The notes under the pieces are model-generated. The model was not told the origin of the DNA, searched no databases, and saw nothing but the letters and a program-made list of their open reading frames with translations. Position numbers and translations under genes: made by a program. 64,000 nt of DNA from Parus major (Eukaryota > Chordata > Aves > Passeriformes > Paridae). Positions 1-64,000 of this stretch are shown piece after piece (the stretch's first letter is position 1; each line of letters starts with the position of its first letter). The stretch is taken from the NCBI RefSeq assembly GCF_001522545.3, contig NC_031771.1:66848716-66912715 (forward strand), written 5' to 3'.

Positions 1-522
1 TGGTCAATCACCACAACCTCTGCTGGTAATCAAGTGGAGGGAATGGAAAATGGGATGGACCAGCAAGGCCAAAGCCCAGCTGATGGTGAATTATTGCCAG
101 TGTGGGTCAGGAACCCAGGGAAGGAAAAGCACCAGCTGATGCCTCTGTAAATTGCGAGACAGAGAGGGTGACACCAAGCTAGAAGCAGAAGTCACCCAGC
201 CAGAGGGGAGAGCTGCTGCACAGAGGTGCTCCAAGAAGCTGGAGGCATTGGATGGTGAGAACATTACAGAGCACACAGGGAAATGCCGAGTGCTGCTCCC
301 AGGCAGACTAACGGGGGCAGCCCGGGAGGCAGCTCCGCCAGACGGCCCCGGAGGATATGGAAGTGGCAGCGACGTGTGGCAGCCGCGTGCCGGTCTCTCC
401 CGAGGCATTTTCGGGAGCCTCCGGGACGGTTCAGGACAAGCCGGCAGAGGTCCCGGAGGGGCCGAGGCCACACTGCGCAGGGAGGAGGGAAATCTCTCCC
501 GGGGACCTCCCGGTGCCGGTAC
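1..522 (-). other. HTRA2 intron 1 (partial)
   Basis: This is the intron following HTRA2 exon 1. I see no further exon of the protease domain, no conserved frame and no obvious repeat. The part nearest the exon is CpG-rich and belongs to the promoter island. Confidence 0.6.
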
Positions 523-884
523 CTGCCCACGATCTCCACGTAGACCAGCGCGGGCGCCGTCTTCTCCACCACGTCGGCGATGAAGTTGAAGGCGGCGCGG
601 GGCGAGGTAGGCGGCGGGGAGGGCGGCGGGGCGGGCACGGCGGCGCTCAGCGGGGGCCGGCGGCGCTCCCGGGCCCACAGCAGCACCAGCGCCGCCGCCC
701 CGGCGCCCACCGCCGCCGCCAGAGACCGGCCTCTAGCGGAGGGCGGCGGAGAATGGGAAGGAGGAGGAGGAGGAGGAGGGGGCGGCGGCAGTTCAGCGGC
801 CCCGGTCAACGCTCGGCACCAGCGCTGTACACCCGGTGGCACCGGGATACACCGGATCCGCACCCTCCGCGCCGCTGCCGCCAT
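523..884 (-). CDS. HTRA2: HTRA2 exon 1 (5' part of gene; rest lies left of the window)
   Basis: HTRA2 is a mitochondrial intermembrane-space trimeric serine protease that, after maturation, exposes an N-terminal IAP-binding motif. The exon encodes residues 1-120 plus two bases. It holds an Arg-rich N-terminus fit for mitochondrial targeting, a Pro run at about 33-42, a hydrophobic anchor at about 55-71, the tetrapeptide AVPA at 82-85 (AVPS in human), and [20 protein letters not shown], which matches the start of the human protease domain. It ends at a donor read on the minus strand as GGGCAG|GTACCG (exon end 523). The start at 884 is the first ATG in frame. The catalytic triad and PDZ domain are on exons outside the window. 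It is divergently paired with AUP1 across about 445 bp, as in human. The extreme N-terminus is poorly conserved between species, so the start is less certain than the gene identity. Confidence 0.9.
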
Positions 885-927
885 GCTGCCGAGCGGAAAC
901 CGCGCCCCACCGGCGGGGCCGGGCCGC

Positions 928-1070
928 AGGGCACTACGGGAGTTGTAGTCCTGAGGCGGGGTCTGCCCGACACTGTCCTCCGCCGCGGGGCACGCCGGGA
1001 GCGGTAGTTCCGAGGCGGGACCTGATGGAAGCGCGTTCCCCTGCGGGGTACGCCGGGAGTTGTAGTCCCG
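928..1070. promoter_or_regulatory. HTRA2/AUP1 bidirectional promoter with three ZNF143/THAP11-type sites
   Basis: The 885-1329 interval between the divergent HTRA2 and AUP1 starts is CpG-rich and lacks a TATA box. On the minus strand it has three copies of the motif ACTACAACTCCCGGCGTGCC or close variants: about 929-951 and 1046-1069 are near-perfect, and 987-1011 is degenerate. They are spaced by about 60 bp, and the flanking GAGGCGGG sequence is repeated too, so this looks like a small tandem duplication. ACTACAAYTCCC is the established SBS/ZNF143-THAP11 promoter motif, common in bidirectional housekeeping promoters. Occupancy is inferred. Confidence 0.7.
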
Positions 1071-1329
1071 CTGGGAGCTACCCGTCCCGCCGTCAGCGAG
1101 ATGTGCCGATAACCGGCGCGATAGCAGAGTAGGGCAGCCCCGTTGTCAGAGCCGCTCATCGAGCCCGCCGGAACCGCCGAGGGCCGCGGCCTGGCCGAGA
1201 GTGCTGCGGCGGCGCCGTGAGGGTCAGGAAGGCGGCGCGCTCCCAGCGTGCCCCGCGCGGGCCTGGCGCGCGGCCGCGGGCAAGATGGCGGCGGGTGCGG
1301 GGTGGCCGTGAGGCGCCGGCACGGCGGGG

Positions 1330-4300
1330 ATGGAGCCGCCCGCGGCCCCGGGCCCCGAGCGGCTCTTCGACTCGCACCGGTGAGTGCCTGCCCGGTGGAC
1401 GCCCGGGGGAGCCGCGCGAGAACTGCTGGAACTCTGGGCGGGGGTCGCGGGGTTAGGGGAGGGCGGGGGTGTCTCACGGAATCCCCGTGGGGAAGGTCGG
1501 GGTGACCCGTGGGGGGACCGGGGAGGGCCCGGGGTATGCTCGAAGTGGGTTGGGAGACTTGCTGGGGGGACCACGCGGAGCGGCGGCCGCAGGGCGGGTC
1601 CTTGGGATCGCCCCGGCCACGCTCAGACGGCCCCGGCCGCTCTGTGCTCCTGCAGGTTCCCGAGCGATGGGTTCCTGCTCCTGGCCTTGCTGCTTTACGC
1701 CCCCGTGGGGCTCTGCCTGCTCGTCTTGCGCGTCTTCATCGGTGTCCACGTGTTCCTGGTCAGCTGCGCCCTGCCCGACAGCGTGGTGCGCCGGTGCGTG
1801 ACCTCGGGGGGCTCCGGCTGCTGCCCGGGCTGGGTGTGGGGTGGCAGGGCCGCCCCGGCCCTTGGGTGTCCCCAGCCGTGGGGGCTCGCCTCAGGGTAGG
1901 ATCTGTGGGGAGCTGTGTCTTCAGGAGCCTTCGAGGTGCTTCTTCTGCCAAGCCCGGGGCTAGCAGCTACCTCTGGAGTGCTCAGGGACTGGTCTGGAGC
2001 ATGTGGATCAGCCTGGTGTGCTGGTCAGGAGTTCTGTGGGCACTTGCTGCCCTCATCCCAGCCCCACAGCAATTCCTGCTCCAGATGTATCATTTCCATT
2101 TGATCCCAGAGCCATCTGTCCATCTGCCAGAATTCCTGGGCCCTTGTCTGTTGGACATGTCACCTAGCAGTGGTTCAGAGGGCAGGAGCTGAGGAAGATC
2201 CTTGTTCCCCTGGCAGGTTCATTGTCCGTGTGATGTGCTCCGTGCTGGGGTTGCTGGTGCGTCAGAGCGACCCTCGGCTGCGTGGGGCTGGCACCAGGGT
2301 CTTCATTGCCAACCACGTCACCCCCTTCGACCACAACGTTGTCAGCCTGCTCACCTCCTGCAACACGGTGAGGGCGCGGCCGGGGCTCCTCCCCTCGGGC
2401 GGGGCACGGGCAGCTCTGCCCGCTTTGGTGCTGCAGTGGTCACCGTGGAAGGAAGCTTGAAGCCCACTCAGTGCCACGCCCTGCCACTGGCAGGGACACC
2501 TTCCACCAGCCCAAGTGACTCTAAGCCCCATTCAGCCTGGCCTTGGACACTTCCAGGGATCCAGGGGCAGCCACAGCTTCTCTGAGTAATCTTGCCACTC
2601 TCACAGCCAAAATTTTTTTTCTAATATCCAGCCTAAATTTCTCCTCTTTTGGTTCTACCCATTAATCCTTATCCTGTCGCTCCACTTTCTGGTGCAGATT
2701 CCTTCTCCAGCTTCCCTCTAGGCTCTTTCAGATCCTGGAAAGTTTCATTTCCAAATCTGATTTATTAACTCAGGGTGTTAACCTTGAGGTGATTTCTGTG
2801 GCTCAGTGTCACTCATGGGCTCTGCATGAAAAAGTGGAACGGGGTGAGGAGCAGCAGGAGTTGTTACAGTGGGGGTTGATTTTGGTGGAAGAGTGCTTCC
2901 TTCTCTTCCTTCCAGCAGCTGCTTCCTTCTCTGGCCTTTTGGATTAGGGGGCAGGGCTGGTTGTGGGGTTTCCCCCAGCACTGGGTGGGAAGTTTTATGG
3001 GGGGCATGCAGGGTGCTGAGGGAGCAGCATGTCCGTGGTCCTTGGGTAGTTCCGGGCTGTCCGTGCTCTCCTATAAAATTCTTTGTGTGGAGTTCCTGAG
3101 TCAGCAGGCTCCGTGTGGCTCCTGTGTCCTGCAGAGCCATTGATTTACCCCTGGCCTGGAGAGGGGGGACTCCTGGAAGTGGTGTGTGTCCTGCCAAGTG
3201 TGTCAGGGACTGCTGGAGAGAACACTGGGGACAGCTGGGAGTGCATGTGTCTGGCAGGCCGGGCACGGTCTGAACGGATGATTTGGAATCCATTTCCTGT
3301 GGAATTGAGGCTGGAGCAGGGACTGAGGCCTGGCAGTAACGTGTTCTCAGCCACCAGTGCTGTCAGTGCAGGTCACTCACAGTCCCAGAGGGGTTTTTAC
3401 CAATGAACAGGAACTTTGTCATCTCTGTCACCTGGGAAGGTGGGGCAGGAGGGCCTGGAAGGGTGGGCAGGGCGGTGTTTCCTCCTCACTTCTGTTCCTG
3501 CAGCCTGCCCTGAGCGGTGCCTCAGGGTTCATCTGCTGGTCCCGGGGATTCATGGAGCTGGGAGTGACAGGCAGCCGTGCAGAGCTGGTGGATTCCCTGA
3601 AGGAATACTCGGCCCACCAAGGGAACCCACCACTGCTGCTGTTCCCAGAGGAGGCGGCCACCAACGGCAGGGCCGGGCTGCTCCGCTTCAGGTGAGAGAG
3701 TGGGAATTCCCACAGCAGGGGAGCAGGAATTCCTGCAGCAGGGCAGCTGGGAATGGCTCTGGTTCCGGGATCATTCACTGCAGAATTCCTCCCTTCCAGC
3801 TCCTGGCCCTTCTCCATCCTGGATGAGGTCCAGCCCGTTGCCCTGCAGGTCCGGAGGCCATTGGTGGCTGTGGTGAGTGGTGGGCACAGGGACAGGGTGT
3901 GGGCTGGGTACAGCTTTTCTTTCTGCTCCTGCTTTGCAGATGTTGCCTGGCCTCGTGTGCTGGCACCCTGGAACCAGCTGCTCAGGGCTAACACTGTTCC
4001 CACTGCCTTTCTTGGGAACTTGGCCAGTCAGGACTCCCCTGGTTACACTGACAGATGTTTGGTGGCCCAGCTGGCTGTCACTGTGCCTCTGGCTTCATGG
4101 CCAGTGTAGTTTGCTTTCCTCCTGCTGAGCTCCCTGCTGTGAAAGACCAGCTGCAGTCAGTCCTCATGCCAAAGGTCATGCAGGGCTCTGGAGGCTCCTG
4201 AGCTGGTGGCCCAGGCACAGACACAGGACATGGTGCAAGAGCAGCCCCACACAAGGGATAAAGTTCACGAGGGCAATGGCAGCACTGCCAAAGGCATTGC

Positions 4301-7300
4301 AGGGAAACTGCTCTCAGCAAGGCTTTGTTGAATTTCTTATTTTTGATATTTATTATTTATGATCTGGTGACCACAGAGAGCTGCCAGTCATGGCTGTCAC
4401 TCATGGGTCTGGTGTTGCTGGGGACACAGCAAATGAACCCCTCTCAGGGTGAGGAGTCACCTGGATGTGTGCAGGGATGAGAACTGCAGGAATTTTTGTT
4501 AACTCTTGCTAGGCCAGGGGTGCTGAGACAGATTTGAGGCACGCCACAAGCGTGGGTGAAGTTGCATATTTCTAGTAATGAGGATAAGCTACAGTTTGAA
4601 TGACGCCTCCAAAGAAGTGTGAGAGTTTTTCTGTTCTAGACAGTTTACAATGAATATCTGATGTTTTTATGGGTTTGTTTGCATTGAGAAATTCTGAGAT
4701 GTGACAAGTTGTGTGTGTGTGTGTCTGTGCATCCCTTCCCTTGTGCATGTCAGGGAGAAGAGCAGGTCTGTGTGGAGGTGCTGGTTTCAATCATTTCTTG
4801 GCTCAACTTTTATTTCCAGAGTCTGAGCAGGACTTTGTGCTTCCTGCACGTTGGCTAGTAAATCCTAGTGGATTTTTGGAGTGATCTTAAACCATCAGAT
4901 ACTGGAAGGATTGGAGATGTGATATTTTGAATGGTTCAATTGGTGTTTTATAGAAAGTTTTCTTACATCATTGTGTAATGTATATTAGGCACTGGGTTGG
5001 GCCAAACACCAAATTGGGGGTTACAAAAGAATTTTTTCCAGCTCCAGTTCCATGGAATATTGCAGGAGGGTGTTGTTCTGTGGCACAGACAGTGAAACTG
5101 AAATCTGGCTGTGGGCATCACTCCAGGCATTTGGGTTTAGGGTTCTGAAGTTGTGTTTGTCCAGGAAACGAGGCTTCTCTGTTCCCCTTGTGGCTGGCCT
5201 TTTGGGGTTTATCTCATGTACAGCTCCTCTTCCCAAGGTGTGGGATAAACCAGGCACAATCCTGTCTGAGAATCACTGAATTGTTTGGAAAATCCCTCTG
5301 AGCCTGTGGGGTCCAACCATTCCCCAGGCACTGCCAAGGCCACCACTGACCCTGTCCCCAAATGCCACATCCACAGTGCTGTTAAATTCCTCCAGTGATG
5401 GGGACTTCTCCCTGCCCTGGGGAGCTGTGCCAGGGCTGGACAACCCTTCCCAGGAGGAATTTTCCCAGTATCCAACCTGGGCCTCCCCTGGCACAACCTG
5501 AGGCTGTTCCCTGGGAGCGATTACAGGAGTTGGGACATCACAGAGAGGCTGTTGCCACCAGAATGAGGAAGGATTGTTCACGGTTCTGAGGAAATATTAA
5601 TAGGTTTTTGTTGTAATCCTCTACAACAGGTTTTCAGGCATTTTTTGTGCTTTCTGAAGGCACAGACTAGTGGGGAATACTGAGGGAGGTCTTAGTGGGA
5701 GGAAAGTTTTCATTGGGAGCAGTGAAAACTGGTGATGATCAGTGAGGGTGAAGCTGCCCTGGGGCTTGCCCTGCTTGCACTGGCTTTGCCATTCCCACTT
5801 TCCCAATCCTCCAGCCACAGCTCAGGTGTGCTCTGCCCAGTGGAACCTGGACCAGCTCCTTTTCCATGGGTGGGATCTCACTGTGCTCTCCTCCCCAGAG
5901 CGTGGCTGACTCCTCCTGGATCACAGAGCTGCTCTGGACCTTCTTCGTTCCCTTCACAGTTTATCAAGTAAGGTACTACGTCTCTCTCTTCCGTTTGGGG
6001 CAGGGTTGAGGGTGGGCAGGGCTGTGGTGTCACCATGGCAGTGAGAGCTCCCTCCCTGGGTGCCTCAGCAGGGCTGGGCTCAGCACCAATCTGGGTCTGG
6101 CCATGTCTGATGTGGAGAGGGCTCCTGGTTCCTGTTGGGGAAGGAGAGGAGTCTCAGTGTCTCTGGGTGTTTAGTTCAGGTTGCCAGGTGTATTTTTGAA
6201 GCTGGGCTGCTCAGCCCAGCAGTGCTGGCCCCCAGTGTCTCTGTCTGTCCCTATGATCCCTTGGGAATGGGGTGGTGATTCAGAGGGATGGTGCAGGGGT
6301 GGTCCAGACCCCTTCCCAGGGCCTGGGTGTGAGCCTAGGCTGGCTGAGTAGCTTTGCTGCAATGAGGGCAGTGGAAGGGACTGGGAATCAAATGTAGGGC
6401 TTGATGTATTTCAGCAAAGGAAAGCCTTTCCCTGGTTCTATCTGCCTGAATTCTGGGTGACCTGTTTTCTACTTCCATGTTAATGGCCACATATCCTCAT
6501 TAAAGCCTTTCTGGGAGCTGCAGATCCCTCGTGTTACACTTGAGGGCTAAGGGAGCTCCAGTGAGCCAGTTCTGTCTTCTGCCATGTCCTGGATTTGGGT
6601 GTTGGGGTTTGGTGCTCCTGTGGGGAAAGGTGTGGAGGTGGGGATGGCATGGCTGCCCCTGGCAGGGTGTCCCCAGGGGCTGCTCCCAGCAGGGCTGGCT
6701 CCATGTGCTGTTGTCCCCACTCAGGTGGATGCCGTCTGTCCCCAGACAAGCAGATGAGCGGAGTGAGGACTTTGCGCTCCGAGTTCAGGAGGTAGGAAGG
6801 TGGTGTGGGAGAGGGATGTGTAGGACTTCTGCACTTTGGGATGGGCACAGAGGAGAGTGGGGTGCAGGGAGAGTTGCAGAGGGCATTTGAGGTGTGTTTG
6901 TGTGATGGGAGCTCTGGTACATATTTATTGCCCCTTGGAAGAACTCAGTTATTTCATGGCTTATTTGCTACCTCACATCGAGGCTTTCTGCAGTTGTCAG
7001 GGCTCTTCCCATCGAGTTCAAACCTTTCACCCCCTTTTTATAATGCCACAAATCAAACAAAGCAGTTTTTCCACCTTTCCCATATGTGCTGGGTACTTCA
7101 CAGCTCCAGATATCTCATATCTCCTTGTCAGCCTGTTTTGGCAGGATGATATTGCTATTCCTGGTCCTTCTCATGAAATGAAACACTGAAATGCATCCCA
7201 GAGGCCCTGGAGAAATCAGTTCCCAGCCCTCTTGCCCTCACAGTGGCTCCACATACCCCAGACATGCTCCCCAGCGTGGAGGGGCTGCCTGGGCTGTGTG

Positions 7301-9098
7301 TGTTGTGTTTTTTGTGTGACTCCTCTGCGTTCCACAGCTCTTGGCCATGGAGCTGGGTGTGGTATCCACACGGATCACCGCTGCCGACAGGACCGAGCAC
7401 ATGAAGAGGCTGAGACACACGTCACGGCTGCCCTTTGCCCCAGGTGGGAGTCCTGGGGGGGTCCTGGCTACGGAACCTCAGCCTGGGCTCTGCTTTTGGG
7501 GGAGCCTCTGTCTACTCTCAGTGTCAGACTGCCCACTTTTAGTCCCTCACCCTGTGCCCACTGTCCTTTCTCCTGCAGCCTCGAGCCAGCGCCCGGCAGC
7601 CCGGCCCAGGGTGCCCCCCAGCCTGCCTGGGGGTGCTCCCGAGGACGTGAGGGTCGTGGCCATGGCACAGCAGGTCAAGGAGGTGCTGCCTCACGTGCCC
7701 TTGGAGGTCATCAGGACAGACCTGGGTGAGCAGGGACTGGGGTGGCAGCAGGGATGTAGAGGCACCTCCTGTGGTCTGGAGGAAGAAACCTTTTCCCCAC
7801 TGCACTGGTACACACTGGCAGCCAGGATGGAGTGTCCTGATCTCTAATGGGTCGTTTTTGTTCCTGCAGTCCAAACCAATTGTGTGGACACCACCATTGC
7901 CAACTTGCTGGAGGGGAGAGTTTCTTTCTTCCCTGAGAGTAAAGAGACTGAAGACCTGCCTGCCCCGTCTACCTCCCAGGCTGCAGCTGCTTCTGGCATC
8001 CAGGGCTCTGTGGCTGCGCCTTCTTCCAAGGTACTTCAGGGTTGTGTCTCCTTGCTCTGGTGGCTCGTGTTCAGGACTAGCCAGGGCCATGGATCACCAG
8101 CCTGGCATGCCAGATCCTACCAGAGCTACCAAGCAGACCCCTGCTTCATCTGTCTCCTGATGGCTCCTGTGCTTTCTCTTCCAGCCCGCTACAAAGCAGT
8201 TTGCAAAGTCCCCCGTGGAGCGTCACCTGTCCTTGCAGGAGAGAAAACGAGCCTTGTACGACTATGCCAGGAGGTGAGAGCCCCCCACACCACCCTGTGC
8301 CAGGGCCACACAAAATCTCCCCCCGCCCAAGCCCCAGCAGCACCCGAGGTGCCCCAGGCACTGGGTTCTCCAGTGGAATGGAGCCCCCATGGGACTGGGT
8401 TTCTCTGGGGTCCCACTGACACCCTCAGTGTGGGCAGGATGTTCCTGTTTGGCACCAGGGACAGCGCCGTTAATTCTCCATGGTGTGAGGGCACAGGGAG
8501 TGAGTTTGGTCTCTGTGCAGGGTTTTCATGAGGCAAATCATGGGACAGGAGGCCAGTTCTGGTCTTGGTTTAGGAAGATAGAGAAAATTGAGGTTTGAAG
8601 GGAAGTTGAGTGTGCCTGGGCTTGTTGGGCACTGATCAGCTGGGGTGGTGCCGAGGGAACCGTCCTGTTGGGAAACCTGGCTGGGTTCTGCTGGGACACG
8701 GGGACTCCTGTGGGTGGTCCTGGGAGACCGTGAGCTGCTATGGGCAGCCCTGGCTTGGTCCGTGCTCCATTGTTTTTGTTCCCAGCTGGGACTTTACCTC
8801 CCCCATGGCCCTTCCAGAGCAGCTCCTGCTGCCTTCACCCATTTCCCTGGGCTCCAGGCCAGTTTGGAATGAAACGGGTCTGACCAGAGCCAGCGTGCAG
8901 CCAGGGAGTGCCCGGCCCCGGGGTGCTGCAGTGTCCCCGGGTCCCGGTCCCTCGGGGCTGCTTCCTGGCCAGACGGGCGATCCCCGGGTGGGTTTGCGGG
9001 AGGCCCCTCAGGTGGTGCCAGCGGTGTCTGAGGGCGCTCTCTCCCGCAGGCGGTTCGCTGAGAAGCACGGCGCGGCAAGGGCCGGCGGCAGCCCCTGA
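1330..9098 (+). CDS. AUP1: AUP1, lipid-droplet and ERAD membrane protein (12 exons, complete)
   Basis: AUP1 is a monotopic ER/lipid-droplet protein that recruits the E2 enzyme UBE2G2 to the HRD1-SEL1L ERAD complex and affects droplet clustering. Coding exons: 1330-1379, 1656-1793, 2217-2367, 3504-3691, 3800-3872, 5899-5972, 6725-6791, 7338-7443, 7579-7725, 7870-8030, 8185-8273, 9050-9098. They total 1,293 nt, 430 aa, with phases that join cleanly. Exon 2 carries the hydrophobic hairpin (about residues 20-58). Exon 3 has the acyltransferase-like HX4D box NHVTPFD (H96, D101). Exon 4 has FPEEAATNG. Exons 9-10 carry the CUE domain (about 305-355). Exons 11-12 carry the basic UBE2G2-binding (G2BR) helix with LQERKRALYDYARR. 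Human AUP1 is about 410 aa with the same order. The CUE-G2BR linker is low in complexity and less conserved. Confidence 0.95.
2470..2690 (+). repeat. CR1-type LINE 3' fragment in AUP1 intron 3
   Basis: The text runs through phrases typical of avian CR1 3' ends: GGGACACCTTCCACCAG, CCTGGCCTTGGACACTTCCA, and the TAATATCCAGCCTAAATTTC block, ending near CTTATCCTGTCGCTCCA. It is diverged and 5'-truncated. The family call rests on memory of CR1 consensus sequences. Confidence 0.7.
3873..5289 (+). other. AUP1 intron 5, left part: no gene seen
   Basis: This is the left part of the largest AUP1 intron. It is more AT-rich than its surroundings and has a short GT run near 4710-4724. I see no conserved frame, RNA gene or clear mobile element before the CR1 fragment that follows. 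Confidence 0.5.
5290..5525 (+). repeat. CR1-type LINE 3' fragment in AUP1 intron 5
   Basis: This is a less diverged CR1 3' end in plus orientation: GGGTCCAACCATTCCCCAGG, then TGATGGGGACTTCTCC, CCAGGGCTGGACAACCC, and TATCCAACCTGGGCCTCCCC, ending in GAGGCTGTTCCCTGGGAG. Wording of this kind is characteristic of bird genomes and is the best single pointer to the host clade. Confidence 0.8.
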
Positions 9099-9230
9099 CC
9101 GGGCCGGGCCGGGCCGGCGGCAGCCCCTGACCGGAGCCCCTGACCGGGCCGGGCCCGGCCGTTGGCACCGGGAGCGCGCGGGCCCCGCGCGGGCGGGACG
9201 GGCGGGGCGGGGGCGCCCCCTGGCGGCGGA

Positions 9231-9236
9231 AATAAA
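9231..9236 (+). terminator. AUP1 polyadenylation signal AATAAA
   Basis: AATAAA lies 133 bp downstream of the AUP1 stop (9096-9098). The BNIP3-like start codon is only 330 bp further on, so the AUP1 3' end and the next promoter almost touch. Confidence 0.8.
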
Positions 9237-9565
9237 CGGCGGCAGCGTCCGGCGCGGCTCGGGCTGTGCGGGCACCGGGGCGAGGGGGCGGGGCCAGCGG
9301 GGGGGGCGGGGCCGGGCCGGCTCCGTGCGGGTCTGCACGCGCCGCAGCCGACGCCTGCTCGCGCGCCGCACGTAGGCGCCGCTTAAAGAGGCAACGCGGC
9401 GGGGCCGCCGCCCCCGCGGCCGGGCGAGCTGCGGCTCGCGGGCCCAAGCGGGCGGAGCCAGCGCCCCTTTAAGAGACCGGTGCCGGTGGTTTTATTTACA
9501 TGGGGGCTCGCGGGCGTCACGTGACTGTCAGCGGCGGGGGCTGCGCGCGGAGCACCCGCGGGGCC
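9237..9565 (+). promoter_or_regulatory. CpG promoter of the BNIP3-like gene, with GTCACGTGAC palindrome
   Basis: A very CpG-dense stretch separates the AUP1 poly(A) signal from the BNIP3-like ATG. The exact palindrome GTCACGTGAC at 9516-9525 sits about 40 bp before the ATG. It fits the CLEAR (TFEB/TFE3) and USF E-box consensus and also holds an ACGTG core that HIF factors can use. A TATA-like TTTTATTTA lies just upstream, at about 9490-9498. The transcription start itself is not visible from sequence. Confidence 0.55.
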
Positions 9566-11182
9566 ATGGCGGGAGCCGGCGACGACGGTCCGAGGGGAAC
9601 CGGGGCACCGGGGCGGGATCGGGGCAATGGGGGACCCGGGCGGGCCGGGGAACCGGGGGCTTCGGGGCACCGAGGGGTTTGGGAGAATGGGAGACCCGGG
9701 CGGGATGGGGCACCGCGGGGTTCGGGACAGTGGGGAGCCCGCGGCTCAAGGGGCTGACGTGCACACATGGGGTGACCGGGAGTCCCGGGTGGCTGAGGTG
9801 CGCTGTGGATGGGGAGCGGGTCAGTGGGGAGCCCAGGCGGGGTTTCTGGGGGACTGATGTGCGCCGGGGGCCAGGGATTGTGGGGATCCTGGGCAGGCTG
9901 GTGGGCACCGGGGGTTGGGTCAGTGGGGGCATCAGGGGGCTGATGAGCACCGCGGGGGCAGAGGCAGCTGCGGGTTCCAGGAGAGGAGCCCCGGGGTGCA
10001 CAGGACATCCCGCGTCGGGGACTGCACTTGGTGCCCCTGCGGTCTGCAGGCAGGGGTGCGGGGTGTGCCGGCAGGGGCTCCGGGATGGGATGGGGTGCAG
10101 GGGTGGGCCCAGGACAGCGCAGGGGCTGACAATCCCCCCAGGCTCCTGGGTGGAGCTGCGGTGTGGCCCAGGCTGCCCCGAGCCCGAGCTGGCGCCTTCT
10201 CCATTCTCCTGCCACGCCGACGTGGAGCGGATGCTGCTGGAGGCCCAGCTGGAGACAGAGAGCAGTGACGGGTGAGTCCTGAGGGGGAGCCAGGCTCCAG
10301 AGCCCTGCTGAGCCCTGGCTGGCGCTGGGAGCCACAGGCTGGGCTCAGTGACTGAGGGTTTCTGTTTGCAGGACCCTGCTCGTGCTGGGGTCCCCAGCCT
10401 GGGATGACGACGGAGCCAGCCATGGGAGTGATCAGCCAGGGGAGAGTGAAGTGCTGCCTGCCCACAGCCAGCCCCCACCAGGCTGCTCCCACCCCCGGCA
10501 GGTGAGGGAGCTGCCCCCACCACACCCTGCTGTGCCCCCAGGCCGTGCTCTGACCTGCCCTTTGTCTCTTTCCAGTGGGATGTGCCAGAGGAAGCCAAGT
10601 GGAGGCAGCGACGCCTGACAGCGTCCCTGGGCTGGGCCTGTACCCGCTGCCCTCGGTACCTGTCTCCAAAGTAAGTCCTATGTGCCTGACCAGCACGTCC
10701 TACTGACCCCCATCCTGCTGTCCCTGTGTCCCTGTTAACCATGAACTTTCCCCAGGGAATTTGCCTTTGTGTGCTCCCCGCAGCCAGTGCTGTGGAGCCT
10801 GCAGGGAGGTGCAGTGGGGAGGAAGAAGAGACTTTTCAGTTCGGAGCTGCTGCTGCTCTTCATCCCCTCGCTCCTGCTCAGCCACCTGCTGACCCTGGGG
10901 CTTGGGTGAGTGTCTGTGGCTCTCAGCATGGGGCTGGGGGAGTGTCTGGAGGGTCTCACCCTGGGATTGGGGGAGGAGGGAACACTCCTGCATTTGGGCT
11001 GCTCATCCTCGGGTGCTGTCGTGTACTGCTGCTCCCAGCAGCTACAGTGGTTTGCTGCCATCTCCCCTTGCTCCTGACTTGCTGGGGCCCAGCCCCCTGT
11101 ACCAGTGCCTCACAGTCACTCTCTCCAATCCAGGATCTACATTGGGAAGCGCCTGGCAGCCTCCTCGGCCAACCCTCTGTGA
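9566..11182 (+). CDS. BNIP3/NIX-family mitophagy-receptor-like protein, third paralogue (6 exons, complete)
   Basis: BNIP3 and NIX (BNIP3L) are tail-anchored outer-mitochondrial-membrane receptors that bind LC3/GABARAP and drive mitophagy. Exons: 9566-9587, 10142-10271, 10372-10501, 10576-10670, 10756-10905, 11134-11182; 576 nt, 191 aa (BNIP3 194, NIX 219), six exons as in BNIP3. Residues 9-13 are SWVEL, the family LIR (WVEL). DVERMLLEAQ at about 34-43 matches the family BH3-like block. The tail anchor (about 157-179) keeps PSLLLSHLL and GLGIYIG, including the Ser-His pair and glycines used for dimerisation in BNIP3; the BNIP3 Ala of the AxxxG pattern is Thr here. Exon 4 reads CPRYLSPKEF where BNIP3/NIX have SRPENIPPKEF. 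It is too diverged to be the ordinary bird BNIP3L. It may correspond to the third gene called bnip4 in fish (from memory). Exon 1 is the weakest call: its donor, GACG|GTCCGA, is poor. Confidence 0.85.
9590..10130 (+). repeat. Degenerate G-rich repeat in intron 1 of the BNIP3-like gene
   Basis: The intron is built of imprecise repeats of units like GGGACCCGGGCGGG and GGGGCACCGGGG and has many runs of three or more G on the plus strand. This makes G-quadruplex formation plausible. No coding signal is seen in it. Confidence 0.5.
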
Positions 11183-11451
11183 GGATCTGGGCAGGCAGCA
11201 GAATGGGAATGCGGGGAGAGCCCGGCCCCAGCGCAGCCTGACCGCTCCCAGGCCCCTTGTTCGTGGCACGAGGCGCCTTCTCCCCGTGTCTCTCCCTCAG
11301 CCCTTGCCTCAGGAGCTGATCCCACTCTCCCCCATAGACCAGAACCTGCTGATGGCAGCTCCCAGCTGCAGGCAGCCCCTGCCTTCCCCAGCCCCTGGTT
11401 ACAGGTCCAGGTCCCCCTGTAACAGACTGTAAATACAACTGAGCCCACCTG

Positions 11452-11457
11452 AATAAA
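11452..11457 (+). terminator. Poly(A) signal of the BNIP3-like gene
   Basis: AATAAA lies 270 bp after the stop at 11180-11182. The convergent DOCK gene ends within about 230 bp of it. Confidence 0.75.
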
Positions 11458-11680
11458 GAGCCCTGTGCCAGCTCAGAGGCTGAGCAGAGAGTCCCCTCCC
11501 TGTGTCCAGCCAGCCCAGCCTGGCTTGGGAAGTGACCACTGGACTCCCTGGAGTCCCTGTGCTTTGGGGTGGTGCCAGCTGGGCGTGAGCCCCTGGGTGG
11601 GCTGTGGGCAAGCAGGGGTGGCTGCTGGGGCTCACACGGGTGCTCAGCCCCACGCAGGTGCTTGGCTGATGCATTTGCCC

Positions 11681-12309
11681 TTTATTAGCCGTGGCTGCAG
11701 TGCAGAGGCAGGAGCTGAGTGTGGCATGGCCAGTCAGGGCAGTGACACCTGCCAGGTGGCAGATATGGACAGGAGAGGTGGCACTACAGAGTGTGAGGCT
11801 GCCAGGGCCTGTGTGCACACCTGGCTGTCTCCTGTGTGTCCTGGTGCTTCAGGATGGGGTGGGCAGCCAAGGGATGGGAGCTGTCCCACCAGCGGGGAGC
11901 AGGAATCACATGGAAATGCCACTGGGGAAGTCTCTGGCACGCTGCCACTGGCACAGTCTGTGGGCAGCTCGTGTGGAGGGAGGGATGTCCTCATGGCTGG
12001 GAGAGGCTGCGTGTGTGGGAGCTCAGTATGGCTCCAGTGGCACAGGAAGCATCCAGGGCCAGGTGGGTCCCAGCCCCTGGGGACACCTGGAGGGTGGCAA
12101 TAGCCAGAGCTGGTGGGACACGGGGTGGCAGTGCCTGGTGCACACAGAGACTCCCATGGCCATGTGGGGTGCTCTGGGTGTCAGTACTGCAGGAGGTGCT
12201 CCAGCAGGTGAGAATCAAGCAGGGCTGTGGGTTGGGCAGCTGGCTGGGCACAGGGGCACTCTGGGCAGGGGTGGCCCCTGCAGACAGTGCAGCTGCAGGT
12301 GGCATCAGG
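11681..12309 (-). other. 3' UTR of the DOCK-A gene with poly(A) signal at 11681-11686
   Basis: On the minus strand AATAAA (11686-11681) follows the DOCK stop codon (12312-12310) by about 620 bp. No competing exon is seen between them. The BNIP3-like and DOCK genes are therefore tail to tail with roughly 200 bp between their poly(A) sites. Confidence 0.6.
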
Positions 12310-13905
12310 TCAGAGCTGTGACAGTCGCCTGGACTTGGGTGGCGGCAGTGGTGGTGACTTGAGGCTTCTGTTGCCATCCGCTGTCGGGGATGTGGATGCC
12401 TGTGAGCAGAGAGGGATGTGAGGGGTGGTGGGAATGGAGGCCAGGGCCAGCCAGTGCCTCCCCTCCTGTACCTTCCCTCCTGCTGCAGCATCACTCTGCT
12501 CCAGGAATGTCTCGTACACCGCGGGGTTGAACTTGCGGGGCAGCGGTGGGAGCTTGCTGGCGCTCTTCACACGGCCACCAAAGCCAGTGGGAGACAGGGA
12601 TGAGCCTGTGCAGGCAGGAGAGGTGGGATGGAGGCTCAGCCAGCCTGGAGGTGCATAGGCCCCCTCGGTGTGCCATGGGCTGTGAGCCCAGCCAGAAGCA
12701 GGGAGCTGGCTCCCACCAGGAACAGCCCTTGGCACCAAGACCCAGCGGCACAAGGTCCAGGAGCAAGGGCTGCAGCCCTGCAGGGAGCGTTCAGCTGGGG
12801 ATGTCCCTGTGTTCCCTCTGTGCCACCACAAGAGGGTGAGGGGACCTGTGCCGGGGGTGGTGTGGGAGGGCACAGCCCTGCTGGTGGGGCTGTAGGGACT
12901 CTCAGGAAGGTGGCCTGGCAGGTTGTACCTGCAGCACTGGGCTGAGCGTCGGCAGCAGCTCGGCTTGGCGGGGGCTGTTTCCCATCAGTGCTCAGGCTGC
13001 TCTCGCTCATGTTGCAGGAGAATCTCCACTTCTTGTCCTGGAACACAGAAGGAAGGCTCAGCACCCTGGAGGGCCGGGCTGGATGGCAGCCCCTGCAGCC
13101 CTGGGTCTCCAGCCTTGTGCCCATCCAGCTCCTGTTCCTCCCCTCCCTGCAGCAGGGGCTGCCACCAGCCCCTCAAGGGGCCCCATCTGGGCTGGGGGCT
13201 CTGGGTGCAGCAGGACACCCAGGGGAGTGTGAGCAGAGCCCCAGGGAGGCACCAGGGCTGTGCTGAGCATCACCTTGGGCTCTGGCAGCTCTGAGATGGA
13301 CTGGCGTGGGTCCTGCCGCCAGGGCCCAAAGATGGAGCTGGCGCGGTTCTCCTTGCGCTCGGTCCTGTGGTCCTCGCTCTCAGAGAGGCGGGGGGCAGGC
13401 TTTGGGGTTGGGGGTGCCTCCGTGCTGTGGGGTGACTGGGACAGGTGAGGGGCAGCAGGGGAAGAAGGAGCAGGGCTATGCCATGGAGCAGCTGGAGCAT
13501 CACTGGGCACACTCAGCCAGGCTCCATCTACAGCAGAGCTCAGCAGGGAAGGGTTGGGGGACTAGAGTGGATGGCTCAGGTGACAGCAGTGTCCAGGTGA
13601 GCCAGAGGTGTCTCTCCTCCATGTCCCCCATAGGGACATGGCCACCATGGTGGCCTGGCAGGATGGACCCCTGAGATGCACTTGGCATAAAGGGAAGGTG
13701 GAAGGGCCAAGGACTTGGGAGGTGAGAGAAAAGCACCTGGGCTAGAGTGAAAAAGGCTCTGCAGGGAGGGCTGAGGGCAGTGAGAGAGGATGACCAGCAC
13801 TCCCCCCTGCAGCACTTGCCTGGCTCCAGTGTGGCTCAGCTGGTCCCAGTCAGGTACCCAGGCTATGGACCGGGGTCGGCCGCTCCGCCGGTCCTCAAAG
13901 AACAT
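12310..13905 (-). CDS. DOCK-A exons 49-53: Pro-rich C-terminal tail
   Basis: Exons (minus): 13905-13820, 13424-13274, 13037-12929, 12605-12472, 12399-12310 (residues 1636-1824). After [13 protein letters not shown], which fits the known family junction, the tail is unlike DOCK1, 2 or 5 as I recall them. It has two PxxPxK motifs, PPLPRK in exon 52 and PLPPPK in exon 53, of the kind bound by CRK N-SH3 domains in DOCK1, and ends KSRRLSQL before TGA. Exon 49 is ambiguous: either it ends at 13820 with a GC donor (CAG|GCAAGT) and exon 50 starts at 13424, or it ends at 13858 with a weak GT donor and exon 50 starts at 13435. Both keep the frame; I prefer the first because the donor context is much stronger. 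Confidence 0.75.
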
Positions 13906-16900
13906 CTGAGACAGCCAGGAGGGGTGAGAGGGCCCCCAGCCCCCCCAGCCCATCCCTCGTGCCCTCTTGTCCTGGGGTGACTGTGATGTTAAATTGTATC
14001 CCCTCTAACCAGTCCTACTTCTGTGCCAGCGCCAGCCACCCCCAGAAGGGCTGTCCCACCTCCCAGGGCAGGCAGGGACCCTGAGGTCCCTCAGACCCAG
14101 TGCTCCTCACTCTGTTCCTGCCCCAGCTGTGGCCTCAGCCAGCTGCTCCCTGCTGTCCCACAGCTGCATTGGCTTGTCCAGTGTCACCCCCATGGTGCCA
14201 GGCAGTGCCTGTGACCCCCAGCCGTGGCTGCCCCGTGCCCAGCGCCGTGGCACTCACCATCTCACGCATCCCGTACTGACTCTCCACCTTGGCCCGCAGC
14301 TGCTCAAAGCACTGCTCCATGCGCTCGTGGAAGGGCCGCAGGTCCTCTGTCACCTTCTGCCCATGGATCCGGATTCCCTCTGCCAGCAGCGGGATCTGTG
14401 GGAGAACGGGGACTCGTGGGGCTCCCTGGGATGGGAGGGACAGCGGACACCGGGGGCAGCTGTCCCTGCCAGAGGGCTGCTGCACCTGGTACCTGCCAGG
14501 CGATCAGGTCCTTCAGCTTCTCGATGTTCCCTGCGTCCTCAGGGTGCTCCTGCATGTAGGGCTCCTGGAAAAACGCCTGCAACGACCCTTCCTCAGTCCC
14601 ACACAGGCCAGGGGTGGCAGAGCGGTGCCAGGGCTAGTCCTGGGTGTGCCCAGCTGGCCCTGACACAGCCCCTGCGTGTCCTCACCTTCTCATACTTGGC
14701 AAAGCCGCCCATGACCGCGGGGTCCACGATGCCGTTGAGCAGCATGGAGAGAGGGTTGATGGGCAGGCTGGGGTCGTTCTGGTGCCGGTTGATCTCACTC
14801 ATGATTTTCTCATTGGTTTTCATCATAGTCTCAATGGCGTTTTCCAGGGGGGAGATGATGATCTGTGTGCAGGAAGGGCTCGACACTTGCTGGCACAGCC
14901 CCCTGCCCCTCCTTGTTAAGGCTGGCAGGGTGGGCTCTCCCCAGCCCAGCAGGAGAGACCCCTGGGGCTGCACATCTCACCCCATGAAGCCCCTCAGACC
15001 CCTGGCACCGGGTGCCTGGGGCTGAGTGAGAGCTCATGGGGATGTGCTGGCCATGCTGGTCCCTGCTCCCAGCACAGGATCAATCCCATGGGCACAGGGA
15101 GGCTACAGGAAACCTGCCTAACCACTGGTGTCACTCTGGGGGTGCAGCTGTGCCGCAGTGGGGTGCACAGCCTGAGCACCACGGCAGACACACGTGCAGC
15201 ACTCATGCAGCCATACATCCTTGTGCCCGCAGCATCCCGTGACAGCCCAGCCAGGACATCCTGTGACAGCCCAGCAGGGCACATCACATCTCCACTGCCG
15301 TGCCTCCTGAGGCTCCCTGGATGTTGGCCGAGCCCCTGCCTCTGACAGAGGAACAAAGCCCACGCATGGAGCCGTGGCAGCAGTTGCTGACACCCCTCCA
15401 GCACCTCTGCTGCTCCCCACAGGCTGTCCCTGCTGCCCACAGAGCGTGCCACAGGCAGGACACGCTCCCCATGCCCCAGCTGGAGCTCCTGGCAGGGCTG
15501 GGATCCATCAGGATCCTGGGAGGGCCCTGATGCCCCCCAGCTCCCTCCTCACCGTTTCAGTGGAGGTCACAACAAACCAGCGCAGGATGCCAGGCAGGGG
15601 ATAGGCTGTCCTGAAGGTTGTCCGCTCAATCCACATGTTCTGTGGGAAGAGCAGCAGTCACTCCCCACCCTCCTCCTGTCACACTGGGTCACCCCTGGCT
15701 GCCCCATGGCATGGGGGGCTCCCACCTCCATCAGGACAGGACCATCAGGACACCACCTTCCCCATCCCAGGATCCCCTGTCTCTCCTCTGGACCCTTAGC
15801 TGACCCTGTCCCTCCCAGCTGGGGGTCCTGGCAGCTCCTCCCAGCACTCACAGCAAATTCATTGTCGGGATCATTTGGGCCCCTCTTGAAAGGCCGTGAG
15901 TAGCTGAACCGCTGGATGTGGTTGGCTTTGTAGAAGCTGTGGGGAGGGAAGGGGCAGAAATGGGACAGGACCCTCACTGTGTCCCACCCACAGGGAGCAG
16001 AGCAGGGGCTCCCTGTGCTGGACACTCACTTGGTGATCTGCTCCGGGATGCTCCGGCCCCTGAGCCGGACCTTGGCTTCCTCTGCCGGCTGCACGGTGAA
16101 GCACTGGATGTCTGTGGGAGTGAAGGAGCCACAGGCACACACCGGAGGACAGGGCTGCTGGGGAGAGGGGCTCCAGAGCCCTGAGGGGTGAACCCCAGGG
16201 CTACAGAGAGGCACATAAGGAATTCCCACATGGAGAATGATGGACAGAGACCAAGCCACCCTCCCATCCCCATCCCTGTGCGCAGAGGATACACTGCCCT
16301 GGCGAGGCGGTGATCTCCTGGCCAGGGGGAGATGTGCTCTTCAGCTTCTCAGCATTGGGGAAGGGGCTCAGCAGCTGCATCTCAAAGTCCTCACGCCGCT
16401 CGTACTCCTTGCCGCGGTAGATGAAGACCTTGTTCTGCAGGGTAGGAAGGTGACAGCTCATCCTTGTGCCACAGAGTGGGGCTGGCGAGCCCCAGAGCGC
16501 TGACCGGTGCTGAAAAGGCTGAGCCCCCTGCTGAACAGGACACACCTTCCTCTAGAAAAACAGTATTCCCCAAACCCAGGAACTAAAGGAAAAATAAAGG
16601 CACATAGAGAAACAGGATTGGTGCCAGCCGAGCAATATCACTAAGGACAAATCCTGCCTGAAAATTCAGTGGCTTCTATAAGGGTGTGGCAGCATGGGTG
16701 GATGGGGCAGTGTGTAAACCATCTGAGCTCTCTCACACATCCCTCTCCAGGCCAGACGTGGATGGGAGAGATGCTGGGTAAGGAGCAGGATGATGACACT
16801 CAGAGAGTCCTGATCCTCAGTCAGCTCCACATCCAGCTGGAGACCAGTGAGGATTTGGTTTCCTCGGGTACCGAGCTGTGGAGCTGCTCCTGGTTCTGCT

Positions 16901-19900
16901 TACCCGGAGGAAGGTGGGGAAGCCCTGCCCGTAGTACCCCACGGCAAAATAATCCGGGCTGGGCCGCAGCACCTTCAGAATCTTCTCATAGAACTTGGCT
17001 TCTCGTTGCTGCAGAGGAGAGGGGCAGGATGAGGACAGGATAGGGTCTGCCCATTCCCCCCTCATCCCTGCCGTGCTGCCCTGCCAGCAGCACCCCCAGC
17101 CCAGCCTGGGCACCCACCAGGATATCACTCAGCATTTCGTAGTCGAACACGTGGCTCTCGTACTGCTCTGCCAGCTCCTTGCAGATGTGGATGGCCTCCT
17201 CCCACATCTGGGGAAGGGAGGGGTCAGGCAGGGCCCCCCAGTGCAGGGTGAACTGGGGAAGGGGGCATCAGGGATTTCCTGCAGACACCACCCTGCCTGT
17301 GGGGCACCTGCACCCCTGCCCCCTGTGAGGATGGGGAGAGGGCTCTCCTGTGGGGACTGGTGGTCCAGTGGGCAGCAGAAGGACTTGGCTTCCCACCATC
17401 TCCAGCCATGGAGCCCCCCAGCCCACTCCAGCAAGCCTCTGTCCTGAGATATCCGAGCTGTCAGCCCTTGGCAGTACAAGGACTGCAATAGGATGGGATA
17501 GGGATGGGAATGGGATGGGAATGGGATGGGATAGGGATAGGGATGGGATGAAGGACAGTGGCTGTGGGGTGAACCATCCAGCCCAGGCTCACTGCAGAGC
17601 AGCTCCAGCCCTTCTGCAGCAGGGAGGAGTGAGAGGCTGTGCTGAGAATGGGGTCTGGGAGCTTGGAACAGGGGGGAGTGGTGGCAAGGGGGCCAGGCTT
17701 ACCCTAAGCCAGCCCAGCTCCCTCCAGCAGGGTTTCAGAGGCAGCAGGGTCTGGAGGTGGCCACACTCACCTTGCCCTGGTCGAAGTATTCAATGATCTG
17801 GTTGTACAGAGCCTCCTTCAGCTGGCGCTGAGTGTGCAGGTGGAGGCCATGTGGGTCTGGCACTGGGGCTGCATTCAGCTCCTCTGACCACTGCACGAGG
17901 GAGCAGGGACCTGTCACACCGAGCCCACACAGGGCTGCCCACTCCTCCCAGCCCCCCGAGTGCCCACCGCGAGCAGCCGGGCGTGCAGCAGCAGCGTGTA
18001 GGCTCCCTCCGTGTAGTTCTCGTAGCTGATGTGCAGGTCCTTCAGCTTGTACAGGTACCTGGGAGTGACAGAGCCGTGTGTGGGGCACAACAGAGCAGTT
18101 TGGGCAGAGAGCAGCATCATCCTGCCCCCAGGCTACTCTGCCAACCCCATCCCGCTGGGAATGCTCAGGACCCCCCACCCCAGGTGCTGCTGGTGTTCCC
18201 AGGGCTGTGCTCACCTGATGTACATGGCCTGGCGGTCGATCTCCTTGTAGAAGTTCTGTGGAAAGGCAGACGAGGCTGTTTGAGTGGCTCTAGGGGCACA
18301 TGGCACCCTCTGGGTCATGGTGCTGCCCCACACAGGGATGGGGTTGGCCACAGCTCTAGCACCATGTGCAGCCCTCTCTGCTGTGCCAGGGACACCGTGG
18401 GGACTTGGGGAGCAAGGGAACAAACCCTGGTCACCCCAGGGAGCTGGGGACATGGGGATGAGCGCTGCCAGCCTCAGGGAGCTGGAGCAGGGCACAAGTG
18501 CTCACCAGGAGGTTGACGGTGCAGCTCATGCTGTAGGTCTTGTTCTCGTCATTCATGACAGCCCGGTAGTCCAGGAGCCGCTCCAGGAGTTCACTCACCA
18601 GCCTCACAAAGTCCTCTCCAGGTTTGGCCAGCTCGGGGTGGCTCTGGCAGCAGCTCAGCAGGCTGGGGAAGAGAGGGAGCCACAGGTCCCACTGCACAGC
18701 CAGCTCTGCAGTGCTCCCACCACTGGCCCTGCTCAGCACCAAAGAGCAGGGACAAAGCCTGGGCAGAGCAGGGGCATCACCCAGGGCAGAAGTGATTCCT
18801 GGGGCAGAGATAACACCAGGGACGGTGGCATCACCCAGGNNNNNNNNNNNNNNNNNNNNNNNNNNNNNNNNNNNNNNNNNNNNNNNNNNNNNNNNNNNNN
18901 NNNNNNNNNNNNNNNNNNNNNNNNNNNNNNNNNNNNNNNNNNNNNNNNNNNNNNNNNNNNNNNNNNNNNNNNNNNNNNNNNNNNNNNNNNNNNNNNNNNN
19001 NNNNNNNNNNNNNNNNNNNNNNNNNNNNNNNNNNNNNNNNNNNNNNNNNNNNNNNNNNNNNNNNNNNNNNNNNNNNNNNNNNNNNNNNNNNNNNNNNNNN
19101 NNNNNNNNNNNNNNNNNNNNNNNNNNNNNNNNNNNNNNNNNNNNNNNNNNNNNNNNNNNNNNNNNNNNNNNNNNNNNNNNNNNNNNNNNNNNNNNNNNNN
19201 NNNNNNNNNNNNNNNNNNNNNNNNNNNNNNNNNNNNNNNNNNNNNNNNNNNNNNNNNNNNNNNNNNNNNNNNNNNNNNNNNNNNNNNNNNNNNNNNNNNN
19301 NNNNNNNNNNNNGGGCATCACCAGGGACAGAAGCATCTCCTGGGGCAGAGGAAACAGCTGGGGCAGGCTGGCTGGGGCAGCAGAGCCATGCAGAGGGCAC
19401 ACGATGGTGCTCAGGCACCAGCCTTCCTCCTCACTGGTCCCTTTCCCCCCGTGGCACCTTCTGGGCCAGGGCACAGCATGAGGAGGAGTGGGATGGCAGG
19501 GAATGGTGACAGCAAAGGGCTGTGCCCTGGGGAGAAGGGACAGGGATGTCACTGCACACTCACATGCTCTTGAAAAGCTGCATGTACTGCTCGTCCCCAC
19601 GGCCGCCCTCCACCTCACTGTCCAGCCTGCGCAGGATCTCATCCTCAAACTGCAGAGCGGGGATGAAGATGGGCTGAGCTTGGAGCAGCCCCTCCCCATC
19701 CTAAAGAGACGGTGCCCGTCCCCACTCCCAGGCCGTGCCACTCCCGTGGTGTGGGTGGTTCCCACCCCATCCTGCTCCCCCAGGAGCAGCCTTGGCTCTC
19801 ACCCGGCTGAAGCTCCCGGTGAGCCGGTGCTCGCAGAGCATCATGTCGAAGAAGATGGGGATGGTGGACTTGCGCAGCTCCAGCTCCGGCACCAGCGTCA

Positions 19901-22900
19901 TCTCCAGGATGGGACCCACCATGCCCGGGATAAACTCGATCTTGCGCTGGCCTGGGAGGACAGGGAGGGATGGGGGGCGGATCAACACCCGTGCAGGTTG
20001 CCATGCCCAAACCAGCAAAACCCTGCTCCCCACACCCACCCTGGGCACGGTGCTGATGGACATCAGCCCGCAGAGACCCAAAAATCCCCCATCGCTGCCC
20101 AGCGTGGCTCACCGAGGCTGTACCACATGTCCCGGATGGATGCTCCGATCGTGGCTCTCATGTCCCCGTACCTGCCGGGACAGAGGCCAGTCAGCACCGC
20201 TCTGCAGCCCCGCCTGCACACAGCCCGGCTGGCTCATCCCAAAACCCCTGACCTCGTGGCGAGGTGGCAGCCCGGGGCAGGGCGGGTGGGGACTCACTTG
20301 GCCAGAATACTGTTTCTTTTAGCTGGGGAGAAGTTCTCCAGCTGCAGAGAGTCCTGGGTGAGGAAAGCCACGGCCAGGTGGAAATAGTTGTTCCAAAGCT
20401 GCAGTGGAAGCACAGGGATGAGTGCCGGGCTGGGTGGGCACGGTGACCTGGGTCCTCTCCTGACCCACCTGGCCCAAAGCAGGACTGAGGCAGCTCGCAC
20501 CCACCTGCAGCTCGAAGTTGCTGTTGCTCAGGAACATCTCGGTTAAGGTCGTGGCAAACTGGTTGATGGCACGCAGGAATTCCCTGGGGCGAGTGAGCAC
20601 AGGCACTGAGTGAGGGCAGCATGGGTGTGCCCACTGCCCATCCCGGTGTGCCCACCATCATCACAAAGAGGTGGGCAGCTCCTTTGTGCCCACCTCAGAG
20701 CAGATAAACCCTGTCCATCACACCAGTCCTGCATGTCCGGAGCCGTGCTCCAGTGCCCGCCTGCCCTGAGGCATCCCGGGCGCTCACACCCTCCCCAGCA
20801 ACCCCCTGCGGGTCCCTCCGCAGCCCCTCACCGGTTCTGCACCATGTTCATCACCACCCAGTCACCGGGATACACCGTCTTCCCAATCAGGTCCTTGAAA
20901 AGGATAAAAGTCTCCATGAGGAAGTCCTGCAAGGGAGGGAGAGATGTCAGGAGCTGTGCTGGACTGCAGTGCCCTCCGGGGATGCTGTGAGGGAGGTGCT
21001 GGTGTTGCCGTGGGGCAGCACTCACCATCAGCTCCGGCCGGGAAGGGAACGCCTGGATGTAGGTGCTGTAGTGATCCTTGTCCATCTGGCTCAGGATGGC
21101 AGCCATGCAGGCCACGTAGTGACTCTGGGGAGAGGAGCTGGTCAGGCCCTGGCACCATGGAACAGGACACTGTCCTTGCTCCTCCAGCCAGTTTGTGACC
21201 CAGAGCCCCAGCTGGACCTTCCCTGATCCCTTCTTCCCCAGCTCCCCAGACCTCCTGGCCCCTTCATGTCCAGTTCCCAGACTGTGTATCCCACTCCAGG
21301 GACAGGATGGCTCCTGCACCCACCATGATGCCAGGGGGATTCAGGTGTAGTTACAGAGCTGTGCTGAAGCAACTCTGTCATTTTTGAGATAATTTAAGGC
21401 CTTCTCTGGATGAAAAGGCATTTTGAAAATGGCAAGCAGGTTCCTTCTGGAGTGCCTCCAGTGAAGGGTCCCAAACAGAGCCCTTAGCTCCACTCCAGGA
21501 GGCTCCCGGCTTTGTAGCAAGACAAGTGGAGCGTGCACGAGCGGGATGCTGCCTGGAAAGCTGTCCCAGAGATACATCCGAGGCTGGAAACGGTGGGAAA
21601 GGGCAGCTGTTTCTGGGATAATGCATGCTCAGGAGGCGTGATGGCCCTGCCGTGTCCCAGTGTCACTGACGGAGCTCTGTGGGTGGCTTCAGGTGCCAGC
21701 CCATCCCCAGAGACTGCCGTGCCGTGAGCCCTGTGAGGGCGGCACCGGGCGCTGGCCACCGCTGCCCATCCCGGGTACCGCAGGCACCTTCTGGCACTGC
21801 CGGAGCTTCCTCCTGGATTCCGGCGGAGACGGAGCCCCGTTGCAGCCCCAGGCCGGACCTTGCCAGCGACGTGCACACCAAAGCGGACTGTTCGGGGAGG
21901 GATGTGGCTGCTGCCGGTGACCGAGGGCTCCGGGAGCCCCTCGGGATGGGGAGCAGCCCACCGAGAGCTGCCGCGGGGAAGCAACGCGCTCCCTCGGCCA
22001 GCCCTGACTACGAGGGGTTTGCAGGGAATTCTCTTGTGCGAAGCAAACAGATCAAACCCCGACAGCTCGCGGTCTTTTGGGAATCCATGCGGTGTCACAG
22101 CCCCGCGGCCACCCCGCCGAGCGCTGCCCCGCGCAGCAGCACCGGCACGCCGGGGGCCCGCGGGACCGGGGCTCGCAGCCACCGCAGCGCCCGAGCAGCG
22201 CTCTCCCGGTGCCGGGACCTCCGGGGCTCGGCTCCCGGGCGCCCTCCTCCATCGCGGGGCTCCGCCCCCCGCCCCGCTCCGCCCCCGCCGGCTCCGCCTC
22301 GGTACCGGAGAGCGCGCGCCGCCCCGCCCCGCCGAGCCCCGCCCCCGCCGCTGCCGGACCCGCGCCGCCGCCGCCGCCGCCGCCGAGCGCCAGGTACCGG
22401 GCGGGATGGGGAGGAGGCTCGGCCGGGGAGAGGGGCGGCGGCCGGACCGGCTGCTGCGAGCATCGGCCCTGCGATGCCGGCCGGTACCGGGACCCCGGGC
22501 GGCCCCGCAGCCGGGGCGTGGGAACCCCGGTGCCGGGAGAGGCGACACGGTGCGGGGAGCCCCGAAACCGGGACTGCGCGGCGGTGCGGGAACCTCGGGG
22601 GCTCGGGAGCTGCGCGGGTACCCTCGGCCCGCGGGATGCGCGGGGGCCGGCGGGGCCGGGGCGACGAACCGAGCTGGGCTGGCGAGGGGGATCCTCGGTG
22701 TCCCCGGGTCCCTGGGGGTCGCGGCACCTCCCTGTCCTACTCTCCTTTGCTGCCCGCGAGCAGGAGCTGCCCGGGAACAGCTGGAGGCACGGGGACCGTG
22801 GCACCGCGCACCGAGCATCCTACGGCAGGCACCGTGCGCCGAGCACCCCGCACCGAGCCCCCTGCGCTGGGCACCCCGCACCGAGGTGGCCGCCGGTTGC

Positions 22901-25900
22901 CGTGGCGGGGGTCTCTGGGGGACACAGCCGTGCTGGAATGGTGGCACGGTGTGTAGTCTATGGAGGTGCATCTGCGGTGGGAGCCGCTGTGTTAGAGGGG
23001 CCGAGGACCCCCACGTCTTCCAGCGCTGCCGCAGCCTCGCCCTGTCCGCCCCTGCCCGTGGCCCCGCCGCTCTCCGGGGTCGCTGCGTGCTGGAGCCGCT
23101 CTGGGGAGCGGCCAGGCGGGCTCATCTCCGCTCCCCCTCGTTAGGAACGCGTCCGTCAGCCGGGGCTGTGCCGGGTGACACACGCACACGCAGATCCAGG
23201 GATGTCACTTTCGGTACCGCGCGCCGCGGTGACGCCGGCCGGGGCTGGAGGGATTCAGCCCACGTTGCTCCCGGCAGCTCCCGGCGCCGCGCTCCGAGCC
23301 CGAGGCCTTGCGTCCGCCGCCGGGGCTCTGGGATGCGGGAGCGAGCTCCAGGCGGTCCCGCGAAATGGGGATGCGCCGGTCCCTCCCGGGGTGTTCCGGT
23401 CCCTCCCGGGGTGCTCCGATCTCGGTCCTCCCCGCGGGAACGCACACAAACCCCGCTGGAGCTGCGGCTGCCGGCAGCGGTGCGGGAGAGGGGCCGAGGT
23501 CTCCGCGGAGCCGCTTTCGTGTTTGGGAGCACGAGGTGGACACGTATGAGTAACCACCGGCCCCGCTGTGCCAGCACGGGGACATACGGGGACATCGGTG
23601 TCAGCTGCTCGCTCTGAGGGGCACGGCGGGCTCAGTGCCAGCTCACGGGGATCTCCACACTCGGCCCCTCCCGGGGGTACGGGAACGAGCCCCTCGGGGA
23701 CGCGGGGACCGCCGGCTGCGCTCCCTCCCGGCGCTGCTGCCCGAGGAGCGGGGCCGGGAGCAGCGGGGGGGACCCTCGGGCACAGCCGGGCTGAGGATGG
23801 CACCTCCGGCCCTTCCCTGTGTCCCCTCTCCGCGGGGAGCGTTCGTCCTTCCGGCGCGCTCGGAGGAACGGGGTGGATTTCGTCGCAGAAGCTCCTTTGG
23901 TCTGAGGTTGTCTTCTTTACAAATGATAATTATTGTAATTATTTAATAGCATGGTGGCATCCAGAGGCCACAGATAATTAGTGTGTCTATTCCTGTCCCT
24001 GCTAACAACACTACTCCAGTCCTAACCGGTGCCGTGGGCAGAGCCTGCCTCGCGTGTTTGTGGAGATGCTCCGTAAGGTCTGGACTCTTTGGTGGTGGGG
24101 AAACTGAGGCACGAGGCGAAGGAATTTGCCAATTCCCAAATTCCCCTGGTAGCCAGCGTTGTCTAAAGCGCATGGAGATAAAGAGGGGCAGGCTGCTCGA
24201 TGGCGTTGGGAGTGCACTTAAAGGCAGGAATTTGTATTCTGGAAGGACGTTCTCAGTGCTGGGAGCTGCAGCTGCAGAGGCTGTGCCGCTGGCTGCCGGC
24301 ACCGTGGCCAGTGGGTGCAGGGCTGCCCCAGGGGGTCCCTGCTGCACCCCAGACCGAGCCCCCCGAGCCCGAACCGCTGTGTGCAGGGGCGGCTGGGGCA
24401 TTGCAGGAACTGCTGGGCGGTGAAGCCTTTCCAGCTTTTTCCAGACGTGTGCTCTGGGGACAGTTGGTGGCTTTCTGATGCCATTTCTGGCCTGTGAGGG
24501 AGCCCACAGAGAGCCCTTGTCGCTCAGGGTCCCCTGGCCCAGGCAGCTGCTCTGCAAGGTGGGGAGGTGGGCTCCAGATGGGTGCCCAATCCCTTCTCCA
24601 GAGCTGAGACATCCTCCCTGGAGAGCGCAGGGCTGCAGATGAGCTGGGTCTCCTGTGGCCAAAAGTCGCTGTGCCATGTCCCACTTCCCTTGTCCTGTCA
24701 CTGCTGCAGGATCAGCCCGTGCTGGAGATGCCAGCAGAGCCCTGGGTTTTGGTGCTGGGCACCAGCCGAGCTCTCTGGGCTGGATCTCCATCACAAGCAT
24801 CTTCCCAGGTCCGTGTAGCCACACAGGGCATCTCCAGGGCTCAGAGGAGGATGGTATTTCTTCCCATGTCCCATTCACTGAGAAGGAAGCAGCAGAGCAG
24901 GGTGTTCTTCCTCCCAGGATGATCTCTCCTGCAGCCCCAAGGGTGGCACTGAACCACAGCTCCAGGGATGCTCACCTGCTCCTGCAGGATGCGGCTGAGG
25001 GAAGCCTTGGGACACAGAACAAACTCCTCCTGAGCTGGTCCCGCTCTGCCCGTGCTCCCCCAGGCAGGTCACTCCACCTCTTCATGTCTCATTAAAGCAG
25101 TGATTCCAATGCTCCTCTGCCTGGCAGAGAGGTGGGAACGCCAGCAGGTAGCACAGGAAACAGAGACACCACTGCCATGACAGCCGTATTAGCATCCACG
25201 GGAGACAGAGGAATAATTTGGCTTCTGCAGCTTCTGAAGGCTCGTGCAGAGGCTTTGTACTCCCGTCTCCCTGACCGTGTGCAGCCCTCATCTGCAGCTC
25301 CAGCACATCCGCAGTCGGAGGGGAGCGATGGGAGCGGAGTTGGTGACCTCCATGTGCCGGGAGGATGTGACTGCTCCTTCCCCGGCCGACGGGATCCCTT
25401 CTGTGGGCACGAGCCATGGCGCGTGCGGCCAGGCCAGCCGGGAGCCTCGGTGGCCCCAGAGAGGAGCCCGTGGGGTGGCCGTGGGTGCTGGCACCGTGGG
25501 GAGGTGGGTGGTGGGGGCTCCCTGCCTCGGCCGGGTGGCAGAGCCTTCTCCTGGGCCCCGTGGCTGGAGAGTGACTAATGTTCCCGCAGAGCACTTCAGC
25601 CAGTGACCTACATAGGGATGAGCGCGGATCCCTCTGCTCCTGCTGCTCGCACTGGGACCCGTGTGCCGGTGCCACTCCCAGAACCCCCGGGCGAGGCTCG
25701 ATGCGAGGCTGGGGGCACTTTGGGGCACCCCAGGTGTGGCTCTGGTGGCAGGGACAGCACCTGTGTCCTCGGCCAGGCCAACCCAGGGATCCAGGGGGGC
25801 TGCAGTGGTGTTTGAGCAGAGCCTTGAGCGATGCCCAGAGGAAGGGGATCAGGTACTGCGAGGTCCATCAGGGACATGGGGAGCTGGCCTTGGGGACAGC

Positions 25901-28900
25901 AGCCAAGCTGGACTCGGGGAGCGCTGGGAATGTGGCTGGAGAAGGGACATCTCCTTGCTGGGGATTGTGAAAGCTGAGCACCGAGGAGGGAGAAGAGCTG
26001 CTTGAGCGGAAGCTCTCCATTGGCACGAGTACAGTCGGATATAAACGGGCCGTGATTAAGTGCCTGCAGGAAATGAGAAGGTCTGTGAGGCTCCCAGCAG
26101 CCGGCTTCTGGAAGAGCCTCCAAGAGAAGCATGAGGGCAGGGCATGAGCTGGCTTCGTGGTGGAGCTTCCTCAGCGAGGAACCAGATTTCGGGTGTGCAA
26201 GCTGCCCGAGGAGCTGCTCCAAGTCCTCCATCCTCGAGTCCCACACATGCTCTGATCCGAGAACAAACGCCTCGAGTCCTCCCAGAGCCAAGGCGGGATT
26301 ATGCTCTGCTGTGATGTGTCACGAGCCTGGTTCCTGCCCCTCCAGCGCCTCATCCTCCAGTGCTGCCCCGCTCCACTGCCAGCAGCTCCTCTCTCGCCTC
26401 TGGAGATCAGGAAAATCAGACGTGCTGCCCCACAGGGGCACTACCTCACGAGCAGAGCCAGGTCATTCACTTCTCTCCTCTGCAGTTCCAGGAGAACCTG
26501 ACTTCCTCTCTCATAAATCTCATCTCCTGGCTTTCTTTGTCCTGAGAAGAAGATTTATGTGTCTGCTTCGTTTTTCCCTCTTCCATGGCATTACCGGCAA
26601 GGGTGAGGGAGAGGATAGGTGGAGAAAGGGCAGAAGCTGGCAGGTAACTTTCCAGACAGGGTGGTGTGAAGCAAGGCTCTGACCTCTGAGGTCAGCCCTG
26701 CACCACCAGAGATGTGTCCCATGATTCAAACCCGGCAGGTTTAGTGCCTCTTACTCACAAAATTCACCACCCATCAGCGCTGGCAAAGAAACCCAGTGCT
26801 GGGGCTCCCTAAGGGGTGTCCATGAGAAGAGATTCCTGATGTTTCCTCAGCTCCTGGGATCACTCAGAGGAGGAGAGATCATTCCCAGCTGTGTGAGCAT
26901 CCAGCAGAACCCACTGCTGCAGAACTCATCCACTGTGTCACTGTGGCATCACCTGTTTTCACCTGTACATCACCGATGTGACCTGCTGTCTTATCCATGT
27001 GCCTGGAATTCCTGTAGGAACCAGAGGAGAAAAACTCTCAGACCTCAAAAAATTGCTGAGATGGAGGGTCCAGCACTGTGCAAAACCTTTCCAAGCTGTT
27101 CCTATGCCAGCTGGCCTCGCTTTTTAAGGAAGTTGCTTCTCCGACCTGCCAACACGCATTTCCAGCTGCTGGGAGTGGAGCTTGGAGCTGCCACCCAGAG
27201 CCCCATCCTGCACAGCTTCTGCTCCATTCCCTCTGGCCTTTATTCTTCCTTGCTTTTCATTTTCTCCCCTTTCCTCAGTTTCTCTCTGTGGTCAGGTGAT
27301 GGTTACGAGCAGAGATGTGCTGGTTAGCTGGTTTTAATCCACTTAATGTGTGCCACTTTGCTTTTGGGATCCTGCTGCTTTCTTCGCTGAAATGTCAAAT
27401 GCCTCACAGAAACCCGAGTCTGCTTCGCCGAGGCTTTTACCTCCACTGACCAAACTTGGAACCTCGTCAAGCCCGGCAGCAAATGGGTTTGATGAGCAGT
27501 GTTCTCCGCAGCCCCGCGCTGACTGGCGTGGCTGGTTCATGCTGCCGTCCTTCAGAGGGGATTACTCAGGCACCAAACCCATTCCCTGGACAGTTCCAGC
27601 CCACCTGCATCCCCCAGGTCACCATGCCAGGGCTCTGTGGCTCCCTGTCCACCAGTGACCACCCCAAGGAGGACCCCAATGTCCTGCAGGGCACATCAGA
27701 GTGGAGCATCAGGGCTCCTGCTTCGGCCTTGGGAGGTTGTGCAGGTCTCTTCTGGAGGGAGGAGTGACCACCCGGGGTCCTCTTGGAGTAGACCCTGGGA
27801 GGGGCTGTGGTGGGCTCAGGACCTTGGAGGGTCTCCAGCAGCGGCAGGATTGAGGCGCTGAGCCCAGGTGTGGCTGGGTGCCAGGTGCATCTGAGATGTC
27901 CTTTGGAGCCATCAGCAGAGCTGGTTCCTCACATTCAGGGACAGTCCAGGAGAGTCCATCAGACAGGGCAGCACCATCCTGATCCCATCCCACACCAGGA
28001 CTCATTATCCATGCTTGGAGATGTCGGTGCGCTGCAAACAGCGCCCGAGCGCGGCACTAAATCCAACCCCAGCACAAAGAGAACGCAGGGATGCGTGGGA
28101 GGGTCCTGGCGTGGGTGTTTGACATCCTCAGAACTGTTCCCAAACGGAGTTGCTCCATGTATAATTTATAGGCTTCCCTTTGTCCTTGTGGCTCGTCTCT
28201 GATCTCCCGGCTGTTCGGGAAGGCCGAGGGTGCTCCGGCGAGGCCTCGCTGAGCGACAGCGCCGCGTTTGCTGCGTCGGCAGGGGAATGGCCTTGTCCCA
28301 CGCTGCGTCAGCCACGGCTTGGCGAGGGCCCCGTGGCAACATCACAGGGCTGGTCCTGCTCTTGGACCGTGCCAGCGGCGCTCCTGCCCCGTGTCCAGCC
28401 CCTGGAGCCGTTCCCAGCTCCCTTTGCCCCACGCCCCCATTAAGGAGCCCTCCAGAGCGGGCTGGCCACACGCAGGCTCCTCTGAAATGCTCGGCTCCAG
28501 CACGGAGATGTGGCCAGCGGGTCCCCCTGCCCTCAGAGTGTTGCCCTCCCTGGCATGCCCACAGCCGAGGATGCTGCCGGGGGCCGGGGGCACCAAGCTC
28601 TGGGCACCGGACAGAGGTGACACTGTGGCACAAGGACAGAGGTGACCCCACGTCAGGCGTGGCTCATCCCACGGCCGTGGATATCCTGGCAGGCTCTGCC
28701 CAGGCCAGCGTGGGTGCCCGTGGCCCGGCTCAGGAGGGATGTGGTGATGCAGGAAGCGAGGACGGGCTCCTCTGGCTCCAGCCCCAGCCAGCTCGCTCCT
28801 CCGCCTGTTGCTGTCCATACTAACGAGGAGCCCCATCCCATCGCTCGTCTCGTCCTGCCTCGCAGACATCTCCGGGTGTCTGGGCACGGCTCCAAGCTCG

Positions 28901-31900
28901 GGAAAGGAAAAGCGCCGGGCGGCTGGGCGGCGCGTGGAGCAGCATCCCGACGAACACGGAGCAGGGTGCGCGGAGGCGCCGGGGCGTGCGGGGCCGGGGT
29001 GGGCGCAGGGAGAGCTGTAAGAGCCCCCTGCTCACGCTGGGTCAGCGCTCACTGCCGGCCTGGGCGGGCACGGGGCACCGGCAGGCAGCGCTTGGAAGTT
29101 TGGCTGTGCCGGCACTGGGGACTCCGGGCTGCTGTGCTGAGTCAGCGCTTCGTGCCAGCAGGAGCAAGGCAAGGCAGGGAGGGGGCCGGGGGTGCTGAGC
29201 CGTGTGTCCGTCCGCAGTGAGGGCAGGGGGGCCGCAGAGCCAGCGGGGCTCCTGCCTCGGCGTGCGGAGAGAGTGCGGGGACAGTGCGGGAGCACCGGGC
29301 TGTGGTCTGGGGCGGGGACCACGGGGATGTGGGACACGGGACACGGCGTGGTGCGGCAAAGCTGAACCACTGCTCGCTGCGGCTGGAATCTCTGTCTTTG
29401 GCTGTGTCCCAAAACGAGCCGACGGCTTTCCCTGCGACCCGGGACATCCCAGCAGGGCTCCCGGTGTGCCCCGTGCTGCCGGTGCCCGGGCAGTGTGATG
29501 GGACGGGGCAGCCGCCGGCGGCCCAGTGGGCAAAGGCAGAGCCAGGTGGGCACGGGGGTGGGTGCTGGGGGTACGCCAGAGCTGCGGAGTGGTTCTTGCA
29601 AATGTGGGGAGGAGGAGCCCTGCAGAGCCCTGCGGGAGCGATGGCAGGGACGGGGACAATGGCAGGGACCAGGATGGGGATATAGCTGGGTGCAATCACC
29701 GCTGTGACCCCGGGTCGGACCGCCTGTGCCGACTGTGAAGTGCTGCTGGTGTCAGTGACATCCCCCGGCCTTACAGAAGGTTCTCCCTCCTGCTGGTTCT
29801 CATGTGTCTGAAGCCACTCCGTGTCCCCAAGCCACTGTCTCGCCGCTGCTCACAGAGCTGATCCCCCATGCCTGCAGCCCAAACAGCACCTCTGGTGCCC
29901 AGTCCGGCCACAACCACACATGACACGTCCCCTGTGCCTATCTGGCCATGCCTCACTCGTCATGGGTCCCCTGTGTCACTGTGGCCATGCCCCAGGCGGG
30001 ATGGATCCCATGTCCCGTGCGGGATGGGTGCTCCGCGCCTTGTCCATCCCCAGCAGAGCTGGTACCCGTGTGCCCCGTGTCCATCCGTCCGTCCCTCCCG
30101 GGAGCCCCTTGGCCCGGCCCCTGCCCTGCCCTCCCGCTGCCCGCGCCCCGCACACGAGGCACCAGCCCCGGCGAGGCAGAGCTATTTTTAACAGCCGCTT
30201 CTGCTTGATTTGAGCTGTGAACTCGGAACGTGTTTATGCTAAAGGGCTTTCTTTTCCCTTCTCCCTTTGTGCTGAGGAGGCAGCGCCGCAGATCAAAGCC
30301 TGTCTCTTCGCGTTTGGTGATGGTGGGCTGGGAGGGAGCCGAGGCGGGAGAGGCCGGCAGTTCCACGGGGACACTCGTGTCCTCGGGGGCCGCGGTAGCT
30401 CTGACGCACCTCTCTTTGTCCCCGCAGGTCCGGGAGCCATGGGCGGGCACGGCCGGCACCGGGCGGTCCTCAACGGGCTGCCCTGAGCCCGGGCGGCCGC
30501 GGCGGGACGATGGGCTGCGGGCGCCGGCGGGGAGCCGCGGTGCCGGCCAGGGCTGTCGGGGCGGCGAGCCGGGGGCTGTAGGGCCGGGCAGCGGGCAGCA
30601 ATGCCCGGCGGCCCCTCGCCCACCTCCCGCCCAGCATCCCCTGTCCGTGGCGGCGCGGGATGAGGCTGCCCGCCGCCCCAGCAGCTCCGGGGACGGCTGC
30701 AGCCCAGGGCTCCGGCCGCCGGCGCTCGGCCCCCCGCGCCCCGCCGCAGCACCCCGGCCCCGCGGCCCTGAGCCATGGTCAGCCGTGAGCCCGTGCCCGG
30801 CCCGGCCCCCGCCGGCGAGGGCAGCCAGGAGAAAGCCATGACGGTGCGCTCGGTGCTGCTCAACCGCGACTCGCCCGACATCGAGAGCCGCCTCAAGCGC
30901 CGGCGCAACCGCACGCAGCAGGTCCGCTTCAAGGACCTGGTGGAGGCCGGCGTGGGGCGGGCGGACAGCCCCCCGCCCGGGCCCGCTGCCGACCCCGGCC
31001 ACAACACCCCACGTGCCTCGCCGCCCCCCAGGGACCCCCCTGAGCCGGCGGCTCTCCGTGCCTCGCGGCGCAGCTGGCCCCAGGCGCAGCCGGGCTCGCT
31101 GACGCTGCCCATGCCCAGGAAGGCGTGCATGAGCACCGCCATCCAGACCTCCCCCAGCCTCCAGAAGCCCTTCCCGGCCCCCCAGCCCCGCAGCAAGAGC
31201 GTCTGCGATGTGGCGGGGGATGCGGTACCTCCCGCCGTGGCGAGCGCCCGGTGTCCGGGAGCGGCCGTGCCCACCGTGGCCAGCTGGGCCGTGCCCCCGC
31301 GGGCCCCCGGCAGCCTCCCCGCCCATGACCGCACCGCTGCCGTCGCCCAGCACGCCAAGGTGCGCCGCACGCCCCCACCGCCACCACCCAGGGACCCCCC
31401 TCCCCCTTACCAGGGCACTGCCGGGTGCCCCGCCGCTCGCTGCGCCCCTCCGGTGCAAAGCTGCACCTCCGAGCCCTGTCCGCCATCCCCAGCCTGTGCC
31501 CAGCTCCGCGGGAGCCCCCGGGGCAGCCACGGAATCACTCCACGGCCGGCCTCCGTGCCCTGCGGCCAGCCCCGGCCGCCCGCCGAGCAGCGGGGGCTCG
31601 GCCGGAGCGACTCGGAGCGGACCCTGCCCTGCGGCCGCCCAGCAGCTCCGTGCCAGCCCTCGCCGCACCGCCGGCAGCCCGTCCCCTCCACGGACACCCA
31701 GAGCCTCCGCCAGCCACCTCAGGGCAACCCCCCGCGGGACCCCCCGCCACCCCAGCACCAGCTCTGCGCCGCGATCTGGGGGGGACCCTGCTGCGCCTCG
31801 CCAGCCCCCATGCCACCAGCGCCGGGCTGGCACGGCTCGGCCGCCGCCACGCCGGACAAGACACCAGCTGCCCTCGGTACCTGCAGCCGGCTCCGCGCCG

Positions 31901-34900
31901 CCGAACCCGGGCGTGGCTGGGCAGGGCCCGAGGGGCCCAGGGAGCCGCTGTCCGCAGCCCCGCAGGGCCCCGGCGTGGGGACACAAGCGGCCGGGTGGGC
32001 AGCGGAGGCCCCCCGGCACGGACAGCCCTGCCTCGCCGCGGAGCAGCCGGACACGCTACACCACGTCCAGGACCTTCTGCAGCTGGTGGTGGTGGCCAAG
32101 GGGCCGGTGGGACCACCAGCGAGGGCCGAGGATGCCCGGACATCTCAGGGAGAGGGCCCAGGTGGGCCCGGGGAGCAGGGGGACCTGCATTCCCAGCTGC
32201 AGTCCCTGGAAGGGGTGCTGGAGACCAGCCAACAAACCATCCGGGTGCTGCTGGACGTCATCCAGGACCTGGAGAAGAAGGAGGCACAGCGGGATGGGTG
32301 AGTAGGAGGGGACAGAGTGGGGGGCTGTGGGGACAATGTCCCCAGGGGCTGGGGATGTAGGATGGGGGACCCTGACAGAGATTTGGATGCTGCTGCCTCC
32401 TGAAGGTGTTTCTGAGAAACTCAGAGCTGCTGTCCATGCGCACGTGGCTCCATGTCCTGGTTCGAGGTTTCACAGGCCCACAGTGCCTTCCCCGTGCCCA
32501 GGGATGGGTGCAGGGGTGCAGGTCTGGGGGATGAGGGGGTGCTGGGCCCCTGCCTGACTCTGGTACAGTTGATTTGTCCATTGGCCACTGGGAGCAGGGA
32601 TCTGGAATGTCACATCCCAACGGCAGGTTTAGCCAGGCACCACATCCCTGGAAGGACCTGTGGCACAAATCCAGTGGCTGGTGCCACCACGATGGGTGTG
32701 GCTGCATCCCGGGGAGGTGCCCAGCACCTCCATCCTGCCCTGCCCAGGACCTGTCCCGAGGGGCAGGGCGTCTTTGGCCTCCCAGGCAGATTTGCCAAAT
32801 GGTGCAAGGTGTTCTCATAAAGGCCTTAAGCTGAAACGCTCCAAACTCATCTCACACGAGGGCAACCAACAAACCCCCAAGAGGTGCCGGTCCTGGCATC
32901 CTCCTGTAAAATCTCTGTGGCTTGTTCCTGATGCCCAAGATTGCTGTGATCCATCTGTTAGATCAGATGGGTTTGGCTGTGAGTGAAGCACAGAGCTCCC
33001 TGGAGCACTGTCAGCAGGGAGGGACCCCTCGGGGGTCCAGGACACCTTAATTAAGACCTCAACTCCATTTTCCAGTCAAAGAAGCAAACGAGATGCCCAG
33101 AGATAGGAAATCCAGGGATAGGAAATGGCATAAAACATTATCCTGGTGTCCTTATGCTGCAGAACAGCACGGCCTCGTTTGCCACAAGTCAGATCCCAGG
33201 TGCCCACTGCACACCAGAGCAGGGCCACCAGCCCTGAAACATCCTGGCACCGACCCACAAACATCCCACAAAAAATTATTTATATAAAACATGAAAGACC
33301 ATCCCAGGAAGAGCTCTCCCTGCAGAGGGGGGCTGTTGTACAATGCCAGAGCCGCAGGCACACACACATATACGTACCACATATATATTCATATATATAT
33401 ATATATATATATATAAAGGGCCTCACGATCTAATTCAGGTGCTGGCAGAATAAATCCCCATTGCAATGTGTAATTTGGTGCATTAACAGACCCAGTTTCT
33501 GAGGGCTGAGAGCAACCGTGGTCAAGGTCGAGTAACTGGAGGAAGATTTCAACGAGGAAATCTGATGTGTATGTGGGACGTGTCCTTTCAGCTGTGCCCC
33601 CAAAATCCACAGCCCTGAAGGGGCAATGGAGATATGGAGGAGTCCCAAAGGGACCAACAGCATTCACAGGGCTCCTTTTGGACAGAATGAGCAGGGACCA
33701 GCAGGGTGCAGGAGGATCCCAGTGCAGCCCTTGGGATCAGGGTGTCGCAGGGTTGGGGTCTGGCACCAGTTTAAGAGAAATGTGGGGTGAAGACCCCTTC
33801 TGTGGAGAGGAAGGAGGATGTAGCCACATGAGCTGAGCCTGGGCAGGAATCCACTTAATCCAAGTCCTGTGCACCTTCCCGGAGGAGGAGAAGGATGCTT
33901 TGGTACAAAAGCATCAAAAAGATGAATTCCGAGTCTGGCGTAGGCTGGAGATCAGTCTGGAGCATCTCCCTGTGCCCATCTGCCAGGGCTCCCTCCACGG
34001 TGTGTGGGGAGATGTGTGGTGACCTGGGGGCTGCACAGGGACCCTCGGGATGAGGATTGGGATGGGAATGGGAGGGGGGGACACACTGGGAAGGGTTTGG
34101 AGGTTCCAGCACCGGTTTGCTCCCATCAGAGAAATCTGAGAAGCCAAGAGCCACCTGGCTTGGTGTTAATTGGGATCAAATGGGAGGAAAGGGGCTGGGA
34201 TCCCAGAGAGGAAAGGGGGTGGGAGCCAGGGAGGAGAGGAGATCGGTCCCAGAGAGGAAGAGGAGCTGGGATTCAGGAAAAGGGTTGAGATACAGGGAGA
34301 AGAGGGTGTGAATCCCAAGGAAAAAAGGAGCTGGGATCCAGAGAGGAGAGTCCTGGCTGCTGGGCTGGGTGCACACAAGGGACCAGGGTCAGCAGAGGAC
34401 ACAGACAGAGCCAGACTGAGTCTCCAAGCTCACAGCACATCTCTGTCACAGGCGACACTCGTACCGGACCGGGCAGGACATCGCCAACTGCGGGACCTGC
34501 CGGGACTGTGCCTGCATCATCTACAGGTGAGGGCCAGCCCTGGCTCCGAGCATCCCCCGGCTTCTGATTCCCTGCACTCCCACACTTCTCCACTGGCTGT
34601 GGGGCAGGAGGGGGGGTGACAATCCTGCACCTCCTGTCCCCGTGTTGGGGGCACACAGACCACTCTTGGGTGTCTGGGCTGTCACTTGGGCTGGATCTGT
34701 CCCTTCCTCCCCGCAGGGAGCGGCTCCTGCTCCCAGGATCAGCCAGGGTGATCTCCATGGAGGAGCAGCAGCTGGAAGGGGGCTGCTCTGGCACGATGGC
34801 AGAGCATTTATCTCCCGTAACAGCAATCTATCGGGGAAGCCTCGCTAGCGGCTGCTGCGTGGGCTCGCTCCAAATGCAGGCTGCATCCTGTTGTCCCTGT

Positions 34901-37900
34901 GCCAGCTCTGCACAGATGCTGCAGATGGGTTCCTGCCCCTCGCTATGGTTTGGGAACACAGGGCCTGGGCTCTGCTTCCCAGCATTGGCGTGGAAGCCCC
35001 TTCCTCTGCTGCGCTGTCTCCTCAGATCCCATTTGGTGTGTGGGAAAAGGCATCTCGTGCCCTCCCAGCATCATCTTTGGGGAAACTGGGAGGGTTGCAG
35101 TTTTGCTAAAGCTTTTCTGCCCTTCCTGGGTGTCCTTCTGTCCCTCTGGCTGTCCCCTCTGCAGTGCAGGTGGCTGGCCAGGCGTGTTCCCGTTTTGCTG
35201 TTAATTAAGCGGATGCTGTTAGCGCTGGGATGTGTAGGACACGGTGAGCTGGTCCCAAGCCATACTCTGGTGCCTGACCACCGTGGTGCACGTGTGGGCC
35301 ACTGCCCTGCCATGCTCAGTGCACCCTCCTCAGGGCACCTCAGGCTGGGGGTGCCCGGCTGGGGCCCCCTCGTGTCCCTGTGCTCAGCGGTGCTGCTGCC
35401 CCGGCTCTCCTGCTCCCCACACACCCCTGCTGCAGCTCATGGGGGACTTCAGGCTAATTAGGCCTGACGATCCTGTCTCCACGCAGCATGGCAGTGGCAC
35501 AGATGTCACATCTGGGGGAGGTGGCTCCCCGGAATGGCCATTCCCGCTGAGGACTCGCTGTGGGTTTTGTTGCCACCCATGGGGTGAGGAGAAGCTCTGG
35601 GGGGACACAGGGTGAGGGAGCACCCCCAGCACCAGAGCCCAGGGATGGCCCATGGAGGGGATCAGACCTGCCTGCCCCTGTCCCATCTCAGGGTCCCACA
35701 GCGGTGCCGACCCCTCCCCATGTCACTGCAGAGGAGTTGAGGTCCCTCCCCGCGCTGCCCCCTCCATTACGGTCTGCACCCCTCGCCCTTTCTTCTAGAA
35801 GTGGCTGGGTCGCTCCTTGTCCTCGGAGGGGAGGTGACAGGAGGTGACAGGAGGTGTCAGAGCGCCGGGGGGCTCGTGGGGCGCTCCCCGTGTGCGGGGC
35901 GGCCGCGCCACGTGCGCGTTCCCGGGCGCACTCCGCGGCACCTCGGTGATCCGATGGGACATGGCTGGTGCGAGGAGATTGACGTTTTTTCCGTGTGAGG
36001 GAACATCGCAGCACGTGGCTGCCAGCAGCCAGCCCGCTCCACAGGGTGCTGCGGGGACACCGGGGGCTGCGGGGACACCGGAGGCTGCGCGGACACCGGG
36101 GGCTGTGTGGACACTGTGGGCACAGCAAGGGCTGGAGGGGACAGCAAAAGCTGCAGGGAGCTGTGGGGACACTGAGGGCTCCAGCATTGACAGGAAAGCT
36201 GAGAGCTGTGGTGGAGGGCACAGTCCCCCTCACCGACCCCAACCCCAGCTACCCCACTCTAATTCCTGCCCGTGTGATGGGAGCCTCGCATGCTCTCGCT
36301 GCTTCCCGATGCTGCAGCTGTCCTCAGCCACGACCCCTGCGATGCACAGCCCCTCTCCAGGGGGCTCATTGCTCACAGGGGTCCCGCAGACCCCCGGCTC
36401 GCCCCCACCACCTCAGCACTGCTCCCCATCCAGGCCAGTGTCCAGCTCTTGCCGGCCACACACAAAACATTGTCAGTGGGGCTGGAGACAGAGGATGGAT
36501 CAAAAGGATGGGGCAGCTGAGAAGGAGCCACCCCAAAAGACCCCGGGCCACGAGGTCAGGCTGATACTGATCCGTCCCTCTGGTTGAAGGGGGAGCAGGG
36601 ATGCTCCGGCGGGATGGGGAAGGATTTGGGATTTGGGAAGGATCCAGCCCTGGGGCCCCTCAGAGCCCACAGGGGCTGTCTGAAGGCACACGCAGCAGGA
36701 TGTCCCCTCACAGGGCCGCACTGTGACCCCAGAAAGTCCGGCCATGTCCCTGTGCCACCTCGGGAACACAGCAGGGCTCAGCTCTGGGCGGCGTGCCCTG
36801 CCTGGATGAGCTCCCTGCGGGCTCATTTGGGAATCTGAGCTCGCCAGGGGCTGTGTTTGGGTTGCCAGGGGCTGTGGCAGGCGGGGGGCTGCGACAAGGG
36901 GATGCCACGCTGCCCCCTGACACGGTCCCCGCGTGCCGCAGCGTGGAGCACGATTTCCGACAGCAGGAAGGCCGCTTCCAGCGGGTGCTGAGCCACATCG
37001 AGGGCGACACGGGGCCGAGCTCCCCCCCGACGGCGCTGGGGGCGGCGGGGGTGGCGGTGGGGGCGGCGGGGACCACCTCACCGCCCGGCCAGGAGCCATC
37101 GCCCGTGTCGAGGCTGCCGGCAAAGCTGGACGTGAAGAAATCCCGGCGCAAATGCTTCTGGTTCCTGTGAGCGCAATGCCCGGTGAGCCCGGAGCGCGGG
37201 GGCACCGTCCCGGCACTGAGCCCCTGCCCACCTCTTCTCCCTCCCTCCTTCCCTCCCTCCCACGGTAGGGTTTGGGTAGCACCAGCTTTTCTATTTTTAA
37301 CCATTCCGTTGAACGCGGGGAGCTCGGGTGTGGAAACGGCGAGGGGAGCAGCGGCTGTATTTAAGGAGAATTCAATAAATTCCACGGAGACGCTATTTTT
37401 GTTACATCCTCTCCCGCCTGTGCATTTCTGTTCTGGAGGAGGATGAGGATGAGGAGGGGGCAGCGGCTGTTTCCCTGTATTTCCCTCTGGTTTGCCCCAA
37501 CCCAGGCTCAAATCGGTGCCCATCCCTGCACCCCACAGAGGGTGCTGCTCACCCATCCCTCCCATGCAGGTTAACCGGGAACACCGAGGATCTCCACTGG
37601 TCAGAGACAGTGGAAAATGGTCTCTGTGAATGGCCTGGAGAGAGGAAACCTGTCCCCAAAACCCGCGGGTGGAAGGGTGGGCTGGGCAGGGGTCTCATGG
37701 GTGGGGAAGATGATGCACTGGCTGATTATAGGGAGACAGGAATGAGGAGCTCAAATATCCCAGGCTCTGTGGGGCTGCCACCAGAGGGAAAACTCGGCAT
37801 CGGGATCCCAGAGCAGCAGCGGGTGTCTGAGCACACCCTGAGGAGTGGCCGTGGTGGGAACAGCCACAGCTCTCCCAGCAGGGAGACATCAGGAAGGGGA

Positions 37901-40900
37901 ACATTGTCCAGCCTCCTCCAAAAGCACTGGCCACCCCCGGCCACGGCGAGCGGAAGGGAATGCAGGGTGGGTAGGTTTGGCCAAATATTCTCTATTCCCA
38001 TATTCTCTAAAATACGTGAATGTTAATAATCCCCTAAACACTTATTTACATTATAAACTCTTAAAGCTTCAAAGGAACTGTCGCAGGCTCTTCTCCCAAA
38101 CATTTCAGTCCCATGTCCTGGTGCCCACACCGCAGCACCCCAAAGCAGGAAATGCACACAGGGTTAAAGCCCGTTCCGTGTGCCGGGGACACCGCTGGTA
38201 CAGCCGGGACAGTGGCCCGGGGGCACAACTCCCTTCTTGCCCAGCAGCAAGGGGATGGATGGAGAGATGCTATCCTGCATTTCTGGTCCCCTCAGCCCTT
38301 CCCAGCTGCTGGAGCAGCCTGGGCTGGGGGTCTGGGACCCCCGATTGAGGGCGGGGGCTGCGGCAGCAGCACGGGAACCACGGGCGGTGCTGGGAGAGCC
38401 CCGTGGAGCCACGAGCGAGCGGCAGGAGCGCGGCACGGCCAAGGGTCCCTCCCTGCTGCCGCGGGCTGCGCCGCATCACCCTCATCCCCCGCATCCCCCC
38501 ACCGCCTCCATCGCTGCCCCTGAGTCACAGAGCCTGGGAACGAGGGAAAAAAGCAGGATGGAGCCCCAGTGCGACCCCGCCTGCATCCCCTGCCTGAGTC
38601 ACGGCTGAATCATGGCCCGGCGCTGGGACCGCGGCACGGCCCCGCTCCGGCTGCCCGCAGCCCCCGGGCACGGCGCACAGCGAGCCTCGGTACAGCCATT
38701 CCCTGCTCCGGGCTTCCAGAACACACACCAACACAGCTCCACGTGCCCAGAGAGGATCTCGAGTCCCCGCTGTCCCCCCAGGGGCTCTGTCCCCTCCCTT
38801 CCCGTGCGTCCAGCGTGCTCCTCATACACTCTCAGCATGTAAAACTGCGATGGTTCACCGGGATTAGCTGCTTGTTTTTCACTGCCCCCAAAACTGCTTT
38901 TCCTGCACCTCTGCCCCTGCCCACTGCCCGCTGCTCTCCGGTTGCTCCAGCCCTGCTCCCAGCACGGCTCCTGCTCTCCCCTGCATCCACCGCGCACATC
39001 CCTGGCATCCACCCCCATCCTGCTGGGTTGTGGCAGCAGGGCCAGCGAGGAGCAGAGCCAGTCCCACACCCCCAGACCCCAAACCGGTGACACCTCGCGC
39101 CTCTCCCACGCGGCCCAAAGGGAAGAGGCGCAGTGGGACTCACCCTCAGCGGGTTCTCCCGGTCCAGGACGATCACCCTGCGATTGACCGTGTGGAGCAG
39201 CTGCCCCAGCATCACCTGGATGTGCTTCTTCACCTGTGCCTGCAAGGTAAGAGGTGTCAGGGCCATGGCAGGGCATGTCCCAGCTCTGGGGTATGTCCCA
39301 GCATGGCTCATTCAAGGGCTGGTGGCACCAGGGATGGAGCCTGATCCGGAGCTGGTGTCAGATGTTCTCCAGCCTAAATATGGGATTTGGGATGTCTGAA
39401 CAGCTCAGCCCTGTTTCACCTCCCTGGTAAAGTGTCTGGGGACAGTGGGGAGAGCTGAGGATGGCTGAGGATGATGGGGATGGCTGCACTGGTGCTGGGC
39501 AGGCAAAGGTGGGTTCAACTCTCATGGGGCTGAACCAAGAGCAGAATCCTCTCCCAAGAGTGTCCCACCACACTCTCCATAAAGGCTATTTCAGGTTTAA
39601 AAGTTAAGCCCGAAATGAGACATTTCACCATAATTTCTGAGCTTTCCATCCCAATCCTGGGCTTCCTGGTGGATTAAAGAACCACCTCACCCTCCCAGGA
39701 CACAGTGTCCAACTCAGCTCCCACAGCCCAGTCACTGCACTGCAGGTGTGACACCTGAACCTCCCAAGGGCCCCCAAAAGGGACCCCAGAGCAGCCAGGA
39801 AGGGCAGGAACAGAGGAAAGCTCCTGAAAAGCCCGAGCACAGAGCCCTGTGCATTCCCAGAACATTGTGTTGCTGCAGGGACACTCACCAGCTCCGCGTC
39901 CCCACGGTCCTTGTGCCGCACTCGCAGCTTCTCTGCGCTCTGCAATCACCAGAAACAGGGCTGAGACCCCCAGGAATGGCCCCAGCCCACCCCAGACAGG
40001 CCACAGCTGGGTGGGTGGGTGCCCACCATGTCTCTGCCTCACATTTGGGGCCATCACTCTTTATTTTGGAGTGTGATACTGCCCCGATATGGGCTGACTG
40101 GCAATCACTGACCAGTCTTCCTCCCTGCCCTCACTTTCTTCATCCCTGTCCTCACTTTTTTCCTCCCTTCCCTCACTTTCTTCCTCCCTGCCCTCACCCT
40201 CTTCCCTTCCCTCACTGTCTTCCTCCCTGCCCTGACTTTTCTCCTCCCTTCCCTCACTTTCTTCCTCCTTGCCTTCACCTTCGTCCCTTCCCTCATTTTC
40301 TTCCTCCCTGCTCTCACCTTCCTCCCAGCCCTGCAGAGCTGGTGATGTCCCCACCACCCTCAGGTCAGTGTCACCCCTGAGTCTGGAAGTCCCTTCCCCA
40401 CTCATGCAGATGCTGGGCAACCCACGAGAAACTCACTGAGGTGAAAAACACGAGGGTTTTTCCCCACCCTGGGCATGTTTCTGCTGGGATGGTGACACCC
40501 ACAGTCCCCTGGCTGACTACAGTGAACTCCTGGGCTGGAATTGGTGCTTAACCCCACTCAGAGGGGTTTGGTCAGGTCACTGATTCCTGATTTACCTTCT
40601 GGGCCTGGTACAGCACTTCCAGGATGCTGCTGAGCAGCTCGATGCAGGCATCCTCCTCCTCCCCTGCCTGGATCAGCTCCTGCAGGATGGGCAGGGCCGC
40701 CTGCAACACCAGCTCCCGGCACTCTGGGGGGACAAAGGGGACACAGGCATGAGGGAATTGTCCCCATCTGTGGAGCCACCCCGGGCACACGAGGGGTCCC
40801 TGCTCAGGGACTCATCCCCATCCCCATCCATGGCCTGTGGGTGGGCTCAGCGAGGACAGTGCCACCAGGACCGCTCTCACCGTGGGACTGGAAGGCTTTG

Positions 40901-43900
40901 CTGCTGGCAATGTGGCTCAGGGACTGCAGCTTCTGCCTCAGCAGGCGTTGGGGCAGCAGGTTCCCCACAAAGTCCCGCAGTACAGCCCTGCCACCAGGAG
41001 AGGAGTTAAACCTGGAGTGCTCTGAGGTGCCTCAGGGAGCTGAGATTTCGTTTCAGATAAGCATTGTTAAAGTGAGAGGCATGGTGCAAGCCATGTGTGT
41101 GAATTTTGACCTCCTGCTTTGGAGGATGGGCAGTGTGAGCCCTGGATGAAGCTGTCCCACCCCAGACCCCTTGTGAGGAGTTCTGATTAGGTTTGAGCCC
41201 CTGGGGTTTCTCCCTTGCTGTGTTTCTAGTGGTCCCTGACCCTAAACTCCACCCTGGTTCTCTCCCTTAAAACCCCTCACCCTGCCTTTGTTTGGGGCTC
41301 TCTGTCACTGAATCTGAGCTTGTTCCCATGCTGAATAAATGGTTTCTTGAACAGAAGCCCGTCTCGTTGGTGTCCCATGCTGGCTCCTGGTAACTGTAGT
41401 TTCTCTGGACACGATCCTGTGGTTGCAGAACGTGACACAGGAGCTCCAGCTTCTGGTCAGGATGGGGCTGCTGGGTGGGGGGAGCCCCTCGATGGGGCAG
41501 AGGATATGGGGCAGGATGGTCCCACAGGGCAGCTGTGCCCAGCACAGGCAGCCAGCAGGAAAACCCTGCCTGAATTCCCAAAATGAACCCAGCTGGGGCT
41601 GAGTTCCCAGGCTCAGCCCTGCCCAAGCACAGGCTGAACCTGAGCAGAACTCTCCCATTTTTGCACTGGGAAGAGATCAGGAGGTGATTCCAGACCCCCC
41701 TCAGCCTCAGCCCTGTGCTGGATGTGGGGACAGAGGTGGCTGTGGCAGGTGCTGAGCGTGACACGGGGCTGGTGGGGGCACAGGGACCCTACCCCAGAGC
41801 AGAGGAGTCAAAGATCCCAAACACGTCCTCGAGGATGGAGGGCAGATACTTGAGAGCTGCTCCCTGCAGAGACACCAGAGAGCTGCCTTCAGACAGGGCT
41901 CCCACTGCTGGAGTGTGGGACACAGACTGTGTGCCCTCCTTTCTGATCCTTAACTCTGACACCCAGAAAAACACTGAATTTCATACAATGTGAAATTCAT
42001 GAGCGTGTTTTCATGGTGATACATGGAAACAACTGCTAAAGTTAGATAGAAAAGCTAAAAGTGTGAGTGTGTCAATTAAAGTTTTCTTAAGTCACTGGGT
42101 GAAAAAGTTAGAGTTTAAGTTAGTTTAGAAAGCAGGAGAAAACATGGAGGATTTAAAATGTTGTTTCTTTTCCTTATTTCTTCTTCATGTTCTTTTTCTA
42201 GAGGGTTTTGGGTAATAATGAGTGATTGGATAGAAAATGTCCCAGTGCAGCACACAGGTGATGGGTCATTAAGAAAAATAATATACATGTCTATTGTTAA
42301 TTGGGTAAGAATAAGTATAAAGATAAAAGAACTGTGTAGTTTGGGGCCATTTTGTGCTTTCAAAGCCAAAGTGAGCCACAAGGCCATTCTGTACCATCAG
42401 AAGAAAATGAGCCAGATTGCAGTGAACTGAACTTGTGCAGATAGTCTGGAGAGACCTGCCAAGTTTTGTGATAACATCCTAATAAATACAATAAACAAGA
42501 TCCTATCAGGCTTTGGAGTTTTCTTCCTGACCTGGAGGACTGAGATAAGCAGGACTCCCCATGAAGGAGTATCCCCAAAAAGCTCAGCTCAGAGGAGACT
42601 GAGAAATCCAGGAGTGGAAAAAAAAAAGTCCAGAAGAAGTGCAGCAGAATCAGAAAGAGAAAAAAAAGAAATGAAAAAGAATTAGTTAGAAAAAGTTACA
42701 CCCAGCAGCATCCTCTGGAGCCTCCTTCCATCTGGGAGGCCGTGGGTGCAGAGGGCAGCCCCATCCCAGACCCATCCAGCTCTGCTTCCCTCAGCCCCCT
42801 GTGCCAGCCTGCTCCCAAATGCAGGGAGTGAGACCAGATCCAGGATGGGGACAATCCCCAGGAACCCTTCCCAGATTTTCCTCTGCAGGCTTCAGCACAG
42901 GGGTGGCCAGGACAGCATTTGCCCCGTGCCACCGAGCTGCTGACCCGGCTCCAGGCCACAGCCCCAGTGCAGTGAGGGGTTTGGGGTCTCAGGGTGCACA
43001 AGGGGGGGACCCTGGGGACAGCGGGGCAGCACACGGGGTGGCAGCTCTTTCTGACACCATCTGAGGGGCAGTGTCACCTCAAAAATGAACACAGACAGTG
43101 TCACCTCGGCATGGGGACAGCCAGTGGCTGGCCTGGGCACCCTCCCTGCCAGCCCACAGCAGAGCTGAGCCCTCCCAGCAGCGCCTCATACCTGGGAGAT
43201 CAGCGTGGGACCCTCCAGCGGGGACCCCATCAGCTGGTTCAGGGCGAGGAAGAAACGCTGCAGGGAGCGCTGGAACTCGGCTGCCTCCTTCCCCTCGTAG
43301 AGCCTGCAATGGGCAGAGTCACCTCGCTGTCACCTCGCTGCCACCGCGCTGTCACCTCGCTGTCACCTCGCTGTCACCTCGCTGTCACCTCGCTGTCACC
43401 GCGCTGCCACCGCGCCACACACCTCCCCTGGCACAGCCACCCCACCACGCCCACAGACCCACTCACAAAAGTGCTGTTCTTTTAATTATTTTTTTTTTAA
43501 AGCCTCTTTTCCATGATTCTGCAGCCCAAAACCCTCTCAAAGCAGTTCAGCGCCGTCCCACTGGAGCAGGAACCTCCTGAGCCCTCCAGCCCTCCTCACC
43601 AGCTGGTCCAAAGCAAACAGAATGTGGGAATTTTTAGCCATGGGATGTGCAAAGCTGCAGGAAAACTGCAAAGCTGAGGTGTGAGCCCAGGAATAAAGTC
43701 ACTGCAATGGGCAGTGTTCGAGGTAATTCCTCCATCACCGACAGCAAGAAGTGGCAGGGAAAATGTACAGAAATCCTGGAATTATGGACTGGTTTGGGCT
43801 GGGAGGGCCCTTGAAGCCCATCCAGTCCCACCTCCTGCCATGGGCTGCTCCAAACTCTGTCCATCTTAGCCTCAAAATCCGGGGGCACAACGAGCACCGG

Positions 43901-46900
43901 CAGGGAAAGTTCTGCCACCCTCGGTGATGGCGAAAAAGCAGAAGCAGCCAGAGGAAGCAGCAAGGAGGAAGCAGCGAGGGAGAGAAGTCACCACGGTGCC
44001 ATCGGGGTGCTGGGGGGCCCTGAGGGGACACAGGGAGGTGTCCCAAGGTGGAGGACACTGCCCTCAGTCATCCTTGCAGCTACCTGGGCTCCTCACAGGA
44101 GCTGCAGGCGCTGCTTTTCCGGCTCCAGCAGCAATCCCAGACCCGGCAATCTGCAGCAACTGACTCTAATTACAACCCAGTTCCTGTCGATTACAGCCTG
44201 TACAAATTGCAGCACGTTCAGAGCACTTAGAGGATCTGAGGAGCCCGTGTTATTGCATGTTGAGATTGCTGAGATAAAGGGAAGCTATATAAAATAGCTA
44301 AATGTCCTCAGGGATGTCTCTGTTCCAGGCAAACTCATTCACGGGGCTGTTTGCAAACGCGCCGCGTAATTAATTTCTCCTGCCAGGAGCGCTCTAAGCT
44401 GGGAATCTGCTCCGTGTCCTCATGCAGGAGGGAGAGGCAGGTGCTGGGTGTGATGTTCTGGAGAGCTCTGGAGCACCCCGGAGCTGTGGATGGGACGCTG
44501 GGAAGGGATGGAAGCGGGGATGGAAGCGGCGAGGACAGACAGGGCTCGAATCACACAGTTAATACACAGCGGGGTAAAGTGAGGTGTGACAGTCCCTGGG
44601 GGCACAGGGACCCCAGCACAGCTCCTCATTTCCAGTGGGAGCACCCACAGGGACCCTGACACATCCTGGGATTGGGGTGAAGGAGGCAAAGCCCTGAGTC
44701 CCCCCAAAAAACAAAAACAAGCTGCCTGCCGAACCACAGAGCCTGAGAACAGGGTGATCCCACTGCTTTTGGTGCCCAACCCACTCAGGGAACCCTTGCC
44801 ATGTGTGTGGGGGTCCCTCCCTGCCCACCTCACTGCCCTTTGTTCCCCAGGACACTTTCGGTGCTGCGTACGTGGAACGAAAGAGGAACGCCACCGGCTT
44901 TTTCTGGTTAACACCCATGGCTGTGCTCTGATTTCCTCCTCTCCCACGCTGGCCCAAAGGAGGGGTGCTCATCCCATCACCCACACGGGGATGTGAACCC
45001 CACACCCACAGGGAACAAGTGACACCAGGCCTGTGGGGACACCGGAGGTGCCTGGGGGTACCTTGACCTTTGAGCCCACTCCTCTGCTCATCACAGGATC
45101 AGGGAAAGAACCTCACAGAGCCCCCAGCTCCACCCACCGACCCTCACTGGGCCCCAGGAAACCTTCCCAGCACAGCACCAGCCCTGCAGGGGCACTGACT
45201 GCCCAGGACATTTTGCCATCTCCAATGTGGGAGGATTTTAAGAGCTCATTGGAAACCCCCTGTCAGGGGTTGCTGGGGCAGAGGTCACTGTGGGGCAGGA
45301 CCATTGCTGGGAATTTGGGGTGGCCAGAGAGGTCTCTCACCCCGAGGTGGAAAGCACTGCCCACTCCCACAGCGGACCACCCATTGTGGCCAGCAGCACC
45401 CAGAGGATGGCATGAAGCTGGAAACGGCCAGAATCCTCCAGGAGAGGATTCACAGCCAGGGAGGAGCTGCCTGAGGAGCAGCCAACACAGCCAGGGGTGC
45501 TGGGTGCCAAGCTGGGTGCCACAGCAGCCAGCACCAGCTGGGCTGAGCTGCCACTGCGACTGCCACTGCCNNNNNNNNNNNNNNNNNNNNNNNNNNNNNN
45601 NNNNNNNNNNNNNNNNNNNNNNNNNNNNNNNNNNNNNNNNNNNNNNNNNNNNNNNNNNNNNNNNNNNNNNNNNNNNNNNNNNNNNNNNNNNNNNNNNNNN
45701 NNNNNNNNNNNNNNNNNNNNNNNNNNNNNNNNNNNNNNNNNNNNNNNNNNNNNNNNNNNNNNNNNNNNNNNNNNNNNNNNNNNNNNNNNNNNNNNNNNNN
45801 NNNNNNNNNNNNNNNNNNNNNNNNNNNNNNNNNNNNNNNNNNNNNNNNNNNNNNNNNNNNNNNNNNNNNNNNNNNNNNNNNNNNNNNNNNNNNNNNNNNN
45901 NNNNNNNNNNNNNNNNNNNNNNNNNNNNNNNNNNNNNNNNNNNNNNNNNNNNNNNNNNNNNNNNNNNNNNNNNNNNNNNNNNNNNNNNNNNNNNNNNNNN
46001 NNNNNNNNNNNNNNNNNNNNNNNNNNNNNNNNNNNNNNNNNNNNNNNNNNNNNNNNNNNNNNNNNNNNNNNNNNNNNNNNNNNNNNNNNNNNNNNNNNNN
46101 NNNNNNNNNNNNNNNNNNNNNNNNNNNNNNNNNNNNNNNNNNNNNNNNNNNNNNNNNNNNNNNNNNNNNNNNNNNNNNNNNNNNNNNNNNNNNNNNNNNN
46201 NNNNNNNNNNNNNNNNNNNNNNNNNNNNNNNNNNNNNNNNNNNNNNNNNNNNNNNNNNNNNNNNNNNNNNNNNNNNNNNNNNNNNNNNNNNNNNNNNNNN
46301 NNNNNNNNNNNNNNNNNNNNNNNNNNNNNNNNNNNNNNNNNNNNNNNNNNNNNNNNNNNNNNNNNNNNNNNNNNNNNNNNNNNNNNNNNNNNNNNNNNNN
46401 NNNNNNNNNNNNNNNNNNNNNNNNNNNNNNTGGGAACACTGGGAGCTCTGGGAACACTGGGAACCACTTCCAGCACTTACTGAGCGAAGAGGTGGCGGGA
46501 GCGGACGATGAACTTGAAGATGTACTCCAGGGCCTTGAAGGTGCGCGTGAGGGGCTCGCAGGGCTCCCCCCGGGCTGCCTGCTCCACGTACTGCGTCAGC
46601 ACCGACAGCAGCTTCCTGCAGGGTGGGACACCCGTGGCAATTCCAGCCCTGACCCCCACCATGTCCCTCCCCGTGCCACAGCCCCCAGGAACGCACTTGT
46701 AGGCGAGCGTGGCGCTGAAGTGCTGGCGGATGTAGGCCTCCAGGACCGTGTTGAAATGCTGGAACTTTCTGTCAGCCACCAGCCTGACGATGAAAACCTG
46801 AGGGTGGCAGGCAGGGGCACGGCTTGGTGTGGGCAGGGGGATGCCTGGGCAGAGCAGCAGCCGTCCTGACCCCACCGTGCCCTGGTCCCATCACCGGGAT

Positions 46901-49900
46901 CACTCTTGTTTTGGTTTGAATCCTGCTGGGATTGTCCTCCAGAGGGAGAATCCCTCAGAACGGAGCCCTGCCCTGCTCTGGGTCGCTCAGACCAGCAAAC
47001 CCCATTGCCCCAGTCCAAGCAGTGCCCACCCTGCGCTGGGTGGGGCTCAGACCCGCACGGGTTCTGCTCACCAGGGCGTCAAACACGAGGGTGTCGTAGA
47101 CATCTGTCTCCGAGTGCTCCATCATGATGGAGAACAGGGCATCCAGCGTGTCCTGCAGGAACTGGGGGGACACGAGGGCTGTGAGGGCTCGAGTGCTGAC
47201 CCCAGCATCACCCAAGACCCAGCTTCTGGGCACGGGGGGCCTGTGGGTGCAGGAACCAGGGAGGGACATGGGGGAGCAAATCCTGGCTGTACCTTGATGA
47301 CCTCCCCTCCATCCACGTTCATCAGCTTCTGGAGGTTCCCACAGAGCAGGCTGGGCTTGGAGCGCCACTTGAGCAGCCCCAGCAGGTTCACTGGGCAGGA
47401 GGAATGGGGCAGTCAGCACTGACCACTCACTGTCAGACCCAAAAGTTACCAACCCCCAGCTCCCCCATCCCATCCTGGCTGCTCAGGACCCTGCCAGGAT
47501 CAGCCAGAACCTCCTCACACAACCCCTGCTCAGTGCTGAAATCCCCTGATGCCAGGGCCATAAAACACAAACTTTAAATAGGTCGTGACCGTGGGAGACA
47601 AAATTGAGCTGCAGGAAGGGAATTAATGGAGCAGCCTCATCCCTGACTCCTCCACTCTGAACCACAGCGCCCTGGACCCTGCAGCCACGTGTGTCACATC
47701 CCCACACCACAAGGCCTTGTCCCCCGAGCCCCCTGCACTTCAGCCAGAGCAGGATGAGCCATTCCCATCTTTCAGCCTTGCAGCAGGTGGGAGGAGAGCC
47801 CAGAATTCCTGTGGATCCTTCCCTTGGCCAAGGGGGCACGGATCTTCTCAGCTGCCCTGACCTGTGTAGAGCAGCCCAGGGCTGGAAACTCCCCCGAGCT
47901 ACCCCAGGTTAAACCACAGAGCTCCAATTCCCACCTCAATTTCAAAGGAAGGCCATGGAGCTTCAAGTGAGAATTCCACTCGCTGCTGCTCCTCTCCAGC
48001 AGCCGCCCAAAACACCCAGATCGAGCTGATCTCCCCAGGAACATCCTTGACCATTCTGACCATGGCCAAACAGTAACTGAGCACACATTGTTCCCAGTTT
48101 TCAGCTCGCCGTCCCAGTGTGATGGAGCCAAATATCAGGAGAAGGTGGGAACACCTCCAGGGAGGGGACACAGCCCCACCTCCCCCTGTGGGGGACCAGA
48201 ACTCACCATTCTGGGTCAGCTTGGTGGAGCAGACGAGCGTGGAGATTTGGAAGCTGTCCCGGCTGGACACGGCTAAACCCGACGTGGTCCCGCTCACGCG
48301 GAAGGAGGAGCCGGAGAGGAGCTTTGATTCTGACAGGTTCCGCTCCGAGGGCAGGGACAGGTACATGCTGGCGTCCTCCAGCTTCTTGCTGTCACCCTGC
48401 AGGGCACGACAAAGGTCACAGCTGGAGCCCCTGGGGACAGGGTTGGTCCCTTGCTCAGTTCTGATCCCGTGGCTGGTGGCTCCCACCACACAGCAGCCTC
48501 ACCCCGTCCCTGGGTACCCTCTGGCACCCCCAAATTGATCCCACAAAGCATCCCATGGAGCAGCTCCCTGAGGGGAGGCACAGGTGGGACAATGGGCTGG
48601 GGGAGACACCAAACTTGTGTCACACAGTGGGGACAGGACAACAGGCAGGAGGAGCAGAGTGACAGAGGAGGCTGAGGCTGGCAATTAAACACATCTGGGC
48701 ACTGCTGCAGGGATGGACGTGCAGTGGGACACTGGCACACATCAGGACACCGACATGGAGCAGGACACCACCCAGGGGTGCAGGACAGCCTGTCCCACAT
48801 CGCTGTCACCCTACATCTCCCACCTGTATGGGCATGCCAGGACCTCCACAGCCACAAACCAGCCTATTTCTGTGTCCCCTTCTCTGAGCTGAGAACGTTC
48901 CACCCAGGAGGACTCGCTGGGGTGACTCTGAATGACCTGCCCTGCTCGTTGGCCAGCCTGGGAGGTGACCAGAGCCAGCTGGCCGGGCTGCAGCTCACAG
49001 ACATCCATCCTCCCCCACCTGCAGCCTCACAGGGCGAAACCCCTCCAGCTGAAGGTCGGATGGAGGTGACAGAGATGTTTGTTGATGGCTTTTCCCCTCC
49101 AAGACACCTGCTACGAGCAGCCAACACACAGGAGGAGCCCTGTGTTCCTTCCCAGGGCTGAGCCCGTGCAGGGAAAACTGGCTGGAGCTCAGACCAGCTG
49201 GAGATCAAGAGGTCTGAGCAGCTAAAAGCCTGTCACTCACATTCCTCTGGCAAGCAGAGATAAAAAAGATGAAATAGCTTCTGACTCCCAGAATCCAGCC
49301 CCCGGTGTCTGCCGGGAAGAGCTGGAGTCAGACAGGGAGAGGACGGAGCAGCGCAGGACGTGGTGGCTCAGGAGGGCAGGGACAGCTCTCTGAGGGGAAC
49401 ACGGATCAGAAGGGAGGTGTGGGGGATTTGTTCTCCTGGCAGGGAGGTGTGGGAGGTTTGATCTCACTGCCACAGCCAGCACTGGCACGTCCCAAAGGTG
49501 CCCAATGCTCCTGCTGTGGAGGGGACAGTCCCCAGAGAGCCAGGGACCAGAGCCAGCGCCGAGGGCCACGGCTGCAGTTCAAGAATTTGGGTCTTTGGCC
49601 CAAAAATAAAGCAGGGAGGAGAGACATAATAATGATTTCAAATGTGCAGGAGCCTCAGGGAGGAACAGCATGGTCTGTCCCTGTCCTGGGATGCCACAGC
49701 AGGCAGGAGCAAGTCAGCTCATCCCAAAAAAAGGCAGGACTCAGGGAGGGACGTGGCTGTCCCTGGAGAAGCTGTGGTCACGTTGCCCAAATCAGAGAAC
49801 ACTCCCATGCAGCAGCCCAGGGCCAGGGGAGCAGGTGACCCCCAGGGACACTGGAGCCCCATGGCCAGGCAGGGACCCTGGGAGGTGACAACACCTCAGG

Positions 49901-52900
49901 AAAGAGCCCTGAGCAGTGGGGACCAGCTCGTGCCTCCCAGTCCTCTGGTCACAGCAGCCCCAGTCCTGGGAGGGGACACCAGGCAATGGTGCAGCACCTT
50001 CAGGGGCACCTCACATTGGAGCTGACTGCGTTTTTTCCCAAATGAGCAGCGATTTTCCCTCCCCTCCTCTCTCTCAGAGCAAACCCCAGCAGTGCCAGGG
50101 CTGGTGAAATCAGGTGAAGCGCAGCCACACCATGGGGACGTTCCCTCCCCGTCACAAACGCTTAAATCACCTTTTCCCAAACAAAACTTGTCATTCCAAA
50201 GGAGCAGCGCAGGGATTGGAGACGCTGTGTGCAGGGAGCCCCTGCCACCAAGGACAGCGAGGACAGCCAGGAGGCACCGCAAACCCTCAGGGACGTTGGG
50301 GACGTGCCACCAGCGCGGTGGCTCAGGCAGGGACAGGGACCACGGCCCCAGAAGTGCTGCTGTCCCACTTCAGGGGGTTCTGTGGCCTCCCCCATACCTT
50401 GTACAGCACCAGGTCGTGCTCTCCATCCCGCAGCGTGGTGCCATCGGGGCGCATCAGCCTCACGAAGGCCATGGAGAAAATCCGCTCGCTCCGGTCCTTG
50501 GCTGGGGGGACACACACAGGGCTGAGGTGAGGGGGAGGCAGAGGGGACCAGGCAGGGAGAGGCGATGCTGGGAGGGAGGTCTGGAGCGAGGGACACTCAC
50601 ATTCACTGGAGGAGCGGTGGCGGAAGGTGAACCTCAGGTGGGTCCTGTGGACGTCCTCGATGGGAACGGCGATCTGGGTGGGAACGTGTGCCAAGGTGAG
50701 GGCAGGGGGCACGGGCTGAGCCCCCAGCTGGGCAATGTCCCTCTGTGCCTGGGCAACCCCTCCCACTGCTGCAAACCAGCCCCACAACTTCCCAGTCAAC
50801 CAGCGAGGCTGAACTGGGGGCACTGGGATGGGGATNNNNNNNNNNNNNNNNNNNNNNNNNNNNNNNNNNNNNNNNNNNNNNNNNNNNNNNNNNNNNNNNN
50901 NNNNNNNNNNNNNNNNNNNNNNNNNNNNNNNNNNNNNNNNNNNNNNNNNNNNNNNNNNNNNNNNNNNNNNNNNNNNNNNNNNNNNNNNNNNNNNNNNNNN
51001 NNNNNNNNNNNNNNNNNNNNNNNNNNNNNNNNNNNNNNNNNNNNNNNNNNNNNNNNNNNNNNNNNNNNNNNNNNNNNNNNNNNNNNNNNNNNNNNNNNNN
51101 NNNNNNNNNNNNNNNNNNNNNNNNNNNNNNNNNNNNNNNNNNNNNNNNNNNNNNNNNNNNNNNNNNNNNNNNNNNNNNNNNNNNNNNNNNTGCCCATTCC
51201 CAGGACCACCCTCCCCAGTGCTGGAGATGCTGGGGGTCCATCCAGGGCAGCAACCCCATCATCCCCGAGATGGGACCAAGGACTGTCCCCCAAAACTGCC
51301 CTGAAGGGGACCCCCTGCAGCAGCAGGGTCCTGTGGCACCGGGGGAGTGAGGGCCACAGCCAGGAGGGGCTGCAGCCCTGTCCCACCCCAGCCCCTGTGC
51401 CCCTGGGCTCCCCAGACCTTCAGGGTCTCCATCCAGCGCTGGTGCCGCTGCTGGTAGTAGACAACAGAGCGGTAGTGGCTGGTGGGGCTGTCCCCTGCTC
51501 CCGTGTGGATCACGTTCTGCCAGGAGGAGATACCTCAGGATCAGCCCAAATCCCTCGCAGGGAGGGAGAATTCCCATCCCTGCCAGCCCCCAAATCCCCC
51601 CCTGCCCACACCTTCCTCAGCTCCATCTCCTCCTCCTCTGCCAGGCCTGGTGCCACCTCTGAGGGGACCACAGCCCTCCCAGGGCACAGCAGGGCTTGGC
51701 CCTGTGGATGGAGATGGAGAATGCATCCCTGGACCGGCCCAGATGGCCCCTCAGCAATTCCAGCCCATTCCTCAGGAGCCAGGTAAGAACTGGTGTCAGA
51801 ACACCTGGAGAGAGGCAAGGGCCAGCCTGGCGAGGTGACACGTGGGTCTGACCCCCCAGCCTGTCCTGGGGATGGATGTCTAGGAGCACTGGGGACGCCC
51901 AGAGGGCCTGGCTGTCCCCAAGGAAGGACAATTTTCTCTCTATCCCTTCACATTACATTCCCTCATCTTTATTCTATTCCCAGATCTCTATTCCAGGCAG
52001 CTCCAGGGGCTCCAGTGGCCCAAGAGGCTCCTCCAGCTGGTTTTGCTACTGGAGCTGCTGGCTCTACCTGAGGTGAGGTGGCACAGGGGACACCTGCCAT
52101 ACCTGCACCACATTTCCTGCCTCGTCACAGACACACACGGTCACCTCCACGTTCTTCTGTGTCTTCTTGTTGCCCTTGTCGAACTCTCCCTGCACCAGCG
52201 TCAGGTAAATGTCGTTCCTGACATCACCTGGGGGGACAGCCCCGTCAGCCAGGTCCTAGCACCATGCTGGCATCCCCAGGGACCCCCAGGCTTGTCCCCC
52301 CCACACTTGCCTGGCATGATGACCTCAGGGTAGCCCAGTTTGCGAGCCACTGCCGTGCTGCGGTCCACCAGGTGCGGGTGGTCCTTCCTCACCTGGCTCA
52401 GTTCTCCCCACAGCATCTTCAGGGACACCCAGAGCCCTGCAGGGACCACAGGGATTTTTCAAGGGGTGACAGCAAGAGCTGGGGGAGCCAGGGAGCCACA
52501 GCAAGTCCGTGACCCTGCAGGGACTGTCTCATGTGACAAGGAGATGGCCCGGGGAGGAGTCTCATGGCACAGAGTGGGCACAGGGTCTTTACCTTGTCCC
52601 TTGTGGTTGATGTCCTTCCCCTCCACCACCTTCCGGATCATATTGTGAAGGAAATCACCATCAGCAGCCACGCTGGGAAAGCCACATTTAGGGGAAAAAA
52701 CCTTTCTCTTTGATCCTTGCACCTCTTGTCCCCTGGCAGCCGGTGTCCCCATGCCAGCCAGGCCCTGGAGTGCTGCTCCCTGCCCGCTGCCCCCCAGCAC
52801 TGCCCCCCACCCATGGGGCTCACAGGTGGACAGGGATGAAGTGCTGCTTGTCCTCGTCGCTGTCACACGTCCCCTTGGTGATGTCGGTGATGTCCATCAC

Positions 52901-55900
52901 TGCAGTGACACAGAAGTGACACCGTGGCAGGGGTGGCACCCCCAGCCAGCACAGGATCTTGGGGGGAGGTGAAGGCTCAGCTGTGCTGGGGGTCCCCTGC
53001 TCCAGGACAGGCAGGGCAGGGACAACCCGCGGTGGGGACAATGCGGGGACAGCCGTGCAGAGGTTTGGGGTCTGCAGGCAGGGAAAGGGGACAGTGGGAG
53101 CAGCTCAGGGACATCACAGACCCTGCTGTGGTGGCTGGGGATGCCAGGATGGTGGCACGGGGGTCCCTGGGGGTCTCCATGGAGCGCACCCCCACCTGAG
53201 ATGCCGAAGGGCCGGCGCAGACCCGTGCTGAGCTTGCGGCTCTGGCTGTCCCGCAGGTCCATGCGCCCCACCCGGATGATCTGGCACACCAGGAACAGCC
53301 GCTCCCGCTTCAGGTCGGTGCTGCCCAGGTCCTGGGGAACAGGGGCCGTTTGAGCCTGGCAGCACCGCTGGGGACGTGCCAGCACCAGGGGTGCCCGGGG
53401 CTGCGCAGGGAGAGCCCGTGGGCACAGAGCTCCCCCGGGTCCCTGCACTGTGGGGAGGGTGGGCACACAGCCCCGCTGCCCTGGCGGTTCCTGCACAGTC
53501 CCAAAGCCCGGGGATGGCGACAATGCCATGGTCCCGACAGGTGACCCTAAACCAGGCACTTTGGCAAGCGGGGGGAAACCTGGCACGGTGTGAGGATGTC
53601 GGGGTGGCCCCGTAGCCCAGCTCCGGAGATGCTGGGGAGGGAATCGGGTCTCTCGGGCGCTGCCCCTGCTCCAAAACCTTCCAGCGGCGCTAAGGAGAAG
53701 GGATGGGGACACGTGGGGACATCAGCAGCGAGCAGAGCGAGGAGATGGGCGAGAGCCGGGGAGCGGCAGCGGAGCCCAAGTGCTGATGCTGCTCATTAAC
53801 ATTGATTTTCCCGGCTCATTTGCATATCGATGGCTCCGCGGCGTCCCGGGGGTCAGCGCTGCGCTGCAGCCAAAGCGCTGAGCCAGCGGGTGCCGAGGGG
53901 CGTGGGACGGGTGGGGACGGGGCACCCCGGGACCCCAGCACCGGGAGGGGACCCCGGGACCCCCAGTACCGGGAGGTGACCCCGAGGGGCAGCGCCACAA
54001 CGAGCGCCAAGTCCCGGCTCCAGGGCAGGGGTCTGCGAAGGGGCTGGGGGCGCATGGGCGAGGACGCGGGGCACCCGAAATGCTGCGGGTGGGGGGCAGA
54101 TCTGCAGGAGGGGGCTGCGGGAGGCAGCAGCGCGGCTCCCCCGGGCTCCGCGCTCACCGTGAACACGACCTTGAGGTTATTGAGCAGCTCGATGTCCTGG
54201 GGGACCCCGGTGCTGGCCCAGCGGATCACGTAGTTCTCGCTGCGGGGCGGGTGGTGGTTGAGGTGGGCACCGGGATGGCAGAGCCCTCAGCCCACCAGTG
54301 TCCCCAGTCGCGGCAGGACAAGCATGCAGCACGGCAGGGGTCTGTGCTGCAGCCCGGGACCCCACCTGATGATGCGCTGCTCGCCAGGGTCGTACAGGGC
54401 CATGAAGAGCTGCGCCTCCTCCCCGATGCGGCAGACGAAGTTGCGGACGCAGAGGAAGAGGTTGTGAGAGGGAGAAGCAGCCCCGTGGGTGCCACGGCCT
54501 GGTGCTCTCTGCTGCGGGCTCTGGGGGGCACAAGGTGGCTCAGCCCCCCAGCTCAGGCCCTGTCACATCCCCTGGCACAGGGGACACGGGGCTCCAGGGC
54601 CTGCAGCGGCCTCACCGTCTCCTCCTGGATGCGCTGGGTGAGGGTCTGTGCCGCCCTCCTGTGTGCCTGGAAGAGGCTGATGACGCTGGTCCTGTCGGGG
54701 TCCAGGATGTTCTCATCCTCATCCCGCACCACCAGATCCAGTGCGAGGATTCTGCAGGGGCCAGGATGGGGTCAGGCACAGCTGGGGGCACTGTGTGTCC
54801 CACCAGGACTCGTTTGTCCTTGCACAGGTTCTGAGGGGGTCAGGATGGATCCGACTGGGAAAGGGGACAGGAGTTGGCAGCACCAGGAACAGCCCAGCCA
54901 CGGCTTGTCAGCCATAGCCCTTGGTTAGTGGCACACTTACTGTCCCCAGGCACCCCGGGACAGCCAGCTGGGATGATGGGGACACAAGGACAGACAGGCA
55001 GGACACCAGGGAGCACACCTGGGCACGCACAGCCTCAGCCAGAGGCAGATTTGAGGTCCCTGTGCCCCGTCCCCACCCTCACTTGTTGCCGTAGTCCATC
55101 TTGCCGGTCACCTCCTTCCTGAGGCGCAGGAGCTGGTCCTTGGGCAGCGTCCCCGAGAGCAGCTGCGAGCGCTGCTCCATCAGCTCCTGCATCATCCGCT
55201 TCACCTGCCCGTACCGCTCCGTCTGCCCGGCCTGCGGCAGCACCACGGCGTCACCGGGGCCACCAGGGGCTCCCCACCCTGCTCCCACATCCCCCCCGAC
55301 ACGCAGAGCCTCACCACAAAGAGCTGTTTCCAGATGGTGGCCCACTCCCGCAGCGTGGTGGTGATCTCCTGCACCGTGGGCATCTCGGCGGGCACCACAC
55401 TCTCCTCCACCCTGCGGGGGGCACAGGGACCCCTGGAGTGCCCCAGCACCGCAGGGACCCCTCGTGGGGCAGCAGGTGGAGCCCACCTCCCTGCCCGTGC
55501 CCCATACCTACCCCCGCTGCTCCACCACGGTGCCCTTCAGCCGGATCAGCGAGGCTGGGAAGATGCCCTGAGGGAGCCAGAGCCGTCACAGATGTCCTTC
55601 AGGGGGGCTCCCAATGGCACAGGGTGCCCAGCCTGCTGTGCCCTTTGCCCCCCCCCGAACCCAAACATCCCTCCAGGGACGGGGCAAGCCGCTGTCCACG
55701 CCCCCTCTGCGCCCCCAGACACCCAGCAGGGACAAGGAAAGCCACCAGCAGTGCCCCTCACCTGCCTCCAAAACCCCAGCACGCCCTCACCTACCCGGGC
55801 AGCCCTGTTCCGGAGTGAGTACCCGCAGTACCAGCCTGCGAGGGGAGGGGACATCGTCAGCCAGGCCGGGGGTCCTGGCCCCTGCTGCAGGGACAAAGGA

Positions 55901-57421
55901 GGGTGCAGGAGCCCACGCTGGGGTGCTCCCGGGGGTCCCCCTTACCCTCGGAGGCCTGCAGGATGTGCACCGTCTCCCCGATCTGCAGCGGGAGGTGATG
56001 CTCCTTGGTGCGTGGGAAGTTCCACACGGCTGTGGGAAGAGGGGCTGGGAGCTGGGATCCCTGCCTGGAGCTCCTCAGCAACCCCCAGGACCTGTGCACC
56101 TGCACCCCACAGGCTGGATGCTCCCCACAGCCCCACAAACAGCGTGTGACCCCCGAGCACCCTGACCCCACAACCCAGGAGAGCTGCAGCCCACAAAGAG
56201 CTGGGCACAACACAAGCCCCCAGCCCCCTTTTGGCACTCAGGGGTCCATTATGGGACCCCCCTGCCTGCCACCCACCCCCTGGGTGCCGGTGGTCCTGCA
56301 GTGAGGGGAGGCGAGTGCCAGTCAGAGCTGGTGGCCCAGGGACAGGTGTGTCTGGGGACAGCGGGGCTGGTGGCAGGGGAGGGTGGCAGTGGGGACAGGA
56401 GCTCTCGGGTGGCCAGCCACTTCCTGCCCGGCTGTGCTGTGGTGTCCCTGTCACTATTTCTGGCCCCAGGGACAGCTCTGGGGCAGGCAGCACCCCCAGG
56501 CAGTCCCTGCACCCAGCTGTCCCTGTTAGGATCACACCTGTGCCCACCCTGAGTCCCAGCCAGGGCCAGCTCCTACTGCAGCACCTCCAGACCCACCTGG
56601 AGACCCCTCGTGCTGACCCTCACACCTCGGAGCACCGGGAGCCCCGAGGTCCCCCGGGACCCTGCACTCCCCACGAGGATCCTGAGCCAGCTGGGAGCAG
56701 CAGCAGCAGCCCAGCCCTGGCTCAGGTGCTGCCCAGGACCCTGCAGAAGCTCTGCCCTCGCTCCAGCACTGCAGAGTGTGCAAGGGAAGGGTGCAGGAAA
56801 CGGCCACGCAAGAAACGGGAAGAAGCACAGGGCTGCCAGAGGCAGCAGAAGCTGGGGGTGCTGCAGGGAGTGGGGGTGCCCAGAGCTGGTGCAGGGCATG
56901 GGGAGCCCAACCTTGGGGTGCTGCAAGGAATGGGGGTGCCCAGGGTTGGTTTTAACACTGAGCAAAGCCCCAGCTGGAACCTGAGGAAAATTATTGGGGT
57001 GTCTCAAGGCTCCCCCAGAGCCTCAGCAGCCAGGCTGAGCCCAAACCCACAGCCTGCAGGGAAGCCAAGCCCCCACCCCAGTGCTTCCCACCCCCACCAG
57101 CACCAGCTCTGGAGCCTCCTGGAGCGTGGGTCCTGCTGGCACCTGTCCTGCTTGCCCCCCTTCCCTGAGCCTTCTGTCACCAGCCCTGCAGCCCCCACAA
57201 ACAGCCCCCACAAACAGCCCCCACAAACGGCCCCCCTGTTTGTTCCTGCAAGGTCCTGGCAGGGTCCTGGCCCCCTCCTCGCGTCACCGGTGCCATCACC
57301 CAGCTGCCACCACCAGAGCCGGGGTTGTCACCTCACCCTGAGCCCCTCAGAAACCCCCAGAGTGCCACAGCCCCCACTCACCCACGCCGTATTTCTCCTT
57401 GGTGGGCAGCCAGGGCGCCAT
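12310..57421 (-). CDS. DOCK-A subfamily guanine-nucleotide exchange factor, probable fourth paralogue (53 exons, 1,824 aa)
   Basis: DOCK-A proteins (DOCK1, 2, 5) activate RAC with ELMO: an SH3 and helical N-terminus binds ELMO, DHR-1 binds PtdIns(3,4,5)P3, and DHR-2 is the catalytic domain. All 53 predicted exons join in phase to 5,475 nt (1,824 aa plus stop), against about 1,830-1,870 aa for the known members. The start is [13 protein letters not shown], matching the human DOCK1 start (M..WVPTK..KYGV). Residue by residue it resembles DOCK1, DOCK2 and DOCK5 in different places, and its C-terminal tail matches none that I recall. DOCK-B (DOCK3/4) can be excluded from the DHR-2 motifs. The intron between exons 28 and 29 (21125-39143) is 18 kb and carries an INSYN2-family gene on the other strand. 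All three N-gaps fall in introns and interrupt no codon phase. Domain blocks are listed separately. Whether this is truly a fourth paralogue needs a tree. Confidence 0.9.
14258..18662 (-). CDS. DOCK-A exons 36-48: DHR-2 catalytic GEF domain
   Basis: Exons (minus): 18662-18506, 18255-18215, 18058-17968, 17890-17771, 17207-17118, 17008-16904, 16434-16293, 16111-16030, 15936-15852, 15639-15553, 14862-14686, 14576-14493, 14395-14258 (residues about 1169-1635). Seen: [101 protein letters not shown] and [20 protein letters not shown]. The Ile-Ser-Pro motif whose mutation inactivates DOCK180 is kept (1505-1507, in [11 protein letters not shown]), as is the [16 protein letters not shown] segment that in DOCK2 carries the nucleotide-sensor helix. 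The sequence therefore looks catalytically competent toward RAC; this is inference from motif retention. Confidence 0.92.
17487..17552. repeat. GATGGGAATGG simple repeat in a DOCK intron
   Basis: About seven imperfect units of GGGATGGGAAT/GGGATAGGGAT between exons 39 and 40 of the DOCK gene. Confidence 0.8.
18768..19360. repeat. Minisatellite spanning assembly gap 18840-19312
   Basis: Both edges of the 473-N gap carry related units built from GCATCACC(C)AGGGACAGAAG and CCTGGGGCAGAG. The missing sequence is therefore most likely more copies of the same array. It is intronic, between DOCK exons 35 and 36, with no coding consequence. Confidence 0.7.
19564..21124 (-). CDS. DOCK-A exons 29-35: helical region leading to DHR-2
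   Basis: Exons (minus): 21124-21026, 20926-20832, 20583-20505, 20398-20298, 20171-20113, 19951-19803, 19649-19564 (residues about 947-1168). Highly family-like sequence: [85 protein letters not shown] and [15 protein letters not shown]. Introns here are 100-900 bp, in sharp contrast to the 18-kb host intron just upstream. The 18840-19312 gap is in the intron after exon 35, and exon 36 resumes in phase (AT|C, Ile). Confidence 0.9.
22080..23850. promoter_or_regulatory. CpG island in the DOCK host intron, candidate distal promoter of the nested INSYN2-like gene
   Basis: Extreme CpG density, several GC boxes (CCCCGCCCC) near 22265-22345, a CCG trinucleotide run at 22364-22386, and a plus-strand donor-like GCGCCAG|GTACCG at 22393/22394. 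This fits a non-coding first exon reading toward the INSYN2-like gene, whose coding exon begins after an acceptor at 30427/30428. Long open frames across the island are expected from the base composition and show no family resemblance. It could instead be an internal DOCK promoter. Confidence 0.4.
23951..30427. other. Host-intron stretch with no recognisable gene
   Basis: Between the CpG island and the INSYN2-like leader I find no exon with family resemblance on either strand. Base composition becomes CpG-rich again from about 28170. A near-palindromic TGCTGAGTCAGC (29135-29146), matching the MAF/NRF2 MARE core, is the only regulatory motif that stands out. Non-coding exons of the INSYN2-like gene could be here and would be invisible to me. 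Confidence 0.5.
30428..30774 (+). promoter_or_regulatory. 5' leader of the INSYN2-like gene with four upstream ORFs
   Basis: The exon starts after the acceptor CTTTGTCCCCGCAG at 30427. Before the main ATG it contains uORFs at 30439-30486 (15 aa), 30510-30581 (23 aa), 30601-30663 (20 aa) and 30660-30788 (42 aa). The last overlaps the main ATG (30775) in another frame. This layout would be expected to repress basal translation. Confidence 0.6.
30775..37170 (+). CDS. INSYN2-family inhibitory-synapse protein, third paralogue, nested antisense in the DOCK-A gene (608 aa)
   Basis: INSYN2A and INSYN2B (FAM196A/B) are components of the gephyrin-based inhibitory postsynaptic density. Coding exons: 30775-32297, 34452-34526, 36942-37170; 1,827 nt, 608 aa plus stop, in phase. 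Matches to the family: [14 protein letters not shown] (from residue 22) and [25 protein letters not shown] near 122; the coiled coil [20 protein letters not shown] (about 471-503); [20 protein letters not shown] in exon 2, almost the INSYN2A sequence; [15 protein letters not shown] and the C-terminal [11 protein letters not shown] (INSYN2A ends in WFL). The middle is long, Pro/Arg-rich and poorly conserved. INSYN2A lies antisense in DOCK1 and INSYN2B antisense in DOCK2, so the nesting itself supports the call. The start at 30775 is in good context; M22 is an alternative. Confidence 0.87.
33361..33416. repeat. CA/TA microsatellite
   Basis: A short CACACATATA stretch passes into an almost pure TA run (about 33390-33414) in intron 1 of the INSYN2-like gene. 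Confidence 0.85.
34164..34350. repeat. Purine-rich minisatellite, about 30-bp unit
   Basis: Degenerate copies of GGGATCCAGAGAGGAAAAGG-type units run up to about 100 bp before exon 2 of the INSYN2-like gene. The plus strand is almost all purine. The polypyrimidine tract of the exon (CATCTCTGTCACAG) lies outside it. Confidence 0.7.
36045..36180. repeat. 18-bp minisatellite in intron 2 of the INSYN2-like gene
   Basis: Units of CGGGGACACCGGGGGCTG repeat about four times with substitutions and then decay into CTGTGGGGACACTGAGGG-type copies. Confidence 0.75.
37374..37379 (+). terminator. Poly(A) signal of the INSYN2-like gene
   Basis: AATAAA 204 bp after the stop at 37168-37170. This gives a compact 3' UTR that ends well before DOCK exon 28. 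Confidence 0.7.
37400..39143. other. Remainder of the DOCK host intron: no gene seen
   Basis: Between the INSYN2-like poly(A) signal and DOCK exon 28 there is no convincing exon, RNA gene or repeat. Composition is mixed, with an AT-rich patch near 37980-38070. Confidence 0.5.
39144..48396 (-). CDS. DOCK-A exons 18-28: central helical-repeat region
   Basis: Exons (minus): 48396-48207, 47390-47293, 47161-47072, 46797-46697, 46615-46481, 43303-43192, 41863-41793, 40987-40881, 40723-40596, 39939-39889, 39239-39144 (residues about 554-946). Blocks shared with DOCK1/2/5 include [73 protein letters not shown] and GAALKYLP. This armadillo-like stretch is the most diverged part of the protein: the segment after [14 protein letters not shown] is shorter than in human DOCK1. 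The 45571-46430 gap is in the intron between exons 22 and 23; the phases on both sides (CA|G, Gln) show no exon is lost in it. Confidence 0.86.
40118..40328. repeat. Homopyrimidine/homopurine minisatellite, about 21-bp unit
   Basis: About ten copies of units like TTCCTCCCTGCCCTCACTT on the plus strand in the intron between DOCK exons 26 and 27. The sense (minus) strand is nearly pure purine, GGGAGGAAG-type. It yields a Lys/Arg/Glu-rich open frame that is an artefact of the repeat. Confidence 0.8.
41200..41400 (+). repeat. Possible LTR-derived fragment
   Basis: CTCTCCCTTAAAACCCCTCA followed by an AATAAA (41334-41339) and AACAGAAGCCCGTCTCGTTGG resembles the R-U5 end of bird LTRs. I found no TG...CA ends or target duplication, so the call is weak. 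Confidence 0.25.
41960..42705. mobile_element. AT-rich insertion flanked by 8-bp direct repeats ACACCCAG
   Basis: An island of about 730 bp, far more AT-rich than its surroundings, is bounded by ACACCCAG at 41960-41967 and 42698-42705. The direct repeats sit exactly at the composition borders, which suggests a target-site duplication. Inside are AATAAATACAATAAACAAG near 42481 and an A-rich right end; no terminal inverted repeats and no coding frame. It could be an LTR-type or LINE-type insertion. It lies in the intron between DOCK exons 23 and 24. Confidence 0.5.
43319..43416. repeat. 11-bp minisatellite next to DOCK exon 23
   Basis: Nine units of CACCTCGCTGT or CACCGCGCTGC. The array begins only 15 bp from the exon border (43303), so it occupies the place of the branch point and upstream intron on the DOCK (minus) strand. 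Confidence 0.85.
43765..43865 (+). repeat. CR1-type LINE fragment in DOCK intron 22
   Basis: GGACTGGTTTGGGCTGGGAG, GGGCCCTTGAAGCCCATCC and AGTCCCACCTCCTGCCATGG follow the wording of the CR1 3' region in plus orientation, 5'- and 3'-truncated. Confidence 0.65.
45571..46430. other. Assembly gap (860 N)
   Basis: Unknown sequence in DOCK intron 22. The left edge is a CTGCCACTGC-type repeat and the right edge a GGGAACACTGGGAGCTCT repeat, so low-complexity arrays probably caused the gap. No exon is missing by phase. Confidence 0.9.
50398..55411 (-). CDS. DOCK-A exons 5-17: ELMO-binding helical region and DHR-1
   Basis: Exons (minus): 55411-55315, 55231-55083, 54751-54616, 54520-54366, 54239-54158, 53331-53196, 52899-52824, 52672-52593, 52436-52311, 52227-52103, 51516-51418, 50673-50601, 50501-50398 (residues about 74-553). 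Recognisable family blocks are [58 protein letters not shown] and INHKGQGLWVSL. DHR-1 starts with [20 protein letters not shown] (about 419 onward) and runs past RFTFRHRSS and [16 protein letters not shown]. The exon 13 donor (52311) is CAG|GCAAGT, a GC-AG intron required by the reading frame. The 50836-51190 gap lies in the intron between exons 15 and 16. Confidence 0.88.
50836..51190. other. Assembly gap (355 N)
   Basis: Unknown sequence in the intron between DOCK exons 15 and 16. The exons join as [12 protein letters not shown], agreeing with human DOCK1 ETVK|VAIPIEDV, so no coding sequence is lost. Confidence 0.9.
55512..57421 (-). CDS. DOCK-A exons 1-4: N-terminus and SH3 domain
   Basis: Exons (minus): 57421-57382, 56029-55946, 55835-55795, 55567-55512. 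They encode residues 1-73 plus two bases. The SH3 fold is visible as [27 protein letters not shown] and [11 protein letters not shown], corresponding to the human DOCK1 segments LSLQIGDTVHILETYEG, WYRGYTLRKK and GIFPASYIHLK. In the family this SH3 packs against DHR-2 and is released by ELMO binding. Residue 66 onwards (TVVEQRG) leads into the helical linker. The start ATG is the only one in frame before exon 2 and follows a modest CpG-rich leader. Confidence 0.88.
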
Positions 57422-57642
57422 GGCCACCGGGGCACCGGGGGGACCCGCGGGGACCGGGGAGCCTCAGGACCACTGCTAGTTCCTCCTGCCACACTCCCCG
57501 TGTGACGTGTAGCCCCAGCTTGTGAAACCTCCGCTTCCTCAGCGCGCTCTGAGCGCGGGGATCCCACCCCACCATCCTGCCCAGAGCAGCGTGGTGGGGA
57601 TGGAGCCCCCTGGACCCCACACCACCCACCCAAGGGTCTGGA
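57422..57642 (-). promoter_or_regulatory. Proximal promoter and leader of the DOCK-A gene
   Basis: Upstream of the ATG on the minus strand is a moderately GC-rich, TATA-less stretch. It has ETS-type GGAA cores, one in TGAGGAAGCGG (about 57532-57542) and one in GGAGGAACTAG (about 57476-57486). The first resembles PU.1/ETS sites. No strong CpG island is present, unlike the other promoters in the window. Confidence 0.35.
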
Positions 57643-58044
57643 ATGACACTCAGGGGTCACCAGCAAGATGGTTGTGGTGACTGGAGTGGGTGGCACGGTG
57701 ACCCCTTTGGGGGAACACCATGGCCAGAGCCCCCCGGCAGCAGGAGCTGGGAGCAGGGAGTGCTCCACCAGCCACGGTACGAGGAGCTGCAGGCCTGTGC
57801 CAGCCGTGAGGCTCCCAACCAGCACTGCTGGGACAAGGTTTCTGCCATCGTGGCTGGGTCTGGCTTTTTTCTTTCACATTTCCAGCCCTGTCTCCCGGTG
57901 CAGCAGGCCCAGCTGTGCCAGCACCGGCTCCGTGCCCTGTCCAGCATCAGGAGAGCGCACGGAGCAGCGGCTCAGCACCAGCCGCTTCCCTCCTCCTGCT
58001 GGCTCCTCAGGGATGGGGAGACCTCACCCCCTGACCCCCTGTGA
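57643..58044 (+). other. Unrecognised open frame upstream of the DOCK-A gene
   Basis: A 133-codon frame includes PRYEELQACASREAPNQHCW and, after an acceptor-like TTTCTTTCACATTTCCAG (ends 57883), PCLPVQQAQLCQHRLRALSS up to a TGA. A well-placed ATG (ACCATGGCC, 57719) is in another frame and could splice into the same terminal exon from ACG|GTACGA. I know no homologue. It may be chance, or a small divergently transcribed gene sharing the DOCK promoter. Confidence 0.2.
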
Positions 58045-58719
58045 CCCTCTGAGCCCACCGAGTCCTGCTGCTGCTGCTCCCACAGATCCACACGTCTCTC
58101 TCCATCACAGAGCCAGAGCTCGGCTCCTTCCCTGCATCCCCTCTCCTGTCCCCAAACCCCGCTGCGACCCCAGTCAGCCCCACGGGTCACCCCCAGGACA
58201 GACCCCCCTGAACAAAAGCCGGCCCTGAGCAGAGCCGGAGGGCAAGGAGAGCCCGGTGCTGGCATCAGCCAAAGCCGATATAACGTGATCCTGCCGCGGC
58301 ACTCCGGTGTCACCGCCCGGTGTGAGGATGTGACACGCAGGAGCTGGAGCGGCCGCCGGTGCCGCCACCCCGCACGGCAAAGCCCGTGATGTACCGGCAG
58401 ATCCCCGCCACGGACCTGCCCGTCCGGCAGCACCGGGGGGGAACAGAAGGAAATGTGGCACGGGCACCGGCGTGCGAGGGCTGCCGGGGCTCCCGGAGAG
58501 CAGGAACGACGTGGCACGAGGTTATCGGTTCCCGGTTCCCGCAGTCCCGGGGCCGGCAGGCACCGCTCGGTCCCCACCCGGCGCTGCCCGGTGCGCGGCT
58601 CGGCCCCGCGGTCCCGGCGGGCGCTCTGGCCGGACCGGGCCGTTCTCCGGTCACGGAGCTCCACCTGCCGGTCCCACCGGGAGCCGCCGCTGCCGAGGGA
58701 GCTGCTTCGGGTGCAGGGA

Positions 58720-59035
58720 GCCGGTACGGGATGTCCGGTGCCGGGATGCTCCGATACACCCAGTGCCGGTACGGGATGCCCCGCCCGCAGCAGGATGTCC
58801 AGCACCGGTATGACCGGCACCATTACGGGATACTCCGGTACGGCAGGACCGGCACCGTACGGGCTGCCCGGCTCCGGTACACCCGATAGCAGTATATCCC
58901 CGCAGAGGGATGTCCAGTACTGCTACGGGATGCACCGGTACAAGATGCCGAGCTTCGATACGCCCGGTCCCGCACCGGGATGCCCAGATCCACCGCACCA
59001 GCACCGGGATGTCCGGTACCGGGAAGCCCGATCCG
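58720..59035. repeat. Degenerate CpG-rich minisatellite
   Basis: Dozens of imprecise copies of CCGGTACGGGATGC and relatives (CCGGGATGTCC, CCGGTACACC) fill this stretch, open in several frames. It lies upstream of the DQX1 promoter. The sequence is unlike the flanks and has no coding resemblance. Confidence 0.6.
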
Positions 59036-59228
59036 AATAGGGGCTGTAGGCGGACTCAGGCTGCAGCCGGGCCCGGCTCGGAGCCGCACACCGGAGCTGG
59101 CAGCGGAGGGCGGTGGGCAGGGCGGGGCGGGGCGGGTCGGGAGCGCTGCCGGGGGTGCCGGAGGTGCCGGTTGGGTCCGTCCGCTCCGCTCCCGCCGCCA
59201 CATCCGGGCCCCGCCCGGCGCGGGCGCT

Positions 59229-59312
59229 GATTGGCTGCCGCGGGGCGGGGCACGTGACGGCGCGTGGGTCACGTGACCGTGTCCTCAGGCAGGGCCCGCG
59301 GTGGCGCGCGCA
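59229..59312 (+). promoter_or_regulatory. DQX1 promoter and probable non-coding first exon
   Basis: A CCAAT-type GATTGGC (59229-59235) is followed by CACGTGAC (59251-59258) and the exact palindrome GTCACGTGAC (59268-59277). A strong donor GCGCGCAG|GTGAGC ends a candidate non-coding exon at 59312. The coding exon then begins after the acceptor CCTCGCAG at 59888. The order CCAAT, two E-boxes, exon is typical of a TATA-less CpG promoter. Confidence 0.55.
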
Positions 59313-59904
59313 GGTGAGCGGCGGGGCCGGAACCGGAACCGGGGCCGGAACCGGGGCCGCGGCCCGAGGGGAGTGCGGGGGACCCGCCCCTGACCGGCCC
59401 CTGACCCGCCCGTCCGCTCCACTCCGGCCCAGTGCCGGTGCTCAGGTGCCCGGTTCGGACCGTCCCGTACAGGTGCTCCGCCGACCCGGTCCGGTCCGTG
59501 CCGTTCGGGACCGACCCTCCCAAGGTGTCCGCGTGTCCCGCAACCCCTGCACCCTGCCTGGGTCCGGTGCCCACGCACAGCCCTGTCCGGTCTCCGCAGT
59601 CTGCCCGGTCCCGCGGGGCTCTCCCGGTGTCCCGTCCCCTTGCTCCGGTTCCCTGCCCGTTCTCCCGGTCCCCCACACTCCGGTTCTGTTCCTGGTGTCC
59701 GCGGCCCGTGTCACCCCTCCGCACCTGCCCGTGGCCCCGTGCCCGCATCCCCCGCCCGTCCCCGGTGTCCGCGGGTCCCCCCTCCCCGCGGGACGGGACG
59801 TGGCACCGGGCAGCACCGGGCTTCTTCCCGGGACGTGGGCGAGGGCGGGTCAGCACCGGTCCTGCTCCACCCCCGCCCGCCCTCGCAGCTCCGGTGTCCC
59901 CGCC

Positions 59905-64000
<4,096 letters not shown>

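Follow-up and report, generated by a model that had tools for sequence, protein, structure and literature searches.

In the human genome, AUP1 and DQX1 adjoin each other. In the great tit, Parus major, three genes lie between them, and the locus raises the question of whether a fourth copy of the vertebrate DOCK-BNIP3-INSYN2 region exists. We examined a window of 64,000 nucleotides, the whole stretch of DNA analyzed here. With a probability of roughly 0.87, we consider the three genes (BNIP4, DOCK2L and INSYN2L) to be the Lbx2/Tlx2-paralogon copy of a quartet formed by the 2R genome duplications, a copy that birds retain and mammals have likely lost.

Gene content of the AUP1-DQX1 interval

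Gene structures were determined by aligning proteins from closely related birds to the window with a splice-aware method, and families were assigned with Pfam. An earlier note, made from the sequence alone, had placed a BNIP3-like gene, a DOCK-A gene and a nested antisense INSYN2-like gene between AUP1 and DQX1. The spliced models and Pfam confirmed this place and order: three intact genes occupy positions 9500-57421 in the order AUP1 - BNIP4 - DOCK2L (INSYN2L nested inside) - DQX1. The block is not a chance product because the Pfam matches reach 8e-218 for TPR_DOCK, 1e-51 for FAM196 and 6e-24 for BNIP3. The features are as follows.

732..501, minus strand: HTRA2 exon, head-to-head with AUP1, running past the window's left edge (tblastn against a provisional human HTRA2 sequence)
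1330..9083, plus strand: AUP1, 12 aligned exons, left anchor gene
9500..11179, then TGA, plus strand: BNIP4, six exons (9500-9587, 10142-10271, 10372-10501, 10576-10670, 10756-10905, 11134-11179)
57421 down to 12313, then TGA, minus strand: DOCK2L (fourth DOCK-A gene), 53 coding exons, 1824 aa
30775-32297, 34452-34526, 36942-37167, then TGA, plus strand: INSYN2L (FAM196 family), three coding exons, 608 aa
60085..63980, plus strand: DQX1-type helicase exons, right anchor gene, continuing past the window's right end

At the left edge, the tblastn match to the provisional human HTRA2 sequence (51%) extends over 797-501 and the spliced exon over 732-501; further HTRA2 exons proposed by the spliced alignment were noise. 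AUP1 is identical to a provisional human AUP1 sequence at 262 of 402 aligned residues. The right-flank gene shares 213 of 453 aligned residues with a provisional DHX15 sequence, the query used, and from its position and from DEVQ replacing DEAH we infer that this DEAH/Q helicase is DQX1. The flanks of the earlier note are thus retained for AUP1 and, under this inferred name, for DQX1, both on the plus strand, and HTRA2 is reduced to one credible exon. Rfam and tRNA scans of the window returned nothing.

The spliced DOCK2L model contains no internal stop or frameshift, and its donors are GT in 50 of 52 cases and GC in two (exons 13 and 49). Three N runs (18840-19312, 45571-46430 and 50836-51190) inside the block could point to pseudogenes or an assembly artefact. 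However, all of them lie within DOCK2L introns, the 53 coding exons read through without interruption, and the protein is identical to that of Passer (row P0002) at 1729 of 1822 aligned residues, with 89-90% local identity to several other passerines among the matches listed in the protein search. A pseudogene or an artefactual origin is hardly conceivable. Long open frames spanning the N runs were rejected as genes.

Pfam domains of DOCK2L follow the DOCK-A order: SH3_2 (11-63), DOCK_N, DOCK-C2 (DHR1, 419-617), TPR_DOCK and DHR-2 lobes A-C. ISPLEN is kept at 1505 and GIVDPAVMGGF at 1546, and the C-terminal tail is proline-rich, with PPLPRK (at 1770) and PLPPPK. In the PDB, DOCK5, DOCK2 and DOCK1 scored far above DOCK10, 9, 7 and 8, with no DOCK-B chain among the matches listed; the best match was DOCK5 (2104 bits), and a DOCK2 chain with unknown stretches reached 1621. 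A PDB search with one plus-strand frame over part of the DOCK region, on the strand opposite to DOCK2L, gave no match. DOCK2L has the same domain series as DOCK2, with 130 of 197 residues of DHR1 and 274 of 411 of DHR2 identical to a provisional human DOCK2 sequence. DHR2 is slightly nearer the provisional DOCK1 sequence (286/410), as is SH3 (30 vs 22 of 53), and the N-terminal and TPR regions are nearer DOCK2; these domain identities alone do not decide between DOCK1 and DOCK2 kinship.

INSYN2L is nested antisense in DOCK2L intron 28 (39143-21125), which separates the codons for DRENPLR from those for SHYVACM. It combines the FAM196 domain (PF15265, 1e-51) with a three-exon coding structure, which we take to be shared by the human FAM196/INSYN2 genes, and 597 of its 608 residues (98%) are identical to the Poecile atricapillus protein (row P0241). 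BNIP4 starts at 9500 or at an internal ATG at 9566, the start given in the earlier note. It is identical to the Vidua protein (row P0122) at 203 of 213 residues and carries the BNIP3 domain (PF06553, 6e-24), the LIR WVEL and the tail-anchor helix SHLLTLGLGIYIG. The middle BNIP4 exons vary much among birds. Isoforms without the membrane anchor are annotated.

Origin of the block

Two DOCK trees were built. The larger contained 34 rows (29 of the 120 listed matches, the window and four human rows). The second contained 24 of these 34, with the window row comprising residues 1-1620 of an earlier model, which differs from the final 53-exon model in its tail and a few middle exons. The trees were rooted on DOCK4, so they do not test DOCK-A against DOCK-B, and the DOCK5 row covers the N-terminal half only. 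The 24-row tree gave the topology ((DOCK1,DOCK5) 98/99, (DOCK2 100/100, DOCK2L 100/100) 99/98). The DOCK2L clade included shark, ray, chimaera, caecilian, salamander, turtle, alligator and bird; within it chondrichthyans were sister to tetrapods, and the branching matched the species tree. Grouping DOCK2L with DOCK1/5 instead was 13 log units worse (p-AU 0.026), so that this arrangement is disfavored by a modest test.

The window gene was accordingly rejected as an orthologue or a recent duplicate of DOCK1, DOCK2 or DOCK5, since it falls in its own clade (100/100), sister to DOCK2 (99/98). Recent duplication of, or orthology with, BNIP3L, DOCK2/5 and INSYN2A/B was an outcome that the earlier note had named as counting against its proposal, as was an absence of the standard paralogues from the same genome. 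In two other vertebrates a standard paralogue was present beside a gene of the new type: Callorhinchus has both DOCK1 (P0116) and DOCK2L (P0077), and DOCK2 (P0095) occurs together with INSYN2L (P0298) in the turtle Carettochelys, in each species on contigs of different size.

The sister position of DOCK2L, and the automatic names DOCK2-like or INSYN2B-like that many members carry, would fit a scenario in which the DOCK2-INSYN2B region was copied within bony vertebrates or reptiles and the copy inserted between AUP1 and DQX1. However, the clade includes shark, ray and chimaera, and forcing bony-vertebrate DOCK2L together with DOCK2 was 73 log units worse (p-AU 3.8e-6, LG+G4). This test rejects any duplication later than the chondrichthyan split, and the event that gave rise to DOCK2L would be older than that split. 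The block also includes a BNIP3-type gene, and we know of no such gene beside DOCK2. So late an origin is therefore very improbable.

In the human genome, we take 10q26 to carry DOCK1, BNIP3 and INSYN2A, and 8p21 to carry DOCK5 and BNIP3L. A 2008 study of the Lbx/Tlx paralogons (PMC2446394) describes paralogons 1 and 4, and 2 and 3, as sister pairs, with AUP1 and DQX1 in the Lbx2/Tlx2 paralogon and DOCK2 in that of Lbx3/Tlx3. It names DOCK2 four times, in passages always at Tlx3 loci; BNIP, DOCK1, DOCK5 and FAM196 are not named in its main text. It places chicken Aup1-Htra2-Loxl3 on a poorly characterized chromosome 4 contig with sequence gaps; the gene appears there as HTRA1 in human and as Htra2 in chicken. 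A sister of DOCK2 between AUP1 and DQX1 is as the model of Lbx2 and Lbx3 as sister paralogons predicts.

This agreement bears on the alternative that the block stems from a segmental duplication older than the jawed-vertebrate split, and not from whole-genome duplication, and was then moved beside AUP1. The tree dates the event only to before the shark split, with no lampreys or invertebrates among its rows, and to this extent the alternative fits. However, the pairing (DOCK1,DOCK5),(DOCK2,DOCK2L) equals the independent Lbx1/4 and Lbx2/3 pairing, and both DOCK2 and AUP1-DQX1 are in the predicted paralogons (PMC2446394). We regard the segmental origin as improbable and prefer the genome-duplication quartet.

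In the INSYN2 trees, INSYN2L sequences of sharks through birds clustered together, separate from human INSYN2A and INSYN2B, with supports of 92/97 (39 rows, including 36 of the 120 listed matches) and 97/96 (31 rows, after 8 without the exact motif were dropped); the outsiders were two provisional, long-branched human sequences. In the BNIP tree (18 rows, 15 of them from 120 listed matches, with provisional human rows and long branches), BNIP3 and NIX paired at 100/99 apart from the fish and archosaur rows, and the inner branching was poorly resolved. With one provisional human sequence per paralogue, the BNIP and INSYN2 trees show separateness and no sister pairing. The quartet reading draws most strongly on DOCK, the only family for which both a duplication predating sharks and the paralogon pairing were found. 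The fourth-copy proposal of the earlier note thus largely holds, with a positive DOCK tree and no firm quartet place for the other two families.

Occurrence across vertebrates and linkage

The protein searches covered the best 120 of 2079 (DOCK), 202 (BNIP) and 495 (INSYN2) matches. In the DOCK set, 92 sequences (91 matches and the window) were nearest DOCK2L, 27 DOCK2 and two DOCK1; some of these assignments may be wrong, as a few models are fragmentary or chimeric. DOCK2L was present among the matches listed in birds, turtles, alligator, a caecilian, salamanders, sharks, rays and a chimaera. Within the best 120 of 2079, none came from mammals, squamates, frogs or ray-finned fish; DOCK2 or DOCK1 of these groups rank lower in the same list. 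This suggests that DOCK2L is absent from mammals, squamates, frogs and ray-finned fish.

INSYN2L was more widespread among the matches listed, occurring in birds, turtles, caecilians, salamanders, lungfish, squamates, gar, paddlefish, teleosts, sharks, rays and a chimaera. Since squamates and ray-finned fish show INSYN2L and no DOCK2L among the matches listed, INSYN2L may have persisted there after the host gene was lost, perhaps twice. Named BNIP4 rows among the matches listed came from birds, one alligator and teleosts. Loss of the block in mammals is likely, judged by their absence among the best 120 of 2079, 202 and 495 matches.

Gene order was read in the window only; elsewhere, contigs of equal size were read by eye as the same contig, so that linkage is presumed. 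By this measure DOCK2L and INSYN2L are together in 14 species among the matches listed, and BNIP4 is with one or the other in 15.

DOCK2L with INSYN2L, birds: Passer domesticus, Passerculus, Leptosomus, Falco peregrinus, Phaenicophaeus, Struthio, Dromaius, Pterocles, Ara, Accipiter gentilis
DOCK2L with INSYN2L, others: Ambystoma, Heterodontus, Heptranchias, Rhinoraja
BNIP4 with DOCK2L or INSYN2L: Leptosomus, Falco peregrinus, Phaenicophaeus, Struthio, Pterocles, Alligator mississippiensis, Coturnix, Serinus, Tyto, Apus, Porphyrio, Zonotrichia, Anguilla rostrata (eel), and the pipefish Corythoichthys and Stigmatopora

The contig sizes of DOCK2L and INSYN2L differ in two species, Scyliorhinus torazame and Cuculus canorus, each with one scaffold below 1 Mb. 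Those of BNIP4 and its partner differ in three: Podargus and Patagioenas, with scaffolds below 0.2 Mb, and Caloenas, with 14 Mb on one side.

Predicted functions and comparison with known systems

BNIP4 motifs were scanned in 109 archosaur rows, many of them partial, and in 10 teleost rows. The LIR reads WVEL or WVQL in 45 of the 47 archosaur rows complete there, and in one row close to a grouse sequence it is broken (RTEP). The WIPI2 motif ERMLLEAQLE or a close variant is present in 49 of 50 complete rows, the exception reading ERSGRDRTGT, and the membrane helix is kept in 98 of 99; all three elements are also kept in teleost rows. The site for PPTC7/FBXL4 turnover has a different history. 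W144 and SRPE are absent from the window BNIP4, which reads LGWACTRCPR, the commonest string among the archosaur rows, vs WVSDWSSRPE. WSSRPE occurs in none of the 109 archosaur rows, and SRPE occurs in one (P0214), away from the PPTC7 site. The alligator protein retains a partial SRPM at this site; therefore the loss of SRPE was stepwise.

In NIX, the mutations W144D and RPE/AAA abolish PPTC7 binding and make the protein more abundant, and RPE/AAA raises mitophagy (PMC11316107). WIPI2 binding by NIX involves E72/L75/D77/E81 and the LIR residues W36/L39 (PMC12339401). The window motif matches the former with E, L, E replacing D, and E. By analogy, BNIP4 is predicted to act as a tail-anchored receptor for mitophagy, binding LC3/GABARAP and WIPI2 via WVEL and ERMLLEAQLE and dimerizing through the kept SHLLTLGLGIYIG helix. 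It is predicted to escape the PPTC7-FBXL4 brake because the site altered in the NIX mutants is lost: without W144 and SRPE, PPTC7 would not hand BNIP4 to SCF-FBXL4, and its amount would depend mainly on transcription.

It is also possible, if unlikely, that bird BNIP4 is decaying or repurposed and that the SRPE loss reflects relaxed selection, not escape from turnover. The divergent middle exons, the long alligator branch, the grouse-like row without its LIR and the anchorless isoforms are consistent with this. However, the window gene is open and spliced, and the disappearance of the PPTC7 site goes together with strong conservation of the LIR, the WIPI2 motif and the membrane helix. Under the preferred reading, a mitophagy receptor freed from this brake, bird BNIP4 is a natural experiment altered at the same site as the PPTC7-escaping NIX mutants (W144D, RPE/AAA).

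The bird gene likely belongs to the bnip4/BNIP3L2 lineage. We take fish BNIP3L2 to be, in all likelihood, zebrafish bnip4; the fish rows here are named BNIP3 or zgc:73226. Passages of PMC5526904 describe NIX (chromosome 8) and BNIP3 (chromosome 10) as genome-duplication copies, and BNIP3L2 as confined to ray-finned fishes and the coelacanth. A third BNIP3 paralogue is thus already known from fish, and its presence in birds and alligator, if orthologous, contradicts and would correct this printed confinement.

The database names of the three genes are automatic (DOCK2-like, BNIP3-like and proline-rich protein), and bird DOCK2 annotation may confuse two genes, as several plain 'DOCK2' entries group with DOCK2L. 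The earlier note had thought the copy possibly overlooked; its proteins are already in public databases. No account of a fourth DOCK-A gene or of the quartet was found among the papers listed by searches of a mostly open-access literature that excluded bioRxiv, and the main text of a study of elusive genes (PMC10208646) mentions none of these names. If the quartet reading is true, it completes a 2R quartet in which the fourth DOCK and INSYN2 members are without a name, and the block provides an independent check on the proposed Lbx1/4 and Lbx2/3 paralogon pairing. A wider proposal, which we hold tentatively and at somewhat less than even odds, is that the fourth DOCK-BNIP3-INSYN2 locus survives complete in jawed vertebrates other than mammals, that in birds its BNIP4 is a PPTC7/FBXL4-blind mitophagy receptor and DOCK2L a second conventional Crk-docking DOCK, and that mammals lost these Rac-GEF and mitophagy wirings in one AUP1-DQX1 deletion.

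Human INSYN2A is, we assume, antisense to DOCK1. Like INSYN2L, INSYN2A and INSYN2B have the N-terminal QVRFK and QTSP motifs and a C-terminal block. In that block INSYN2L reads NCGTCRDCACIIYSVEHDF in most rows from sharks to birds, where the provisional human INSYN2A and INSYN2B sequences have DTCRN(S/C)ACIIYSVE(L/Y)DF. By eye, IQTSPSLQK and RKCFW of INSYN2L look nearer INSYN2B than INSYN2A. INSYN2A has a role at inhibitory synapses (PMC11840842), and by analogy INSYN2L would be an inhibitory-synapse scaffold. Fish BNIP3L2 resembles bird BNIP4 in its tail type, SHxLTLGxGIYIGKRLA, where human BNIP3 and NIX read LLAIG and VLALG. It differs from archosaur BNIP4 in that WSSRPE is kept in 10 of 10 teleost rows.

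DOCK2 is a DOCK-A family member and a hematopoietic Rac exchange factor. With SH3, DHR1, DHR2, ISPLEN and GIVDPAVMGGF intact, DOCK2L would act as an ELMO-dependent Rac exchange factor. According to a 2009 review (PMC2689226), DOCK1 is alone among DOCK-A and DOCK-B members in having conventional Crk sites, and DOCK2 is without the C-terminal region for Crk. In a motif scan of the best 120 of 2079 matches, strict PxLPxK was present in 26 of 47 scorable DOCK2L tails and in two of two DOCK1 tails; another scan showed it in four of four scorable chondrichthyan DOCK2L rows. The tails of 45 more DOCK2L rows and two DOCK2 rows were unscorable. Among the 21 DOCK2L tails without it, seven retain PPPPPK, and several others are probably faulty automatic models. 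DOCK2 differs, as all 25 scored tails (0/25) are without the PxLPxK present in DOCK2L, and the loose PxxPxK is present in five of them. Binding of Crk and ELMO and activation of Rac by DOCK2L are predictions; unlike DOCK2, DOCK2L would also be recruited by Crk/CrkL directly, via the PxLPxK of its tail. Most simply read, an ancestral Crk route was kept in DOCK2L and dropped in DOCK2. As a sister of DOCK2 with Crk-type docking sites kept, DOCK2L would offer a natural experiment on what DOCK2 gave up.

Alternative reading of the BNIP4 anchor exon

In three bird records examined, the BNIP4 isoforms P0166, P0194 and P0195 (database proteins from similarity searches), the membrane-anchor exon is entered in another frame and the C-terminal end is CCGACREVQW...CSATC. 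The exon is as follows:

10756-10905, plus strand: BNIP4 membrane-anchor exon, alternative acceptor near 10782

The isoform frame is likewise open in the window at 10782-10889. Together with the bird isoform records, this open frame predicts, at the sequence level, a soluble form of BNIP4 that would retain the LIR and the WIPI2 motif and lack the anchor.

Gene spacing, base composition and repeats

BNIP4 and DOCK2L are convergent, with stop codons approximately 1.1 kb apart. At the other end, across 57421-60085, DOCK2L is oriented divergently to its neighbour, the DQX1-type gene, and approximately 2.7 kb separates the DOCK2L start from the first helicase exon seen. A promoter common to both genes is possible. 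The stretch 21484-23617 has a GC content of about 73% and long open frames on both strands; it is perhaps a CpG island or the INSYN2L promoter. The following repeats were also observed:

36040-36114: small array
40116-40332: C/T-rich minisatellite inside a DOCK2L intron, units of 21, 60 and 81 bases
43318-43415: small array

DOCK2L and INSYN2L in other vertebrates

The public entries P0008, P0022, P0033 and P0077 are labelled plain DOCK2, yet are closest to DOCK2L; the DOCK2 records of birds, alligator and chimaera therefore mix two genes. No squamate or ray-finned fish DOCK2L was found among the best 120 of 2079 DOCK matches, while the best 120 of 495 INSYN2 matches include INSYN2L proteins from both groups (P0314, P0319, P0328, P0331, P0334 and others). 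Thus, INSYN2L, as a nested gene, may have outlasted the loss of its host DOCK2L in squamates and ray-finned fish.
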